From Kiritimatiellia bacterium (GTDB lineage: Bacteria; Verrucomicrobiota; Kiritimatiellia; RFP12; UBA1067): a DNA stretch of 64,000 nucleotides. The notes beneath the pieces are model-generated. The model made no database searches. It saw only the letters and a program-made list of their open reading frames with translations, and had not been told where the DNA came from. This document shows, in pieces, positions 1-64,000 of this stretch (positions are counted from its first letter, which is position 1; each line of letters opens with the position of its first letter). The position numbers were made by a program, and so were the translations under genes. The stretch is taken from NCBI GenBank assembly GCA_017405115.1, contig JAFRBA010000228.1:5282-69281 (forward strand), read 5' to 3'.

Positions 1-332
1 CACTTCGAGCGGTCGACGGCCTTGACGTCTCGATAGTCCGTGCGCTTCCCGCGGAAGACGAACCCGTCGTCGTCGAAGGAAAAACGCAGGCGCGAAACGG
101 CCCAGAGGTGCCCGCCGACCAGCGCGGCCGCGAGGAAGGCCAGCGCCATGAACTCCTTCTGGCGGCGTATGGCGTTGTCTCGCCGCAGGTGCTGGGCCTC
201 GAACCAGGCGTCGTCGTGCTTCGGATATGCGACGAACCCGTCGTAGCCGAACCAGCATCCCATGCCGAAGAAAAGAATCGCCACGCCGAGGTGGCGGACG
301 GCGAACTCGCGGTTTAGCTTTAGGAATGTCAT
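1..332 (-). CDS. Uncharacterised membrane protein (3' end outside window)
   Basis: Only the N-terminal 110 codons are inside the window and the frame is open at base 1. The visible part has two likely membrane segments, about residues 14-29 and 61-79, joined by a charged loop. After the second comes a beta-strand-rich soluble start (RLRFSFDDDGFVFRGKRTDY) that resembles the opening of bacterial PH-like domains, though this cannot be confirmed from a fragment. The ATG at 332 overlaps the rlmB stop as ATGA, so the two are probably co-translated. No function can be assigned; a small inner-membrane protein is the safest description. Confidence 0.6.
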   Translation of the reverse strand, partial: MTFLKLNREFAVRHLGVAILFFGMGCWFGYDGFVAYPKHDDAWFEAQHLRRDNAIRRQKEFMALAFLAAALVGGHLWAVSRLRFSFDDDGFVFRGKRTDYRDVKAVDRSK

Positions 333-1168
333 GTGCGCTGCCTCACTATCTCGTACAGCGCGACGGCCGCCGCCACGCCGGCGTTAAGAGACTCGAACCC
401 CCCGGGCATCGGCAGCACGCCGATGAAGTCGCACGTCTCGCGCACGAGCCTCGAGAGCCCCGCGCCCTCCGCGCCGACGACCAGACCGGCGCGCCCCTTG
501 AAGTCAATGGCTGTATACGGTCTTGCGTCGTCGCCCCAGTCGAGGCCCGTGAGCCACACGCCTGCCTCCTTAAGGACCTTCATGGCCCGCGGCAGGTTCA
601 CGACGTGGGCGACCTTCACGTGCTCGGCGCCGCCGGCAGACGCACGCACCGCGGCCGGGGTGATGCCGCAGGCGCGGTCTTCCGGTATCACGACGCCCGT
701 CACGCCGACTGCCGCCGCAGTTCTCAGGATCGCGCCTACGTTCTGCGGATCCTCGAGATGGTCGAGCAGAAGGACGACGGCGTTTTCGTCCGCCTCCGCC
801 GCCGCGACGATCTCGTCGAAGCCGACGTACGGATAGCCCGTCGTCTTGAGGGCGACGCCCTGGTGATGGCCGAAGCGCGTGAGGCGGTCGAGCTGGTCGC
901 GGCCCATGGTGCGCACGACCAACCGGCGTGCACGGGCCTCGTCGCGGATGCGCTGCAGCTGGTCGTCCTCGTCGGGCGAGGCCGGGGGCAGGACGATCTC
1001 GGAGCAGGTGCGCCGTCCAGCGGCCAGCGCCTCCTCCACGGGGTTGCGCCCGAACAGCCACTCGCCGCCGGCGACGAGCTCGCGCGGACCCTTGTGGCCG
1101 TGCCTGCCGGCACGGCCTCCCGCGCGCGCCGAATCCCTGCCGAACCCGTTTTCGTCTGCCGCCGTCAT
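329..1168 (-). CDS. rlmB: TrmH/SpoU-family 23S rRNA 2'-O-methyltransferase RlmB
   Basis: The 279-residue protein has the RlmB layout. A short substrate-binding domain begins at LFGRNPVEEAL (38-48), followed by a SPOUT methyltransferase domain. The three SPOUT motifs are visible: DPQNVGAILR (140-149) with its Asn and Arg, VVGAEGAGLSRLVR (230-243), and the knot-closing GGFESLNAGVAAAVALYE (256-273). The family methylates the ribose of G2251 in 23S rRNA using S-adenosylmethionine. The first about 35 residues are a basic, low-complexity tail. The gene sits 25 bases after the acetyltransferase gene and is coupled by ATGA to the next gene. Assignment to RlmB rather than another TrmH paralogue rests on the N-terminal domain and is fairly secure. 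Confidence 0.9.
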   Translation of the reverse strand: MTAADENGFGRDSARAGGRAGRHGHKGPRELVAGGEWLFGRNPVEEALAAGRRTCSEIVLPPASPDEDDQLQRIRDEARARRLVVRTMGRDQLDRLTRFGHHQGVALKTTGYPYVGFDEIVAAAEADENAVVLLLDHLEDPQNVGAILRTAAAVGVTGVVIPEDRACGITPAAVRASAGGAEHVKVAHVVNLPRAMKVLKEAGVWLTGLDWGDDARPYTAIDFKGRAGLVVGAEGAGLSRLVRETCDFIGVLPMPGGFESLNAGVAAAVALYEIVRQRT

Positions 1169-1193
1169 TGCCGGTCTTCCGTCCTTTGGTTGT

Positions 1194-1685
1194 TCAGTAT
1201 TCCAGCCGGCGGCGCATGGCGACTTCCGGACAGGTGTAGGGGTTCATGTGCTTGGTGCAGTTTATGCAGCCGGTGTAGAGCTTGTGCATGATCTCCGTCT
1301 TCGGCGCGTTCGAGAACCCGAGGGAGGCGAAGAACCCCGGCGTGAACGTGAGCGCTATCACTTCGCACGGGCGGAAGCGCCTCGCGTTCTCGATGACGGC
1401 CTCCACGAGAAGCCGGCCGATCCCCTTGCGCCGGAACACCGACTTGACGACGAGGGAGACGATCTCTACCGTCGCGGCCTCGGCGTCGCCGATCTCGGGA
1501 TGTATCTGGTACGCAGCGCAGCCCGCCATGGAGCCGCCGCACTCGGCCACGACGAACCTGTCGATGTTCTCCACCACGCTGCCGAGCGACCGCGGCACGA
1601 GCATGTCGGTGTTGCGCCCGATGAGCGCGAATATCCTCTCCGCGTCGCCGAGCGTGGCCGGCCTCACTATGGCATTCGTTTCCAC
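1194..1685 (-). CDS. ArgA-like GNAT N-acetyltransferase
   Basis: A single GNAT domain fills the 163 residues. The acetyl-CoA loop is RRKGIG (about 85-90), preceded by the strand EIVSLVV. The C-terminus carries a Cys cluster, C-x2-C-x8-C (about residues 140-152), followed by PEVAM. Stand-alone N-acetylglutamate synthases of the short ArgA type end in a similar Cys-x2-Cys...Ala-Met stretch, so arginine biosynthesis is the leading guess. The GTG at 1685 is chosen because the fold begins directly after it (IVRPATLGDAERIF) and an extended -10 box ends seven bases upstream, which would give a leaderless message. A longer frame reaching 1793 would cross that promoter. Confidence 0.75.
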   Translation of the reverse strand: METNAIVRPATLGDAERIFALIGRNTDMLVPRSLGSVVENIDRFVVAECGGSMAGCAAYQIHPEIGDAEAATVEIVSLVVKSVFRRKGIGRLLVEAVIENARRFRPCEVIALTFTPGFFASLGFSNAPKTEIMHKLYTGCINCTKHMNPYTCPEVAMRRRLEY

Positions 1686-1692
1686 GCGGCGT

Positions 1693-1701
1693 ATTATACC
1701 A
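1693..1701 (-). promoter_or_regulatory. Extended -10 promoter, acetyltransferase/rlmB operon
   Basis: On the minus strand the sequence reads TGGTATAAT, a perfect extended -10 (TG-N-TATAAT). The hexamer ends seven bases before the GTG start at 1685, so transcription should begin at or next to the start codon. No good -35 is visible (GAGCGG at 17 bp spacing). Confidence 0.7.
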
Positions 1702-2481
1702 AAATCCTGGCCCGTCCGCTCGTCTTCAGCGGCCGTAAGCCACGGCTTGACCATGTGAGTGATGAGCTGTCTCTGCGCCTGCGGCGCGACCACGAAACGC
1801 TACCTGCTTGCCTGGCGGCGTTCCGCCGCCTTGAAAGGGCGCGGCAACGCGTTGGCTTGAAGGTCGTTTGGATACCTCTTCCAGCGATTCGGTTGTCACT
1901 ATTGTAGGGCGACCTTCGCCACGAGCCGCCGCGCCTTTTCGGCCTTCGGCCCTCGGCAAGCCGCAGCGACACGAACGCTCGCCTGCGCGAGACACGAAAA
2001 TCTTAACTTCTCTTCGGCCATTCATTCGCTTCCTCAAGAGTAGAACGGTCTTGATTCGGGGAATGGGGAACGGAGAATGGTTGAAAAGTGGAGAAGTGGA
2101 GAAGTGGAAGAGTGGAGAGTCCCAAGGCCGTTCTGCCCTTGGAGGGCAACAGGCAAGGCAAGTGCAGTGGAAAGTGTTCGTGTGCCGCGGAGGCGGCGTT
2201 TCGTGTCCGACGGCGCGGCGAAAACCGAAGGTTTGCGGGGGACGCGGCGGCTCTCGCGAAGGCCGGGCGAGCGGATGGTGACCGAGGTGGCGACATGGGG
2301 AACAGCCGAGGCCTTCGGACGAAGAGCCGCCGCGCCCAACGCAATTGCGCGCGACGCGCGATTCGCCGCGCCGACGGGTTCGTGGTCTGCGCCGCCAGGC
2401 GCCTTCGCGCGTCAATTGCGATTTTTAGGTTAAAAGCATGCGTCGGTTCTGGGTCATTCGGCGTGCGACTACCAAAACATG
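1702..2481. other. Non-coding palindromic intergenic region
   Basis: About 780 bases without a credible gene; open frames here are low-complexity and Arg/Pro/Ser-rich. It holds a GC hairpin (GGCGGC...GCCGCC, 1817-1834), an octamer array (2084-2115), a repeated GAGCCGCCGCGCC (about 1922 and 2324), and an imperfect inverted repeat built on CGCAATTG near 2338 and 2418. It separates the GH2 gene from the acetyltransferase gene. Confidence 0.6.
2084..2115. repeat. Octamer tandem array (AGAAGTGG)4
   Basis: Four consecutive octamers, AAAAGTGG, AGAAGTGG, AGAAGTGG and AAGAGTGG, lie inside non-coding DNA. A purine-rich heptamer array of similar style occurs at 60.8 kb and a nonamer array at 44.4 kb. 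Confidence 0.85.
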
Positions 2482-5244
2482 TCAGCGGCCGGCGGCGACC
2501 CAGCGAAAGAGCTCGCCGAGCAGGAAGTTGGCCTCGACCGTGCCGCAGTCAAGGTCAAGCCCGGACACGAACACCTCTCGTCCGCCGTCCAGGCGCTCCT
2601 TTGCGGCGATGTAGAGGTAGGCGTCCTTCATGCCCTCGCCGACCATTATGAATTCGCTCGGATCCCATCCCTCGACCGGCAGCTTCACGCCCTCGCGGAT
2701 CATGCGGAAGTGGAGCGGGGCGAGGAAGCGCTCGTACGGGAACGCACCGAGCGCGGGATGGCGCACAAACGCGGTGCCGACCTGCGCGCCGATGTTCCAC
2801 CAGCCCATCTTGTAGTTCGGCCAGCCGGTCGCAGGGCCCATGACGACGATCCCCTTCCCCTCGCGGCGCGCCGCCTCGGCCGCGGCCTCGTCGCCGAAGC
2901 GAACGACCGCCACGCCCTCAGGCGCCTCCGGACGACTTGTCCTGGGGAAGAACCAGAAAGGCCAGCTGTTCGCCTGCCGTACGCCGGCCTCGTCGGAAAC
3001 CACCGTCGCGGTGAGCGTCGCCTTGACGGGAGCCTCCACGGCCGGAACCTCGACGCCGAACTTCGCCACCTCGCGGGCCGGCCCGACAGGCTGGTCGCCA
3101 AGCGCCACCGTGCCGGAGGCAAGCGCCCTTCCGTCGTCGTCGGCGAACACCCACTCGATGCGCCCGTCGACGATCGGAGACTCCCCGTAGTGCGAGAGCA
3201 CGAACGACACGCCTATGCGCTCGCCTGAGGCGAAGACGCGGTTCGTCGCAGGGGAGACTTCGCTGCCGCCGGAGCAAAGAAGCATCGGGTCGTCTTCCTG
3301 CTTCGGGTTGCTCGGCATCTCCTCCGTGTCGAGGAGAAGGCACGTCGCCGAGTTGAAGCGTGCGAACGACTCGGGCGTGGACCCGCAGCGCTTGGGACGC
3401 CAGAACGGGTCGAACACGCCCTGGCTCGTGTAGGTGCCGGCCTTCTTGTTGAAGACTGTCGAGTCGGCAATCGTCCAGAAGATGAAGCCGTCGCAGTACG
3501 GATCCGCCCGGGCGGACTCCACGCCGATCTTCTGCCAGAGGGACTGCAGGGAATGCCCCGACTCCTGCAGACGCACCAGCCACTCCATCGGCAGCCCGGT
3601 GTGCGCGAGGTGCGAAACGCGGTCCTCCTCGGTCATCGGCGGAACCCAGACGCCGGTGAAGTCCCTCTCCGTGCGCCAGTCGAACTTCGCGGCAAGGTTC
3701 ATGTACTCGTGGGCGACGAACGGGCGTGGCGGGTTGAAGGTGCCGCGCTTCCATATCGTAAGCGGACCGGAGCAGAAGTCGGAGCAGTCCTCGCCGTTGT
3801 TGCATAGGTACGTTCCGCCGTCCTGCGCGATCACCAGAATGTCCGGGTCGAACGACTTGGCGAAGTCGTATGCTATCTTGTTGGCCCCTGGGCCGAGGAG
3901 ACCCTCGTTGCCGAAGGAGAGGACGCCGAAGCACGGGTGGTGCCTGAACGTGCGCAGGAGCGTCTCGACGTCGCGCAGCGGGTCGTACGAGAAGTAGTCG
4001 CTGGGGTTGTCAAGGTAATACGGGATCTCGGGCGCCACTATCAGGCCGAGTTCGTCGCAGGCCTCCATGTACTCGGCGCACTCCGAGTGGGTGTGGTGGC
4101 GGATGTAGTTGAACCCGGCAGCCTTCATCTTCGCCAGGCGCGCGCGGTGGAAGTCGCGGTCGGCCGGCGTGATGCCCGTGATGGGATACTGCGGGTTGTC
4201 GCCGACGCCGCGCACGAAGAACGGGCGGCCGTTGAGGCGGAACTCCCTTCCGCGGACCTCGATCTTGCGCACGCCGAAGCGCTCGTTCCTGACGTCGACC
4301 ACCTTCCCTCCTTCCAGCAGCTCGATACGCGCCCAGTAAAGGCCCGGGCTTTCGGGCGACCACGGGCGGAACTCCTTCAGCGGAACGCGCACCGTCGCCC
4401 TGCCGTCGGCGCCGACCTCGGCCTCGGCCGAGTGGCCCTCCACGCTAAGGCGCACCGAGAGCTGACCGACGGCGCGGCGGACTCCCTCGACGGAGACCCG
4501 CGCCTCGGCGCAACGCGCGTCGTAGTCGCCGCGCATCCAGACGTCGTCTATGATTGCATCTCCGGTCGCCTCCAGCTCAATGTCGCGCCAGATGCCGCCC
4601 CAGCGCTCGATGGAGGCGGGCGGCCCGCCGCGGTGCCCGACCTCGTTGTCGGCGTTTACGACAATCTTCGCACTCTCGCCGGGCGTCACGAAACCGGTTA
4701 TCTCCCACTTGTAGGAGCCCACCCCGGAGTCGAACTGGCAGACCGCCTGGTCGTTGACGAACACCCAGCCCTGTGCGAGGATGCCGCCGATCTTGATCCA
4801 TATGCGACTGCCGTCCCAGGACTTCGGGATGTCGACGTAGCGCCTGTACCAGCCTTCGCCCACGTAGCTGTGGCGGATCCGCTTGCGGCTGTTGTCCTGG
4901 CACAGTCCGGGGTTGCTCAGGCCCTCCTCGCCGACGCCTTCCGCCTCCCAGCACCCCGGCACCTTTATCTTGCGGCCGCCCTTCGCCCACAGGTCGTTCA
5001 TGTAGCGGCACGTGCGATGCCCGCTGCCGTGCCGGAAGGCGACGAAGTCCCACTCGCCGGCGAGCGAGATGTTGCGATCGCCGCGGCCGAACTCCTCGAT
5101 CGCAACGGAGTTTACGACGGCTGGATGCGAGGGGATCCCGGCCCACACGTCGGTGGGCTGGAGGAAGGAAGGCCGGGTAGCGTCGCCGACGGCCGCCGCG
5201 GAGACGGCCGCCGCGGAAAGCGCAATGCAGAGAACTGGTTTCAT
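2482..5244 (-). CDS. Exported GH2 glycosidase (beta-galactosidase type)
   Basis: The 920-residue protein opens with a Sec signal peptide (MKPVLCIALSAAAVSAAA). It then shows the GH2 order: jelly-roll sugar-binding domain (about 40-235), Ig-like domain (235-345) and TIM barrel (345-670). The conserved SFGNEG gives the acid/base Glu447 and AHEY gives the nucleophile candidate Glu513. A beta-rich C-terminal region with an extra domain follows. GH2 enzymes release beta-linked galactose, mannose or glucuronate; the substrate cannot be read from sequence. The ATG at 5244 is chosen because it starts the signal peptide and lies seven bases after an extended -10 box, implying a leaderless mRNA. The gene appears monocistronic. 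Confidence 0.9.
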   Translation of the reverse strand: MKPVLCIALSAAAVSAAAVGDATRPSFLQPTDVWAGIPSHPAVVNSVAIEEFGRGDRNISLAGEWDFVAFRHGSGHRTCRYMNDLWAKGGRKIKVPGCWEAEGVGEEGLSNPGLCQDNSRKRIRHSYVGEGWYRRYVDIPKSWDGSRIWIKIGGILAQGWVFVNDQAVCQFDSGVGSYKWEITGFVTPGESAKIVVNADNEVGHRGGPPASIERWGGIWRDIELEATGDAIIDDVWMRGDYDARCAEARVSVEGVRRAVGQLSVRLSVEGHSAEAEVGADGRATVRVPLKEFRPWSPESPGLYWARIELLEGGKVVDVRNERFGVRKIEVRGREFRLNGRPFFVRGVGDNPQYPITGITPADRDFHRARLAKMKAAGFNYIRHHTHSECAEYMEACDELGLIVAPEIPYYLDNPSDYFSYDPLRDVETLLRTFRHHPCFGVLSFGNEGLLGPGANKIAYDFAKSFDPDILVIAQDGGTYLCNNGEDCSDFCSGPLTIWKRGTFNPPRPFVAHEYMNLAAKFDWRTERDFTGVWVPPMTEEDRVSHLAHTGLPMEWLVRLQESGHSLQSLWQKIGVESARADPYCDGFIFWTIADSTVFNKKAGTYTSQGVFDPFWRPKRCGSTPESFARFNSATCLLLDTEEMPSNPKQEDDPMLLCSGGSEVSPATNRVFASGERIGVSFVLSHYGESPIVDGRIEWVFADDDGRALASGTVALGDQPVGPAREVAKFGVEVPAVEAPVKATLTATVVSDEAGVRQANSWPFWFFPRTSRPEAPEGVAVVRFGDEAAAEAARREGKGIVVMGPATGWPNYKMGWWNIGAQVGTAFVRHPALGAFPYERFLAPLHFRMIREGVKLPVEGWDPSEFIMVGEGMKDAYLYIAAKERLDGGREVFVSGLDLDCGTVEANFLLGELFRWVAAGR

Positions 5245-5251
5245 GCCGCCC

Positions 5252-5280
5252 ATTATAGCAAACCACACGACGCACCGCAA
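5252..5280 (-). promoter_or_regulatory. Sigma70-type promoter of the GH2 gene
   Basis: On the minus strand there is TTGCGG (5280-5275), a 17-bp spacer, and an extended -10 TGCTATAAT ending at 5252. The predicted transcription start is about 5245, next to the ATG at 5244. Confidence 0.75.
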
Positions 5281-5309
5281 CTCGCAGACGTATGAGTGTC
5301 GGGGTGAAA

Positions 5310-5346
5310 TCAAAACAGGACTTGTTGTAGTTGTCAAAACAGGACT
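5310..5346 (-). promoter_or_regulatory. Direct-repeat operator candidate, 2 x AGTCCTGTTTTGA
   Basis: The 13-mer AGTCCTGTTTTGA (minus strand) occurs twice, at 5310-5322 and 5334-5346, with 24 bp between repeat starts. It lies about 65-100 bp upstream of the predicted GH2 transcription start. Paired direct repeats in this position are typical of AraC-family activators; both XylR-like proteins of this window have that type of DNA-binding domain. Confidence 0.5.
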
Positions 5347-5395
5347 CTGCCTTTAGGTGTCGCTCTTGTCGACGAACGGCAGCGCGGCGACCCAA

Positions 5396-5677
5396 TCAAC
5401 GGTCCGGTTTATGCCCAGGATCGCCCCGCCCTGCGGGCAGCGTCGCGAACGTCAGCCGGTAGCACCTGTGGCTGCCGTGGCTCTTCGCAGACTCGGCGCC
5501 GAGCTGCACCTTCGAGATGCCGATTTCGCCCAAGAGCGGCATCGCGATGGAGAGGTTTTTGCGTATGACGTAGTAGAGAGCGCATCCCCCCATCGTCACG
5601 AGCAGCGTCTCCCACTGGCACCACTTTAAAGACCTGCCGATAGAGATGACTGCTATCCTAGACTTGAAGTTTCTTCA
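5396..5677 (-). pseudogene. Remnant of an MFS transporter N-terminus
   Basis: A minus-strand frame without a usable start reads SLKWCQWETLLVTMGGCALY, continues YVIRKNLSIAMPLLGEIGIS and then KVQLG. This matches the first transmembrane helix and loop of organophosphate/sugar-phosphate major facilitator transporters (GlpT/UhpT-like: aromatic Y-x-x-R-x-N-x-S-x-A-M-P, then G-I-S-K-x-Q-L-G). After KVQLG the similarity stops, and the frame ends at 5396. No transporter body remains between here and the GH2 promoter. It is read as a truncated, decayed gene. The family call rests on memory of the family pattern, not a search. Confidence 0.55.
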
Positions 5678-5699
5678 TGGCACTGAGCGCCTTAAACAA

Positions 5700-5717
5700 G
5701 GTGCCGTAGCGGGCACC
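5700..5717 (-). terminator. Rho-independent terminator of the 19-kb operon
   Basis: Directly after the stop codon of the LamG/EEP fusion gene, the minus strand forms a 6-bp stem GGTGCC/GGCACC with loop CGCTAC, followed by TTGTTT. It ends the long six-gene transcription unit that begins near 25.1 kb. Confidence 0.7.
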
Positions 5718-5718
5718 T

Positions 5719-8700
5719 TCAGCGCTGCATCAAGAAGTCGAAGATTACTGGCGAATGGTCGGAGACGTCGAGGGCCTGCTGCGTGCGATCCATCGAGAAC
5801 CTGATCGGCTTAACCGCCTCCGGAGAATAGAACACGTGGTCGAGCCACTCCTGCTTCTTCGCCTTCTCCGGCTGTACGCCGCGGTACACTCCGCTCGCGT
5901 CACGCTCCGGGAAGTCGCGCCACGTGGCGCGCGGATCCGTCTCCGGCGACTTCTCCTGTGCATCGCACCAGCCGAGCTTCTTCAGCTCTTTCAGGGCCGA
6001 CGACGTCACGGGCGAGTTGAGGTCGCCGCCACCGACAACCGCAGCGCCGTGCCTCTTCGCCACGTCAGAGACCGTCTCGTGGAGCATGCGCGCGTTCAGA
6101 AGCCGCAGGTAGTCGTCGGCCACTCCCTTCTCCTGCCACCAGAAATGCGAGGCAAACACCACGAACTTCCGTCCCGTCGCCTTCTCGCGCACGACAGCCC
6201 ACACGACGCCCTTCGAGTAGTCCAGCTCGGGATGGAACCACCGCGAGCCCTTCTCGACCAGTTCGAAGCGCGACTTGCGGAAGAACACAGGGTTGGCCGC
6301 TACGCGGTGCTTGTCGTTCGGCCCCATCTCCGCTCCGATGCATTCATATCCTGCGGCGACGAGTCCGCTCACGAGCCTCGACTTCCAGAACCTCGGCGTC
6401 ACCTCCTGAAGTCCGATGAAGTCTGGATCGTGGCCCTTGAGTATCTCGAGTTGCTGCAGGTCACGCTCGTGGACGGGGTTCTTGAAGAAGTCGCCCCAGA
6501 TGTTGAACGCGAGAAACCTGTACTTCCCGCCGGCTGCGACATACTGAGCCGGCGCAACATAGCACTTCGTCAGGTCGGCCACCGCAAAGGCGTTCGCCGC
6601 GTCCGAGGACGAGATCAAGACCTCGCCGCTCCCCGTGAACTCAGGCAGCGGCCGCGCAAGGCGCCCCTCCGAGACAACCGACCAGTCCTTCGCCGCGACG
6701 ACTTTCCAGGCCACGCCGTCGGAGCACACGAGCAGCTGGCCCTCGCCGACAGTCGCACCGAACTCCGCCGCGCCCTGCGCTCCGCCGCACTTCCATGAAA
6801 GCGCCGGATGGTCCACCGGACCGAGAATCTCCAGCGAAAGCGTCGCCTTCTCCCCGGGACGCACCGCGAACGCGGCCTTGCCGTCAAAGCCCTTCGACGG
6901 CGCGTATACGATCGAAGCCATCGCCTCGTGCCTCATTGCGCGGCGCATCTCCGGCGTGAGCTTCTCGACGAACGCCCGCTTCGCCGCGCCAAGCGCAAAA
7001 GTCGCGGTGTTGACGCGGAGCGGTGAGCCGTCCGCAAATGAGCCCTTCACCTCGAAGGAGTTCGCCCCTTTCTTCAGTGCGACGGACGTTTTCGCCGTCG
7101 CGCGTTCGACAGGCTCGCCCATCTCGGAGTAGCGCGTCCAGACGCCGCCCTCAAGCTCGGCGAACTCGCCGGAGACGAGCGCGAACGGCAGCTCGTGTCG
7201 CGCTCCGTTCACAGACACGCAAAGCCCCTTCGCCTCTGCGGGGAACGTCTCCAGCGCGCGAACCTCAGAGACCTCGACTGCGGCGGACTTGCTTGGCGCG
7301 ATGTCGTTCAGATATATCGAGAACTCCTGCATGTGCTTCGTGTCGACAGTTGTCCGCAGCCGGTCGTGGATCGCGCCGGAATACGGCCACACATAGTCCG
7401 CGCTCGCATACCCCTCGCGCTCGCGCATCGCCACAGCGAAGTACCGCCAGCCGGTGAAGTCGAGCCGCACGTAGTGGTCGCTCGTCCCAGCGTGGTACTC
7501 CTTTGCGCCGCGACAGACGAAGTTGAGGAGCGCACCCGACCCGTCACCCTTCACCCAGAACCCGTAGGCGTTGGCCTTGCCGAGGTCGAGGTATGGCGAA
7601 GCGATGAACTTCCTCGACCTCGCCCATGCGCCGTTCTTCTGGGCCGTCCCGTTTTTCGCGGCAAGCCGGACAGTCGCTCCATGTGTCTTGTCCGCGCCGG
7701 AGGACACCGACACCTTTACGCCTTCCGCCGCGTCCGTCTTCATATTCGGAAGGTCCGAGGCGACGAGGACAGCCATCGCCGCTGCGTCGTCATAGGGCTT
7801 GACGGCGAAGAGCGATTCAACCCGCAGAGCCGCTGCGCCGGCCTCGGAGCGTTCAAGGCTCCACTTCATCAGGGAATCGTGGTCTGCGCGGTGGTACGAG
7901 CATTCGACCGGCGTGAGACCCCAGACGCCGTTCTTGCCCTGGCGAAGGCGAAACTCCGCGCCCGGAACCTTCATGGCCACCACCGCGTCGGCGTTGAACG
8001 CCCTGGCGATGCGGGCGCGCTCGTACCAGCCGAGCACCGTCAGCTGCCGCTTCTGGGTGAAAGGCGTCGGCAACTTCCATACGCCCTGGATCGACATCGC
8101 CGCGTCATGGCCTGCGTTCTGCGAGGCGAAGTACTCCATCTCGTCCAAGTAGTGTCCGGCGACCCTGCCTGGCACGGCCACGCGCGGCTGCCACCAGCCC
8201 ATCTGCGGTTCCAGGAAGTTGGCCATGCGGGATGTCGCGATCGCGCTCCTGACATGCCAGTCGTGGAAGCGCTTCACGCCCCATACGCCGTGGTCGGTCG
8301 TCGCCATGCGCGTCTGGAACCACCAGTTGTTCGCATTGTTGCAGCTGGCCTCGATGGAGGGGCCCTCCTTGGCGTCCGGCGGCATGTCCTTAACAAGTTG
8401 CCTGAATATCTTGTGGCGCATCGCGTCAGTGCCGTAGCGCGTGTCCATGCCCTCCGACCCGTCGAAGTAGAACTCGTCGAGCCTGCATGTCCGGTAGACG
8501 TTGCCAAGGCGCTCCGCGAGCTCGTCGGCGAGCGGAGAGTCCGGCTCCGGGTAGAACGCGACATAGTGGTTGCGCGGATAATCGACTCGCGTTCCCGCCG
8601 GATACGGCCCGCCGCGCCTAGTGCCTAGTACGCCGCGCCTGATGCCAGTGAATGCGTAGGGCTTCTCGCGGCGTATGCCCGTGTACTGCATCAGCTCGTT

Positions 8701-10452
8701 GCCGAACCGGAGGTAGTTGCCGTTCGTGGTGTACGTGGCTATAAGGCTGTGCCTTGGGCCTGGCATCTCGTTGACGCGCACCTCGGTGGACTCGTCCGTG
8801 AAAGGCTCGGCAAGCGTGTAGGAGTAGATTGCGTAGAGGTTGGTGCTGCAGAGCGGACGTATCCACTTGTCGTGGTTCGCAATGCAGGCCGTCAGAGTAT
8901 GGATGCCGACATAGAACCCGGCGTCGTGTATCCTGCGGACGTAATCCCTCATTTCGTCCAGTCCGCCGGGGAACTGCTTCGGGTCAGGGTCGTTGTGGCC
9001 CAGCGTCTGCGCCCAGCCGGCGAAGTGCAGGTTGGAGAATCCGCCTCGCCGCGCGAGGGAAAGTCCCCATTCCAGATTCCAGGGGTATGGATAGAAGAAG
9101 AAGTACGAACGCCGCCCGACGTCAGAGTCCATTGCCCACGCGCCGCCGCTCGGCGAATGCGGCGCTTGGGCCGCCAATGTCATCGCCTTGAGCTGTCCGC
9201 GGAAGCCATCGCGGGGACCGGCGGCAAGATACGCCGTGCGCCCGACGAGCGGGCATGCCGCGCCAACATCCACCGAAAGCGCGGACTTCGCCTGTGGATT
9301 GCCGTAGAGGTCGCCGGAACGGACACACACAGCGGACTTCTCGTCGCTCCAGGCGTTGACGAAATCACCCTTCCACTTCGCGCAATCGGGCGCGACGCGG
9401 CAGAACGAGAACGACTTGTGCGGGGGCAGCGTCGACCTGACCACACGGAACTCCCATCCCCCATCGAACGGCTTCACAGAGAACTCGACCTCGCCGTCAG
9501 GACAGGCCAGCACGATTCCGCCGTTAGCGGACTTGGCCCTCCAGCTTCTGGCCGCACCGCCGTTCGCAAACGCAGCGGACGCAAAAGACACAGTGTTCTT
9601 CATGAGCTCGCGTCCCGTCGCGTTCTCCTTCAGAGACGTGATCCTGCCACAGACGTCAACTGCCAGCGTAGCGGGGTCCCCCTTCAGCGCAACCGCGACA
9701 GGAGCGTCAAGTCCGTGGAAGCGCACCGGCTCGATGCCGCCGGTGCCGTCGTCCTGGTAGCCCTCGACCTCCGCATGGACGCCGTCGGACGCAAGCTTCT
9801 CAACGTCCTTCGGCGCAAGGGAGCGGGAGTAGAACCGCAGATCGTCGATGAATCCGTCGTGGCACGCCTTGCCGAAGGCGCGCCCGAGGTCGAACTTCTT
9901 CGCCTCCGCGAATCCGCCGTCCCATTTTGCGGACGCAACCTTCTTGCCGTCCACGTACAGCGTCAGATCTGGCCGTGCAAACGTGACGGCAAGATGCGTC
10001 CACTTCGCAGTCGGGATCTTGTCGAGGAACATCTCTTTCGTCTCGCGGAACAGCCCATTGGCGTCTTTCGCCCTCATGCGGAGCGAGGCCGTTCCGTTGC
10101 TGACGAAGAACATCAAGCCGCCGTAGACCCAACCGTCTGTCGAGAGCAGAGCCGGCCACTCTCCCTTGCCGCCACCGTTCCAGCGCGCCCAGAGCGCAAC
10201 GGTGCACTTCTCAGCGCCGGAGACCGACTTTGGGAACGAGGCGAACGACACGGTCGAGTTCGTCCCCGAAAAGGCAAGAGCGCTGCCGAACGGCCCCGTC
10301 ACCCACTTCATTCCGGCGGAAAGCTCGCCGTCTGCCTCTTTGCCTTCGGCGCAGGAGGCTATAGGGCCGCTTCCCTCGTCGAACGTCCAATGGGCGACAA
10401 GACCTCCATCGGACGCAACGGCAGCCGCCACTAGGATCGCAAGCATGTTCAT
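5719..10452 (-). CDS. LamG / glycosidase-like barrel / EEP phosphatase fusion
   Basis: A 1577-residue exported protein, unusual in its domain order. Residues 1-14 are a short signal peptide. About 15-220 form a LamG sandwich (HWTFDEGSG start; FIDDLRFYSRSL end). About 440-880 look like a glycosidase TIM barrel, with repeated aromatic-Asp motifs such as FYFDGSEGMDT. A beta-rich linker follows. The last 270 residues are an endonuclease/exonuclease/phosphatase domain with FNIWGD (about 1314), LQEV (about 1348), GGGDLNS (about 1476) and SDHSP near the C-terminus, the metal and catalytic residues of that fold. It is the last gene of the long operon. Start supported by AAGGAG nine bases upstream. 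Barrel family unassigned; the EEP call is strong. Confidence 0.75.
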   Translation of the reverse strand: MNMLAILVAAAVASDGGLVAHWTFDEGSGPIASCAEGKEADGELSAGMKWVTGPFGSALAFSGTNSTVSFASFPKSVSGAEKCTVALWARWNGGGKGEWPALLSTDGWVYGGLMFFVSNGTASLRMRAKDANGLFRETKEMFLDKIPTAKWTHLAVTFARPDLTLYVDGKKVASAKWDGGFAEAKKFDLGRAFGKACHDGFIDDLRFYSRSLAPKDVEKLASDGVHAEVEGYQDDGTGGIEPVRFHGLDAPVAVALKGDPATLAVDVCGRITSLKENATGRELMKNTVSFASAAFANGGAARSWRAKSANGGIVLACPDGEVEFSVKPFDGGWEFRVVRSTLPPHKSFSFCRVAPDCAKWKGDFVNAWSDEKSAVCVRSGDLYGNPQAKSALSVDVGAACPLVGRTAYLAAGPRDGFRGQLKAMTLAAQAPHSPSGGAWAMDSDVGRRSYFFFYPYPWNLEWGLSLARRGGFSNLHFAGWAQTLGHNDPDPKQFPGGLDEMRDYVRRIHDAGFYVGIHTLTACIANHDKWIRPLCSTNLYAIYSYTLAEPFTDESTEVRVNEMPGPRHSLIATYTTNGNYLRFGNELMQYTGIRREKPYAFTGIRRGVLGTRRGGPYPAGTRVDYPRNHYVAFYPEPDSPLADELAERLGNVYRTCRLDEFYFDGSEGMDTRYGTDAMRHKIFRQLVKDMPPDAKEGPSIEASCNNANNWWFQTRMATTDHGVWGVKRFHDWHVRSAIATSRMANFLEPQMGWWQPRVAVPGRVAGHYLDEMEYFASQNAGHDAAMSIQGVWKLPTPFTQKRQLTVLGWYERARIARAFNADAVVAMKVPGAEFRLRQGKNGVWGLTPVECSYHRADHDSLMKWSLERSEAGAAALRVESLFAVKPYDDAAAMAVLVASDLPNMKTDAAEGVKVSVSSGADKTHGATVRLAAKNGTAQKNGAWARSRKFIASPYLDLGKANAYGFWVKGDGSGALLNFVCRGAKEYHAGTSDHYVRLDFTGWRYFAVAMREREGYASADYVWPYSGAIHDRLRTTVDTKHMQEFSIYLNDIAPSKSAAVEVSEVRALETFPAEAKGLCVSVNGARHELPFALVSGEFAELEGGVWTRYSEMGEPVERATAKTSVALKKGANSFEVKGSFADGSPLRVNTATFALGAAKRAFVEKLTPEMRRAMRHEAMASIVYAPSKGFDGKAAFAVRPGEKATLSLEILGPVDHPALSWKCGGAQGAAEFGATVGEGQLLVCSDGVAWKVVAAKDWSVVSEGRLARPLPEFTGSGEVLISSSDAANAFAVADLTKCYVAPAQYVAAGGKYRFLAFNIWGDFFKNPVHERDLQQLEILKGHDPDFIGLQEVTPRFWKSRLVSGLVAAGYECIGAEMGPNDKHRVAANPVFFRKSRFELVEKGSRWFHPELDYSKGVVWAVVREKATGRKFVVFASHFWWQEKGVADDYLRLLNARMLHETVSDVAKRHGAAVVGGGDLNSPVTSSALKELKKLGWCDAQEKSPETDPRATWRDFPERDASGVYRGVQPEKAKKQEWLDHVFYSPEAVKPIRFSMDRTQQALDVSDHSPVIFDFLMQR

Positions 10453-10515
10453 CTACTCAATCTCCTTAATTTGACGTGCATTATGCCAAACCTATCCTGG
10501 TTGTGGGTAGCGAAG

Positions 10516-13167
10516 TCATTCGAACACGACGATTGCGTAGTCGTACTTGCCGAGCGTCACCTTCGCCGCGCCGTCGACAACGGGAATCTCCTCGCCGTTC
10601 TCGATGTTGCGCGCCCGGAAGCCCGTCTTCAGTCCAAGCGTCTTTGTGTCTGGCGCGATGGAATACTCCGCGCCTCCGCTCCAGTCGCTGACAACGACCA
10701 CCGCCCTGCCTCCGTGCGAGAACGCAAGCGCCGACGTCTCGCCGCCCGTGATCGCTGCGGGGAACGGAACGTCCTCGTCCCAGTAGTTCCACACTCTCGC
10801 ATCCGTGTCGGCATAGCCAAGCGACTTCAGCAGCCGATATGCCCTTCCCCATGCGGACACTCGCCCCCACCATATCTCATGCGTCAGGCAAAGCCCCGTT
10901 CCCTGCCTCTCCAGCGTCTTCAGAGTCTCGCTCTGCGAATCCTTCGTGGCGAAGTACGCCATCACCGCGGTCTTGTTTCCGAACTGGCGCCCTGTCGCCT
11001 CCACCTGGATCAGTTCACGGCTGTAGCGTTCGTGGAGCGGACGATCGGACGGCAGGTCCTCCCATTCATAGTTCAGCCCGGCAAACGACACGACCGGCGC
11101 CATGGCGGTGTTCGTCATATGCACCCAGTTCCGGCGGCTCTCCACGCCAAGCTCAGTCTGAAGGACCGCCGCTCTCCTTATGAGCGCCCGCATGTTGAAC
11201 ATCCCGGTCGACGGCTCGATGCACCCGTCCCGCCGCACATACGCATCAGAGCCCACAAGGTCGAAGCTCGACCTCAGAAAGACGCAGTCCCAGTAGAGGT
11301 AATCGCACGCGCCGGTCTTCAGCATGCGCTCCATCCAATATGCCGCAAAGTCGCGATACGAGGCCGTCGGCTCGCCGGCGTACGCGACGTTCGCCCCCCA
11401 GGCGTACGGACGGTTGGCGAACTCTCCGCCGGTCCACTCGTCGCAGAACGTGCGTCCATCCGGCGTGCCGAGGCGCACTCCCCTGGCGTTGGTGTAGAAC
11501 GCGAGTTTGCGAGACGGATCCCTCTTGCGCAGGGCCGACTCGCGGAGTCCGCACCGCATGTTCACGAGATGGCTGCTGTACACGCCCTGACGTTCCTTCG
11601 CCAGCTCCTCCGGCACGAACGACGCGCGCTCGGTCGCGCATCTGACTGCGTAGGCGTCGTCGTACTTGCCAGCGGCCTTGGCCTCGCCCATCTTGCGGAA
11701 GAACTCTTCCGTGCCGTCGTACGGATGCATGTCGGCGCACCCGGTGAACGACCCCCAGCACTTGCATGTGCCTAGCAGGATGCCAGGCGAGCGTCCACGC
11801 CAGCCGTCCTCCATCGGCTTCACAGGCGTCGCCTGGAATCCCAGCGTGATCGTCGTGGCCTCCTTCAGCCGCACGGGACGGTCGAAGAAGTTGAACCGCA
11901 GCACAACCGTGCCGTCTGCCTCGCGCACGATCTCCTGTCCGCCGCCCTCCCAGCCCCGGTCGTTTTCGCAGAACGCCGCGATGCCGCGCAGCGGGCCGCC
12001 TATCCAGATGTACGGCACGTACCGTCCGCGTATCCGGGAACGCCACGCCTTCGACGACTCCCACACCACTCCATCTCCGGCGGGAATCGCCCCGGCGTAG
12101 TTGCGCCTCATGCCGTCGGCGCAGACGTGCAGCAGTTTTGCGCGCTCGGCCCTCACCGGTATCTCCAAAGACAGCGGTCCGTGGCTGCCGGCCGGCAGCG
12201 ACAGCCTCCACACGCAGCATCCGTCGACGTCCCATTTGCACCTGCCTGAAAGCGCCGCGAGCTCCGATGCGGAACTTGAGAGAAGCCGCATCGGACGCGC
12301 CAGCACATGCTTCCCCGCCGCCACGACCTGCTTCCACAACCCGGTCTTCGTGTCCACCAGATGATGCCGCAGCAAGACGGACACAATCTCCTCGTCGGCA
12401 GATTTCCTGTGCGGACGAGTCTTCACCGGTTCGAAAGGCGGCGGCACCGCGTCGCTCAGCCCGCCCCGGTATCCTTCCCACGCCAGGACATGCCGCTCGA
12501 ACTGCCGCGTCTCCTTGTATCCCGTGCGCGCGTCCGAGAGAGTTAGCGAATACCCGGCCTTTCCGCTTCTGCGCGTCGCCGCGCCGAGATCCGGCACGGA
12601 CCATATCGTCTCCGCGACCTGATTCGTCCCGACCGCCAGCCTCGTCGTCGCGAGAACCGCGCCGCCGGCGTCCAGCAGCGCTGCGTCAAAGCCCTTCGGT
12701 CGCGGCGAAGCCTTGGATACGTTCGCCGAGATCTTGATCTTGTTCCACGACGGGTAGTAGGCAAAGCGAAACTTCACCCCACGTTCCAAGTCTGCGGCGT
12801 CTCCCTTTCCGTTCGGACGCCACCCGGCGACTTTCCTTACGAGAAACTCCTGTCCCGAGAGCGCGTCTCTGACGTCTATGTCGAGGTCAACCTTCTCGTC
12901 GCCGATTATCGGGCCGGACACAGGAACCACGTGAACGGCACCTGCATTGGCGTGGTCCAGCTTCTCCACTCCCGACGGCTGTGAATGCTCGGGGCTGCCC
13001 GACGCCTTCACCTTGAACAGAATCGGCCCCGCCCCGTCGTTGACAAGCCGAATCTTGAGCCGCCAGCGCGAAGCGTCGCACTTGTCCGGCAGAAGCTCGG
13101 CGCGGGGAATCGCCGCTGCGGCAGACGAGAGGAGCGCGGCAATTGCGGCTAAGGCCGGAGCCTTCAT
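10516..13167 (-). CDS. Giant exported glycosidase-like protein, paralogue C
   Basis: An 883-residue secreted protein (signal peptide MKAPALAAIAALLSSAAAA), third of three tandem paralogues. An N-terminal beta-sandwich is followed by a large domain containing GGPLRGIAAFCENDRGW, the repeated phrase ATPVKPMEDGWRG, TFCDEW (about 576) and YLYWDC (about 626). The two acidic motifs are kept in all three paralogues and are candidate catalytic residues of a TIM barrel. The layout recalls the large DUF6067/GH123-like group of putative glycoside hydrolases; this is from memory. Start and stop overlap: its ATG (13167) forms ATGA with the stop of paralogue B, and GGAGG lies upstream. Its last about 285 bases are about 92% identical to those of paralogue A. 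Confidence 0.7.
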   Translation of the reverse strand: MKAPALAAIAALLSSAAAAIPRAELLPDKCDASRWRLKIRLVNDGAGPILFKVKASGSPEHSQPSGVEKLDHANAGAVHVVPVSGPIIGDEKVDLDIDVRDALSGQEFLVRKVAGWRPNGKGDAADLERGVKFRFAYYPSWNKIKISANVSKASPRPKGFDAALLDAGGAVLATTRLAVGTNQVAETIWSVPDLGAATRRSGKAGYSLTLSDARTGYKETRQFERHVLAWEGYRGGLSDAVPPPFEPVKTRPHRKSADEEIVSVLLRHHLVDTKTGLWKQVVAAGKHVLARPMRLLSSSASELAALSGRCKWDVDGCCVWRLSLPAGSHGPLSLEIPVRAERAKLLHVCADGMRRNYAGAIPAGDGVVWESSKAWRSRIRGRYVPYIWIGGPLRGIAAFCENDRGWEGGGQEIVREADGTVVLRFNFFDRPVRLKEATTITLGFQATPVKPMEDGWRGRSPGILLGTCKCWGSFTGCADMHPYDGTEEFFRKMGEAKAAGKYDDAYAVRCATERASFVPEELAKERQGVYSSHLVNMRCGLRESALRKRDPSRKLAFYTNARGVRLGTPDGRTFCDEWTGGEFANRPYAWGANVAYAGEPTASYRDFAAYWMERMLKTGACDYLYWDCVFLRSSFDLVGSDAYVRRDGCIEPSTGMFNMRALIRRAAVLQTELGVESRRNWVHMTNTAMAPVVSFAGLNYEWEDLPSDRPLHERYSRELIQVEATGRQFGNKTAVMAYFATKDSQSETLKTLERQGTGLCLTHEIWWGRVSAWGRAYRLLKSLGYADTDARVWNYWDEDVPFPAAITGGETSALAFSHGGRAVVVVSDWSGGAEYSIAPDTKTLGLKTGFRARNIENGEEIPVVDGAAKVTLGKYDYAIVVFE

Positions 13168-15797
13168 TTCAGCTCTACCTCCATCTGGTCTGGCGTGCCG
13201 TTGAGATCTTGCCATTTGCAGCGGAACCTCTCGCCCGGCCGCCCTCGGATGACAATGTTTCCATGCTTGACAAACGTCATGTACGGCTTGCCGCCGCCAA
13301 CAGGCTCGATTTCGACTTCCGTCGCCCACGGCACGTACATCGGATAGCGGCATTCGACCACGTCAGTCGACGAGCCTTTCGCCTCCTTGCCCGCGGCGCT
13401 CGGGCGGAAGCGCACGATCCGCCAGCGGTAGCCCTCCAGCGGCAACGCGAATGCGCCATCCTCCTTCTGCAGGCGTTCGCCCGTGAACCAGTCCTCCGCT
13501 TCGCATCCCTCGTCGGCGAGCGCGGCGGAAGGCCGAAGCGTCGCCACGCCGTCCTTCTTTTCCCACGACGACACTACGGCGAGCGCCTCGCCGTCTGCCC
13601 GGCGCATCGCAAGCGACGACGTCTCGATCCCACCGACGGAGAGCGGATAGCCCTTCGCGTCCCAGTAGTTCCAGACGCGGGTGCCGCTCGCCCCGTAGCC
13701 CCATTCCAGCAGCTTCGCGCGGAGCTCGTTCCAGCGGCCCATGCGGCGCCACTCCAGCTCGTGCGTGAGCATCACGCCCATCGCGCTGTCGACCAGCTCC
13801 GGCAGCCTGGCGGGGTCTGCCCCGTCGAAATAGCACATGACCCGGGTCCTGACGCCGAACTGGCGGCCAATCGTCTCGGCCAGCAGATAGTCGCGCGAAT
13901 ACCGCTCCTGCAACGGAGTGGACGCGTTGTTGTCCTCGAAGTCGTAGTGCAGCCCGGCAAACGCGGAGATCGGGGCCATTGCCGTGCGCGACATGTGGAT
14001 CCAGTTTCGGCGGCACGGCTTGCCCATCTCCGCCATCGTAACCGCACACCGCCGCACCTGCTCGCGCATGTTGAATATCCCGCTCGCGGCGTGAATCGAC
14101 CCGTCTGCGGTGCGGAACGCGTCGGAGGTCTCCGAGTTGAGGTTGCGCGTGAGCATGGCGCAGTCGAAGTAGATGTAGTCGCACGCGCCCGAGCCCACGA
14201 TGCGACGCCAGCACGTAGCGGCGTAGTCGAGGTAGCTTCTCACCGGGTCAAGCTCGTATGCACCCGAGGCGTCTATGCTGAACGCGCCCCTGTTCACGCT
14301 TCTGAATATCCTCCATTCGTCGCAGAACGTGGAGGCAGGCGGAACGCCAAGCCGTATCCCGCGCCCATTGGTGTAGAACGCCAGATCCCACGCGCCGCCC
14401 TTGGAACCCGCGGCCTCCTTGAGCCCAATGCGAACATGGCGCCGCACCTCTGCCAGGCGCCTCTCGGCCGACGCGGCGTCTACGACGTCCGAGCAGCGGT
14501 AGCCCTTGAGGAACTCGTCGACGAACGCCTCGTCCACGACTCCAGTCCGCCGCGCCTCGGCCATCTTCTTGAATATCCTGTCCGTGCCGTCGTACGGCTC
14601 AATGTCGTTGCAAGGCGTTTGGCAGCCCCAGTACCAGCATCCGCCGAGCAGATGTTCGCCGCCTATCGCGCGCCAGCCATTCTCCATCGGCTTCACAGGC
14701 GTGGCCTGCATGCCTATGTGGATCGTGCGCGGTCTCGCGACATCGAGATGCCCCTGCACGAAGTTCAGCCACACCTCCACGCCGCCGTCGTCCGTGCGCC
14801 TCACGTCCTGGCAGGTCCATCGGCCATGCACCCAGCCCTTGTCGTTCTCTCCAAACACGGAAACGCCGCGAAGAGGTCCGCCGACCCACAGGTACGGACA
14901 GTAGTCGCCGCCGTATGCGGGGCGAAGCTTGCCGCCGTGCCACACGATCCACCTGCCATCCGGAATCCGCCCCGCGTAGTTGTTGCGCGTGCCCGACGAC
15001 ACGGCGTGCATGTGGGTTGCGATCTCCTTCCTGAGCGGTATCCGCAGATACAGCTCGTCCACTTCGCACGAAAGGAGCGTCAGCCGGCAGTCGTACATTC
15101 CGTCGCACCACCATTCGCCGTCGATGCGTCCCTTCAGAAAACCGGCGTCGAACTCGGCGAATCCCTTTGCGGACGTCTTGCGCCGCTCCGTGAAACGGAA
15201 CCCGCCGCCCGATATCTCCACCCTCCTGCCGTTCCTGAGCGCCAGCAACTGCATCGGCGCGGACAGAACGTCCTCGCCCGCCGCCACGATGCGCGACGGA
15301 AAGCCGAGGCTGCCCAGCGTGTGTTCGCGCAGCACGGTGCGGACCATGCCTTCCGAAGCGTCCACGGGGCCGAACGGAGGCGGCACCGTGTCGGAAAGCC
15401 CATACGTGTTGCCCTCCCACTCGAACACGTCGCGGCGGAACGGAACCCGCACAGTCTCGCCGTCCTTCTCGACGAACTCCGCCACGTACCCGCCGTCGCC
15501 GGCCTTCAGCGTGTGCGCCTTCAGGTCGGGGACCATAGCCGACCATTCAGTGGCGTCTGACACCTCGCGGCGGAACACCTGCTCGCCCTTCGCGTCGCGA
15601 ATGGTGAACACGCCGCTTTTCCCTTCTTCTCCGTGCGAAACCCTTATGCGCCCGGCAGTCGGAAAGTACGAGAACCTAAGCGGAAGCTCGTCTATTGACG
15701 AATCGCCCTCGAACCTGGAAGGTGCCCACGATATCTCGCGGGCGAAAGCGCCGACCGTGAACGCCGCGGCCAACGATGCGAGCGCGGCCGCCTTCAT
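13164..15797 (-). CDS. Giant exported glycosidase-like protein, paralogue B
   Basis: The 877-residue protein has a Sec signal (MKAAALASLAAAFTVGAFA) and the same core as its neighbours: ENDKGW, ATPVKPMENGWR, STFCDEW (about 493) and YIYFDC (about 542). It lacks the CBM9-like front domain of paralogue A. It also differs from A and C at the end: instead of their matching beta domain it carries a unique tail (about 800-877). Its start forms ATGA with the stop of paralogue A and its stop overlaps paralogue C, so the three are co-translated. A role in the same polysaccharide as the neighbours is likely; linkage specificity is unknown. Confidence 0.7.
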   Translation of the reverse strand: MKAAALASLAAAFTVGAFAREISWAPSRFEGDSSIDELPLRFSYFPTAGRIRVSHGEEGKSGVFTIRDAKGEQVFRREVSDATEWSAMVPDLKAHTLKAGDGGYVAEFVEKDGETVRVPFRRDVFEWEGNTYGLSDTVPPPFGPVDASEGMVRTVLREHTLGSLGFPSRIVAAGEDVLSAPMQLLALRNGRRVEISGGGFRFTERRKTSAKGFAEFDAGFLKGRIDGEWWCDGMYDCRLTLLSCEVDELYLRIPLRKEIATHMHAVSSGTRNNYAGRIPDGRWIVWHGGKLRPAYGGDYCPYLWVGGPLRGVSVFGENDKGWVHGRWTCQDVRRTDDGGVEVWLNFVQGHLDVARPRTIHIGMQATPVKPMENGWRAIGGEHLLGGCWYWGCQTPCNDIEPYDGTDRIFKKMAEARRTGVVDEAFVDEFLKGYRCSDVVDAASAERRLAEVRRHVRIGLKEAAGSKGGAWDLAFYTNGRGIRLGVPPASTFCDEWRIFRSVNRGAFSIDASGAYELDPVRSYLDYAATCWRRIVGSGACDYIYFDCAMLTRNLNSETSDAFRTADGSIHAASGIFNMREQVRRCAVTMAEMGKPCRRNWIHMSRTAMAPISAFAGLHYDFEDNNASTPLQERYSRDYLLAETIGRQFGVRTRVMCYFDGADPARLPELVDSAMGVMLTHELEWRRMGRWNELRAKLLEWGYGASGTRVWNYWDAKGYPLSVGGIETSSLAMRRADGEALAVVSSWEKKDGVATLRPSAALADEGCEAEDWFTGERLQKEDGAFALPLEGYRWRIVRFRPSAAGKEAKGSSTDVVECRYPMYVPWATEVEIEPVGGGKPYMTFVKHGNIVIRGRPGERFRCKWQDLNGTPDQMEVELK

Positions 15798-16080
15798 TCG
15801 AACACCACCATTGCGAAGTCGTACTTGCCGAGCGTCACCTTCGCCGCGCCGTCAGCGACGGGAATCTCCTCGCCGGTCTCGAGATTGCGCGCCCGGAAGC
15901 CCGCCTTCAGCCCGAGCGTCTTTGCGTCTGGCGCGATGGAATACTCCGCGCCTCCGCTCCAGTCGCTGACAACGACCACCACCCTGCCTCCGTGCGAGAA
16001 CGCAAGCGCCGAGGTCTCGCCGCCAGTGATTGCGACGGGGAACGGAACGTCCTCGTCCCAGTAGTTCCAGACCTTCGCGT
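15794..16080 (-). repeat. 3' end duplicated between paralogues A and C
   Basis: The last about 285 bases of paralogue A match the last 285 of paralogue C (10516-10800) with 22 mismatches by hand alignment, about 92% identity. Similarity drops sharply further into the genes. This covers the C-terminal beta domain (WDEDVPFP to IVVFE or MVVFE). Confidence 0.8.
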
Positions 16081-19078
16081 CCGGCTTCGTGTAGCCGAGG
16101 TCGACAAGCCGCCGCCTCGCCGCGCCCCACGCAGGAACCCTCCCCCAGCCTATCTCATGCGTCAGGCAGAGGCCGGTGCCGCATCGCTCAAGGCGCTGAA
16201 GCTTCGCGCTCTTCCGGTCCTTCGTCGCGAAATACCCCATGACGGCAACCTTGTTGCCGTGCTGGCGACCTATCGTCTCCGCCTGTATCCGCGCACGGCT
16301 GTAGCGCTCGTGCAGAGGCTTGTCGCCGTCGACGTCCTCCCAGTCGTAGTTCACGCCCGCGAAAGAAAGTATGGGCGACAGCGCCGTGTTCGTCATGTGC
16401 ACCCAGTTGCGGCGGCATTCAAACCCGAGCTCGGACTGCAGCGCGGCGCCGCGGCGGACCAGTGCGCGCATGTTGAAGATTCCGCACCCCGGCTGCGTCT
16501 CGCCGGACGGCGTCACGTATGCCTCCGTCCCGACCAGGTCCGTGTTGGGCTGGCAGTAGACGCAATCCCAGTACAGATAGTCGCAGGCCTTGGTGGAAAG
16601 CATCTTCTCGTACCAGAACGCCGCGTAGTCGCGGAACGACGCGCACGGGTCGAGCCCATAGCTGCTCGTGTCCGAGAACGCGTATGGCCGGGCCGCGAAC
16701 GCGCTGCGCTCCCATTCGTCGCAGAACGTACTGCCTTCGGCGCTGCCGAGATGAACGCCGCGTCCGTTCGTGTAGAAGACGAGCCGCTTGTCTTGGCTCT
16801 TCGCGCGTTGTGCCGATTCGCGCATCGCGATTGCGAAGTTGACGGCGTAGTTCTTTCGCACTCTCTCCGCGCCGGCGCCAGTCGCACCGGACATCGCGAC
16901 GCAACGCTCCACGGCGTTCGACATGTACGCCTTGTCCTGCCTGCCGGTCCGCCGCGCCTCGCCCATCTTGCGGAAGAACTCGTCCGTCCCGTCGAAGGGC
17001 TTCACGGAGTCGCATCCCTGATATGCGCCCCAGCTCTTGCAGGAGCCGATAAGCGTGCCTATGCCGATGCCGCGCCAGCCGTCTTCCATCGGCTTCGTGG
17101 GCGTGGCCTGCATCCCGAGGTGGATCGTGCGCGGGGCCGTCAGGACGGCTTTCCTCTGGATGATGTTCAGCTTCAGCACGACGGTGCCGTCCTCCTCACG
17201 CCATATCTCCTGGCAAGACGGACCGCCGTCGACGGTCTCCCAGCCCCTGTCGCTCTCCCCGAAGATGGCGATTCCCCGAAGCGGTCCGCCTATCCACACA
17301 TACGGAAGGTAGTCGCCTATGTAGCCGCGCGTGCGCAGCATCCGCGACGCCCACACGAGGCCGGTCTCCTGCGGAATCTCGCCGGCGGTATTGCCCCTCA
17401 GCCCGAACGCACAGGCATGCATCAGCTTTGCGCGCTCGGCGCAAACCGGTATCTCGATCGAAAGAGAGTCGTATTCGCCAGCCGGCATCGTGAGGAACAG
17501 CTCGCAGCATCCGTCGCAGTCCCACTTCTGCTCCACAGACACCCTCCCCGAATCCCCCACGAGCCGCATGGGACGCGCCAGAAGCGGCTTGCCCGCCGCG
17601 ACGACCTGCTTCCACATGCCGCTCCTGCCGTCGATCGTGTGTTCGCGCAGCACGACCGACACAACCTCCTCGCCGGCGTTCGCGCCAGGCCTTCTCGCAA
17701 CGGGCGTGAACGGCGCAGGGACTGTCGCGGCAGAGCCTCCCTTGTAGCCCTCCCACCCGAATACGTCGCGGCGGAACGCGTACTCGTCCGCCTTCTCTCC
17801 GGGAACGGACGCGAGAAGCCTGTATTCGCCATTTCCGGACCTTTGCGTTGCGGCCTTGAGGTCTGGGACGTTCCATATCGTCTCGGCGAGGTTGTTCGTC
17901 CCGACGACAACCTTCATCTTCGCGAGCTCCGTCCCGGCTGAGTCGACGAGCGAGAAAAACACGGCCTCGGGCCGATTCTCGAAGCGCGACACGTCGGCCC
18001 TAAGGCGCATCTTGTCGTACGAGGGATAGTACGCGAACTTGACGCGCAGCTTCCTGCCGGCGTCGGCCGAGAACACCCACTCTGGCGCTGGCGCGTTCGG
18101 ACGCCAGTTTATCCGCCGAAAGGCGAAGCATCGCCCGTCCTCGGCGTCGCGGACTTCAGACATCATGTCGACAAGCTCATCGCCGATGATCGGCCCGTCC
18201 ACAGGAATCACCCGCTCTTCGCCGGGGGCGAGCGGAACCGTATCGTCAATGCCCCCAGGCTGCGAGTCGGACGGACGCCCCTGAACCTTGACGGCAAGCT
18301 TCAGCTCCTTGTCCGTCGGATTGGCGAGTCTCAGGGTCGTCCGCCACCTGCCTCTGTCGCTCGCGCCTTCAAGCAGCTCGACAGCGGGCGCATTGTCGTC
18401 GAACACCAGCGGAATCGTGCGCTGAGCCGTGAAATACGTGTTCTCCTTCGGACGGGCCGAGGACTGGTACCCGCTCTTGCTGCCGACGTTGAAGAACGTG
18501 TGGCAGAGCCGGATGGAATGGTTCTCGGGCGGAGCACCCCCGAAGCCGATGTCCGAAAACGCGATCGACATCTCGAACGTCCACAGGTTCGTCGTCACGA
18601 CGGACTTTGCAACCATCGACGGCGCAGTCCACCTCGTGCGCTTCCCGCCGGAGAACGCCAGGGACCTCTTTTCGCCGCTGGAATTGACGATCAGGTGCTT
18701 GAAGTCAGGCTCCTCCGTCGTCCTGTCGCCGACGAAGACGAATTCGAAGTTGTCGTCCGAGGTGACGCCCCAGCTTCTGGTGCGCTCCGACTTCGGCACG
18801 CCGACCCCTGCCGGCCCGACGGGACGCTCTGCGGCGATGAAGAGCCTGTCTCCTGTGCGCCCGATCTTGTACGACACGGGAACGGGGCCGGCGGTGTCGC
18901 CCGGATACGTGCAGAACCCGAACCCTCCGACGCAGTCGCGCCATTCGTCGGCGCCGACGACACCGTCCACGACTGGCGTGGCGCGCATCTTCGGCAGACG
19001 GTATTCGACGGGCTCTGGCGCAGCCGCAGCCACGACCACAGACATGGCGGCAAGCGCCGCCGCAGCCATTGCTCTCAT
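15794..19078 (-). CDS. Giant exported glycosidase-like protein with CBM9-like domain, paralogue A
   Basis: The longest paralogue (1094 residues). After a signal peptide (MRAMAAAALAAMSVVVAAAA) comes a CBM9-like sugar-binding domain, about 20-210. It shows the typical VVDGVVGADEW opening, a strand with WTFEMSIAFSDIGF and a NVGSKSGY region. A beta-sandwich and the shared barrel region follow, with FGESDRGW, ATPTKPMEDGWRG, TFCDEW (about 788) and YLYWDC (about 836). The start at 19078 follows AAAGGAGC by 8 bases; an upstream in-frame ATG at 19096 overlaps this ribosome site and is less likely. It lies 19 bases after the surface repeat gene. Catalysis is inferred only from fold-like motifs. Confidence 0.72.
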   Translation of the reverse strand: MRAMAAAALAAMSVVVAAAAPEPVEYRLPKMRATPVVDGVVGADEWRDCVGGFGFCTYPGDTAGPVPVSYKIGRTGDRLFIAAERPVGPAGVGVPKSERTRSWGVTSDDNFEFVFVGDRTTEEPDFKHLIVNSSGEKRSLAFSGGKRTRWTAPSMVAKSVVTTNLWTFEMSIAFSDIGFGGAPPENHSIRLCHTFFNVGSKSGYQSSARPKENTYFTAQRTIPLVFDDNAPAVELLEGASDRGRWRTTLRLANPTDKELKLAVKVQGRPSDSQPGGIDDTVPLAPGEERVIPVDGPIIGDELVDMMSEVRDAEDGRCFAFRRINWRPNAPAPEWVFSADAGRKLRVKFAYYPSYDKMRLRADVSRFENRPEAVFFSLVDSAGTELAKMKVVVGTNNLAETIWNVPDLKAATQRSGNGEYRLLASVPGEKADEYAFRRDVFGWEGYKGGSAATVPAPFTPVARRPGANAGEEVVSVVLREHTIDGRSGMWKQVVAAGKPLLARPMRLVGDSGRVSVEQKWDCDGCCELFLTMPAGEYDSLSIEIPVCAERAKLMHACAFGLRGNTAGEIPQETGLVWASRMLRTRGYIGDYLPYVWIGGPLRGIAIFGESDRGWETVDGGPSCQEIWREEDGTVVLKLNIIQRKAVLTAPRTIHLGMQATPTKPMEDGWRGIGIGTLIGSCKSWGAYQGCDSVKPFDGTDEFFRKMGEARRTGRQDKAYMSNAVERCVAMSGATGAGAERVRKNYAVNFAIAMRESAQRAKSQDKRLVFYTNGRGVHLGSAEGSTFCDEWERSAFAARPYAFSDTSSYGLDPCASFRDYAAFWYEKMLSTKACDYLYWDCVYCQPNTDLVGTEAYVTPSGETQPGCGIFNMRALVRRGAALQSELGFECRRNWVHMTNTALSPILSFAGVNYDWEDVDGDKPLHERYSRARIQAETIGRQHGNKVAVMGYFATKDRKSAKLQRLERCGTGLCLTHEIGWGRVPAWGAARRRLVDLGYTKPDAKVWNYWDEDVPFPVAITGGETSALAFSHGGRVVVVVSDWSGGAEYSIAPDAKTLGLKAGFRARNLETGEEIPVADGAAKVTLGKYDFAMVVFE

Positions 19079-19097
19079 GGTTCTTGCTCCTTTCAAA

Positions 19098-22000
19098 TCA
19101 GCGGAGTATTATCGACATCCCGAGGGGGATCACCTTCAGCACAAGCGCGTCCCCTGACTGTCGAAGGAAGTACCTCCGCCGCGGATTCATCGCACCTGTA
19201 AACGTAACGTCCAGTACGTTCGCGTTCGCGATCTTGTCCGCCGAGAAGACGACATACTCGCCCGGCCCCAGCCTTGCGATGCCGTCCGGGAACGCCACCG
19301 ACACCGCGTCGTTCGCGAACTCGACCGTCCCAGCGACCGTCAGGCAGTCGATCTCGCCGGGAACGACGAGAGACGTCACGCCGGAGATCGCGCCCGCGGA
19401 GATCGTGCCCGAGCCTTCAAGCGCGGAGGCCGAGACACACGCCTCGCCGCCGAGGTCGAGCGCCGCGCCTGAAGCCACGGCAAGCGAATCAAACGACGCG
19501 TCCAGCGGACGCTCCGGATTCGCCCCCAGGCCCCACTTCCACATAAGGTACTTAAGCAGGTATTCGCGGCGCTCCGCCGAAAGCTCCGCCGAGAACGCGA
19601 TCTGCTCGGAGATGCGAGAGCCACCGGCACGAGACGTGCGGTCCTGCGACATGGAAGTCGCGGAAGAATCGCCCGTCGGCGCGAACGATATGAGGTGGAA
19701 GCCGCTGGGCAGCCTGTACGTATACGCCTGTTCTTCGCCGTCGACCGCGATGTATCCGTTGCGGACAACGGCATTCGCAGAGTCGGCAAGAAGCGCACCG
19801 CCGTTGCTGCTGTACGCCCGAAGGTAGTCGTAGGCGTGATTCGTGGAACCGCGCCCGCCGACGATCATGCCGCCCTTCGCAGAGTCCGCGTCGGAGAACA
19901 CTGTGTGTATTTCGCGCACAGAGGTGAACGCCTCGCTGAACTGCATGCCCGCGCCCGCGCTGTAGGACACATCGCCGAAGTCAACGGTCGGGCGGCGGAC
20001 GCCGTCAGGCATCGCCGGTACATTGTACGTCGGGTCTCTGGTCTGCGGCCTGCCGGGCAGCTCGTAGCCGGACGCCGTGGATGTTATGACCTCGGACGCC
20101 GAGAGCGAAGAGTGGGCGAACACGCCATTGCGGCGGACGTCCAGCCAGTGCGTAACGTTTGTCGTGACCGTCCCGTTCCCGTTGGCAACCTCGACGAACG
20201 TGAGCGCGCCCGTGTCGGATGCGTCGAAGTGGAACAGCGCGTCACTGTCGTCGATGCCGACCGGAACCGGATAGGAAAGCGAACCCGCCTCGACGGAAAT
20301 GGACGCGACGCTGTTCAGGTCCGCGATGGACGCCAGCGAAACCGCACCTTCGCCGCGCTTCACCACCGCGCCGCTCCCGCCAGACACCTTCAGCCCGTTC
20401 ACGTCGGAGTCGGAGTCAACGACGACATCAGCGCCGTCGGCGAACGAAAGCGGATGGGACGACACACCGTCGCCCGCGCCGATAGTGCCGGGCAGCTCCT
20501 TTCCGAGCCACTTCTTCATGAGATAGGCCGTGGTCGCACGGCGCTCATCCGGAGTCAGACGGCGGTCGTAGAGAATGAACTCGCCTATCCGGAGATCGCC
20601 GGGGAAGTTCCCCGAAGCCAATCGGTCCTTCGCAAGCACGTCGGCCTTCGCCTTCGATCTGGACGAGAACGAGACGACGTGGAAGGACGTGTCGTTGAGG
20701 GCGCTGTACGTCTGCCACGGATCGGCCGCCATGCCGTCTATCGTCCAGAGCCCGGCCGTCACGTCGGAGGTGCCGTATGTGCGGTCAAGAAGGCGCCCAG
20801 ACACGGCCCGGTAGAAATCCAGGTCGGACGACCCGAAGATGTTGCATGTGGAACTGGACGAATTGAACCTGAACGCGATGAACCCCTCGCATGCGTTCGC
20901 GCTCCCGTGCGGCTGCAGCCACATGAACGACGCCTTGCCGCCCGAGACGTTTCTGCCGAAGTCAACTGCGCGGTGCCCGTTGGCGGCGCCATCCACGACC
21001 GTCGGAAAGTTCGTGGGATACGAGGAGTAGACGTTCGTCTGCGGCGTCTCGGCGTAGACTTCGTGCCCCGCGCCCCGGCAGTCGTTCCACCGCGTCACAT
21101 AGTACTTATCGGGATCGAGATGGGCGTAGTCTAGCTGCTGCGTCACGACGGACGACTGCGCCTCCGCGTCAAGCCAGACGTACGCGCCGTCAGCCGGGGC
21201 GGAGGAATCGACGGTGCGCTGCTCGCGAATCTTAACCTGCCCGCCCTGCACCTCGATTGTGGCCGTCGCCGGCTGCACATCGCCGACGGAAAGAACGCCT
21301 CCGCCCTTCTTGACGAACTTTCCGTTCGCCGCCGTCACAGTTCCGATTCGCGCCGTGTGCCCCTCTGGCACCGAGATCGCCGCGGCAGCCGACGACTGCC
21401 CAAGCACCGCCGCGCCGAAGTCCTCGCGCTCCGCCCCCTTGAGCCATTTCGCCATCAGATAGTCGGTCACGGCCTTGCGCTGCACGTCAGTGAGATGGTT
21501 GGTGTATATGAGGATTTCGCCGATGCGGCAGTTGCCGGTCTCGCTGGCGATGCGCGCACGGCTTCCGATCATGTGTATCTTTGCGGCCGCGTCAGACCCG
21601 TCCGAGATGGACATGCCCATCACGTGGAAATTCGTCATGGAGGTTCCGTACGGATTTTCGAATATCACGCTGAAGGGAATCTTCTGCCCGTTGACGGTCA
21701 GACAGCCGAACTTCGTATCGTTCGGCGCGTTCTGGCTCAGCGGCGAAGTGGCGCCGCCCGTCAGGAAATACCGCTCGGCGCCGTCGCCGTCGCCGAACAT
21801 CGTGCCGACAGACGATGTGCGGTACTGACCGGCGTAGAACACCTCGCGCACATTCTTGCACACCGGCGAAAGTCGCATGTAGCAGTTCGTCGGGAAGCCC
21901 CCGAGCGCGGTCGAGTCGCCGTATCGGTCGCCGAAGTCAATCACGCGAAGGCCGGTAGGCGAGACTGTGCCGTCGGCGATGTACGGAGAGTCTGAGGTCT

Positions 22001-22835
22001 TCACGATGTTGCCGGCCGTAGACGTGTCGGTCGGCTCGTATGCGTACACCGCGCCGCCGTCAGCGTCGCGCCACTTCGTCACGTGCTCGAAGCCGTCGGC
22101 CTTGGTCACCGTGTCGAATGATTCGCGCTTCGACGCGTCAAGATGCAGCCATGCCCCTGGCACGGGTGCGTCTGCGTCGTTCTCGGTCGCCCGCCCGACT
22201 ATGTTGACGGTGCCGGTCGTCGCATAAAGTATCGCAGAGCTGCCGGGAGTGCGCTCCACGGTGAGCGTTCCGGCCCCGGTGGCATAAAGCGCGCCGTCGC
22301 CGAAAAGAGACTTGACCGTCGCAGACGTCCCCGCCGCCGGAACATCTATCCCCATGCGACCGGTTATGGCGTAGTTCCACAGCGTCGGGCTAAACGCCTC
22401 CGTGGCGTTAAGCTGCACTTCGCACCTTCCCCTGTTGTTGTACGAGGCGATGTATCCCGGAAAGCCCCCCGGGTCGTCGACTGAAAGACGCTGCTTCGGA
22501 TATGCGCCAGTCGCCGTGTTGAGCGAGAACTGAAGCATGTGCATCGAGCCGCCGGAGAGCGCGGCGAGGGACATGGTTGGAATCGTTATGTAGCGGAAGA
22601 CATTCGACTCGCATAGGACCATCGCCGTGTCGCCGGCCACATGCGGATACGTGCCGAGGCTGTTTCCCTCGGAGTCGTACCAGTACTGCGAAGACGTCCA
22701 CGACCACCCCGACCCTGTTTTGTTGTTGGCTATGCCGTCAACCGCATCAGCACGCGTACACGCAAACACGACAATGATGGCAGCTCCAACCGCTCTCGCA
22801 AGGCGGCTTCCGTCAAATGCCAGTTCCTTTGACAT
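19098..22835 (-). CDS. Surface LamG-repeat protein with C-terminal M-x-x-I-x-R tail
   Basis: A 1245-residue secreted protein with a signal segment (AVGAAIIVVFACTRADA, about 16-32). It has three LamG-like repeats, each starting near W-L-x-L-D-A-S or F-H-F-D-A-S and each ending in a helix of type YLMAKWLKG, YLMKKWLGKE or YLMWKWGLG. Between and after them are beta-strand repeats of the autotransporter-associated type (AVVKRGEGAVSLASI). The protein ends VLKVIPLGMSIILR, a tail shared with three other proteins of the window. Start at 22835 follows an AAAGGAAAGG site; a nearer-upstream ATG at 22856 lies before that site. Function is probably carbohydrate binding or display at the cell surface; no catalytic motif is seen. 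Confidence 0.75.
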   Translation of the reverse strand: MSKELAFDGSRLARAVGAAIIVVFACTRADAVDGIANNKTGSGWSWTSSQYWYDSEGNSLGTYPHVAGDTAMVLCESNVFRYITIPTMSLAALSGGSMHMLQFSLNTATGAYPKQRLSVDDPGGFPGYIASYNNRGRCEVQLNATEAFSPTLWNYAITGRMGIDVPAAGTSATVKSLFGDGALYATGAGTLTVERTPGSSAILYATTGTVNIVGRATENDADAPVPGAWLHLDASKRESFDTVTKADGFEHVTKWRDADGGAVYAYEPTDTSTAGNIVKTSDSPYIADGTVSPTGLRVIDFGDRYGDSTALGGFPTNCYMRLSPVCKNVREVFYAGQYRTSSVGTMFGDGDGAERYFLTGGATSPLSQNAPNDTKFGCLTVNGQKIPFSVIFENPYGTSMTNFHVMGMSISDGSDAAAKIHMIGSRARIASETGNCRIGEILIYTNHLTDVQRKAVTDYLMAKWLKGAEREDFGAAVLGQSSAAAAISVPEGHTARIGTVTAANGKFVKKGGGVLSVGDVQPATATIEVQGGQVKIREQRTVDSSAPADGAYVWLDAEAQSSVVTQQLDYAHLDPDKYYVTRWNDCRGAGHEVYAETPQTNVYSSYPTNFPTVVDGAANGHRAVDFGRNVSGGKASFMWLQPHGSANACEGFIAFRFNSSSSTCNIFGSSDLDFYRAVSGRLLDRTYGTSDVTAGLWTIDGMAADPWQTYSALNDTSFHVVSFSSRSKAKADVLAKDRLASGNFPGDLRIGEFILYDRRLTPDERRATTAYLMKKWLGKELPGTIGAGDGVSSHPLSFADGADVVVDSDSDVNGLKVSGGSGAVVKRGEGAVSLASIADLNSVASISVEAGSLSYPVPVGIDDSDALFHFDASDTGALTFVEVANGNGTVTTNVTHWLDVRRNGVFAHSSLSASEVITSTASGYELPGRPQTRDPTYNVPAMPDGVRRPTVDFGDVSYSAGAGMQFSEAFTSVREIHTVFSDADSAKGGMIVGGRGSTNHAYDYLRAYSSNGGALLADSANAVVRNGYIAVDGEEQAYTYRLPSGFHLISFAPTGDSSATSMSQDRTSRAGGSRISEQIAFSAELSAERREYLLKYLMWKWGLGANPERPLDASFDSLAVASGAALDLGGEACVSASALEGSGTISAGAISGVTSLVVPGEIDCLTVAGTVEFANDAVSVAFPDGIARLGPGEYVVFSADKIANANVLDVTFTGAMNPRRRYFLRQSGDALVLKVIPLGMSIILR

Positions 22836-22852
22836 CTTCGACCTTTCCTTTT

Positions 22853-22897
22853 TCACCTGAAGATCAACGTCATTCCGGGTACGCCGACGCGGAGCTT
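22853..22897 (-). pseudogene. In-frame C-terminal tail beyond the TGA
   Basis: After the stop at 22898-22900 the same frame encodes KLRVGVPGMTLIFR and then TGA. It aligns with the ends VLKVIPLGMSIILR and, less closely, LVWFWHRMRIIIR and GRRLEFKGTRGTMLKVR of other repeat proteins here. If the TGA was a CGA (Arg), the ancestral end would read GRKLRVGVPGMTLIFR. Confidence 0.65.
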
Positions 22898-24886
22898 TCA
22901 GCCCCCGATGGAAACGCGATTGTCGACAAGCGAGGCGTCCACACCCGGCTCGCCGGTGAGCGTTGTCGCCGTTGCGAGCGTAAGACCTCTGTTCGTCGGT
23001 TTGTTCCCCATGTTTTCGCCTACGACCGTGACGCCCGAAAGGTCAAGTGCACCATCGACGGCAAGAACCCCGCACGTGCCATCGGACGCGACGCTGCAAC
23101 CGAGCGTTGTCATGTTCAGCGTCGCCGTAGAGTTGATCTTCAGCGTACCAGACTCGTATACGCCAGGCCAAACCGCGCCGGTCACAGTGAGAGTTCCGTT
23201 CGAGACGATGCCATGGCCCACGAGGTTCGCAACTGTGAACGAGTTGCCGCCGAGGTCCAACACTCCGCCACAGAGCTGGAGCGTCGTCGCTGGAAGCGCC
23301 TCGTCGCCGACGACAAGCGTTCCGTTCGAGACGCACGTCGCGCAGAGCCAGTCGTTCGTGCCTGCAAGCGTGAGCTTGCCCGTCCCGGCCTTCGTGAACG
23401 CCGGCAGCGCGGCAAGCTGCGCCGCCGTCGAGGCAACAGGCGCAGACTGCCCCGTGCCCGTACGCGCGGCGAAGGACTGCGCGATGGTCAGGTTCTGCCC
23501 AGTCGTGTCGATTACAATGCCGCCAACGCCGACATATGCCGCAGTGAAGCCCTGCATGAACTCCGCCACCGCCGAGGTGTTCGCAATCATCTTGCCGCCG
23601 TCGAGAATCAGCGTCGCCTTGTCACCCGTGCCGAGCACGTTCGCGTTGCTCACAAGCCTCCGCGCCTTCAACGTACCGTTTGAAAGGAGGCTTACTTTTC
23701 CCGTGCGGCCACCTGCGGACTCTTGCAACGCAATCACCGCCCCGTTGATCGTCACAACGCCTCCGTTAGAAACCTCAAATGTGCCATTGCCGGCGTAACC
23801 GACGGACAGGAGGGACGGGGAGTCTTTTGGCATGGTAAAATTTCCGCCGCGAACGTATAGTCCGCCTTCATTGTTGTATTTCACACCAATCCTGCAATAC
23901 GGGCAGCGTATGTATACATCTCCGCCGTAGACGTAGAGATTACCTTTTGCACCCGCGTCCTGTCCATGGCATCCGCCGATGTTGGCACGATAGCTGTTGG
24001 CCGTCGGTGACTTGTCCAGCGTTCCGCCATACAGATAGTAGTTAAACGTGAAGCCGACGTTGTACCCAAGCGAAAGAGCATCCGTTCCGCCGCCATAGAC
24101 ATCTACCGTGCCGCTGTACTGGTATATGTCGCCTCGACGACCAAGCAGATTCTCGACTTTGAGGCTGGTTTCATTTGTGATGATGACACGTCCGGCCGCC
24201 AAGTATCCAGGGGACAAATTGCCCCCCGAGATTTTCGCGTCGACGCCGTCTAGAAGAAGCGTCCCATAGCTGGACGTTGCAGAGCCATCGCTCCCTCCAG
24301 GTGCGAAATACTTTCCACTACCGAGAGAAGCTGTCAGTTTGCCGCCGACAAACGCGAGATTCGAGCCAGATCTAGTGCCCACGCCTGACGTCGAAGGCAA
24401 GTTGATTGACGTTTCCGCGTTTGAAACTATCAACGACGAGCCCGACGCCGTCAGGTTAAGACCTGTGGTCGTCAGTTTGTTTGTGACGCCGGCATTGGGC
24501 GGCGCAACAATCGTCTTGCCTTCGCGCACCTGAAGGCTGCCGAACGTGTTTGTTCCGTTCAGCACCAGCGTCCCAGCGCCGGTGCGGTTGAACGTGCCGC
24601 TCGTCGCAACGTCGCCGCTATATGTCGCCGTGCCGGATGGCACCTCGTTCGTGAGCGTCAGTGAGCCGAAGTCCACGTCGCCGGAATACGTTCCATCGGC
24701 AACGGAAATCTTGTCGAGGGTGCTCATCGCAGCCCTGGCCTCCTGAAGTGTGCCGAACGGACTCTCGGCAGACCCGTCGCCGCCTTGCCCAGCCCAGTCG
24801 TCGTCGACATAGATGGTGGCCGCCGCGAGCGGCAGAATCGCGCTAGCCGTTAGCGCGGCGAATACAACATGTGCTGGTGTTTTCAT
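22898..24886 (-). CDS. Autotransporter-type beta-repeat surface protein, truncated by TGA
   Basis: A 662-residue exported protein (signal MKTPAHVVFAALTASAILPL). It begins with a parallel beta-helix-like part (TIYVDDDWAGQGGDGSAESP) and continues with autotransporter-associated strand repeats (GAGTLVLNGTNTFGSLQVRE; KAGTGKLTLAGTNDWL). It is the first gene of the long operon, preceded by GGAGGA. The frame ends at a TGA (22900-22898). Reading on in the same frame gives 14 codons that encode the C-terminal tail found on sister proteins, then a second TGA. Either the stop is a recent nonsense change or the extension is sometimes translated. Role: likely surface display or adhesion; no enzyme motif seen. 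Confidence 0.72.
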   Translation of the reverse strand: MKTPAHVVFAALTASAILPLAAATIYVDDDWAGQGGDGSAESPFGTLQEARAAMSTLDKISVADGTYSGDVDFGSLTLTNEVPSGTATYSGDVATSGTFNRTGAGTLVLNGTNTFGSLQVREGKTIVAPPNAGVTNKLTTTGLNLTASGSSLIVSNAETSINLPSTSGVGTRSGSNLAFVGGKLTASLGSGKYFAPGGSDGSATSSYGTLLLDGVDAKISGGNLSPGYLAAGRVIITNETSLKVENLLGRRGDIYQYSGTVDVYGGGTDALSLGYNVGFTFNYYLYGGTLDKSPTANSYRANIGGCHGQDAGAKGNLYVYGGDVYIRCPYCRIGVKYNNEGGLYVRGGNFTMPKDSPSLLSVGYAGNGTFEVSNGGVVTINGAVIALQESAGGRTGKVSLLSNGTLKARRLVSNANVLGTGDKATLILDGGKMIANTSAVAEFMQGFTAAYVGVGGIVIDTTGQNLTIAQSFAARTGTGQSAPVASTAAQLAALPAFTKAGTGKLTLAGTNDWLCATCVSNGTLVVGDEALPATTLQLCGGVLDLGGNSFTVANLVGHGIVSNGTLTVTGAVWPGVYESGTLKINSTATLNMTTLGCSVASDGTCGVLAVDGALDLSGVTVVGENMGNKPTNRGLTLATATTLTGEPGVDASLVDNRVSIGG

Positions 24887-25268
24887 TTGCTGGTTCCTCC
24901 GAGTTCTTGCGCGTTTTCATGCTGTTTTTGGACGCTTTGCCGACATCCATTCACGACGCTTCCGGCGGTGGTTCCAGTCCCGGGTAGAGGACGTAGACGT
25001 GGCGACAGCGACGAATGGCGCCGACAAAACACTTGCGCCTTCAACAACCGTAGGCGGAGCTGTCAATGGAATAGGCATTTGTGCGATTTCTCCATTTTGA
25101 TGTTTTCATTATACCATAACCCGTCCATCACCGCAATGGCCTGGCACGGACAACAAATGGCCCTTTGTTTACAAAATTTGGGAACCGCCAATGCAATGGC
25201 TGTGGGGTGCGAACAAATTCTGTTAGGTTGCTTCAACCACGGGAGGGTGCGTGTCCCCACGCCGCATC
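24887..25268. other. Long leader and control region of the 19-kb operon
   Basis: No gene is seen in these 382 bases. The promoter at 25108-25136 predicts a leader of about 215 nt before the first start codon. Upstream lie an inverted repeat, AACAAATGGCCCTTTGTT (25152-25169), a TTTGT-N2-ACAAA palindrome overlapping it (25164-25175), and GCAATGGC twice, exactly 60 bp apart (25133 and 25193). These are operator candidates. Confidence 0.5.
25108..25136 (-). promoter_or_regulatory. Promoter of the 19-kb surface protein/glycosidase operon
   Basis: Minus strand: TTGCGG (25136-25131), 17-bp spacer, extended -10 TGGTATAAT ending at 25108. It has the same -35 hexamer and spacing as the GH2 promoter. 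Predicted start about 25101. Confidence 0.7.
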
Positions 25269-26108
25269 CTACCTTGCGCCTCCGTCGAATCCCGAGAGTA
25301 TCAGCTCCGCAAGACGGCGCATCCCCAGATCGCCAGGATGCTTCGCAACGCCTTTATGCTCAAAAAGGCCGAGCGCCATGTTTTCGTCCCTGTCGCCCAG
25401 CGGCCCCGCGTCGACGTATATCGCCCCAACCTCACTGGCGGCTTTTGCCGTGCAGCCCGCCTTGACGACGTTTCGCCAGAACGGAGAGCGCATTACGACC
25501 TTGGGGCGCTTCGCGCTTTCGACAAGGGGCCTTGCGAGACGCACGAGGAACTGCGTGTAGTCCAAGACGTCCGACTCCATTACCGAAGGCACGTTCTCGC
25601 CTATCGCTATCACGACGTAGTCGGGCGCATACGCCACGTCGTCCGCGAGGTCGGTGTACTCCTCGAGGTTCGCCCTGTAGTTCCGCTCCAGGACGGCGAT
25701 GTTGCGGATGCGGTAGTCGGCTCGCTCGCCGCGGCGCTTCTCGAGGCCCGCTATGAGCAGGTGGGCGAAGTCCTTGTCGCGCGAAGTGGCCGCCATGCCC
25801 CAGTCTGCGTTCCATCCGATCTTCGGAGCGCGTCCGTGGGCCGCGATGGAATTCCCGTATATGAGCACCTTGAACTGGCCGCCGCACCTGCGCTCATGGC
25901 AGCTTATCTTCGCGCCCGGGTTCATCATCTCGGCTCCCATGCGCTTCGCGTCGCTGACGACGAACTTCGGGGCGACGGCGTCCTTGCCGACTTCCTGAGC
26001 CTCATCTCCGTGAGGGACTCGATCCGGCGTGGCATGAAGCGAAAATGCCGCCATCAAGGAAACCAAGCCAATCTGAATCTTTCTCACGACGAGCGACTCG
26101 CGCGTCAA
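25269..26108 (-). CDS. Exported SGNH/GDSL-type esterase
   Basis: A 279-residue protein with a signal-like start (KIQIGLVSLMAAFSLHA) and an SGNH hydrolase core. Block I is FKVLIYGNSIAAHG (the usual G-D-S replaced by G-N-S), block III is VIAIGENVPS (Gly-Glu-Asn) and block V candidate is GDLGMRRLAE near the C-terminus, where the usual D-x-x-H is not obvious. Family members deacylate sugars or cleave carboxylic esters. The likely start is TTG at 26108, which overlaps the stop of the upstream gene; a GTG at 26087 would also keep the signal peptide. It is co-translated with the GH20-like gene, suggesting a joint role in removing acyl groups. The imperfect catalytic blocks lower certainty. Confidence 0.6.
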   Translation of the reverse strand: MTRESLVVRKIQIGLVSLMAAFSLHATPDRVPHGDEAQEVGKDAVAPKFVVSDAKRMGAEMMNPGAKISCHERRCGGQFKVLIYGNSIAAHGRAPKIGWNADWGMAATSRDKDFAHLLIAGLEKRRGERADYRIRNIAVLERNYRANLEEYTDLADDVAYAPDYVVIAIGENVPSVMESDVLDYTQFLVRLARPLVESAKRPKVVMRSPFWRNVVKAGCTAKAASEVGAIYVDAGPLGDRDENMALGLFEHKGVAKHPGDLGMRRLAELILSGFDGGAR

Positions 26109-27205
26109 CCCTTGATCGCCTCGGCGAATATGTCGATGCCGCGCCGGTTGATCTCAAAGGCTTCGTCATCCTTGAGGCACTCCCACGGCGCCATGAGGAA
26201 CCCTAGCAGGCGCTCCGGCGCGATGACCTCTCGACATGTCTTCACGAGCTTGCCCATCACGTCGTCCGCGCCGATTTTCAGGTTGCGCCGCCCTTCTCCG
26301 GCCCAGTTCGTGCCGCACGGAATCTGGTCGAAGCCAGCCTTCTCCAGATCCCAGAACTGGACGAGCCTCTCCAAGTCGCTTGTCTTGTTCGTCCTGGGGT
26401 CGAAACCGCCGTACCACTCGTCGTAGTACCAGTTGGACATCACCACGCTCTTCGGGCTGCGCTTCAGGAACTCCGGATGCCGCCACCCGTAGTCGCTCCA
26501 GCACCATGGTCTCGCCCCCAGACGTTCCACGGTTCGCACGAGATGCAGATAATCGTGCATCCAGAACTCCTCCGTCCGCGCAACGACGTAGGAATAATTG
26601 AGAATGTTGAGCTGATGGCTGGCGGATTCCTCGTCGCAGCCGATATGGATGAAGCGCGGATGGTCGAATATCTCGTACACGTCGCGCAGGACGTCTTCAC
26701 ACACCTGGTAGTAGGCGGGCGTGGAGACCATGCGCCGGTACTGTTTGAGCCAGCCGTTGTGCGAGGTCGAGAAGTTGAGCTTCGGGACCGACTCCACGCC
26801 AAGGCGCCGGAGCCGACGCACCTCCGCCTGCAGCTTCTCCACGCTCCACGACCCACGGATCGACAGTTCGGGATGGCTCGGATAGACCACGCCTTCGCCG
26901 ACGTCGATCACGATCATGTTCACGCCCTTCTGCACGGCATAGTCGGTCGTCTTTAGCCAAAGGTCGTCTTTGCTGCGGAGGTCGCAGTCCGGCTTGGGCG
27001 CCTTGCATTTTCCGGGATCGACATCCGACGGGAACCAGTCGCACCACATGTTGTGGCCGAGGTGCAGCAGCAGCGCACGTATGTCGCCCAGCTTCGGCAG
27101 CGGCGCAGCTGCGGTCTGTGTGCCAGCCAAGATGCACTTCGCCTCCACAGCGGCGGCGCAGGCCGACATCTTCAGGAACGCTCTTCTATCGATTTTACTG
27201 TTCAT
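26105..27205 (-). CDS. Tat-exported GH20-like TIM-barrel protein
   Basis: A 366-residue protein with a Tat-type leader (DRRAFLKMSACAAAVEA). The barrel contains RFIHIGCDEESASHQ, which matches the GH20 strand carrying the catalytic Asp-Glu pair (usually H-x-G-G-D-E). It also has KGVNMIVIDVGEGVVYPSHP early on and WCWSDYGWRHPEF and MSNWYYDEWYGG later, as expected for sugar-contacting loops. GH20 enzymes are retaining beta-N-acetylhexosaminidases using substrate assistance. The protein lacks the N-terminal GH20b domain, so it may be a divergent relative. The start at 27205 follows AAGGAG. It leads a two-gene unit with the SGNH esterase. Confidence 0.6.
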   Translation of the reverse strand: MNSKIDRRAFLKMSACAAAVEAKCILAGTQTAAAPLPKLGDIRALLLHLGHNMWCDWFPSDVDPGKCKAPKPDCDLRSKDDLWLKTTDYAVQKGVNMIVIDVGEGVVYPSHPELSIRGSWSVEKLQAEVRRLRRLGVESVPKLNFSTSHNGWLKQYRRMVSTPAYYQVCEDVLRDVYEIFDHPRFIHIGCDEESASHQLNILNYSYVVARTEEFWMHDYLHLVRTVERLGARPWCWSDYGWRHPEFLKRSPKSVVMSNWYYDEWYGGFDPRTNKTSDLERLVQFWDLEKAGFDQIPCGTNWAGEGRRNLKIGADDVMGKLVKTCREVIAPERLLGFLMAPWECLKDDEAFEINRRGIDIFAEAIKG

Positions 27206-27272
27206 CTTCTTTTTGCTCCTTGTCGTTAAGCCGCAAATTCTACGATATCCGCACCTGCTGGGTCGGCACAAC

Positions 27273-27680
27273 TCAGCATGAAGCGATGAAATCGGCCGGG
27301 GATACCGCCTTCACTGGTGACACGGCAAAATCTGCCACGTTTCGGGTAACGATGCGTTCGCATCCAGCCGACACCGCCGCTGACGCAACAAGCGCATCCT
27401 CAAAATCAGCCATGCCAAAACCTCGCGCAGCGGCGATTTCACCCTGCCCAATGGCTGCCGCATTGAACGAATCAAACACCCATTCCATCGCACCATCGCG
27501 CTGTTTGCGGGTGACAGCAGAACCCAGAAGATAATAAATCGTCGGATAGGCATGGACAGCCAGAAACGGGGTTTCACCCTGTTCAACAATCTTGAGGAAC
27601 GCAGTCTTGGAAGTCTCGTAGAACGGCTTGCGTCCTCCTACAATGTCAAGAACCACGTTTATGTCAAGCATCACCTTCAT
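27273..27680 (-). CDS. vapC: PIN-domain ribonuclease toxin (VapC-like)
   Basis: The 135 residues form one PIN domain. The first strand MLDINVVLDI carries Asp6, the centre has the acidic pair in ADFEDALVASAA (Glu94/Asp95), and the end has TRNVADF (113-119), all standard for the metal-binding site of VapC nucleases. VapC toxins cut tRNA or rRNA and are held inactive by the upstream antitoxin. Its ATG overlaps the antitoxin stop as ATGA. Base composition is noticeably less GC-rich than the neighbours, consistent with recent acquisition. The first Asp is followed by Ile-Asn rather than the more usual Thr/Ser-Asn. Confidence 0.85.
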   Translation of the reverse strand: MKVMLDINVVLDIVGGRKPFYETSKTAFLKIVEQGETPFLAVHAYPTIYYLLGSAVTRKQRDGAMEWVFDSFNAAAIGQGEIAAARGFGMADFEDALVASAAVSAGCERIVTRNVADFAVSPVKAVSPADFIASC

Positions 27681-28006
27681 GCGTGACGCCTTTCGACAAT
27701 TGCTCGCCGACTTTCAGCACGCTCTAGATCTAACGGCAGAGAGATTGCAAGTGAGGAAAGGCGGTCAAGCGACCGCTTTGCCTTCCTCATGCGAACCTTG
27801 ATTGTCGATGACACTGTTTTGGACGCAGCTATCGTTCGTTCAACCTCCTGCTCGTCGGGGACAGGAAGCGACTGCAGCAGAACACCCCCGCTTGCACCGA
27901 GCATAAGCAAGGTTGTCCCAGAATGCCAACCATAGCGTTTCCGGAATGCATCCGGCACAACCACCTGGCCTTTAGAGGACATCTTTGCCGTTCCTATCGT
28001 GTACAT
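27677..28006 (-). CDS. vapB: AbrB/MazE-type antitoxin (VapB-like)
   Basis: The 109-residue protein starts with an AbrB-like swapped-hairpin DNA-binding domain, SSKGQVVVPDAFRKRYG (10-26). A linker and a basic, helical C-terminal region that would wrap the toxin follow. Such antitoxins repress their own promoter and neutralise VapC. It has its own strong promoter and a clear AAAGGAG site 6-7 bases before the ATG, so it is independent of the enzyme operons on both sides. The C-terminal tail is longer than in many VapB proteins (usually 70-90 residues). Confidence 0.8.
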   Translation of the reverse strand: MYTIGTAKMSSKGQVVVPDAFRKRYGWHSGTTLLMLGASGGVLLQSLPVPDEQEVERTIAASKTVSSTIKVRMRKAKRSLDRLSSLAISLPLDLERAESRRAIVERRHA

Positions 28007-28036
28007 TGCAAACTCCTTTCAAGTAAGACAAGTAGG

Positions 28037-28065
28037 AATATATCACTTTTCATCCCACATGTCAA
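28037..28065 (-). promoter_or_regulatory. Promoter of the vapBC module
   Basis: Minus strand: perfect TTGACA (28065-28060), 17-bp spacer, extended -10 TGATATATT ending at 28037. Predicted start about 28030, leaving a 24-nt leader with AAAGGAG. It overlaps the last codons of the upstream gene. It is the best -35 match in the window. Confidence 0.8.
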
Positions 28066-30815
28066 TGAGCCTGGATCTTGAGAGCGCCGTTCGCATGGGG
28101 CGGCAACGTGACGATAGCGATACGACGGGCGTCGTCGTACGTGAAGGCAAGCGGCTTGCCGTTGAGCGTGACCGAGGCGAGGGAGTCGAGGCGCGTCAAG
28201 ACGAGACGCGATTCCGTCTCGGGCCACGCGGCAATGCGGCATGTGAGCGTGTCCCCCTTCCGCGCCAAGTCCGTGGCGTCGCCCGCCGCATGCAGCAGCA
28301 CGGGCATCTTGCCGGGAAACGCGCGGAGCGCATAGTACGGAGACTTCAGCATCTCCGCAAGATTCTCCTGCACGTCGCCTGGATTGATCGGCGCCGGATT
28401 GCGCGTCTGCGCCTCGATGAAGATCGAGTCTGGCAACAACCCCTGCCTGTCGGGTTCGCTCGCCGGATACGTCTGGCGCACGCCGGAGGCGACGATGCCA
28501 TCCGCGATCTTCCGCCAAAACGACGCCTCGTCCCGCCTGCATAGCCGGAGATAGTCGTAGAGCGCGGCAGAATAGACGAGTCCGCACCACTGCACTGGAC
28601 GCCCCATCCAGCTGACGAGATCCCAGTTCGTCGCACCCATCACACCGCACGTCGCGTAGCAGCCGAAGGGATCCACGCCCTCGGGGAACGAAAACGGCGG
28701 CTTCACGAGGTAGACCATCGAAAGCCCGGTGTACGCCCAGTAGCGTGCGGCCTTGAGGTATTTCTCGTCTGGCCTCAGCAGATACCCTAGCGCACAGCAA
28801 CGCACCATCAGTCCGGACGCGATGATGTCCGGCGTGTGAAGCGGCATCTCCCACGGCTGAGCCCCGCGCGGCACCGTCCCCGCATAGCGGGCGAGAGCCT
28901 TGTCGAGCGCAGCGAGCGCCTTGGCGATCTCCGCCTCGTCGCCGCTCCATGTCGCGTCGACCAGCATCTCTTCCATCGCCATGGCAGTGTATCCGTTGCA
29001 GTCCTCCGCGCCGAGCGTCGAGCCAAGGTCCCGGCTTGGATCGCCAGTCGCCTTCCAGACGCGGTAACCGTCGGCCAGGCTCTTCGTCCTTTCGCGAAGC
29101 CGGGCATCGCGCGCGGCAATCCAAGAATCGACGTCACCCGCAAGAAGCGGCGCAACGGGACGCTGGATGTGCGAGACACACGCCTTGCCTATCTGCTTCG
29201 GATCGACAGCGGCGAACATATCCGACGCCGTCTCGCGAAGTCGCTTTACTAGCGCCGCGTCGGGATCGGGACGGCTCTCCATCTGCGCGGCAAGCCATTG
29301 CATAAGCGCAGGCGCGTCAGACGCCTGCTGGAGTGCGAACCCGGGCAGCGCGGCGTGGCGCACTTTCGTGCCTTCGCGCAGCTTTGAGTCGAGCCATCCG
29401 TGCGAAAGGAGCTTGAGCGTGTCCACGACATCGAACCTGTCGGGGGATGGCAGATTGTCGCGGTTGACGAGCGCAACGAGCGCGTCGGCGACAGTTGCGC
29501 CGTCACCGGCTCTGAGAAAGACCACGTGGGAGCCGCCGGAATAATGTTCCGCCTCGTAGATGCCGAGCTCGGACTCCGGACGCGCGGCGCCCACCGCCGG
29601 GAACCAGAACGCAAGGAGATGTCCGCCCGAATTGAACTGGCGGTCTGGCGTGTCGAAGACGACGGAGTACTGCCGCTTGCGCGGCATCATCCATTTCGCC
29701 GCAAGCCAAGCCTTCTCGTCCGTGAGCGCCGCAAACGGAGCGCAGATGCGCTGGAGCGCGGGGATAAGCCGGTTGCTCTCCGGCATGCGGATTTCCCTCG
29801 TGCTGGAAGAAGGCTCGTCATCAAGATACTCAAGGCCGGAGAGCATGGCCTGGTGCTTGCGGCCGTTAGAGGCGCGGTCTGCGAAGAGCGTGAGGTACGG
29901 AACATGCAGCACCTTCGTCCCGTCGCACTCGTATTTTGTCAAGATCGCAAGAGCTCGGTTCTCCTCCGCCTTGGCGAAGGATCGCGTCATCAGCCACTTG
30001 CGTCCTTCCGCGTCTCGGGTTTCCGCCGTAATCGCGAAGCCGTTCTTCGTGTGCTTTGCGGTCGCCTTCACCGTCGCCCAGTCGATCCGGCAGGGTCTTC
30101 CGTCCTTGCCGAGCACAACGCACGGCTCCCCGGGGTTGCACTCGACTGTCTTGCCGTGCGAATCGTACCGGAACGCGCCCATGCGCACCGGATCGTGGCG
30201 AAGCCGCCATCCCTCGCCTTCGAGCGTGATCGAGTCAGCTGGCAGGACAAGTTCCTGCGGCGTCGTGGGGTGGTAGGTCCAGAGAGGAGTCAGTATCTCG
30301 ACAGTGAACGACTTTATCGTGAAGCGGTCGCCGATCGCCGCCGGAGGATCGATGCGGAAGCTGCCGTCCACCGACGAGAAGCCCTTCACGGGCATGTCAA
30401 CCGAGAACCGCGTGTATGGTTCATAGCCACAAGCACGTAGGGCAAACTTCTTTCGCTCATCGTAGCCCTTGCCTTCCAGATTGTGGTATATCTCCCAAGC
30501 ACCGCCGCAGCTCGTGGGCTCGCAAGTGATGGTGAATCGCACCTTCGTCGCGCCTTCCGGCGCGGCGGGTATTGAAACCTTCGGGCCGAGGAACCACGGG
30601 TCGTTGTTCGTCACCGTGAAGGAGGTTCCGACTGCAGAAACATCGACGTCCTTGACATGATGCGCAGCCCGCCATCCGTTGTCGCCTTTCGTGAAGTCGC
30701 CCAGGACGATCTCCTGCGCCGAAGCCTGCAGCGAAAGGCCAACCGCAACTGACAGAAGAACCGCAACAGTTGACGCGATGAACCCGCGCCTGCTGTATGG
30801 ATGTGTGTATATCAT
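28062..30815 (-). CDS. Large Tat-exported protein, possible alpha/alpha-toroid enzyme
   Basis: A 917-residue protein of unknown function. The leader has a Tat-like SRRGFIAS (8-15) and a hydrophobic run. About 35-195 is a beta-sandwich resembling a carbohydrate-binding domain. 200-500 is beta-rich. 500-830 is mostly helical with paired aromatic/Trp motifs (TNWDLVSWMGRPVQW), as in alpha/alpha-barrel polysaccharide lyases and GH families. The last about 70 residues form a small beta domain (CRIAAWPETESRLVLTRLDS). No catalytic set is recognised. It begins six bases after the metallo-beta-lactamase-like gene and ends the five-gene unit. A polysaccharide lyase or unsaturated-sugar hydrolase would fit, but this is speculation. 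Confidence 0.6.
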   Translation of the reverse strand: MIYTHPYSRRGFIASTVAVLLSVAVGLSLQASAQEIVLGDFTKGDNGWRAAHHVKDVDVSAVGTSFTVTNNDPWFLGPKVSIPAAPEGATKVRFTITCEPTSCGGAWEIYHNLEGKGYDERKKFALRACGYEPYTRFSVDMPVKGFSSVDGSFRIDPPAAIGDRFTIKSFTVEILTPLWTYHPTTPQELVLPADSITLEGEGWRLRHDPVRMGAFRYDSHGKTVECNPGEPCVVLGKDGRPCRIDWATVKATAKHTKNGFAITAETRDAEGRKWLMTRSFAKAEENRALAILTKYECDGTKVLHVPYLTLFADRASNGRKHQAMLSGLEYLDDEPSSSTREIRMPESNRLIPALQRICAPFAALTDEKAWLAAKWMMPRKRQYSVVFDTPDRQFNSGGHLLAFWFPAVGAARPESELGIYEAEHYSGGSHVVFLRAGDGATVADALVALVNRDNLPSPDRFDVVDTLKLLSHGWLDSKLREGTKVRHAALPGFALQQASDAPALMQWLAAQMESRPDPDAALVKRLRETASDMFAAVDPKQIGKACVSHIQRPVAPLLAGDVDSWIAARDARLRERTKSLADGYRVWKATGDPSRDLGSTLGAEDCNGYTAMAMEEMLVDATWSGDEAEIAKALAALDKALARYAGTVPRGAQPWEMPLHTPDIIASGLMVRCCALGYLLRPDEKYLKAARYWAYTGLSMVYLVKPPFSFPEGVDPFGCYATCGVMGATNWDLVSWMGRPVQWCGLVYSAALYDYLRLCRRDEASFWRKIADGIVASGVRQTYPASEPDRQGLLPDSIFIEAQTRNPAPINPGDVQENLAEMLKSPYYALRAFPGKMPVLLHAAGDATDLARKGDTLTCRIAAWPETESRLVLTRLDSLASVTLNGKPLAFTYDDARRIAIVTLPPHANGALKIQAH

Positions 30816-30821
30816 GACTTC

Positions 30822-31829
30822 TTACTTCTTAGGGCCGAGCGCGGCGTCTCTGGTCAGGAGGAACTGGGACTTCACGCCGATGTCCTGCATCCAGCATTTC
30901 ACGTAGTTGGTGAGCCACGGGCCAGAGCCGTAGCCCCTCCCGGCATGGTTGTTGTCCCAAAGCCACTGCGGCGTTGGCCACACGCAGATCTCCGGCTTCA
31001 CGGCTTCGTAGAAGTTCTTGTTCGCGCCGTTCTGCCCGTGGTGCGAGAGGAACACGACATCGCTCTTGATCTTCTCGGGCGGGAGCTTCTTGAGCATCTT
31101 GTCGGCCATCGGCCATCCTATGTCGCCGGTGACGAGGATCGACTTGCCGCCGTTAATGACGCGAAAGCAGATGCTGGAGTTGTTGATGGAATTGCCCTTC
31201 ATCGAGAGGTCGTAGTCGTTGAGACACTCAAACGTAAGCCCCTCGCCGAAATTCCACATCTTCCCGACCTTCGGAGTCTCAACCTTCAACTTGCTCTTCT
31301 TGAGATTTTTCAGGAACGGCGTCACGTAGGGGAGACTATCCTTTTCCGTCTCGGCGATGAAGTCAAGCGGCAGGAACTTGTGTACGACCTTCTTGATTTT
31401 CAGTCCTTCCTGCTTCGGCTTCGTGAGAATGTCGGCGAGCGCGCCGTAGTGGTCGCAGTGCGCGTGGGTGAGGAACCATGCCTCGACCGTGCCGCCAAGC
31501 TCCTTCAGCGCGGGAACGAGGAAGTCCGCGTCCTTCGGCCAGCCGCCGTCGATCATCACCACCTTGCCGGAGGGCGACTTGAAGAGTGTGGAGAGCATCA
31601 CGTTGTTGCCGCGGTCGGCAAACATGTACATCGTCCATCCGCCGTTGAAGTACGGCGTGACGTAAACCTTCAGTCCGTCGCGCCCGACAGTGGACGCTTG
31701 CGCGTCCCCGCGCGCCAGGCCGTGCGGCATGGCGGGCATGTCGTCTCCCAGCGCCGTGCCCACGGCTCCCGCCGCAAACGCCGACGCCAAAAACCCACGA
31801 CGGCTTAAATCACAGTTTGAATTCTTCAT
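30822..31829 (-). CDS. Tat-exported metallo-beta-lactamase-fold hydrolase
   Basis: A 335-residue protein with a Tat leader (LSRRGFLASAFAAGAVGTA). The metal motif THAHCDHYGAL gives His122, His124, Asp126 and His127; MIDGG (92-96), VTGDIG and LSHHGQNGANKNFYEA supply the later ligands. The pattern is closest to ComEC/Rec2-type and related exported phosphodiesterase or nuclease-like members, rather than to true beta-lactamases. It lies between the EEP phosphatase and the large unknown Tat protein, with an AAAGGA site. Substrate unknown; phosphodiester or lactone cleavage outside the cytoplasm is the most that can be said. Confidence 0.75.
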   Translation of the reverse strand: MKNSNCDLSRRGFLASAFAAGAVGTALGDDMPAMPHGLARGDAQASTVGRDGLKVYVTPYFNGGWTMYMFADRGNNVMLSTLFKSPSGKVVMIDGGWPKDADFLVPALKELGGTVEAWFLTHAHCDHYGALADILTKPKQEGLKIKKVVHKFLPLDFIAETEKDSLPYVTPFLKNLKKSKLKVETPKVGKMWNFGEGLTFECLNDYDLSMKGNSINNSSICFRVINGGKSILVTGDIGWPMADKMLKKLPPEKIKSDVVFLSHHGQNGANKNFYEAVKPEICVWPTPQWLWDNNHAGRGYGSGPWLTNYVKCWMQDIGVKSQFLLTRDAALGPKK

Positions 31830-31865
31830 TGTTTTTCCTTTCTTTCCGCAAGCGCGGACTTGCTC

Positions 31866-32768
31866 TTATGGACACGGCCACTCCATGACCACCCTTATCG
31901 GGAAATGGTCGGAGGGATAGAAATTGTCGCCGTAGAAGTCGCCGAACGTCTCGTGGCTCGCCACCTTCGTGCCGGGCGTCAGGAAGACATGGTCGATGCG
32001 GTTCCCGGCCTTCTCGTCCTCCTGTTCGGGCGGCACGAACTTCCAGCAGTTGTCCGTGCGGAACGGCCCCTTCGGAGGCGTCGCGCTGATTTCATAGGCG
32101 CGGGAAAGCGTCTTCTTCGCCAATTGGATCTGCGGCGACTCGACGCGCGAGTTGAAGTCGCCGCAGAGGATCACGGGAAGTCCTTCACGGTTCTTCTCGG
32201 CGATCTTCGACAGCACAAGCTCCATCCCCTTCTCGCGCGCCATCTGGCTGCGATGGTCGAAGTGCGTGTTGAAAAACAGGAACTTGCGTCCGTCAACGCA
32301 GTCCGTCATCCGCGCCCAGGTGCAGGCGCGGACGCACATCGTGCCCCAGGACTTCACGCCCGGCACGTCCGGCGTCTCGGAAAGCCCGAACCAGCCCCAT
32401 TCGTCAACGCGGAACCGGTCCTTCCGGAAGAAGATGCCGTTTGCATGGCTTGTACGCGAGCGCTCGGCGTCGTTCGTCGCGACGCCGACAAGTCCCCATT
32501 CCGGAAACGCCTTGCGAATGAAGTCCGCCTGCTGCGTACAGACCTCCTGAAGCCCCATCAGGTCGAAGCCCTTGTCATTTATGAGCCCCGTGACGTACGG
32601 CATCCGCGCCTCCCACTTCGGGAAACGCGGATCCTTCTCCCACTTGTCCATCGTGGCGAGCCGGATGTTCCATGTGCCGAAGCGAATCGGCGTGGCGCAA
32701 AGCGCCATCGTCCATAGCGCCCCGGCTGCAAACAAAAGGATCTTTCTCGATTTCATCATTTCACGCAT
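31866..32768 (-). CDS. Exported endonuclease/exonuclease/phosphatase family protein
   Basis: The 300 residues make a complete EEP domain behind a signal peptide (KILLFAAGALWTMALCA). Family residues are all present: TWNIR (Asn34), LQEV (Glu75), THFDHR (168-173), CGDFNSR (Asp204, Asn206), NRIDHVF (Asp259, His260) and SDHFPI (Asp287, His288). Such exported proteins cleave phosphodiesters or phosphate monoesters using Mg2+; polysaccharide loci often carry one of unknown substrate. The start overlaps the stop of the LamG gene as TGATG, so the two are translationally coupled. A second EEP domain closes the fusion protein at 5.7-10.5 kb. Confidence 0.85.
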   Translation of the reverse strand: MREMMKSRKILLFAAGALWTMALCATPIRFGTWNIRLATMDKWEKDPRFPKWEARMPYVTGLINDKGFDLMGLQEVCTQQADFIRKAFPEWGLVGVATNDAERSRTSHANGIFFRKDRFRVDEWGWFGLSETPDVPGVKSWGTMCVRACTWARMTDCVDGRKFLFFNTHFDHRSQMAREKGMELVLSKIAEKNREGLPVILCGDFNSRVESPQIQLAKKTLSRAYEISATPPKGPFRTDNCWKFVPPEQEDEKAGNRIDHVFLTPGTKVASHETFGDFYGDNFYPSDHFPIRVVMEWPCP

Positions 32769-35700
32769 CAGCGGATGATGATACGCATCCTATGCCAGAA
32801 CCAGACAAGCTTCGTACCACCGTCCGTGACGGCCAACCGCCCCCTGCCCACTCTGTTGTTGGCAAGCCTCTGCAACGAGTCGGTGGAATTGGATACGCAC
32901 GAGATGAGCGTAACGGTGTCGCCCTTGAACGCCGAGGCGTCTACGACGAGCTTGACGGGATCGACCGCGAAAGTCTCCTCGTCAGCATCCACCGTAACGC
33001 CGCCCGCTGTGGCAATTGGCGCCTCCGCAAAGCCGCCCGCCGGGATTGTGAACTTAAGCCGCGCACCCATGCGCAGGCGGACGGAATCCATGCCATCGCC
33101 AGAGACGTTGATTTTCGACGCCTCGCCAGCCACGTTCACGAAGTCGTTCGAGCTGGCGGCGGAGGAGACCTTGGACCCTACGAGCAGCTTGACGCAGTTC
33201 ACCGTCGCGTTGCTCACGTTGACGCCGCAGAACGACGTATTGCCGCAGATGCCGACCTCAAGACGCGCCCTTGCCCCGTCCTCGCCGTAGCCGAAGACGG
33301 AACCGTCCAACACGTTCAGCACATTGCCCATTGAAAAGGCCGTGGTGTTGTTCGCTCCCGCGCCGACGACAAAGCGGGACATGCCCGACCCCTTCATCAC
33401 GAGCTTGGCGCTGTTCTGCAAAGTGAACAACGCACCTCCGCCGTTCGGACCCTTATCCAAGGAGGCGCCGACCACGAACGGATAGCCCTGCAGCGTCACC
33501 GTTGCGTTATTCACGACGAAGCGGCTTCTGTTGCCGGGGGCGGTGTCATAGTTCCGTCCAAAGACGTTGACCGTGCCCCCAAGCGGCGCGAAATGCTCGT
33601 AGCCCCCAGTTATGGTAAGGGATGCACCGTCACTAACCGTCACATCCACGTCGCGGTGGATGTAAAGGCCGCTCGCGCCGACGGAAGCCGTCGTGCCCGA
33701 GCCCGTGAACTCGATCTGCGCACGGTCGTACACTCCTTCTTCGTAGGTCGAGAGGCGATTCTGCGTGGCAAACGTATAAAGACCCTTACTCGTGAACTTC
33801 GCTCCGCCCGAAACGCGAAGCCGCGTGAACGGACCCTCCATACGGAATGTCTTGTTGATGGAGACCGTCGTATCCGCGCCCTCCACAAGGAACGATCCGG
33901 AGCCGCGCACAAATGCATTGGCATAGTCGTTGTGGAGCTGAGTGCCTGGCGTGCGCTCAGCCAATGCACCGATCATGACACCCTCTGCAACGAACGTGCC
34001 GTTCGTGAGCGTCAGGCTGGCGTAGCGATTCCCCTCAACGCCCCGTGCACCATCCGCCTGATAGTCGCCCAGCACCGTGAACGTCTTGCCGCCCATGTCG
34101 AATGTCGCGTCGACATACCGCCCCCACTTCTCCACGTTGCCGTTCCGCGCCCGCATCGCGGCGACCGTCCGGTCCTTGGCGAGCGTGATCTTGTAGGTTC
34201 CCAGCGGCAGATTGACGGTGTAGCTCGCATCGGGGACCCTGACCGTCTGGTCAAGATCGACCCAGTTGCCGTACGTGTCGAAGTAGCCATCTCCGATCTC
34301 GCTCGACGGGCCGTGCCACGTAAGCGGGTTCTCGAAACGCACCCTGTCGATTTCGCTGTTCGACCAGACTCTCGTATTGGACGGCACGTTGTCGTAGAGG
34401 CGGACGGAGTAGACGCGTCCGTAAAAGGCCGCGCCGCTTGACCGCGCGCCGACCTGAACGTAATTTGCGCCGGCGCCCCAGTCGTCAAGTTCGCCTTCGC
34501 GGGCCGGCGTCTTCCTCGTCTCATACGTCTTGCTCACACCGTCGGCGTATGCGTTTGTCGTCGCAACGTCTCTTGTCGTCGCGAGCGAGTGAAGGCCGAG
34601 ATCTGAATTGTCGAGCACCTTGTACAGGCCCTCGTAGTTGCACCATTGCGCGCGATATGTGCCAAGGACGCAATAGTAGCCGGCCACGCCGCCAGAGAAA
34701 AGCCAGGCATTGGCGCCTGCCACATCGTGCCTGAACACAATCTCCATGGACGTGAATGTCTGCGGCGTCGTCCCGTAGGCGCCAGACGGCGAACCGCCGA
34801 CGCAGTAAAGGGAACCGTCTTTCCACAAACTGTTGTTGAGAGTGAGGTCTTGGCCTCCACTTACGAGGTTCTTCCAAATGTTTGTCGCCTCGTCGTACTG
34901 CCCCGCGCCGACATTCTCTTTCGCGTCCCAGAACGACGTCATGCCCGTCTTGTCGTACATTGCGCTCGTGTAGAAGCGCTTTACGTCGATGGCGTGGTTG
35001 CGGGCGATCTCCTCGTCCGTCAGCACGCGGCTGTAGAAGCGAATGGCGTAGATTTCGCCCTCCCATCCGTAGTTCGCCGACATCGAAGACGTCACAACCC
35101 TGCCGCCGAGCGAGAACACGCCGTCGCCGGCGCCCCAGTCGTTGACGCTCGTGCCGCAGTACCGCTGGACGCCATCGCAATAGACATCGGCCACATCGTC
35201 GTTTTCGCCGTACGTCGCCACAAGTCCGGTCGGCACGTACGCCTGCATCTTGACGTAAGGCGTCGGACGCGACTTTACGACTTCCGCGCGCCCGTCGAAG
35301 TAGGCCCAGACAAATGGATAGGTCACGTTGCCATGGTCAAATACGATATACCGCGACCGGTCGCCAGACCAGAGCATAATGCGGGAGTATCGCCCCGACT
35401 CCTTAAAGAACACCTCGATCGTCTTGTACAGGGGCGCGGCGGTCTTGCCGAACGCCGCCGCCTTGCTGCTCGCAGTCTGATTCATGCTGAGCCCGATGCC
35501 CCTGCACCATGCGGCGCTGTTCGTGAGCGTCAGGTCGTTGTCGCCGGCCAAGTCCTTCCATGTCGTCGCGGTCGGAACGTGCACGCCCGTGCCTTGGTTG
35601 TCGATGCCGTCGTACTGACCAATAAGGCCGTCCTGCACGTAGCTCAAACTCGTAAGCGGCGCTTCAGGAGGGTCTTCCGGAGGCAGGAACCTCGCCTTGT

Positions 35701-36394
35701 CGATCGCGCAGTTCTCGGCGATCTCCGCCGCCGTCAAGGCACGGTCGTAAAGGCGGATGGCGAAAACCTCACCCGTCCATGGATAATTCTGGCCGAGCGT
35801 CCTGTCGCCGACAGCAACCTTCTTGTCGCCTGTACCCCAGGTATTTCTATGAGCAACGCCTGTCTGGACTTCGCCATTGAAATAGAGGTTGCTGACCGTC
35901 GAACCATCGTAAGTCGCCGCCGCAAAACGCACCTTGTCCGCATCATGCGAGCAATTGATGCGTTTGGTATCCGTCGATCCATCAAAATAGAGCCTGGTGC
36001 CATCACCGTCAAAGACGACGAATCGCGTATTGATTCCGCTGTTGAACAGAATTCGACCGCCGGCATCAGTCATCCTGTAAACGACTTCGATCGTTTTGTA
36101 GGCGGGCGTCGCGCTCGCGCCCTGCGCACCCGCGCCACCGCCGGCGACCTGCAGCGCGTTGCCGTCGAACGTCCACGAACCTTTGGCTGTCAGAGTCATG
36201 TCGAGGTTGCCGACGAGGTCTTTCCATACAGTCGCGTTCGGGTCGTGCGTTCCCGTACCCGCGTTGTCGATGCCGTCCCACTGCGCGATCAACCCGCTCT
36301 GCACGTAGCTTGAACTGTCGTAGGCAGTATCGGCAGAAAGCGTCAATGCCAACACCGTCGAAGAAAAAACCATCCAAAAGACTTTACGGTTCAT
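32768..36394 (-). CDS. Surface protein: three LamG domains plus beta-helix, M-x-x-I-x-R tail
   Basis: A 1208-residue secreted protein (signal MNRKVFWMVFSSTVLALTLS). Three LamG_3 domains occupy about 28-236, 250-490 and 495-690. Each has a core like Q-x-D-G-I-D-N-x-G-T-G-x-H...W-K-D-L near the start and F-A-I-R-L-Y-D-R-x-L-T near the end. About 700-1170 is a repetitive beta-helix with autotransporter-type strands (GAKFTSKGLYTF; NSAKLVMKGSG). It ends TKLVWFWHRMRIIIR, a variant of the shared tail. LamG domains bind glycans; the helix probably presents them on the cell surface. It leads the unit that includes the EEP, metallo-hydrolase and Tat proteins. AAAGGAG-like site (AAAAGGAG) precedes the ATG. 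Confidence 0.78.
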   Translation of the reverse strand: MNRKVFWMVFSSTVLALTLSADTAYDSSSYVQSGLIAQWDGIDNAGTGTHDPNATVWKDLVGNLDMTLTAKGSWTFDGNALQVAGGGAGAQGASATPAYKTIEVVYRMTDAGGRILFNSGINTRFVVFDGDGTRLYFDGSTDTKRINCSHDADKVRFAAATYDGSTVSNLYFNGEVQTGVAHRNTWGTGDKKVAVGDRTLGQNYPWTGEVFAIRLYDRALTAAEIAENCAIDKARFLPPEDPPEAPLTSLSYVQDGLIGQYDGIDNQGTGVHVPTATTWKDLAGDNDLTLTNSAAWCRGIGLSMNQTASSKAAAFGKTAAPLYKTIEVFFKESGRYSRIMLWSGDRSRYIVFDHGNVTYPFVWAYFDGRAEVVKSRPTPYVKMQAYVPTGLVATYGENDDVADVYCDGVQRYCGTSVNDWGAGDGVFSLGGRVVTSSMSANYGWEGEIYAIRFYSRVLTDEEIARNHAIDVKRFYTSAMYDKTGMTSFWDAKENVGAGQYDEATNIWKNLVSGGQDLTLNNSLWKDGSLYCVGGSPSGAYGTTPQTFTSMEIVFRHDVAGANAWLFSGGVAGYYCVLGTYRAQWCNYEGLYKVLDNSDLGLHSLATTRDVATTNAYADGVSKTYETRKTPAREGELDDWGAGANYVQVGARSSGAAFYGRVYSVRLYDNVPSNTRVWSNSEIDRVRFENPLTWHGPSSEIGDGYFDTYGNWVDLDQTVRVPDASYTVNLPLGTYKITLAKDRTVAAMRARNGNVEKWGRYVDATFDMGGKTFTVLGDYQADGARGVEGNRYASLTLTNGTFVAEGVMIGALAERTPGTQLHNDYANAFVRGSGSFLVEGADTTVSINKTFRMEGPFTRLRVSGGAKFTSKGLYTFATQNRLSTYEEGVYDRAQIEFTGSGTTASVGASGLYIHRDVDVTVSDGASLTITGGYEHFAPLGGTVNVFGRNYDTAPGNRSRFVVNNATVTLQGYPFVVGASLDKGPNGGGALFTLQNSAKLVMKGSGMSRFVVGAGANNTTAFSMGNVLNVLDGSVFGYGEDGARARLEVGICGNTSFCGVNVSNATVNCVKLLVGSKVSSAASSNDFVNVAGEASKINVSGDGMDSVRLRMGARLKFTIPAGGFAEAPIATAGGVTVDADEETFAVDPVKLVVDASAFKGDTVTLISCVSNSTDSLQRLANNRVGRGRLAVTDGGTKLVWFWHRMRIIIR

Positions 36395-36430
36395 ACGCGT
36401 AATTCTCCTTTTTGTGATCTACGGCGAACG

Positions 36431-36459
36431 ATTATACCAAGATTGACTTCCCTTTTCAA
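36431..36459 (-). promoter_or_regulatory. Promoter of the LamG/EEP/metallo-hydrolase unit
   Basis: Minus strand: TTGAAA (36459-36454), 17-bp spacer, extended -10 TGGTATAAT ending at 36431. Predicted start about 36424, giving a 30-nt leader with a Shine-Dalgarno site. Confidence 0.72.
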
Positions 36460-36477
36460 TTCCGAAAACCAAGATTC

Positions 36478-38697
36478 TCATTCAAATGAAATCCGTACGG
36501 CGTTCATCGTCGTGGAATCCGAGCCGACGTAGAGGGTGAATGCGCCAGGTTCGACAACGCGCTTCAGGTCCTTGTCATAAAGCGCGAAGGCGTTGTCGTC
36601 GAGGGTGAATTCGACCGTCTTCTCTTCGCCCGGCTTGAGCCAGACCGATGTGAACTCCTTTAGTTCCCGCTCGCGCGGCAGAACGCTCGCCACTTCGTCC
36701 CGCACATACAGCTGGACGACTTCGCGTCCGGCAACCTTGCCAGTATTCTTCACAGGAACGCGGATGCGCACCTTTTCGCCGATCTTGTACGCCGCCTTGT
36801 CCGCAAGCGGCTTGCCGTAGGCGAACGTGGTGTAGCTCAGGCCAAAGCCGAACGGGAACAACGGCTTGGACGGGATATCGGCATAGGAGCACGTTATGAA
36901 CGTGCGCTTCTCGCGATAGGAGAGCGGAATCTGTCCGACATCGTACGGTATGTGCTGCGCAAGCTTTCCAGACGGATTGACCTCCCCGCATAGCACTTCG
37001 GCGATGGCCTGCCCGCCCATCGCACCCGGATACCACGCCAGGATCACCGCATCCGAAAGCCACACAATCTCGTTCATGATGAAAGGACGCCCCGCGAACA
37101 CCACCGAGACGATCTTCTTTCCGGCGCGTTTGAGCGCACGGAGGTTCTCAAGCTCGGAGGCCGGGATCTCAAGCCGGGCGCGCCCCCTGCGTTCGCCCGT
37201 GTACTCCGTCGGCTCGCCGATGGAGAGCACTACGACATCCGGCTTCGGCATTCCGCCGCCCAGCCCGCGCGCCACGTTGAACATGTTCATTGGCTCATAG
37301 TCGAGATTCACGCCCCAGCGTTTCGCCATCGCCATCTTGATCGTGTCGATCTTCATGCGCGATTCTTCCTTGATGCCGGTATCCACGTCATACTCGTTGA
37401 ACATGTCCTTGCCCATGCCGCCGCGATGCGCGTCGTCATCGTCCACCCAGGTTCCCGTCAGCCCAACGCGCTTCGAAGTATCCAGCGGCAGAATGCCGTC
37501 GTTCTTGAGAAGGACGAGCGTTTCGCGCGTGAGCGCAAGGACGTCCGACTTGTTGCGGTCCGTCATCAGCGCTTCGCGGGCCTTCTTCTCGTCGCAGAAG
37601 CGGTAGGGGTCGTCGAATAGTCCCATGAGATACTTGAGCGCAAGCGACCGGACGACGGCGACATCAAGATCCGCCTCGCGCACCTTGCCCTCGCGCACGA
37701 GCTTCGGCAACACGAGGAACGCGCGGCTGATCATGTCCATATCGACGCCGGCCTCGAGCCCGCGCTTCGCCGCATCCTCGATATCCGTCGCTGCGCCCTC
37801 GTCGATGGAGAAAGTCAGCGTTGTCCAGTCCGTGACGAGCTGTCCGCGGAATCCCCATTGGTCGCGCAGAATGTCCTTCAGGAGATAGCGGTTGAAGTTG
37901 CAGGGAATGCCCTCGCAGACGGTGTAGGCGTTCATGAGCGAAAGCGCGCCAGCCTTGATCGTCGCCTCGAACGGCGGAAGATGCGTTTCAAGAAGTTCGC
38001 GGCGGGAGAAGTCCTTGTGACGGTAGTCCTTCCCGCCTTGTAGCGACGAATAGCCAGCGAAGTGCTTGGGGCAGGCGATGATGTGTTCGCCGTCCGTGAG
38101 CTCTTCGAGCGTACGCCCCTGGCAGCCGCGCACCCGCGCCGCACCGACGCGTCCGGAAAGATACGGATCCTCGCCGTGCGTGCAGCCGATGCGCCCCCAG
38201 CGCGGATCGTCGGAGACATCGACCTGCGGAGAGTACGTGAGCTGAATGCCGATTGCGGCGGCTTCGCGCGCGGCCACTGCCTCGGCCTTCTCAATTGCCT
38301 CGTCGTCCCAGCTGCACGCGATGGCGATCTGGCTCGGGAGCGTCGTCACCCAGCCATGTGTTATGTCCTCATGCACGATGAGCGGTATTCCGAGGCGGGA
38401 GTGCTCCATCTTGTACTCCTGGAGCCGCCGCGTCTCCTTGGCACCAAGAACGCGCATCATGGCGCCGATCTCGTTGCGGCAGACCATGTTGGTGTAGATG
38501 TGCCAGTGGTTCGGACCGAGGTCCATGTAGTCGTAGACCATCAGCTCGCCTGCCTTCTCCTCAAGCGTCATGCGTGCACACAGCTCGCGCGCTCGCGCCT
38601 CCGCACGCTCTAGTGCATCTTCGGCGCGAACGGCCGCGACCGGCAGTAAAGCGAAAATGGCGACTATCCGTAGAATTCCAGGCGCCTTGTGTTCCAT
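36478..38697 (-). CDS. bglX: Exported GH3 beta-glucosidase-type enzyme
   Basis: A 739-residue protein with a signal peptide (about 1-25) and the full GH3 plan. The N-terminal barrel (about 30-350) contains the KHF-type strand ACPKHFAGYSS and the nucleophile Asp290 in QLVTDW. The alpha/beta sandwich spans about 400-620 and the fibronectin-like cap about 660-735 (VREVVQLYVRD type). Motif FSPQVDVSDDPRWGR-like text (YSPQVDVSDDPRWGRIGCTH) is characteristic of BglX-type periplasmic beta-glucosidases. Cleaves terminal beta-glucosyl or beta-xylosyl residues; exact sugar unknown. It follows the beta-repeat surface protein by 22 bases and is presumably co-transcribed with it. Confidence 0.92.
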   Translation of the reverse strand: MEHKAPGILRIVAIFALLPVAAVRAEDALERAEARARELCARMTLEEKAGELMVYDYMDLGPNHWHIYTNMVCRNEIGAMMRVLGAKETRRLQEYKMEHSRLGIPLIVHEDITHGWVTTLPSQIAIACSWDDEAIEKAEAVAAREAAAIGIQLTYSPQVDVSDDPRWGRIGCTHGEDPYLSGRVGAARVRGCQGRTLEELTDGEHIIACPKHFAGYSSLQGGKDYRHKDFSRRELLETHLPPFEATIKAGALSLMNAYTVCEGIPCNFNRYLLKDILRDQWGFRGQLVTDWTTLTFSIDEGAATDIEDAAKRGLEAGVDMDMISRAFLVLPKLVREGKVREADLDVAVVRSLALKYLMGLFDDPYRFCDEKKAREALMTDRNKSDVLALTRETLVLLKNDGILPLDTSKRVGLTGTWVDDDDAHRGGMGKDMFNEYDVDTGIKEESRMKIDTIKMAMAKRWGVNLDYEPMNMFNVARGLGGGMPKPDVVVLSIGEPTEYTGERRGRARLEIPASELENLRALKRAGKKIVSVVFAGRPFIMNEIVWLSDAVILAWYPGAMGGQAIAEVLCGEVNPSGKLAQHIPYDVGQIPLSYREKRTFITCSYADIPSKPLFPFGFGLSYTTFAYGKPLADKAAYKIGEKVRIRVPVKNTGKVAGREVVQLYVRDEVASVLPRERELKEFTSVWLKPGEEKTVEFTLDDNAFALYDKDLKRVVEPGAFTLYVGSDSTTMNAVRISFE

Positions 38698-38719
38698 TTT
38701 GCGTCAGTCCCCATTTCCG

Positions 38720-41047
38720 TCAGCGAACTTTCAGCATCGTGCCGCGTGTGCCCTTGAACTCCAGTCTCCTGCCGTCCGCGCCGATGCGGAACCGCCAGCC
38801 GCCCCAGCCGTTCTCGGCCGAGACGACAGTACCGTCGGACTTTACGAACGTTATGTCGGGAAGCGCGTCCACATCTGTTTCGCTGAAGCGCGCGACCGTG
38901 TGCCATCTGCCGGTCCACGACTCGGAGTCCAGCGTATCGCATTCGGTCACACGAATGCCGCACCCCGCACGGAAAGACCCGATCGCCTTCGCCCAGAGAA
39001 GCGGTGTGGCCGCATTGGTGCAAGCCGTCAGCGCCGCAGCCGGGAACTCGATGTCGCCGTCAGGCCGCGCGCTGTTGAATGTGAGCGTGCCGCCCTCAAG
39101 ACGCGTCGGACCGTTGTAGCCGTTGGCACCGGTCAAGGTGAGCGTGCCGGCGCCGAGTTTCGTGAGACCTCCGTCCATCTCGCCTTCGCCCACCCCGGAC
39201 ACGAGCGCGGTATTGACACGCCTCGAATTGCCGTCCGTGTCGAATCGTGCACCGCCAGCGAGTACACGCACCGTGACATTTGCCCAGTAAGCAGTCGAGC
39301 TTCTGCCGCCAAGGAAATTGTCGCGATCTGTCTCGGTGATGGCACTGCTCGAATATGCCTTGATTGTGCCGCCGTTCAGGTTGATGGTGCCTGTATCAGC
39401 TCCATACATGATAAAATAGCCAACACGCAGCACGCCGCCCGTGTTTACGTTGATCTCGGACTGGCTGCTCTGCGAAACCCTGATTCTGTAGCATTCGAAC
39501 ACGCCATCGTTCTCCACCGTCAACTTGGCGGGCGTGCTAAGGCCATTGAGATATTCGGCGTAATCGTCCAGCATGCTCACCTTGCCCCCAGAGACGAGAA
39601 CCTGTGCATATTTGCTCGCCTGGGCGTAGCGAGACCCTTCGATTTTCAACGTGCCCCCGGAAACCTTCAGGTTGCCGGCATCGCCTGCATACGCGCTGTT
39701 GTCGCCCTCGACATACAAAGGTGCGCCGGTGCCCGTGCCGGACGTGGGGCTGCGAACAAGCGTCGTGCCGCTCGCGATCTCCAGGCTTTTAAGAACCTGT
39801 ACCCTGTCCAGTCGGTTCGTGCGGCCATCGCCAGTGTCCAGCACGACGCGACCGCTCCAGCTACCGAATTTCACGATCGTATTTGTCGAGCATTCCGCAC
39901 CATCGGGAACATTGATCTCGCCTCCTATTCCAAAACTCCTGTTGGCACCGATTGTGATTGTGGCGCCGGCATCGATTGCGATATTGCGGTTGCGGTGCAT
40001 CAAGTAGTAGTCGCCCCCGTTGCCGCCGAACATCGTGATGTTCCCTTTGAAGAATATGTTGTTCGTCGGCGATGTCGGCACTTTCCCAAACACACCGTCG
40101 GATCCGGCAAAGTTCTGAAACGTCATGTTGCCCTCAAACCAGGTTCCGCCCTTGAACGTGCTGTTTCTGCAGATGCCGTCCAATCGTATGGTCGTGCCGC
40201 CGCTTGTCTTGAAATGCACGCCACCGTCTGGCTCGTCCTCGCCGGTGCCGGTAAAGAGCGGCTTGTCGATGGTAACGGTCCCGACATCGTTGACCAGGTG
40301 AAATCCGCCTGCATCGACGTATGACTTGACGTTGGCCCATTTCGCATCGTCTCCTGTGTAGAGAGAACCGGCGTAAGTTATGTTCACGGTTCCGCCATTG
40401 TAGCGAATCACGGCATAGCACCCGGACTCGGCAATGTAGAACTTATCGACGTACATCTGCCCACCGGCATTGAGGAAGATGCCGAGATCGCCAGCCAACT
40501 CTGACTTGTACGTCTGGCAGACGCGGATCTGCGGCCACTTGAACACGCCTTTGTCCTGAACAATCAACCTGCATCCAGTGCAGTCCGAAGGAATGCTGAT
40601 GGCGTGGAGGAACTCCTTGCCGGAGCCTGGAGTATAGGTAACTGGCTGGAATGTTCCGTTCGTGATCATGAGATCGCCGCAAGAGGTCGCCACCCCCCAT
40701 CCGCTCGTGTTCCACACGTTCACCGTAGCTCCACCTTCGACGATTGTGACGCCGCCGCTCTGCCCAAACGTGCTGATGCTTGAAGCCGCCCCACCAGTAC
40801 CCTGGATGGTCGTAGTTCCACTGTTGATTTTAAGCGTCCCGGCTTTTGTCTCCAAGCCGACAAGCGAATTGTTGCCGGAAAGCGTCAACGTGCCAGAACC
40901 TGTCTTGACGGTGCGCGTGGCATCCGTTATGCCTGAAAGCGACCCAGCGCTGTACTCAGTCGCACAAAGCGGCAGCATAAGCGCCATCGCGCAACCGCAC
41001 AACACGAATGCAACGGCGACTCTCTTTTTACAAGCGGAACTGTTCAT
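38720..41047 (-). CDS. Autotransporter-type beta-repeat surface protein with M-x-K-x-R tail
   Basis: A 775-residue exported protein with a signal peptide (VAVAFVLCGCAMALMLPLCA). Nearly all of it is beta-strand repeats rich in Gly, Ser, Thr and Asn, with the hallmark phrases KTGSGTLTLSGNNSLVGLET near the start and KLGAGTLTLTGANGYNGPTR near residue 635, the autotransporter-associated beta-strand pattern. The C-terminus (GRRLEFKGTRGTMLKVR) is a divergent form of the tail seen on the other surface proteins. AAAGGA lies seven to eight bases before the ATG. No catalytic motif; adhesin or substrate-binding scaffold is likely. Translocator beta-barrel is absent, so secretion must depend on another system. 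Confidence 0.72.
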   Translation of the reverse strand: MNSSACKKRVAVAFVLCGCAMALMLPLCATEYSAGSLSGITDATRTVKTGSGTLTLSGNNSLVGLETKAGTLKINSGTTTIQGTGGAASSISTFGQSGGVTIVEGGATVNVWNTSGWGVATSCGDLMITNGTFQPVTYTPGSGKEFLHAISIPSDCTGCRLIVQDKGVFKWPQIRVCQTYKSELAGDLGIFLNAGGQMYVDKFYIAESGCYAVIRYNGGTVNITYAGSLYTGDDAKWANVKSYVDAGGFHLVNDVGTVTIDKPLFTGTGEDEPDGGVHFKTSGGTTIRLDGICRNSTFKGGTWFEGNMTFQNFAGSDGVFGKVPTSPTNNIFFKGNITMFGGNGGDYYLMHRNRNIAIDAGATITIGANRSFGIGGEINVPDGAECSTNTIVKFGSWSGRVVLDTGDGRTNRLDRVQVLKSLEIASGTTLVRSPTSGTGTGAPLYVEGDNSAYAGDAGNLKVSGGTLKIEGSRYAQASKYAQVLVSGGKVSMLDDYAEYLNGLSTPAKLTVENDGVFECYRIRVSQSSQSEINVNTGGVLRVGYFIMYGADTGTINLNGGTIKAYSSSAITETDRDNFLGGRSSTAYWANVTVRVLAGGARFDTDGNSRRVNTALVSGVGEGEMDGGLTKLGAGTLTLTGANGYNGPTRLEGGTLTFNSARPDGDIEFPAAALTACTNAATPLLWAKAIGSFRAGCGIRVTECDTLDSESWTGRWHTVARFSETDVDALPDITFVKSDGTVVSAENGWGGWRFRIGADGRRLEFKGTRGTMLKVR

Positions 41048-41074
41048 TGTGGTGTCCTTTCTTAGTTTAGAATC

Positions 41075-41180
41075 TCAATCCAGATGGAAAACGGGCTTGA
41101 GGTCCTGCGAGACAGGGGAGTTGTTGGGGTTCACGGCCACGAGCGGCGCCATGTAGTCCCACCACATCCGACAGACCGGG
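41075..41180 (-). pseudogene. 3' remnant of an L-rhamnose mutarotase gene (rhaM-like)
   Basis: A start-less minus-strand frame ends [20 protein letters not shown] followed by [12 protein letters not shown]. This matches, nearly residue by residue, the end of L-rhamnose mutarotase (DUF718), where E. coli RhaM has CQRWWKYM...NPDNSPVS...LQEVFYLP. The catalytic N-terminal two thirds are missing; a TGA lies in frame near 41264. The fragment sits between the surface-protein gene and the XylR-like regulator. It suggests that a rhamnose gene was deleted here and that the regulator may once have controlled rhamnose genes. Match made from memory of RhaM. Confidence 0.75.
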
Positions 41181-41246
41181 GCGTATCTCCATTTTGAAAG
41201 CCTTGCTAACAACTTTGTCCTTCCTTGTGATTGTATTACATCAAAC

Positions 41247-41313
41247 GAGGCAGTTCCGCCTCAAGCGGATTTCATTGCGTTTCTGGCAAGGAAATAGTTG
41301 CTTAATTGGCAAC
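41247..41313. promoter_or_regulatory. Two palindromes upstream of xylR-like gene 1
   Basis: GAGGCAGTTCCGCCTC (41247-41262) has 7-bp arms with one mismatch around TT; GTTGCTTAATTGGCAAC (41297-41313) has perfect 5-bp arms around 7 bases. Both lie in the divergent control region, the second just upstream of the regulator's -10 box. Operator candidates for autoregulation. Confidence 0.45.
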
Positions 41314-41330
41314 ATGTGAACGGGAAATTA

Positions 41331-41339
41331 TGATATACT
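41331..41339 (+). promoter_or_regulatory. Extended -10 of xylR-like gene 1
   Basis: TGATATACT, a TG-N-TATACT extended -10, ends nine bases before the ATG at 41349. The predicted transcript has a leader of about three bases. No convincing -35. Confidence 0.6.
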
Positions 41340-41348
41340 CTCCGCAAC

Positions 41349-42581
41349 ATGAGATCACGCCGCGACAGAATATACAAGATCTGGGTGCATCTGCGCCTCT
41401 CGTACGCCTCCGGGCGCGACATCCTATACGGCATTTCAAGATATGCCAGGGCGAATGCCCATTGGAACATCAAGCTGATGCCGTCATACGGTGACGGCTC
41501 CGAATTCCGCTTCCCGTCCCCCGCCGAAGCCGACGGCTTAATCTCAAGCGAGCCGCTCTCCGCCGACGCGGCCACGTCCGGCATTCCGCTTGTCGTGATC
41601 GGCACGCGCGAGAAATGGCTAGGCCGGCGCATGAAGTCACTCGCCTTTGTGCGGAACGACGATGCGGCGATCGGACGCTTCGGGGCGAACTTCCTGAAGT
41701 CGCTCGGCAAGTTCCGCTCGTTCGGATTCGTGCCTACAAACGTCCCGTACTACTGCTCGATCCTCCGCAGCGAGGGCTTCTTCTCCGAGTTGAAAAAGGC
41801 GGCGGCAGACGTCCGCCAGTACACAGCCAGGGAGATGGAAGACGGGACGGTGGACGACATCGCATCGCTCGGCAGCTGGCTCGCAGACCTGCCCAAGCCG
41901 ACCGCCGTCATGGCCGTGCACGACCTGCGCGCGACTCACGTCCTCGAGGCGGCGACAATGGCCAGGATCAAGGTGCCGGAGCAGATGGCCGTAATTGGCG
42001 TCGACAACGACGAACTCCTCTGCGACTTCACGTCGCCGCAGCTCACCAGCGTCTACCCCGACCACGTCAAGGAGGGGGAGCTTGCCGCCGCCACGCTCCA
42101 TGCCCTGCTCAAAAAGAGCGATTCTCACCGCACGCGCACCTTCCGTTCCAACGCCAAGTCAATCGTGGAACGCGAATCCACCCGGCACATCTCGCCGGCG
42201 ACGCATCTGGCGGAGGAGGCGATGTCGTTCATCCGGCACAATGCGCTGAAAGGCATCAGCGCCGCCGATGTCGCCAAGCATCTGCGCATCTCGCGTCGGC
42301 TCTGCGATCTGCGGTTCAAGGAATGCCACGGCGAGACGGTCCTCGAAGCCATCCTCAAGGTTCGCTTTGCCGAACTGAAGCGCCGCTTGGCTTCATCCAC
42401 CACCTCAATCGGAAAGATCGTCTCCGGCTGCGGTTTCGCGTGCGAAAGCCACGCCAAGCGAATGTTCAAGAAGCGCTTCGGCATGTCCATGCGCGAATGG
42501 CGCGCCTCGCCGTCGCATCACGTCCCCGGCTGCTCCGACCTTCCTCCGGATGCCGCAGCAGCCGAGGCAAACGCGAAATAG
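41349..42581 (+). CDS. XylR-type regulator 1: sugar-binding domain plus AraC helix-turn-helix
   Basis: A 410-residue cytoplasmic regulator. Residues about 15-270 resemble the LacI/periplasmic sugar-binding fold (IWVHLRLSYASGRDILYGIS opening; KVPEQMAVIGVDNDELLCDF hinge strand). About 285-395 form the double helix-turn-helix of AraC proteins (ADVAKHLRISRRLCDLRFKE; KIVSGCGFACESHAKRMFKK). This architecture is that of XylR and related activators that sense xylose or other sugars. It is divergent from the surface-protein/GH3 unit and the rhamnose mutarotase remnant, which are its likely targets. It overlaps the convergent permease gene by 64 bases at the 3' ends. Expression likely starts at a leaderless promoter. 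Confidence 0.88.
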   Translation: MRSRRDRIYKIWVHLRLSYASGRDILYGISRYARANAHWNIKLMPSYGDGSEFRFPSPAEADGLISSEPLSADAATSGIPLVVIGTREKWLGRRMKSLAFVRNDDAAIGRFGANFLKSLGKFRSFGFVPTNVPYYCSILRSEGFFSELKKAAADVRQYTAREMEDGTVDDIASLGSWLADLPKPTAVMAVHDLRATHVLEAATMARIKVPEQMAVIGVDNDELLCDFTSPQLTSVYPDHVKEGELAAATLHALLKKSDSHRTRTFRSNAKSIVERESTRHISPATHLAEEAMSFIRHNALKGISAADVAKHLRISRRLCDLRFKECHGETVLEAILKVRFAELKRRLASSTTSIGKIVSGCGFACESHAKRMFKKRFGMSMREWRASPSHHVPGCSDLPPDAAAAEANAK

Positions 42582-44215
42582 AGCGCCGTATAGACGATGG
42601 CCGACTTCTTGAAGCGCTGCGGTGCGCGGACGGCGCCGACCGCCAGCGCACACAACACCACCGCCGCCAGGATGCCGAAGACGCGCGCGTGGCGCCTTGT
42701 CCCTTTCGTCCCGCCAGTCCCGTTCGTCCCGTTATCGCCCGCAGCCGCTTCTTCTGACAGTTCCGCGATACGCGCCTCGACCGCATCCACATCACGGCGG
42801 ACGTCGTCCGGAACCACCTTCCCCGCGCCGCCTAGCCACGCAAATAAAACGTACGCAAACGCGGCAATGAAGAAAGTCGGCAGAAACAGGAAGAACGGAT
42901 GCATCCAACCGCAATTTAGCGCGACAAGCACGAAAACCGCAGAGACCAGCCACGCGGCCAGCGCAGCAAGATTGATCTTCCGCCCGCGGTAGAGGTTCCA
43001 GTAACGCACGAACCCGATGCGGGGGAAGAGCCAATGCTCCACAAGGCAGATGGCGCCTACGGACGGCAGCACCAGGACTACTGTGTTGACGAGCTTGTCA
43101 ATGCGCATCATCGCCGGGAAGCAGGCGCAGACCGCTATTACCGCGCCGACGGCGAACGACAGCTTGCGCAGCGACGCCTTTGGCGCGAACGTCGCAAACG
43201 ACAGCGCGGCGCGGTATATGTTGGGTGTCGCAGTCGTCCAGCCGGCCGCGACGACCGCAAGAAGCCCCGTGAAGCCGAGCACCGTGCCGGCGACGGCACC
43301 GGAGTCGAGCTGCTGCAGTTCCTTGCCGCAGAGCGCGGCGGCCGTCGCGCCCATTATGCCGGCGCACGTCCAGGCAAAGAAGTGCCCGATGAACATGCCG
43401 TAGAATCCAACCCATCCGTAGCTCTTGCGCTTCGCGTAGCGGAATATCGACATGTCGGTAAGACCTGCATGGTACGCGAGGTTGCACATCCACGCAAACG
43501 CCGCGACGTGTATCCAAGTGAGGTGCGGCTGGCCTTCAGGCACCTTGCCGGTGAAGATGTGAGTCTCAAGAAGGCGCAGAAAGTCTCCCGCGCCGCCTAT
43601 CTCCCCGAACCCGGTCGTGCGGCAGAGCGCGGGGAGCGCCACCGCCGCGCCGCAGAAGAACATCACGATCATCCACGGTGCGCAGATGGACGAAAACCGC
43701 GCCACGCCCTTGAACCCGTATGCAGCGACGAACACCGTTACGGCAGACAGGGCAAGCGTGAGCGCCACGGTGCCCGCGCTTGTAGGATACCACGAAAGCT
43801 GTACGGGCAGGCCGAACAGCTCCTTTATAGATGTCGCGGCGATTGCCGTCATGGCCGCCGCATAGCATATCGAAGTCACGCCCCAGGCCGCGTTGTAGGC
43901 CCGCTGGAACCACGGTCCCGTCGCCTTGCGCAGGTAGGCGAAGAGGGAAAGGCGCGTGTCGACCGCAATTGGCGCGGTGCAGAGCGCGTACATGCTCGTC
44001 GCGAGCAGGTTGCCGACGGCAAGTCCGATCAGCAGCTCCTTCGCGCGCACGCCCCAGGTCACGAGCAGCGCGCCTATCACGAACTCCGTCGCGGCAATGT
44101 GCTCGCCGCCGTATATTCCCAGGAAGTCGCCCAGCCCAGACAACTTGGCGGACGCCACAGGGCACTCCTCGGCGGGTATGCTTTTCGCACGGTGCTCAAT
44201 CTCCTCTTGTGTCAT
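42518..44215 (-). CDS. NCS1-type permease (nucleobase/cation symporter family)
   Basis: The 565-residue protein has about twelve hydrophobic helices between residues 40 and 470. The opening (GGEHIAATEFVIGALLVTWG) and KAYN-like loop (FQRAYNAAWGVTSICYAAAM) resemble cytosine/purine/allantoin permeases of the NCS1 family. A charged cytosolic tail of about 90 residues (470-560, with KGTRRHARVFG) ends in two further hydrophobic stretches, longer than usual for the family. It would import a nucleobase or related small molecule with Na+ or H+. Promoter at 44245-44274 and an AAGGGG site precede the ATG. Exact substrate unknown; a sugar or amino acid role cannot be excluded. Confidence 0.65.
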   Translation of the reverse strand: MTQEEIEHRAKSIPAEECPVASAKLSGLGDFLGIYGGEHIAATEFVIGALLVTWGVRAKELLIGLAVGNLLATSMYALCTAPIAVDTRLSLFAYLRKATGPWFQRAYNAAWGVTSICYAAAMTAIAATSIKELFGLPVQLSWYPTSAGTVALTLALSAVTVFVAAYGFKGVARFSSICAPWMIVMFFCGAAVALPALCRTTGFGEIGGAGDFLRLLETHIFTGKVPEGQPHLTWIHVAAFAWMCNLAYHAGLTDMSIFRYAKRKSYGWVGFYGMFIGHFFAWTCAGIMGATAAALCGKELQQLDSGAVAGTVLGFTGLLAVVAAGWTTATPNIYRAALSFATFAPKASLRKLSFAVGAVIAVCACFPAMMRIDKLVNTVVLVLPSVGAICLVEHWLFPRIGFVRYWNLYRGRKINLAALAAWLVSAVFVLVALNCGWMHPFFLFLPTFFIAAFAYVLFAWLGGAGKVVPDDVRRDVDAVEARIAELSEEAAAGDNGTNGTGGTKGTRRHARVFGILAAVVLCALAVGAVRAPQRFKKSAIVYTALYFAFASAAAASGGRSEQPGT

Positions 44216-44244
44216 GTCAGTTCACCCCTTTTCCCCGGGCGACT

Positions 44245-44274
44245 ACTATATCATAACATTCTCTCCGTCAGCAA
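44245..44274 (-). promoter_or_regulatory. Proximal permease promoter
   Basis: Minus strand: TTGCTG (44274-44269), 18-bp spacer, TATAGT ending at 44245 with TGA before it (TGATATAGT). Predicted start about 44238, leaving a 23-nt leader with AAGGGG. Confidence 0.6.
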
Positions 44275-44364
44275 GCGCGGCGATCCAAGGACCTTCTGCT
44301 CCACTGATTCTGCCGGCATCTTCGCAATCCTCACCTTGCCTATAACTTCCCCATATCGTTTTGG

Positions 44365-44430
44365 AAACCGTGTAGAACGTACAGAACATGCAGATCTCTT
44401 TCTACACGATCTACACGTTCTACATGGTTT
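44365..44430. repeat. Inverted nonamer array (three facing three)
   Basis: Plus strand: TGTAGAACG, TACAGAACA, TGCAGATCT, then on the opposite strand's sense CTTTCTACA, CGATCTACA, CGTTCTACA. The outer arms AAACCGTGTAGAACGT (44365-44380) and ACGTTCTACATGGTTT (44415-44430) pair over 16 bp with one mismatch. Confidence 0.75.
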
Positions 44431-44509
44431 AACCATACTACAAGTTACCTTCATTTACATTCTCGTGCGCAGCGCGGGTGGCGAGCTAATGACTCCCTTA
44501 GGTTCTTAG

Positions 44510-44518
44510 ATTATACCA
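44510..44518 (-). promoter_or_regulatory. Distal extended -10 upstream of the permease
   Basis: Minus strand TGGTATAAT, identical to the extended -10 used by several genes here. It has no start codon within ten bases; the first downstream gene is the permease about 290 bases away. Possible promoter of a leader or small RNA. Confidence 0.5.
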
Positions 44519-44540
44519 AAAAATGTTCGTGGCCTCGCAA

Positions 44541-44834
44541 TCACCTCAGCCTGTAGACCCGGATGTCGTCGAAGACGGTCTTCTCCCCCGGGCCGTTCAC
44601 CGCCGAGAACACGATCACGCCGCGCACGCCGCCCTCCGGGACGCGCACGACACCGCGCCCGTCGTCCGGATAGACGAAGTTTATCGAAGGATGCACGTAC
44701 TTGTTGGCGGCGTCCTTGAAAAACACGTTGACCTTGGCGCTTTCGCCCTTCGCGGCAAACGCAATTCCGTAGTATTCCCCGCCCTTTACGCCAGAGAGCG
44801 CAACGGTCTTGTTCATTCCTGCAACATTATTCAT
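44541..44834 (-). CDS. Small 97-residue protein, possible beta-sandwich fragment
   Basis: A short protein without signal peptide or membrane segment. Its pattern (alternating hydrophobics; VRGVIVFSAVNGPGEKTVFD, ending DDIRVYRLR) looks like the last strands of a carbohydrate-binding or discoidin-type domain, where D-D-I/V-R-V-Y is common. It has its own GGGAGGA site five to six bases before the ATG and sits 35 bases after the esterase gene, so it is probably translated as the last gene of that unit. It could be a domain split off from a larger exported enzyme. No function assigned. Confidence 0.5.
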   Translation of the reverse strand: MNNVAGMNKTVALSGVKGGEYYGIAFAAKGESAKVNVFFKDAANKYVHPSINFVYPDDGRGVVRVPEGGVRGVIVFSAVNGPGEKTVFDDIRVYRLR

Positions 44835-44869
44835 TTTCGTTCCTCCCTTATTTCGGCTTCTTAGCTACT

Positions 44870-46852
44870 TCATTTCACAAGATCCGTCCAGTCGTAGGAC
44901 TTGAGCGCGCCGTATACGACCTCCGCAAACGAAATGTCGATGCTCGGGTCCCTCACCATGGCGGTCCAGCTCTGCGGCGCGCGTTCGGACGCGAAGGAAA
45001 CGAACCTGCCGCGGGCGAGGAAGTAAGCATGCGCCGCAGGCACGACTGCGCGCCCCTCCACACGAAGCTCGCACTTCGCGCCGCCCACAAGGCCTGCAAA
45101 CCATCCGGCCGCGGCAATCAGGTCCTCCGCGCGGTGCGCGACGAGGTTCTCGCCAAGCCACGAGAGCTTCGCCGCGATCTCCTGGTCGGGCGAGCGTCTC
45201 GCCCAGTACGAGCGGCGATCCGTGGCGCCGGTCTCGCCGAACCCTCGAAGCTCCGCGACTGCGACCGGACGCCCCGCCGCCAGCAGCCCGCGCACCTTGC
45301 CGGCGTAAGCCAACCTGTTCGTCGCGTCGCCCGCAACGAGAATCGGCGTGCCGCCCGCCTTCGCGGGGATGAACGCCGTGACAGGCACGCGTGCCATGTC
45401 TGGCATGTCGAGGACCGCAGTGAAGACCTTGACTCCGTCCTTCTCGACCGAGCTGGACGCGCATGCCTTGGCCGCAGACGCATCTGCCAGCTTGATCCCG
45501 GCCGCATTCGCCACGACGTCCGGCGTGGGAGTAATGCGGGACTTCTCGAGGCGCGTCAGCTCGTCCGCGATCAAGTCGTACACGCTCCGCGCGCCTGGCA
45601 GCGACATCACGCCCCTGCCGGAAAGCACCTCGCACTCGGGCTTGCTGGCAAGCGCACAGTCGACGTTCGCGTAGTCGAAGCCGACGTCGAGCCGGCGCAG
45701 CGCGGCGCGGTCGACCGGCCACGCGGACATGTCGCCGACGAGATGCCTGCGGAACCACGCGCAGAAAGCCTCCTTCTCGCTTTCGTACCAGTGGTGCGGA
45801 CCAGGGCAGTCGAAGTAGTCTATGAGCTCCGGCCTTCCCTCGCGGCGCCTGAACTCCTGCGCCTTGCGGATGGTCTCCATGCTCCCCGGATACGGAAAGA
45901 AGTCCCCCCAGGTGAACCCGGGGCAGAGCGCGGAGTCACCGTTCATCAGCATTAGCGAGAGGTGGTTGAGCCCGAACGCGAGCTGCCCGTGGATGACCTG
46001 CTCGCAGTCCTGCGGACCGCACTTGTCGCCGAGGTACATCATCGAAGTGAGGAACCCGGCCGGGTGGGCGGCGGAGAAGCGCCAGTCGACGGCGTTGAGG
46101 TATGAGCTCATCGTGCCGCCGCCGGACATCCCAGTGACGGCGACCTTCTTGGGATTTACCTCGGGGCGCGAAGCGAGCAGGTCGAGTGCGCGTATCCCGT
46201 CCCAGAGCCTGAACTGCGCGGTTCCCCATCCGACGAGGTGCGCGCGCAGCCCCGCGTTGACGTGGCCGCCCACGCTCCATATGTCAGTGCCAGGCAGCTG
46301 CTGCCGCTCGCCCTGGTCAATAGGATCGTATATCAGCGTCGCGAAGCCGTGCTTGGCGGCAACGACGGCGGCACGCTGGTAGCAGGGCGAGTCCTTTCCG
46401 GCCTTCGTGTGTCCGCATGTGATGAGGACGCCGGGATACGGGGGCTTGAACGCCGGATCGGCGGGAATGAAGAACTGTCCGGTGACATAGTGTTTGGGGC
46501 GGCTCTCGAACACCACGCCCGCAATCGTGTATCCGTCGCGCTTGTAGACGTCGAAGTACTGCGGGTTGAGCGGAGTGCGCTCCGGAAATCCGCCGACGGC
46601 CGCTATCATCCTGTCCCGTAGCCTTGCGCGGTACGCCGCGATCTCGTCCGGAGTCTTGAGCGCGAACCAGGCCTCGTCGGCGGCATGGTCCATCTCGGCG
46701 ACGCGGTTCACGAGCAGCTCCTGCATGTGCTCGCCCATGCCGAAGTGGTCGTATGCGGAGAGCCGGCGCGAAAGCGCGTCCTCCACAACGTCGCCACAGA
46801 GGGCGGCGGAGGCGGCGAACGACGCAACCGACAGAACCAGTTTGACTTTCAT
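44870..46852 (-). CDS. Exported alpha/beta-hydrolase esterase with second degenerate hydrolase domain
   Basis: A 660-residue secreted protein (signal MKVKLVLSVASFAASAALCG). The first half (about 90-370) is an acetyl-xylan-esterase-like alpha/beta hydrolase: Gly-Met-Ser243-Gly-Gly nucleophile elbow (VTGMSGGGTMSS), a loop with LIDYFDCPGPHHWYES that supplies the His, and GHTKAGKDS near the oxyanion region. The second half (about 380-650) repeats the fold in weaker form (VPVTAFIPAKAGGTPILVAG) with no Ser elbow, and is probably structural. Such enzymes remove acetyl or other acyl groups from plant or mucin glycans. It follows GH16 and GH109 on the same strand, with GGAAGAAGGGAAC before the ATG. 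Confidence 0.75.
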   Translation of the reverse strand: MKVKLVLSVASFAASAALCGDVVEDALSRRLSAYDHFGMGEHMQELLVNRVAEMDHAADEAWFALKTPDEIAAYRARLRDRMIAAVGGFPERTPLNPQYFDVYKRDGYTIAGVVFESRPKHYVTGQFFIPADPAFKPPYPGVLITCGHTKAGKDSPCYQRAAVVAAKHGFATLIYDPIDQGERQQLPGTDIWSVGGHVNAGLRAHLVGWGTAQFRLWDGIRALDLLASRPEVNPKKVAVTGMSGGGTMSSYLNAVDWRFSAAHPAGFLTSMMYLGDKCGPQDCEQVIHGQLAFGLNHLSLMLMNGDSALCPGFTWGDFFPYPGSMETIRKAQEFRRREGRPELIDYFDCPGPHHWYESEKEAFCAWFRRHLVGDMSAWPVDRAALRRLDVGFDYANVDCALASKPECEVLSGRGVMSLPGARSVYDLIADELTRLEKSRITPTPDVVANAAGIKLADASAAKACASSSVEKDGVKVFTAVLDMPDMARVPVTAFIPAKAGGTPILVAGDATNRLAYAGKVRGLLAAGRPVAVAELRGFGETGATDRRSYWARRSPDQEIAAKLSWLGENLVAHRAEDLIAAAGWFAGLVGGAKCELRVEGRAVVPAAHAYFLARGRFVSFASERAPQSWTAMVRDPSIDISFAEVVYGALKSYDWTDLVK

Positions 46853-46940
46853 GTTCCCTTCTTCCTACTTGTTGTTTTCTTCCCGTGTCAACACGACATT
46901 GTCGAGACACACTGAAACGTCCGGGCACCTATCGCCGCCA

Positions 46941-48251
46941 CTATTTCCTGCTCCCCGCAAATCCCCTTGCGCGCATTATCTTGGCGCACGATATCTTGGA
47001 GCTCTTCACGTGCGCGATCTTCTTCTCCTGCACGTTGTCACCGGGCTTGTACGCCCGCTCAAGCCTGTCGAGCGCGGCTGAGACCACGGAGTTGAGGCGC
47101 AGCATCTCGGCATCCGACGCGGCGCGGCGGCACGCCTCGACGCTCATCGTGCAGAGCTCGCCGATGCGGCGGCGTGCGTCCATAACCATCTCGTCGCCGG
47201 CAGCCCCCTCTGGCAGGTCCACGGGCTCGACGGGCAGCTCCGGCAGCGCCTTGAGCGGACGCTCCCTGTCGTAGACGCGGACGTAGTCGACCTCGAAGAA
47301 GTCCGGCAGCGGCACCTTGAAGAGGAGCGGGTTTGGCAGCCCCCACTGAGACTCCTTCATCCCCTCGGCGTTGACGCCGCCCTCCTGCCGCCTGGCGCGT
47401 TTCATCCGATAGCCGCTGGGCTCGGTCGACACAAGCACAAACTGCTCCACGTGCGACACCGCCCAGTTCTGCTCGCCGACCTTGCGTCCGTCGCAGTAGA
47501 AGTCGTATCCGTCCGGCGACCACTCGCAGCCGAAGACGTGCCAGTCGCCGTCGCCGGACGGCGGAAGCGTCCAGTGGAAATGGTCGAACGGCACGTAGTC
47601 GCGTCCGTAGCCGCCGTAGAGGTTTCCGCAGACCATGCGCCCCTCGGTGTAGAGGGAGTGGTTCTCCATGATGTCGGTCTCGATGCCGGAGACGCCGTGG
47701 TCGGGATGAGCCCCGATGCTCGGCGACTGCAGCCAGAACGCGGCGTGCCAGCCCCTGTGCTTCGGCAGGCGACACCTGATCTCGAAGTAGCCGTACTTCT
47801 TCATGAACAGCGGGGTGCGCCGCTTGCCGAACGGCCAGAAGCCCTTCGTGTCCTTCGGGATGTCGTAGGAGAGCGACCCCGTCTGCAGGTGCGGCGAGCA
47901 GAAGTCGTCGCCCTCGCGCACAAGGTGCAGGCGCATCGTCTCGCCGGTCATCTCCACTCCCTTGAAGTCGTGCGCGAACGCCGGAAAGTCCTCCCCCCAG
48001 AAGCTCTCGCGGCACATCCACTTCGTCTTGTCTATCTCCCTGCCGTCGAATTCGTCGTGCCAGACGAGGTTCCACCGGCCGTCCGCAGGGAGAAGCGACG
48101 CGGCCTTGCCGGACAGCGGAGACGTCTTCGCCTCGATGACTTCCTTCGGCTCCATGTCCACGTAGTGTATCGGCGGTCGCTCCGCCGCCACGCAGGCGCC
48201 CGCCGCGAGAAACGCCGCCGCAAATGCCCCGATGTCAGATGCCGTCTTCAT
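46941..48251 (-). CDS. Exported GH16 endo-glycanase
   Basis: A 436-residue protein with a signal peptide (IGAFAAAFLAAGACVAA). The GH16 jelly roll runs from LVWHDEFDGREIDKTKWMCR to about 310. The catalytic motif is ETDIME: nucleophile Glu191, Asp193 and acid/base Glu196. Aromatic strands WHAAFWLQSP and FHWTLPPSGDGDWHVFGCEW are typical of the bacterial agarase/carrageenase/laminarinase branches. A helical C-terminal 90 residues (EACRRAASDAEMLRLNSVVS) is an extra. It probably cuts beta-1,3 or beta-1,4 galactan or glucan. GAAAAGGAGG lies before the ATG at 48251; an upstream in-frame ATG lacks this site and a signal start. Confidence 0.9.
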   Translation of the reverse strand: MKTASDIGAFAAAFLAAGACVAAERPPIHYVDMEPKEVIEAKTSPLSGKAASLLPADGRWNLVWHDEFDGREIDKTKWMCRESFWGEDFPAFAHDFKGVEMTGETMRLHLVREGDDFCSPHLQTGSLSYDIPKDTKGFWPFGKRRTPLFMKKYGYFEIRCRLPKHRGWHAAFWLQSPSIGAHPDHGVSGIETDIMENHSLYTEGRMVCGNLYGGYGRDYVPFDHFHWTLPPSGDGDWHVFGCEWSPDGYDFYCDGRKVGEQNWAVSHVEQFVLVSTEPSGYRMKRARRQEGGVNAEGMKESQWGLPNPLLFKVPLPDFFEVDYVRVYDRERPLKALPELPVEPVDLPEGAAGDEMVMDARRRIGELCTMSVEACRRAASDAEMLRLNSVVSAALDRLERAYKPGDNVQEKKIAHVKSSKISCAKIMRARGFAGSRK

Positions 48252-48280
48252 GATGCTGCCTCCTTTTCTGTTCAAATGCC

Positions 48281-49684
48281 CTAGATCTTCGACATGTCGA
48301 TGTCGGCGTCCATGAGATACGAGTTGCACTTCGTCTTCCATGCGCCGCGCGTGAAGTCCGGGAAGTCGACCGCGGCGGACCTAGAGCGGGCGCTGCGCTC
48401 GGTGAGCTCGCACACCGCGCACCACGACGCGAGGTCGTACACGTCCATGTCGAGCGGCAGGCCGTTGCGCAGGGCGTAGGTCCACCGCAGGTCCATGAGG
48501 TAGTCCATCCCGCCGTGCCCGCCCGCCTTCACGGCGATCTCGCCGGCGGACTTGAAGAGCGGATGCATATATTCCCTGCGGATGCGTTCCGTCTCCGACT
48601 CGTTGAACTCGTGGTGTCCCTCCGGGGCGGTCATAGGCCACTTGTCCGCGGCCTCGATGAACACTTCAAGCCTCGGATAGCTCCTGAGCACCCCTTTCGT
48701 GCCTGATATCAGATTCAGCCGGGAATACGGGCGGGCGCTCGACACGTCGTGCTGCAGCATAATCGTGCGGCCGAGCGCCGTGCGGATCGTCGTGACGTTC
48801 ATGTCGGCCATCGCGAAACGCTGCGCACGGCCGGGATGCCCAGGCGGAAGCGTGGCCGCCGCGTACGACTCGTACGACTTCTGCACCCCGTCCACGGACA
48901 CGAGGTAGTCGAATCTGTCTCCCCGGTTGATGCCCATGTCGAGTGCTATCGGCCCAAGTCCGTGCGTGGGATACTGGTTGCCGGCGTGTTCGATGTTCCA
49001 ATGCGTCCGCCACATGTTGTACGCCCGCCCGCGGAAAATCGACCAGCGTCGATCGTGTATGTAGCCGCCTTCGCCGTGCAGAATGTCGCCAAGCAGCCCA
49101 AGCCGGCAGAGGTTGAGGGCCAACAGCTCATTTTCGCCGTAGCAGCAGTTTTCGAGCTGCATGCAGTGCCGCCTGGTGGCCTCGCTCTTCTCCACCAGCG
49201 CCCAGCACTCGTCCACCGTCATTGCGCTCGGCACCTCGATCATGGCGTGCTTGCCGCAGTCCATGGCATACAGGCCCACCCTCGCGTGCGCATCCCACGA
49301 CGTGCACACGTAGACGACGTCGACGACGTCGAGCCCGCAGAGGCGCTTGAACTCCTCGGGACCGCCCTTGAACACGAGCGGCCTCGTGCCGGAAACGTCC
49401 GCAACCTCCGCAGCGGCCTTCTCCGCAAACTCCGGACGAATGTCGCAGACGGCCACGACCTCGACTCCCGCAATGCCGGCAAGACGTTTCGCCGCCGCGC
49501 CGCCGCGAGAGCCTACGCCCACCACCCCGACGCGCACCTTGTCCATCGGAGCGCACCTGAAGCCGCGCATCGGCGCGCCGTCTGCGGAGCGTCCGCCGCC
49601 CACGGACGAAGCACATCCGCATGCCGCGACCGCTGCGGCCGCAAACGCTCCGCCTTTTATGAAATCCCTTCTGCCTGACAGCAT
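48281..49684 (-). CDS. GH109 NAD-dependent alpha-N-acetylgalactosaminidase (Gfo/Idh/MocA fold)
   Basis: A 467-residue Tat substrate: GRRDFIKGG followed by a hydrophobic run and CGCASS, possibly a lipobox. The Rossmann domain has VGVVGVGSRGG (about 52-62); the second domain has the GH109 hallmarks KHAMIEVPSAMTVDECWALV, QLENCCYGENELL, THWNIEHAGNQYPTHGLGP and NRGDRFDYLVS. GH109 enzymes remove terminal alpha-GalNAc via an NAD+ redox mechanism, as in mucins and blood-group A. First gene of the GH109-GH16-esterase unit. The ATG at 49684 is preceded by AGGGGTGG; an upstream ATG at 49717 lies inside the -10 box and is unlikely. Confidence 0.85.
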   Translation of the reverse strand: MLSGRRDFIKGGAFAAAAVAACGCASSVGGGRSADGAPMRGFRCAPMDKVRVGVVGVGSRGGAAAKRLAGIAGVEVVAVCDIRPEFAEKAAAEVADVSGTRPLVFKGGPEEFKRLCGLDVVDVVYVCTSWDAHARVGLYAMDCGKHAMIEVPSAMTVDECWALVEKSEATRRHCMQLENCCYGENELLALNLCRLGLLGDILHGEGGYIHDRRWSIFRGRAYNMWRTHWNIEHAGNQYPTHGLGPIALDMGINRGDRFDYLVSVDGVQKSYESYAAATLPPGHPGRAQRFAMADMNVTTIRTALGRTIMLQHDVSSARPYSRLNLISGTKGVLRSYPRLEVFIEAADKWPMTAPEGHHEFNESETERIRREYMHPLFKSAGEIAVKAGGHGGMDYLMDLRWTYALRNGLPLDMDVYDLASWCAVCELTERSARSRSAAVDFPDFTRGAWKTKCNSYLMDADIDMSKI

Positions 49685-49715
49685 ATCAGCCACCCCTGTT
49701 TCACATTCCGCGAGC

Positions 49716-49744
49716 ATTCTACCATTTCCCTCGCGCCATGACAA
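49716..49744 (-). promoter_or_regulatory. Promoter of the GH109-GH16-esterase unit
   Basis: Minus strand: TTGTCA (49744-49739), 17-bp spacer, TGGTAGAAT ending at 49716. Its -35 abuts that of the divergent regulator gene without a gap. Confidence 0.72.
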
Positions 49745-49773
49745 TTGCAAAGATGCGCATTATTTTGTATAAT
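49745..49773 (+). promoter_or_regulatory. Promoter of xylR-like gene 2
   Basis: TTGCAA (49745-49750), 17-bp spacer, TATAAT (49768-49773). The -10 ends six bases before the ATG at 49780, so the mRNA should be leaderless. The palindrome ATGCGCAT (49754-49761) lies in the spacer. Confidence 0.78.
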
Positions 49774-49779
49774 TGCGAC

Positions 49780-50913
49780 ATGGGCAGGAATTCGAGAAAA
49801 AAGGTGCTGATCCTGATGGAGTGGTACGACCACCCCCTGCGGGAGGGACTCGGGCGATACGCCGCCGAACACAAGTGGATCGTCACCGTGAACGACGGAT
49901 GCACGCTGCCCGACGGGTGGCGAGGCGACGGAGTCATCACCTATTTCAATACGCGGAAGGACATCATCGACTACGTGACGCATGTCGACGTGCCCGTGGT
50001 GAACCTGAGCGGCTTTCGCCCGGACATCCCGTTTCCCTGCGTAACGGGGGACAACGTAGGGATGGGGCGGATGGCGGCGGACTTCTTCCTCAAGAAAGGC
50101 CTCACGCGGGCCGCGTACTTCTCGACGCAGTTCCACCGCCTGCAGAAGCTACGGCTCCACGGATTCGCCAGCCGGTGGAAAGCGAAGACCGGCAACAAGA
50201 TATCGACCATCGTGCCAAAGCTCGACAAGCGGAACGTTCCGGCGGACGACTGGGCGGCTCTCTGCTCGTACATCGGCGAGAAGCTGACGAAGCTGCCGAA
50301 GCCCCTCGCCGTCTTCGCATACTGCGACTACGACGCCTCTAAAGTCGAGACCGCCGCGCTGGAATCCGGCCTGCGCATCCCAGAAGACGTCGCGATCCTG
50401 GGCGTGGACAACGACCCTCTCGTCTGCAAGAACGAAATCGTGCCGATCTCGTCCATATGCCACGACCGCACGCGCATCGGATACGAAGGCGCGGCCCTGC
50501 TCGACAGGATAATGGGCGGACGTCGGATCGGGAGCCGCACAGTCATGATCCTTCCCCGTCAGATCGAAGAGCGGGCGTCGACATGCGGAGTCTACTGCGA
50601 CGACCCGTTCGCGCAGCGCGTGATCGCATTCTTCAGCAGCCGCCTGTCCTCGCACACAGGAGTCCAGGAGGCCGCCGCCGCGCTCGGAGTCAACCGTCGC
50701 TGGCTCGAGCGCCATTTCTCCACCCATGTGGGGCACACGATATCCCACTACCTCAGGCAGCTTCGCCTGGTCCGCGCATACCAGCAGGTCAAGGAGACGG
50801 ACAGGCCGCTAGGCGACATCGCGGCGGAATGCGGCTTTTCAAACGCGCAACATTTCAGCAACGCCTTCCGCGAGGCCTACGGCCGCCCACCTTCAAAAGC
50901 CCGCGCCGGATGA
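49780..50913 (+). CDS. XylR-type regulator 2: sugar-binding domain plus AraC helix-turn-helix
   Basis: A 377-residue cytoplasmic regulator of the same architecture as regulator 1. Its LacI/periplasmic-type fold spans about 5-265 (KVLILMEWYDHPLREGLGRY opening; RIPEDVAILGVDNDPLVCKN hinge). The AraC double helix-turn-helix covers about 285-375 (AAAALGVNRRWLERHFSTHV; DIAAECGFSNAQHFSNAFRE). The two regulators are clearly paralogous but not close. It is divergent from GH109, with back-to-back -35 boxes, so it most likely controls that unit and itself, in response to a sugar released by it. The ATG at 49780 is chosen because it begins the fold and sits right at the predicted transcription start. Confidence 0.88.
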   Translation: MGRNSRKKVLILMEWYDHPLREGLGRYAAEHKWIVTVNDGCTLPDGWRGDGVITYFNTRKDIIDYVTHVDVPVVNLSGFRPDIPFPCVTGDNVGMGRMAADFFLKKGLTRAAYFSTQFHRLQKLRLHGFASRWKAKTGNKISTIVPKLDKRNVPADDWAALCSYIGEKLTKLPKPLAVFAYCDYDASKVETAALESGLRIPEDVAILGVDNDPLVCKNEIVPISSICHDRTRIGYEGAALLDRIMGGRRIGSRTVMILPRQIEERASTCGVYCDDPFAQRVIAFFSSRLSSHTGVQEAAAALGVNRRWLERHFSTHVGHTISHYLRQLRLVRAYQQVKETDRPLGDIAAECGFSNAQHFSNAFREAYGRPPSKARAG

Positions 50914-50970
50914 CGCCTCCACCTTGCGGGCAGCGCCGCGCACGACCTGGCGTCCGACTGGATGCGTCTT

Positions 50971-50981
50971 TTTGGTATAAT
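50971..50981 (+). promoter_or_regulatory. Extended -10 of hrpA
   Basis: TTTGGTATAAT, with TATAAT at 50976-50981, ends eight bases before the ATG at 50990: near-leaderless. No good -35. Confidence 0.68.
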
Positions 50982-50989
50982 TCCCACGC

Positions 50990-53900
50990 ATGGAGACGAA
51001 GGACCTCAACTATCCGCCAGAACTGCCTGTGTGCGAGCACAGGGCGGAGATACTGTCCGCCATGAAGGCAAGCCCCGTGGTCATCGTCTGCGGCGACACC
51101 GGCTCCGGCAAGACGACCCAGCTGCCGAAAATGGCGCTCGAGCTGGGCCGCGCCGCGCACGGGCGGCGCATCGTCTGCACGCAGCCTCGCCGCCTCGCGG
51201 CAGTGACCGTCGCAGAGCGCGTAGCGGAAGAGCTCAAGGCGGAGGTCGGCGGGCTGGTCGGCTTCCGGCACCGCTTCGCGCGGCGCATTTCGTCCGAGAC
51301 TCGCATCGAGTTCATGACAGACGGCGTCCTCCTCGCCGAGACCCGCTTCGACGCCCTGCTCCGCGCATACGACACCATAATAATCGACGAGGCGCACGAG
51401 CGGACTCTCAACGTCGACTTCCTGCTCGGCATCCTGAAGCGCATCCTCGAAAAGCGCCGCGACCTCAAGGTCGTCGTCTCGTCCGCAACCCTCGACGCCG
51501 CACGCTTCTCCGCCTTCTTCGGCAACGCCCCGGTCATATCGGTGCCGGGACGTCTCTTCCCGATAGAGATCAAGTACCGCCCGCCGCCCGAGGACGAGGA
51601 CCGCGACCTTCCGCGCGACGTCGCCGCCGCCGTCGCGGAGCTCCCTCCTGACGGCGACATACTCGTCTTCCTCCCGGGCGAACGAGACATTCGCGAGACC
51701 GCCGACCTCCTCGCCGACGTGCGCGCAGACGACGACGTCATCCCCCTTCTAGCCTCGCTGCCGGCCTCCGAGCAGCGCCGCGCCGTCCTCCCGTCCCCGC
51801 GCCGCCGCATCATACTCGCCACAAACATCGCCGAGACATCCGTCACCATCCCGGGAATACGGGCGGTCGTCGACTCCGGCCTCGCGCGCATATCGCGCTA
51901 CGTGCACCGCACACAGGTGCAGAGGCTCCAGGTGGAGCCCGTCTCCCAGGCGTCTGCGCGCCAGCGCGCGGGGCGCTGCGGACGAGTCGGGCCCGGCGTC
52001 TGCCTACGGCTCTACTCCGAGGAGGACTTCGCCTCCCGCGACGCCTACACGCCTCCGGAAGTGCTGCGGTCCTCCCTCGCGGGCGTGATACTCGCCCTGC
52101 TCGACCTCCGACTCGGCGACATCGACAAGTTCCCGTTCATCGACCCGCCGAAGCCCGCCATGGTGCGCGAGGGCCTGCGCGAGCTGCTGGAGCTCGGCGC
52201 CATCGGCCGTGCTGGCGTCGGGCCGGACGCCAGGGAAGTGGTCCTCACCGACGTCGGTCGCCGGCTCGCGAGGATACCAGTCGAGCCGCGCCTGGCCAGG
52301 ATGCTGCTCGCCGCGTCGCAGAACGCCGTCCTGCCGTCCGTCCTCCCCATCGTGGCGGCGATGGCATGCGACGACCCGCGCCGACGGCCAATGGACGAGC
52401 GGGAGAAGGCCGAGCAGTCGCACGCGAGGTTCCGTGTCGCCGGCTCCGACTTCCTCGGGACGCTCAAGCTCTGGCAATGGTGGAACGACGAGACGAAGGA
52501 CCTTTCGCAGTCGAAGTCGCGCAAGCTCTGCAAGGCCTCCTACCTCTCTTATCCGAAGATGCGCGAATGGCGCGACCTCGTCCACCAGCTGGAGACGCTC
52601 TCGAAGCGCATCGGCCTCGACGCCGCCAGCGACAACGGCGGACCGGACATGATACACCGTTCGCTTCTTTCCGGCCTTCTGGGCCGCATCGGCAGATACG
52701 ACGAGGATGAGCGCAACTACCGCGGCGCCCACGGCCTAAGATTCGCCATCCACCCGTCCTCCGCCCTCGCCCGGAAGCGCGCGAAGGACAAGCCGCCGCC
52801 CGCCGGGCGACAGGCCCCCGCCGCGAAGCGCCAGGCTCCGGACTGGATCATGGCGGGCGAGCTGGTGGACACTTCGCGCATGTTCGCGCGCAATGCCGCG
52901 GTCATCGACGTGCGCTGGCTCGAGCCCGTCGCGGGGCCCATGTGCAGACACAGCTACCATTCGCCGGAGTGGGACGCGCAAACGGGATTCGTCCGCGCGA
53001 CCGAGCAGGTGACGCTCTACGGGCTGGTCATCGTGCAGGGCAGGCGCTGCGACTACAGCCGCATAGACCCCGCCGTCTCGCGCGCCGTGTTCATCCGCCG
53101 CGGGCTGATCGACGGCGAGTTCCCGAACCCTCCGCCGCAAGTGCGCGGCAACAACCGCCTGCTCGACGCGCTAAGGCGCCGGGCCGAGCGCTCCCGCCGT
53201 CCGGACACGCTGGACGCAGACGGCATCTTCGCGCACTTCGACAAGGTGATTCCGCAGGGCATATGCTCGGCCAACGCGCTGCGCAAATGGCTGCGCGCGG
53301 CGCCAGCCGCCGAGACCGAGCCGTTCGTGCTGAAGCAGACCGACTGGTGGCCGGACGAGTCCGCCTCGGACCGGGACTTCCCCGACTCGCTGCGCATCGC
53401 AGGCGCCAAGCTGTCGCTTTCCTACCGGCATTCTCCCGATGACCCCGAGAACGACGGGGTCACCTGCTCGATCCGCCGGTCCGACGTCTCCGTGCTGCGG
53501 CTCTGGCGCAGCGACTGGCTGGTGCCGGGAATGCTGCCTGAGAAGATCTCGTGGATGCTGAACACGCTTCCATCGGCGCTCCGACGGACCCTTGCCCCGA
53601 TATCGGACTCCACGGCGATCCTGCTCTCACTGCTGAAGCCAGGGGCGCAGCCCCTCGAAGACGCCGTGCGAGAGGCCGCCTGCAGGCGCTGGGGCGTCAG
53701 GATTCCGAACGGGGCATGGGACTGGTCCAAGCTACCCCCTCACCTGAAGATGCGGTTCCGCGTGCGCGACGACACGACCGGGCGCACCGTCGCACTGTCC
53801 CGCGACCTTGACGAAGTGCTGCGCGCCGTAGGAGCGCCACGCGGCGGAGCGTCCGCCGCGCCGAGGCAGTCCGCCGTCTGCCGCACCTGGGAGTTCGGCA

Positions 53901-54730
53901 CGATCCCCGAGTCGCAGACGGACCGCAACTCGAGCTGGGAGACCACCTTCCATCCAGCCCTGCACGACGAAGGCGACGGCGTCACCCTCAAGCTCTACGC
54001 AGACCCCGCCATCTCTGCGGAAGTCCACGCCGCCGGCGTGACGAGGCTGTTCCTGCTGGCGCTCCGCAAGGCGGCGTCGGTGCCGTTCCGCCGCAGCCGC
54101 ATTCCGCTCGACGCCGCGCTCTACCTGAAGGAGATGGACTACGCGGACGAAGCCGTCGCCGGCGACGTGCTCCACGGGGCGGTCCGCGAGACTATGGTGC
54201 TGGGGCGTCCGCCCGTGCGCACCGCAGAGGAGTTCGAGAGCCGCCTGCGCGAGGGCCGGGCGCCGCTCTTGAAGGCGCAGGCGGAGATCACGGCGGTGCT
54301 CGTCGATTCCGCCGCGGAAGCAATGCGTATTTCGCGGCAGATGGAGGACGGACGGATTCCGGAAGCGACCGCTGACTCCGTCTCGACGCAGCTTGCCTGG
54401 CTCCTGTACCGCGGATTCCCGCGCGCCGTGCCACTCGCGGCGATGCGCCACTACAGGCGCTACCTGCGCGGCGCGGCGATCCGCCTCGAGCGTGCACGTC
54501 TGAACCCGGCGGCTGACATGGCGAAGGAGGCGAAGCTTTCGCCATACTGGGAGAGCTACCGCGCGGCGCTTTCGAAGCGGGATCAGTGCGACCACGCGGC
54601 GCTAGACGAGTTTCGGTGGATGATCGAAGAGTATCGCGTCTCGCTGTTCGCGCAGGAGCTCCGCACGCCGCAGCCTGTCAGCCCGAAGCGCCTCGACGCC
54701 AAGTGGGCCGCCGTCGGCCTTCAGGGCTGA
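50990..54730 (+). CDS. hrpA: ATP-dependent RNA helicase HrpA (DEAH family)
   Basis: The 1246-residue protein is close to the usual HrpA length. Walker A is GDTGSGKTT (about 35-43), DEAH (133-136) sits in IIIDEAHERTLNVDFLLGIL, motif III is SSATLD, and the second RecA domain has VFLPGERDIRE, TNIAETSVTIPGI and QRAGRCGRVGPG. Winged-helix and ratchet regions follow, and the last about 550 residues correspond to the HrpA-specific C-terminal part (DUF3418). HrpA is linked to mRNA processing and rescue of stalled ribosomes in E. coli. The gene has its own leaderless-type promoter and overlaps the convergent glycosyltransferase gene by 10 bases. Confidence 0.93.
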   Translation: METKDLNYPPELPVCEHRAEILSAMKASPVVIVCGDTGSGKTTQLPKMALELGRAAHGRRIVCTQPRRLAAVTVAERVAEELKAEVGGLVGFRHRFARRISSETRIEFMTDGVLLAETRFDALLRAYDTIIIDEAHERTLNVDFLLGILKRILEKRRDLKVVVSSATLDAARFSAFFGNAPVISVPGRLFPIEIKYRPPPEDEDRDLPRDVAAAVAELPPDGDILVFLPGERDIRETADLLADVRADDDVIPLLASLPASEQRRAVLPSPRRRIILATNIAETSVTIPGIRAVVDSGLARISRYVHRTQVQRLQVEPVSQASARQRAGRCGRVGPGVCLRLYSEEDFASRDAYTPPEVLRSSLAGVILALLDLRLGDIDKFPFIDPPKPAMVREGLRELLELGAIGRAGVGPDAREVVLTDVGRRLARIPVEPRLARMLLAASQNAVLPSVLPIVAAMACDDPRRRPMDEREKAEQSHARFRVAGSDFLGTLKLWQWWNDETKDLSQSKSRKLCKASYLSYPKMREWRDLVHQLETLSKRIGLDAASDNGGPDMIHRSLLSGLLGRIGRYDEDERNYRGAHGLRFAIHPSSALARKRAKDKPPPAGRQAPAAKRQAPDWIMAGELVDTSRMFARNAAVIDVRWLEPVAGPMCRHSYHSPEWDAQTGFVRATEQVTLYGLVIVQGRRCDYSRIDPAVSRAVFIRRGLIDGEFPNPPPQVRGNNRLLDALRRRAERSRRPDTLDADGIFAHFDKVIPQGICSANALRKWLRAAPAAETEPFVLKQTDWWPDESASDRDFPDSLRIAGAKLSLSYRHSPDDPENDGVTCSIRRSDVSVLRLWRSDWLVPGMLPEKISWMLNTLPSALRRTLAPISDSTAILLSLLKPGAQPLEDAVREAACRRWGVRIPNGAWDWSKLPPHLKMRFRVRDDTTGRTVALSRDLDEVLRAVGAPRGGASAAPRQSAVCRTWEFGTIPESQTDRNSSWETTFHPALHDEGDGVTLKLYADPAISAEVHAAGVTRLFLLALRKAASVPFRRSRIPLDAALYLKEMDYADEAVAGDVLHGAVRETMVLGRPPVRTAEEFESRLREGRAPLLKAQAEITAVLVDSAAEAMRISRQMEDGRIPEATADSVSTQLAWLLYRGFPRAVPLAAMRHYRRYLRGAAIRLERARLNPAADMAKEAKLSPYWESYRAALSKRDQCDHAALDEFRWMIEEYRVSLFAQELRTPQPVSPKRLDAKWAAVGLQG

Positions 54731-56580
54731 CCATCCGCCCCGGGGTGGTCGACGCCAATGTACTCGCAGGGCGCGCGGCGCGCGCAAAGCCCGTGGAGGA
54801 ACCTTACGCCGTAAGTCACGTGCGTCGCGAAGACGCCCAGCGCCGTCAGAAGCCATGTAACCGGGTTTACGGCAAACGTCGTAAGCAGGACGAGCGAGAA
54901 ATACGCCAGCGACGGGACGGCGATAAAGCCGTGCCACGCGCAGAAGAGCCAGACCGGCATGCAGTCGGGCTCGGGAACCGCAGCGAGGACTGCGGCGGCG
55001 ACTAGATACAGCACGAACAGCGACGGCACGAAATACGAGAGGTGCGCCGAGTTGGACGGAAATCGGCGCACGAAGTAGCCGCGGTGGAACGCATAGCGCC
55101 CTAGCTGGCGAAGGTGCGGCGCGAAGAGGGCTCTGCGGTGGTGGTGCACCACGATCCACGGGTCGTAGACTATGCGGTGGCCGCTGTCGACTATGTCCTT
55201 GCACAGAAGCGTGTCCTCGCCCGGCCAAAAGTCGGTCCGGTAGCCGCCGATCTGGCGAAGGAGGTCTGTTCTCGCGAACAGGTTGCAGCTCGGATAGTCG
55301 TCGACGTCGCGCCTGACGCCGCCTGCGCGGTAGCGGTAGCGGTAGTTGCCGGAGACGAGGAAGTTGTCGTACACACGCCCGCCGAGACGCGCCATGTAAC
55401 CGTCTCCTGGCGGCGTGACGCCCGGCCCTCCGACAGCCCCGATGTCTTGGTCGCCGAAGTACTTCACGGCATACTCCAGCCAGTGCGCGTCGGGGTAGGC
55501 GTCGTCGTCTATAAAGGCCACTATCTCGCCCTTGGCCTCGCGGATCCCGATGTTGCGCTTCTCGGCGGGACGCACCTTTCCAGTCGCCAGCACCCTGACC
55601 CGCCCGTCCCAGGCGGCATCGGCCGCGACAGGGTCGTCGGGTAGGACTATCGCCTCCCAGGCCCCATATGTCTGGTCCCCCATTGCCCGCAGGCATTCGT
55701 CCAGCATCCAGCTACGCCCCGGGCAGGCGATCACGACCGTCACGAACGGATCGCGGTCGAGCCGGCGAGGGACGAGGCAGCGCGCATAGTAGCGGAGCAG
55801 CCGGAGCCGGTAGAACACCGCAAGCGTGTCAATCGCCATCCTGTGGACGGTTTGCGGCTTGAGGGCCCCGAACTTCTGCCCGAACCGGATGACCACCGGG
55901 GCCTCGGCGATCTTCGCGCCGCGGCTTGCCGCGATTGCCAGGAGTTCGAGGTCGAATGCGTATGTCTTCACGAGCATTCGGTCGAGCGCATCCCCGAGCA
56001 CCTCGCGCCGGAAGAGTTTCATTCCAGTCTGCGTGTCGGTTATCGGAAGCCCCACGAACAGCCTCACGAACGAGAAATAGCAGAAGCTCACCAGCCGCCT
56101 GTGCCAGGGGTACTGCACCACGGAACGGGGATGGCGCTTCGAACCCACGACTATGTCGGCGCCATTCGAGACGAGCGCGTTGAAGAATGCCGGCGTCTGG
56201 CGCGGGTTTATGTCCAGGTCGCCGTCCAGCAGCATCACGTATTCGCCCTTGGAGGCGTCGAAGCCCGCCCGGAGCGCGGCGCCCTTCCCGCCGTTGCGGC
56301 GGCAAATGACGGGCCTTATCACGACATGCTTGTAGGCGGACGCCCACTCGGGAGGAGTGGCCTCCACGAAACGGGCGAGAATCAGGTCCGTTCCGTCGTC
56401 ACTTCCGTCGTCCACGGGCACCAGCTCTGCTCTAACGCAGTGTCGCTCAAAGAGGTCGGCGACCTGCCGCAGGTTTGGCTCGGCCTTAGCGGCGAGGTGA
56501 TAGAGCGGCATCACGACGGAGAGCCGTCCCTCGCCCAAGGTCTCGCGCACTATGCGCCACTTCTCGTCCGTCGCCGCCAC
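54721..56580 (-). CDS. Tandem GT2-GT2 membrane glycosyltransferase
   Basis: A 619-residue protein with two family-2 glycosyltransferase domains. The first (about 15-260) is of the polyprenyl-phosphate glucose/mannose synthase type: LVPVDDGSDDGTD, LLDGDLDINP and TDTQTGMKLFRREV. The second (about 280-510) has VTVVIACPGRSWMLDECLRA, VAFIDDDAYPDAHW and a W-x-G-E-D-T-L-L sugar acceptor motif. Three to four membrane helices end the protein. It may form a lipid-linked sugar and then use it in cell-envelope glycan synthesis. The GTG at 56580, one base after the GH20-CE15 stop and preceded by GGAG, is chosen; an ATG at 56664 would add 28 residues of no family similarity. Confidence 0.75.
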   Translation of the reverse strand: MAATDEKWRIVRETLGEGRLSVVMPLYHLAAKAEPNLRQVADLFERHCVRAELVPVDDGSDDGTDLILARFVEATPPEWASAYKHVVIRPVICRRNGGKGAALRAGFDASKGEYVMLLDGDLDINPRQTPAFFNALVSNGADIVVGSKRHPRSVVQYPWHRRLVSFCYFSFVRLFVGLPITDTQTGMKLFRREVLGDALDRMLVKTYAFDLELLAIAASRGAKIAEAPVVIRFGQKFGALKPQTVHRMAIDTLAVFYRLRLLRYYARCLVPRRLDRDPFVTVVIACPGRSWMLDECLRAMGDQTYGAWEAIVLPDDPVAADAAWDGRVRVLATGKVRPAEKRNIGIREAKGEIVAFIDDDAYPDAHWLEYAVKYFGDQDIGAVGGPGVTPPGDGYMARLGGRVYDNFLVSGNYRYRYRAGGVRRDVDDYPSCNLFARTDLLRQIGGYRTDFWPGEDTLLCKDIVDSGHRIVYDPWIVVHHHRRALFAPHLRQLGRYAFHRGYFVRRFPSNSAHLSYFVPSLFVLYLVAAAVLAAVPEPDCMPVWLFCAWHGFIAVPSLAYFSLVLLTTFAVNPVTWLLTALGVFATHVTYGVRFLHGLCARRAPCEYIGVDHPGADGQP

Positions 56581-56581
56581 A

Positions 56582-59233
56582 CTACTCTCCGCGCCATCCG
56601 TGTGCGTCGGCGAAGTCCATGTACACGCCCCAGTCGTAGGGGGTAAGGTCGTGCTTTCCGTCACGCAAATGATAGCTCACGTCCGCCCCGCAGATCGGCG
56701 CCCCCGTCGGGGGAAACTCCGCGTCGGCGATCCCGCGCCGTCCATACAGCTCCCACGCCGGCGAGGCGAGGCGCACGGTGTGGAACTCGCCTACCGGCCC
56801 CGCGCCGGGGTCGCCGGAAGCGGACGCCACGGCAAGCAGGCGGGGCGCGACAAGCGCCGCGAGCTCGTGCTGGTCGAAGTCCATGGGCTCGGCGACCAGC
56901 GACCACGAGCCACGCCAGGCGTCTATCTGCTCTATGCGCCGGTCGTGGTTCATGCAGTAGCGCTGGAACGCCCCGCAGAACCAGTACGTAACGCGCGAGT
57001 TGAGGAATATGGCGTAGTACTCGCTTGTCGGAAGGTCTACGTGGGCTAGCTTTGCGCCGCCGCATCCCGAGCAGTTGACGCACGTCATCGCGAAGCGCTC
57101 GTCGGTCGCGCCCGCGAGAAGCGAAGTCTTGCCGCCTCGGCTGTGGCCGACGACGCCGACATGCGCGGCGTCCAGGCTCGGCTCGGTCTCTATCCAGTCC
57201 ATCACGCGGCTCGCGCCCCATGCCCATGCCGAAAGCGTGCCCCAGCTCCGGTCAGTGCGATCCGCCGGCCGCTCGTAGCACGGGAAGACACCTCCAAGGA
57301 ACGCCGTCGCCGGGTTGTACGTCTCGGGCGCGACGTCGCCGTTGAAGAACGCGATGGCCGCATAGCCTCGCCCGACGATCTCCTCGGCGGGCCAGAACCC
57401 GCTCTTCACGGCGCGCGTGGGATCAAGGTTCTTCTCGGGGCTTCTGTTGCAGATGAGCACGAACGCCGGAACGGGCCGCGCCGACTTCGGGATGAACGCG
57501 GTGGCGACGAACGAATTGGTGCCGTACGGCCCGCGGTACGAGATGCGCACTCGTCGCCTCACCGCCGTTCCGCCCATCATCTCCACGGCAGGCTCGTCGT
57601 CGGAGAAAGAAACGTCCGGCTTCTCGGCGGCGGCCGGCCTCACGCCGTACATCCGCTCGAGGAACCTGGCCAAGAGCTCGGGACGACGCACGCCCTCCCA
57701 GGCGGCGACGTCGCGGACCGGCGCGCCGCCGAACGTCGTCAGCAGCTCCGGAACGTCCTCGGGCTCGGGGACCTCCTCCGCTTCGAACGGCGCGGCGTTC
57801 ACGCCGCCGGCCACAAGGCGGCGCCGATGAACGGCGAGCCTTTCGGCGAAATCGCGCCAGTCGCGTCTCTCCGGACCGGTCCAGAGCGCCTCGGCGATCG
57901 CGCAGGCGCGCGGCCACGTCTTCCAGTCGAGGTCGAAGCGCGTCGTGGTGTATTCGCTCCAGCAGTTCGCCTGGCCTCCGAGGATGTGCTTCCTGTCCTC
58001 CTCGGCGACGCCGACCGACGGATCGAACCAGTAGCAGCGCTTCAGGGGCAGGCAGCCGCCTATGTAGGTGAACGGGTCGCCGTCGATTCCCTGCGCATAG
58101 TCCAGGTAGCAGAAGGTGTTCGGCGTGCAGACCACGTCATGCCCGCGCCTGGCCGCCTCGGACGCGCTCATGACTTCGCGGCCGTGGCGCGCCGTGCGCC
58201 AGCTCATGCCGATGGCGCTCTTCGGAACGTCGCCGAGGAGTATCTCGTCCCAGCCGATCGCCCTGCGCCCCCTGGCGTCCAGGAAGCGGACGATCCTTGC
58301 CGTCAGCATGGCCTGCAGCCCGCGCTCGTCCTTAATTCCCATCGCCCGCATCTTCGCCTGGCACTTCGCGCAGGCCTCCCAGCGCTTCTTCGGACACTCG
58401 TCGCCGCCGATGTGGATCACCTTGGAGTCGGGGAAGAGTTCGCAGACCTCGTCGAGGATGTCCTCCATGAGGAGTGCGCCGTCCTCGTTTCCTGCGCAGA
58501 GGACGTCGTCCTCTATCGACCAGTAGACCCGCGGAACGCGCGGCAGCGACGGACCGACGCAGGAGAGCTCCGGATGGGCCGCCAGGAGGGCTCGCACGTG
58601 TCCCGGCATCTCGATCTCGGGCACTACCCTGATGTGGCGATCCTTCGCATAGGCCAGTATCTCGCGCACGTCTTCCTGCGTGTAGAAGAACGGCCCGTAC
58701 TGCCGGCCGTCAAGCTCGAATTTGAGCTTCCCGCCGGGCCAGCTCGGCTTCGTGCCGTACAGCACGGACTTCGGACGTTTCGCGCCCCATTCCACGAGCT
58801 CCGGGTGGCGCTTGAGCTCTAGCCGCCAGCCCTGGTCGTCGACAAGGTGCCAGTGGAAGACGTTCATCTTGTGCCGCGCCATCAGGTCAAGGCATCTCTT
58901 TACGACCGTCTTGCCGAAGAAGTGGCGGGCGTCGTCCAGCATCAGGCCCCGCCAGGAGTACCGCGGCGAGTCGACGATTTCGCAGCATGGCATCGCCCCC
59001 TTCTCGTCGCGCAGCTGCCGCATCGTCTCGCGCGCGTAGAACTCGCCCGCGTCGTCCGCCGCCGCGATCGACACTGAGTCGCCCCGCACGACGAGCCGGT
59101 ACCCCTCCGAGGGGAGACGCGCGTCGCGTGACACGGCGACCGACGCGTTGGACGGACACGTGCCGCCCGTTTCGGCGACTTCTGCGGGCTGCGGGACAAG
59201 CGCCAGCGCGGCAATGACTGCGGCTAGATGCAT
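56582..59233 (-). CDS. Exported GH20 beta-hexosaminidase fused to a CE15 glucuronoyl esterase
   Basis: An 883-residue secreted protein. After a short signal (MHLAAVIAALALVPQ), a GH20b domain (VPQPAEVAETGG) and GH20 barrel run to about 500. The barrel has the catalytic Asp278-Glu279 in HIGGDECPKKRW and HWHLVDDQGWRLELK. From about 515 a second enzyme follows, a CE15-type alpha/beta hydrolase: GHSRGGK with Ser698 and GKHDLTPYDW with His861, the GxSRxGK and His signatures of glucuronoyl methylesterases, plus YGPRYE-like early strands. GH20 removes beta-GlcNAc/GalNAc; CE15 hydrolyses esters of glucuronic acid. The join is unusual. Promoter at 59268, GGAG seven bases before ATG. Confidence 0.85.
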   Translation of the reverse strand: MHLAAVIAALALVPQPAEVAETGGTCPSNASVAVSRDARLPSEGYRLVVRGDSVSIAAADDAGEFYARETMRQLRDEKGAMPCCEIVDSPRYSWRGLMLDDARHFFGKTVVKRCLDLMARHKMNVFHWHLVDDQGWRLELKRHPELVEWGAKRPKSVLYGTKPSWPGGKLKFELDGRQYGPFFYTQEDVREILAYAKDRHIRVVPEIEMPGHVRALLAAHPELSCVGPSLPRVPRVYWSIEDDVLCAGNEDGALLMEDILDEVCELFPDSKVIHIGGDECPKKRWEACAKCQAKMRAMGIKDERGLQAMLTARIVRFLDARGRRAIGWDEILLGDVPKSAIGMSWRTARHGREVMSASEAARRGHDVVCTPNTFCYLDYAQGIDGDPFTYIGGCLPLKRCYWFDPSVGVAEEDRKHILGGQANCWSEYTTTRFDLDWKTWPRACAIAEALWTGPERRDWRDFAERLAVHRRRLVAGGVNAAPFEAEEVPEPEDVPELLTTFGGAPVRDVAAWEGVRRPELLARFLERMYGVRPAAAEKPDVSFSDDEPAVEMMGGTAVRRRVRISYRGPYGTNSFVATAFIPKSARPVPAFVLICNRSPEKNLDPTRAVKSGFWPAEEIVGRGYAAIAFFNGDVAPETYNPATAFLGGVFPCYERPADRTDRSWGTLSAWAWGASRVMDWIETEPSLDAAHVGVVGHSRGGKTSLLAGATDERFAMTCVNCSGCGGAKLAHVDLPTSEYYAIFLNSRVTYWFCGAFQRYCMNHDRRIEQIDAWRGSWSLVAEPMDFDQHELAALVAPRLLAVASASGDPGAGPVGEFHTVRLASPAWELYGRRGIADAEFPPTGAPICGADVSYHLRDGKHDLTPYDWGVYMDFADAHGWRGE

Positions 59234-59267
59234 AACATGACTCCGATATCGTTGCTAGGTGCGGTAT

Positions 59268-59276
59268 ATTATACCA
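59268..59276 (-). promoter_or_regulatory. Extended -10 of the GH20-CE15 gene
   Basis: Minus strand TGGTATAAT ending at 59268. Predicted start about 59261, giving a 28-nt leader with GGAG. It lies in the 50-base gap after the acyltransferase gene. Confidence 0.65.
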
Positions 59277-59284
59277 AAAACGGA

Positions 59285-60193
59285 CTACCCCAACGGCTCG
59301 GGCGGCTCCAGTATCCAGCGCTTGTTGTACCAGTACCACTCGCCGGGGTGGCGGCGAATGCCGGCGTCGAGACTCTCTAGGGGCCGACGCGTAAGGCGCT
59401 CTGCCTCTGCCCGCCGGTCTGGCGCGGCGGGGTCGGGGCGCAGCGTGTCAAGGTGCTCGAAGACATGCTGTCCGCCCTCGCGGCGCATCATCGCGACGAC
59501 GATGGGGCACCCGCAGTGCACGGCGAACATCGCGCCGGCGTGCGACACGTTGGCCGTGCCGCCGAAGAAAGGCGCGCTTACGTCGGGCTTGCGCACGCGC
59601 AGGTCGGGCAGGATGGCGAACGCCCGCCCGGCCGCCAGCTTCTCCCGTATCTGCGCGAGAGTGCCGCGGTCGTCGCGGTCGAGCACCTCGATGTCGCCGT
59701 AATGGCGCGCCATCCAGGCATTGAGCTTCGGGTTGCGCTGCCGCGCCGCGATCGCGAAGAGAGGAAGGCCGTACTTCGCCATCGACCACGCAGCCATGTA
59801 CCAGTTCCCGCAGTGCGGCACCATGATCACCACCCCGCGCCCCTCGTCCACGTATGCTTGGAGCCTGTCCTTGTATTTCAGCCCGTCACGGACGTGCCTG
59901 TCCATCCAGGCTCTGTCCAGCGACGGCGCGCGCATCATCTCCACCGCAGTCATGAGAACGTTCTGAAGCGACTGCACCGCTATTGAGACGGCCTCGCGGC
60001 GGCTTTTCTCCGGGAATACGGACATGATCCTCTCAAGCGTCCTGCGGCGCTTGAACCTGAACACGCGGACTGCCAGCGTCCCGAGAAGGCGCGCCCCCGC
60101 CATCGCTGCGGAGTACGGCACCATGTTCACTAGCGCGCACACCGTCCGGAGCGCAGCATATTCGACGTTAACAGCCAGCCTGCCCTTGGCCAT
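59285..60193 (-). CDS. LpxL/HtrB-type lipid A acyltransferase
   Basis: A 302-residue inner-membrane protein of the lysophospholipid/lipid A acyltransferase family. A helix at about 15-45 is followed by the acyltransferase core: VVIMVPHCGNWYMAAW (121-136), FAILPDLRVRKPDVSAPFFG and the aromatic C-terminal end EWYWYNKRW typical of LpxL/LpxM. The catalytic H-x4-E/D box reads HCGNWY here, with Tyr132 in place of the acid. The enzyme would add a secondary acyl chain to lipid A. A GGGAG site five bases before the ATG and 36 bases after rnfG suggest it is the last gene of the rnf unit. A shift of catalytic residue or loss of activity is possible. Confidence 0.8.
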   Translation of the reverse strand: MAKGRLAVNVEYAALRTVCALVNMVPYSAAMAGARLLGTLAVRVFRFKRRRTLERIMSVFPEKSRREAVSIAVQSLQNVLMTAVEMMRAPSLDRAWMDRHVRDGLKYKDRLQAYVDEGRGVVIMVPHCGNWYMAAWSMAKYGLPLFAIAARQRNPKLNAWMARHYGDIEVLDRDDRGTLAQIREKLAAGRAFAILPDLRVRKPDVSAPFFGGTANVSHAGAMFAVHCGCPIVVAMMRREGGQHVFEHLDTLRPDPAAPDRRAEAERLTRRPLESLDAGIRRHPGEWYWYNKRWILEPPEPLG

Positions 60194-60229
60194 GTCGCTC
60201 CCTACAGCAGCCTGCCGAAGCGACGCACT

Positions 60230-60745
60230 TCACTTAAGCTTCTTCTGCGCGTCGGCTATCGCCCTGCACACCGCACGCGACGTTATCGTCGCGGCGGTGA
60301 TGGCCTCGATCTCGCCGCCGTCCTTCTTCACAGAAAGCGAGGAGCCGTCCTTGCCGCCGAACTGGGACGAGAACTCGGGCGTGTTGAGGTTCATGCCAAG
60401 GCCGGGCGTCTCGGCGGCGGCGAGCGTCTTGTAGCACTCGACCGTCTTCTTGTCCGCCCTGAAGCCCACCATCAGCACGATGTCGCCGCCGTAGCCGCCG
60501 GCGTCCATGCCCTTCGCGGCATAGCCCACCACCTTGCCAGCCGCATCCGTCCCGACGTAGAACCCGCCCTTCTCCTCCACATTGACGGCACCATTCGGGA
60601 GCACCGCCTTCACGGCGCCCTGCTCCTTCTTCACCTTCATCTCGGCGATTGGGTCCTTCGTTATCTCGTTGACGTACGCGAGAACCGCGGCGCAGATGCC
60701 GCTGATCGCGGTGAGGCTGACAACTAGCGAAAGTATCTTCTTCAT
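60230..60745 (-). CDS. rnfG: Electron transport complex subunit RnfG (FMN-binding)
   Basis: A 171-residue membrane-anchored protein: a single N-terminal helix (LSLVVSLTAISGICAAVLAY) and an FMN-binding domain. The flavinylation-type motif is EAITAATITSRAV (about 147-159), equivalent to the S-x-G-A-T-x-T of RnfG/NqrC, where FMN is bound covalently through Thr. TPGLG and the downstream GMNLNTPEFSSQF also match. RnfG carries electrons between RnfC and RnfD in the ferredoxin:NAD+ oxidoreductase that pumps Na+ or H+. The start at 60745 follows GGAGA; a longer frame reaches into the heptamer repeat and is unlikely. It follows rnfD; rnfE, rnfA and rnfB do not follow. Confidence 0.85.
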   Translation of the reverse strand: MKKILSLVVSLTAISGICAAVLAYVNEITKDPIAEMKVKKEQGAVKAVLPNGAVNVEEKGGFYVGTDAAGKVVGYAAKGMDAGGYGGDIVLMVGFRADKKTVECYKTLAAAETPGLGMNLNTPEFSSQFGGKDGSSLSVKKDGGEIEAITAATITSRAVCRAIADAQKKLK

Positions 60746-60759
60746 CTGATTCTCCACTT

Positions 60760-60808
60760 CACTTTCCACTTTCCACTTTACACTTTACACTTTACACTTT
60801 ACACTTTA
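60760..60808. repeat. Heptamer tandem array spanning the rnfD stop codon
   Basis: Seven perfect 7-mers in a row: CACTTTC twice, then CACTTTA five times, with degenerate copies on both sides. The rnfD TAA (60792-60794) lies inside the array, so the last residues of RnfD (SVKCKV) derive from repeat sequence. Confidence 0.9.
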
Positions 60809-61805
60809 CACTCCCAAAGGGCTTCGGCTGCGTCCAGCGGTTGATCAGCGGACACACCGAGTTCATGATCAGGATGGCGAAGCTGCATCCCTCCGGATAG
60901 CCGCCAAACTGGCGGATCAGCATGCACACGAGCCCGCAGCCGACGCCAAACACGAGCTTGCCCTTGCCGGTAGTGGGCGACGTCACGTAGTCCGTCGCCA
61001 TGAAGCACGCGCCAAGCATCACGCCGCCAGTGAGGACCTGGGCCATGGCCGGCGCGCCGCCGGCAATCAGCGAGTAGACGAAGACCGTCGCGATGAACGC
61101 GACCGGTATGTGCCAGGTGATGACCTTCCTGAGGAGGAGATAGACGGCGCCAATGGCAATCGCGATGGCCGAGACCTCGCCGATGCAGCCCGGCATGTTG
61201 CCCAGGAGCATGTCCCAGAGGCAGGGAATGCCCGTTGCGGCCTTGTCGCAGAGGCCGTGTGGCGAGGCGGACGTCATCGCATCCGCGACGAACCACGTCT
61301 TCATCGTCGCGAGCGGAGTCGCCGTCGTCACGGCGTCGGGGGTGCGCCACCAGTACGGCTTGAGCCAGGTCGTCATGGGGCCGGTGAACGAGATGAGCAT
61401 GAACGCGCGAGCGGCGAGCGCCGGGTTGAACGGGTTCATGCCGAGGCCGCCGAAGACCTGCTTCGCGACGCCAATCGCGAACACCGAGCCGACGACAGCC
61501 ATCCAGAGGGGAAGGCCCGCGGGCAGGTTCAGCGCGAGCAGCAGGCCCGTCACCACGGCGGAGAGGTCGCCTATCGTGTTGTCGCGCTTCATCGCGATGC
61601 GGCATAGCGACTCCGTCACAATGCATGCCGCCACGCACGTCGCGACCGTCCACAGCGCCGGCATGCCGAAGAACCAGATGCCCGCCGCGGTCGTCGGCAA
61701 GAGCGCGATTATGACGTCGAGCATGATACGCCGCACGCTCGAATTCGCATGCGTGTGCGGCGAAGAGCTCAGGATGTAGTGCTCAGTTGTCTCTTTAGGT
61801 TTCAT
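60792..61805 (-). CDS. rnfD: Electron transport complex subunit RnfD
   Basis: The 337-residue inner-membrane protein has about nine helices. The FMN attachment site is near Thr163 in VTTATPLAT (S/T-A/G-A-T-P pattern). The preceding LGMNPFNPALAARAF and later ATDYVTSPTTGKGK and RQFGGYPEGCSFAILIMN are highly typical of RnfD/NqrB. It is part of the Na+- or H+-pumping ferredoxin:NAD+ complex. Its start forms ATGA with the stop of the DUF2442 gene, and GAGG lies nine bases upstream, so its translation is coupled to that gene. The C-terminal six residues are repeat-derived. Confidence 0.92.
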   Translation of the reverse strand: MKPKETTEHYILSSSPHTHANSSVRRIMLDVIIALLPTTAAGIWFFGMPALWTVATCVAACIVTESLCRIAMKRDNTIGDLSAVVTGLLLALNLPAGLPLWMAVVGSVFAIGVAKQVFGGLGMNPFNPALAARAFMLISFTGPMTTWLKPYWWRTPDAVTTATPLATMKTWFVADAMTSASPHGLCDKAATGIPCLWDMLLGNMPGCIGEVSAIAIAIGAVYLLLRKVITWHIPVAFIATVFVYSLIAGGAPAMAQVLTGGVMLGACFMATDYVTSPTTGKGKLVFGVGCGLVCMLIRQFGGYPEGCSFAILIMNSVCPLINRWTQPKPFGSVKCKV

Positions 61806-62086
61806 TTTTGGTCCTCGTTAAATCCTCTTGCCATGGTTGGTTTCTTCTTGACATGCTGCCCCCAGTCACCGCGAAGCAGACCTGCAAATGACAGATCTTC
61901 GTCTATGTCTGGCCAATGGATGCCGTCCTCGTCGACCTCTATGTGAAGCAGTTGATCGCGTGAAGCCTGCTCAAGCCGCCAATTTCCCGAAATCGGAAAA
62001 GAAAGCGACACGTTGTTTGGCAATCTAACGTAGAAACGCGAATCAGCAAACGAAACATCTGGAGCAACGTTAATCGAAGTATTCAT
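61802..62086 (-). CDS. DUF2442 protein embedded in the rnf operon
   Basis: A 94-residue soluble protein of the DUF2442 family. The central GNWRLEQASRDQLLHIEVDE and the end GIHWPDIDEDLSFAGLLRGD carry the family's W-x-D-I-D-E-D-x-S signature. DUF2442 is commonly found next to DUF4160, and the pair is often considered a possible toxin-antitoxin or small regulatory unit, without proof. It overlaps the DUF4160 gene by 17 bases, has AAGGAG before its ATG, and ends in ATGA with rnfD. Composition is less GC-rich than the rnf genes, suggesting insertion from elsewhere. Confidence 0.82.
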   Translation of the reverse strand: MNTSINVAPDVSFADSRFYVRLPNNVSLSFPISGNWRLEQASRDQLLHIEVDEDGIHWPDIDEDLSFAGLLRGDWGQHVKKKPTMARGFNEDQK

Positions 62087-62303
62087 GCCATTTACTCCTT
62101 ATCGTTTCTACATTCTCTTCTGCTATGTCCTGCGCCTTGCGCAGTTCCTGCACCTTCATGCCTTTAGACTCCAGCAACTGCACGCCCTCAGCAACATCAA
62201 ACTTCGCCTTGCCCGAACCAGACCTCACATGAACATGCATCGGCTCGTGTTCGTTAGAGTAGAAGTAGAAGTTATACCCGTCTTTATTTAATGCAGTTGG
62301 CAT
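62070..62303 (-). CDS. DUF4160 protein embedded in the rnf operon
   Basis: A 77-residue protein of the DUF4160 family. The hallmark is YNFYFYSNEHEPMHVHVRSG, followed by AKFDVAEGVQLLESKGMKVQ and a C-terminal acidic helix (AEENVETIRSKWHEYF). Function is not established; partner DUF2442 follows directly. It starts five bases after the rnfC stop and has only a weak AAGGGAA site. Both small genes lie between rnfC and rnfD without a break in spacing, so they are transcribed with rnf. The AT content is higher than in the flanking rnf genes. Confidence 0.82.
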   Translation of the reverse strand: MPTALNKDGYNFYFYSNEHEPMHVHVRSGSGKAKFDVAEGVQLLESKGMKVQELRKAQDIAEENVETIRSKWHEYFD

Positions 62304-62308
62304 TTATC

Positions 62309-63748
62309 TCATTTCCCTTTTCCCGCCGCAGCCGCGGCCTTGGCCTTTTCGGCGGCGATGCGCGCGCGGATGGAGTTCTTGGCGCGGCGGCACATCTGCG
62401 TGATGGTGCGGTATTCCGGGCAGCCGAAGCTGCACGCGCCGCACTCGATGCAGTCCATCACGTGGTACTCCTTCTCCGCCGACTGTATGTCGTCCGCCTC
62501 CACCGCCTTGGATATCTCCGCCGGGTTGAGGTTCATGGGGCACGCCCTAAGGCAGCGCCCGCAGTTGATGCACGGCCCGGAGCCGTACTGGAAGACGCGC
62601 TTCCGCGACAGGAGAAGAAGCCCGGACGTCGTCTTCGTAGTCGCTATCTCCAGGGACGGCACGGCAAAGCCCATCATCGTTCCGCCGGATATCACCTTCG
62701 CCGGCGGCTCCTTCACTCCGCCGCAGAACGCCACCAGGTCGGCGTACTTCGTGCCGCAGGGCGCGAGGATGTTCTTCGGCTCCACGACGGCGTCGCCCGA
62801 AACGGTCGTGACGCGCGAGATGAGCGGCTCGCCCTTCTCCACCGCGTCGGCAATCGCGGCGACCGTGCCCACGTTCTCCACTACGCACCCGACGTCGATC
62901 GGCAGTGCCGGCGGCTCGGGCACGACGCGCCCGACGGTCGCGAAGATCTGGTGCTTCTCGCTGCCCTGCGGATAGAGGACCGGCAGAACCACGATCTCTA
63001 CGTTGCCCTCGATGTCCGCCAGCGCCTTCTCAAGCGCGTCGATCGCCTCGGGCTTGTTGGCCTCGACGGCCACGCGCACCGCGCACTGGCCGAGGATCTT
63101 GCGCATGATCTCGATGCCGACGCGGATGCGGTCGGCGCGCTCGAGCATGACGCGGTAGTCAGCCGTGAGGTACGGCTCGCACTCCGCGCCGTTGAGGACC
63201 AGGTACTCGCAGCGCTTGCCGGGCGGCGGGTTGAGCTTCACCGACGTCGGGAACCCCGCGCCGCCCATGCCGCAGATGCCGGCCTCCTCGACGCGCTTCA
63301 AGAGGTCTTCGCGCGACGCGGCGCGCCAGTCGAGGGGCGGAAGGATTGGCGACGTGGGACACGAGACTTGAGACGAGGGGCTCTCGTCACCCTCGTCGCT
63401 CGTCTCTTGTCCCGGAATCTCCGGCTTCGCCGTTGTATCCAATATCACCGCGTCGGCCTTGCCGCCGGCGGGCCCGGGGCGCTTCTCGACAGCCTTCACC
63501 TTGCCGTCCGCCGGGGCGCGCACGCAGACGGAGATGAATCCGTTCTTCTCGCCGATGAGCTGCCCGCGCCTCACGAAGTCGCCCGCCTTGACTATGCACT
63601 TCGCAGGCGCGCCCAGGTGCTGGCTCATGGAAACGACAAGCTCCGCCGGGAGCGGAATCGACTCTATCGCCTTGCCGCGCGCAAGTTCCTTGTTGTAGTC
63701 GGGGTGTACCCCGCCCTTGAAATGAAATGACGATTTGACGGTCTTCAT
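62309..63748 (-). CDS. rnfC: Electron transport complex subunit RnfC
   Basis: The 479-residue protein has the RnfC domain order: barrel-sandwich N-terminus (HFKGGVHPDYNKELARGKAI), Rossmann-like NADH/FMN part (GICGMGGAGFPTSVKL; LNGAECEPYLTADYRVM), a SLBB-type region, and two 4Fe-4S sites, CINCGRCLRACPMN (about 394) and CIECGACSFGCPEY (about 436). The C-terminus is a short Ala/Lys tail, much shorter than in many RnfC proteins. RnfC accepts electrons and reduces NAD+. It is the first gene of the unit. The ATG at 63748 is chosen because the extended -10 ends seven bases upstream and the fold begins there; an upstream frame reaching 63805 would cross the promoter. Confidence 0.93.
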   Translation of the reverse strand: MKTVKSSFHFKGGVHPDYNKELARGKAIESIPLPAELVVSMSQHLGAPAKCIVKAGDFVRRGQLIGEKNGFISVCVRAPADGKVKAVEKRPGPAGGKADAVILDTTAKPEIPGQETSDEGDESPSSQVSCPTSPILPPLDWRAASREDLLKRVEEAGICGMGGAGFPTSVKLNPPPGKRCEYLVLNGAECEPYLTADYRVMLERADRIRVGIEIMRKILGQCAVRVAVEANKPEAIDALEKALADIEGNVEIVVLPVLYPQGSEKHQIFATVGRVVPEPPALPIDVGCVVENVGTVAAIADAVEKGEPLISRVTTVSGDAVVEPKNILAPCGTKYADLVAFCGGVKEPPAKVISGGTMMGFAVPSLEIATTKTTSGLLLLSRKRVFQYGSGPCINCGRCLRACPMNLNPAEISKAVEADDIQSAEKEYHVMDCIECGACSFGCPEYRTITQMCRRAKNSIRARIAAEKAKAAAAAGKGK

Positions 63749-63755
63749 GGGTTGT

Positions 63756-63764
63756 ATTATAGCA
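63756..63764 (-). promoter_or_regulatory. Extended -10 of the rnf operon
   Basis: Minus strand TGCTATAAT ending at 63756. The predicted start, about 63749, is next to the ATG at 63748, so the first gene should be leaderless. The full TTTGCTATAAT matches the GH2 box exactly. No convincing -35. Confidence 0.7.
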
Positions 63765-63864
63765 AATCTGCCCCTGATTGTGTGTACCGACAACGCCGAC
63801 GGCATTGGGCGGGCTCATCCACAAACCGTGTGAATGCACAATTCTCTCGCAGGGCGCTGCGTGT

Positions 63865-63992
63865 CGGTGCCGCCCGAACCTCATTTCGCGGGCGCCCCCG
63901 ACAGGATTTTGACGCTCGCGCAGAGCGCTCGCCCGTGCGCACGGGGGTCAAAATCCCGTCCGACCCGCGAAAGTGCTCTCGTGCGGCACCGC
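63865..63992. repeat. Large imperfect inverted repeat at the right edge
   Basis: Nested pairs: CGGTGCCGCCCGA (63865-63877) with TCGTGCGGCACCG (63980-63992); CATTTCGCGGG (63882) with CCCGCGAAAGTG (63964); GACAGGATTTTGAC (63900-63913) with GGTCAAAATCCCGTC (63946-63960). The centre is a GC-rich loop with a small GCTCGC...GCGCTC hairpin. No gene is seen from 63762 to 64000. It could be a structured repeat or the edge of a mobile or RNA element; it may continue past the window. Confidence 0.7.
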
Positions 63993-64000
63993 CTCTCCGC

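Follow-up and report, generated by a model that had tools for sequence, protein, structure and literature searches.

An arginine-ended C-terminal tail as a candidate surface signal on barrel-less repeat proteins of Kiritimatiellae-type bacteria

In this work, we describe a seven-residue motif located at the exact end of two families of homologous proteins and recurring on two more genes of the window, once in a divergent form and once behind a stop codon. The window is the whole stretch of DNA that was analysed, 64,000 nucleotides in length and with a G+C content of 63% (base counts). These last seven residues probably act as a separable C-terminal signal for targeting or assembly. Its carriers are exported, barrel-less repeat proteins of Kiritimatiellae-type bacteria that resemble the passengers of autotransporters. 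The tail has the appearance of an undescribed address label by which proteins would reach the cell surface or hold on to it, and its role in sorting is what we infer.

In the open-licence literature, as covered by titles and the beginnings of abstracts, nothing was found on the surface export or retention of barrel-less beta-repeat proteins of Kiritimatiellota. The open-licence articles found on the passenger-associated transport repeat (PATR) deal mostly with autotransporters of other groups, and published work on PEP-CTERM proteins exists for Akkermansia. A tag of only seven residues makes the question of surface targeting directly testable and would give a handle for annotating the surface proteins of Kiritimatiellota.

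Tailed proteins of the window and their neighbours

Between positions 19098 and 41047, the minus strand encodes four large repeat proteins with signal-peptide-like starts, which lie amid glycoside hydrolases and other exported enzymes. Their repeat parts are of the PATR, lectin-like or other type. The genes and their tails are the following, with the basis of each assignment in brackets.

19098..22856, minus strand: exported protein; three lectin-like repeats by visual count, beta-repeat end (translation, homologues)
19098..19127, minus strand: tail codons PLGMSIILR plus stop (translation, stop-codon scan)
22898..24886, minus strand: exported PATR-type repeat protein, ending at an in-frame TGA (PF12951, TIGR02601)
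22853..22897, minus strand: frame of 22898..24886 beyond its stop, ending in VPGMTLIFR (tail kept, outside the open frame)
32768..36394, minus strand: exported Laminin_G_3 protein with a repeat-like C-terminal half and a divergent tail (translation, Pfam)
32768..32797, minus strand: tail codons WHRMRIIIR plus stop (translation, stop-codon scan)
38720..41047, minus strand: exported PATR beta-helix protein (translation, Pfam, homologues, AlphaFold)
38720..38749, minus strand: tail codons TRGTMLKVR plus stop (residues 767-775 without predicted secondary structure)

The tails GMSIILR (19098), RMRIIIR (32768) and GTMLKVR (38720) end open frames, exactly as the original prediction had read them. Its observation of the shared tail is confirmed, with these three on open frames and the fourth, at 22853, behind a stop. 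Past the TGA, the frame of 22898-24886 stays open for 14 more codons, up to another stop at 22853, and spells KLRVGVPGMTLIFR. The weakest of the four tails is that at 32768, in which Arg occupies the Gly position.

The in-frame TGA that precedes the readable tail at 22853-22900 may stem from a recent nonsense mutation or from an error of assembly, or the gene may be a natural variant that lacks the tail. The use of TGA as a sense codon is not favoured, since 21 of the 29 gene calls chosen from the ORF list stop at TGA. Nor is an element acting at the nucleotide level at the ends of the genes favoured, given that the four tails differ in their codons and the next genes start at differing distances.

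With respect to the protein bodies, the PF12951 match in 22898-24886 (9.7e-06) is just under the curated cut-off; TIGR02601 also matches, and TIGR04393 (T5SS/PEP-CTERM-associated repeat, NCBIfam) does so just under its cut-off. The protein of 19098-22856 had no Pfam match of its own. Its start is probably an inner ATG, giving 1245 amino acids, and the protein P0065 matches it at 99.9%, beginning at MSKEL.

The window contains 25 other gene calls, about ten of them with exported-looking starts as judged by eye, and the neighbouring enzymes do not carry the tail. Since it is absent from exported-looking enzymes next to its carriers, the tail is not a general mark of export.

Some further traits of the neighbourhood were recorded. 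The genes at 10516-13353 and 15794-19096 (both on the minus strand) are enzyme-like and had no Pfam match at 1e-4, and their last 50 residues are nearly identical (ending in AAKVTLGKYDYAIVVFE and AAKVTLGKYDFAMVVFE), a likeness that by eye suggests recent duplication or conversion; 13164-15797, located between them, has a GH123_N match at 8e-8. The 1577-aa protein of 5719-10452 (minus strand) combines an N-terminal Laminin_G_3 and a C-terminal endonuclease/exonuclease/phosphatase domain with a large middle part that had no Pfam match at 1e-4, and its C-terminus is without the tail. Finally, a small pair at 27273-28006 (minus strand), inside the carbohydrate gene cluster, resembles by eye a PIN-domain toxin and an AbrB-type antitoxin.

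The motif at the exact C-terminus

Homologues were seeded by two window proteins only, and scoring in both searches was limited to the 7991 candidates with the most shared words. Family A consisted of homologues of 38720-41047 (64 found, P0001 being this protein itself) and family B of homologues of 19098-22856 (P0065; 69 found). Twelve other PATR proteins of the family A search (P0053-P0064) were counted separately, and P0046 (family A, damaged end) together with P0107 (named partial) and P0117 (unrelated end), both of family B, were left out before counting. The C-termini kept were thus 51 of family A and 67 of family B, 118 in total. By a crude hydrophobicity rule, 109 of these 118 homologues have a signal-peptide-like N-terminus, signal peptides elsewhere being judged by eye, and family scans were made on eight of them. 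P0104 and P0107, two of the weaker homologues of 19098-22856, bear the name Kiritimatiellae in the sources they come from, and this naming is the only indication of the group in these data.

The motif at the exact end of the 118 proteins is G-x-x-h-x-h-R/K, where h is hydrophobic. Gly is present at -7 in 115 of them (50/51 in A and 65/67 in B), a hydrophobic residue (I, L, V, M, F) occupies both -4 and -2 in all 118, and the last residue is Arg or Lys in 110, with Arg in 48 and 53 and Lys in none and nine of families A and B, respectively. The last alignment column is filled in every row and no homologue runs beyond it. These data agree with the original claim of a final Arg at the exact C-terminus. 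The hydrophobic strand that had been described before it also stands, while the pattern Met-x-x-(I/K)-x-Arg is inexact with respect to that given by the homologues. The eight proteins without a terminal Arg or Lys (P0039, P0050, P0052, P0076, P0092, P0100, P0104 and P0130) end in Q, F, E, M, L or W and retain Gly -7, the hydrophobic sites and the length.

The Gly column is among the more informative of the whole protein (rank 66 of 748 in A and 23 of 1147 in B) and the Arg column ranks 113 in both families (of 748 and 1147, respectively), the columns between them ranking lower in information than both. In addition, conservation of the tail extends to homologues of only about 20% identity.

The strict pattern G..h.h[RK] was found at 107 of the 118 C-termini, compared with 125 of 121318 non-terminal positions of the same homologues; counting the dropped rows as misses changes the family values from 47/51 to 47/52 (A) and from 60/67 to 60/69 (B). 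In the window, it ends two of the 161 stop-to-stop frames of at least 150 codons, namely those at 19098 and 38720. It ends none of the 116 open frames in L001-L004, four distant loci found via an HrpA-type helicase, which make a small background.

A profile of both families was also used to scan, in six frames, the 1717 window stops with nine open codons before them. The four claimed tails were the best four of these stops, with 21.1, 20.7, 19.6 and 8.2 bits, and the next one scored 4.4. It must be considered that this profile includes the proteins of 38720 and 19098, so that only the scores of 22853 and 32768 are independent. The tail at 22853 was second-best of all and was found by the profile without knowledge of its gene. 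The other 25 of the 29 window gene calls all scored below 0. When the profile was built on family B only, the four tails were again at the top of the window scan. The profile built on family A only ranked them 1, 2, 3 and 5, with a short open frame at 25716 (plus strand) tying with 19098 at 9.6, above 32768.

Cross-family tests were carried out after removal of near-identical ends, which left 36 of the 51 family A and 57 of the 67 family B proteins. A nine-residue profile trained on A scored the C-terminus highest along the whole protein in 39 of the 57 family B proteins and placed it in the top five in 48; another position scored above the C-terminus in 18, the worst rank being 59. With the profile trained on B, the C-terminus was the best position in 34 of the 36 family A proteins.

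As regards further families, the breadth of the motif depends on 32768-36394 (weak), on 22898-24886 (interrupted) and on remote hits such as P0047-P0052 and P0125-P0131. A tail search by region gave five close relatives, the query included, from nine candidates and reached no other families; P0134-P0137, obtained in this search and outside the 118 counted, all end in the tail. No relative was found in viral contigs with five queries or in plasmids with one. Among 100 genomes sampled from the phylum of G001, 38720-41047 had weak matches in three (best E 3e-5), and in the four weakly matching loci the longest open frame leaves the fetched stretch, the C-termini being outside view.

Relation of the tail to the fold and alternative roles

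The profiles of the last 40 residues of families A and B matched each other with an E value of 6.2e-5 (probability 65%), which became 0.056, with one aligned column, when the final nine residues were removed. Likewise, the match between 110-residue profiles went from E 0.0011 (probability 21%) to 0.033 without the last nine residues. No match between the families was seen in the stretches that precede the tail.

The AlphaFold model of 38720-41047 (51 sequences) had a mean pLDDT of 90.2 and its last strand spans residues 761-766 of 775. For P0109, a family B relative of 970 residues modelled on A3 (63 of the 67 family B sequences), the mean pLDDT was 88.1 and the last strand is predicted at 955-961. 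No secondary structure follows the last strand in either model, and the tail lies outside the predicted fold in both. The pLDDT of the last block averaged 47 (residues 771-775 of 38720-41047) and 67 (961-970 of P0109), low values at a C-terminus being common and no proof of disorder in the assembled protein. The solved structures nearest to the model of 38720-41047 include the autotransporter passengers Ag43 and pertactin, among other beta-helices, while regions of the P0109 model match lectin-type sandwiches. In searches of the profiles against solved structures, A1 matched two autotransporter-type proteases (7e-4 and 2e-3) and A2 none at 0.01.

The original prediction had left two options: the tail could serve as a signal for sorting or assembly, or it could form the final strand of a conserved anchor. 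A separable, signal-like tail is favoured over a last strand, since the likeness between the families resides in the last nine residues and the last predicted strand ends just before the tail in both models. Moreover, the strand before the tail has a hydrophobic register that shifts by one residue between A and B while the tail spacing is constant.

A purely folding role would follow if the tail were the last strand of a beta-hairpin capping the repeat fold, with the turn before or at the Gly and the strand from -6 to -1, which we consider possible but rather unlikely. A hairpin could plausibly be built from the preceding strand, a short Gly turn and an h-x-h strand, and the distance from strand to tail is in one register in 50 of the 51 family A and 63 of the 67 family B proteins, a near-fixed distance that a rigid hairpin would also give within each family. 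However, neither model places a strand at the tail, the unmatched pre-tail stretches and the shifted register speak against a hairpin, and a conserved terminal Arg would have no obvious role in folding.

It is improbable that the tail acts instead as a donor strand completing an adjacent subunit, by which the proteins would polymerise or dock into a surface layer or fibre, in a process of self-assembly and not of transport. The tail is indeed strand-like and without predicted structure of its own, is strictly hydrophobic at -4 and -2 and stands at the exact C-terminus, but a donor strand shared by families that fold differently would require an acceptor groove common to them.

The probability is very low that the tail is a basic-hydrophobic-basic peptide sticking to lipid or LPS and thereby holding the protein at the outer membrane without a receptor. 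The mean net charge of residues -12 to -8 is +2.0 and +1.2 in the two families, the last six residues are free of Pro in all 118 homologues and Asp or Glu occurs within the last seven in only two of the 118, all of which would suit such a peptide; the position-specific Gly and hydrophobic sites, on the other hand, point to a shaped binding site. Membrane spanning would require a hydrophobic stretch longer than the six or so residues present.

The likeness of the four tails by chance or through recent duplication of gene ends has a negligible probability and is already contradicted by the homologue data: although the four genes sit within one 22 kb stretch and 22898-24886 weakly resembles 38720-41047 (26% along 276 aa, with E 0.009 in a small set, the likeness ending before the tails), the tails use differing codons and are kept at low identity, and the stop-codon scan and the homologues led us to reject chance.

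A possible docking mechanism and comparison with known systems

As a separable signal, the tail could be unstructured on its own and would add in the periplasm, as one beta-strand, to the edge of a receptor. The hydrophobic residues at -4 and -2 would pack, the Gly would mark the turn and the final Arg, with its free carboxylate, would fix the register. The receptor may be a protein of the outer membrane that serves in export or anchoring, perhaps one of the Omp85/BamA type, and the tailed protein would thereby be passed to the surface or held at it. The tail would then work like a beta-signal, with the terminal Arg as its distinguishing feature. A broader and speculative proposal, to which we give little probability, is that Kiritimatiellota possess a cut-down autotransporter in which the barrel has been lost and a beta-signal-like, Arg-ended strand docks in trans to a shared protein of the Omp85/BamA type. 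One machine would thus export or anchor a set of surface repeat proteins, and the Arg would separate these passengers from true barrel proteins.

In agreement with the original prediction of no barrel, LPxTG or PEP-CTERM pattern, neither a translocator barrel family nor a T9SS CTD family was matched by the four window proteins (Pfam at 0.001, NCBIfam at 1), and the NCBIfam PEP-CTERM signal did not match them either. LPxTG was found at none of the window C-termini, and neither LPxTG nor PEP is present in the last 60 residues of any of the 118 homologues.

A beta-signal lies in the last strand of a transmembrane barrel and its C-terminal residue is, as a rule, aromatic. The consensus of the BAM beta-signal is zxGxx[W/Phi]x[W/Phi] (PMC10945584). 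The tail coincides with this consensus, as given there, in the Gly followed by hydrophobic residues at +3 and +5, and it is equally strand-like and at the extreme C-terminus. The polar residue found two positions before the Gly in the BAM beta-signal is present in the tails (at -9) in 21 of the 51 family A and 34 of the 67 family B proteins. The tail differs in that no transmembrane barrel was detected and in its terminal Arg or Lys in place of an aromatic end. The absence of a barrel, the beta-helix-like model of 38720-41047 and the presence of an aromatic residue at -1 in only 2 of the 118 homologues led us not to class the tail as a BAM beta-signal proper.

In the T9SS, the C-terminal domain is a whole Ig-like domain that tolerates added C-terminal residues, and the loss of two C-terminal residues keeps RgpB in the periplasm (PMC11285876). 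The resemblance of the tail to the T9SS 'motif C-t.' is that the proteins are likewise exported and that extreme C-terminal residues matter for passage of the outer membrane. The C-terminus may be extended in the T9SS, whereas here no homologue goes past the last column. The Ig-like fold of the T9SS domain is a seven-stranded beta-sandwich. T9SS-type chains were absent from the fold lists shown, in which whole-model searches cover the C-terminal part poorly.

The 12 other PATR proteins of the same search end differently: six in PEP-CTERM, three with a PF03797 barrel and three with neither, and none of the 12 carries the tail. Since other PATR proteins end in PEP-CTERM or a barrel, the tail occupies the place of a known surface-targeting or anchoring element. 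In this regard, the PEP-CTERM/exosortase signal shares with the tail its location at the end of PATR repeat proteins, as seen in those six, but it has a hydrophobic span and a basic cluster where the tail has one terminal Arg. With type Va autotransporters, the tailed proteins share the beta-helix passenger with PATR; the barrel of these autotransporters is absent here and a seven-residue tail is found instead, the model of 38720-41047 ending right after the repeats.
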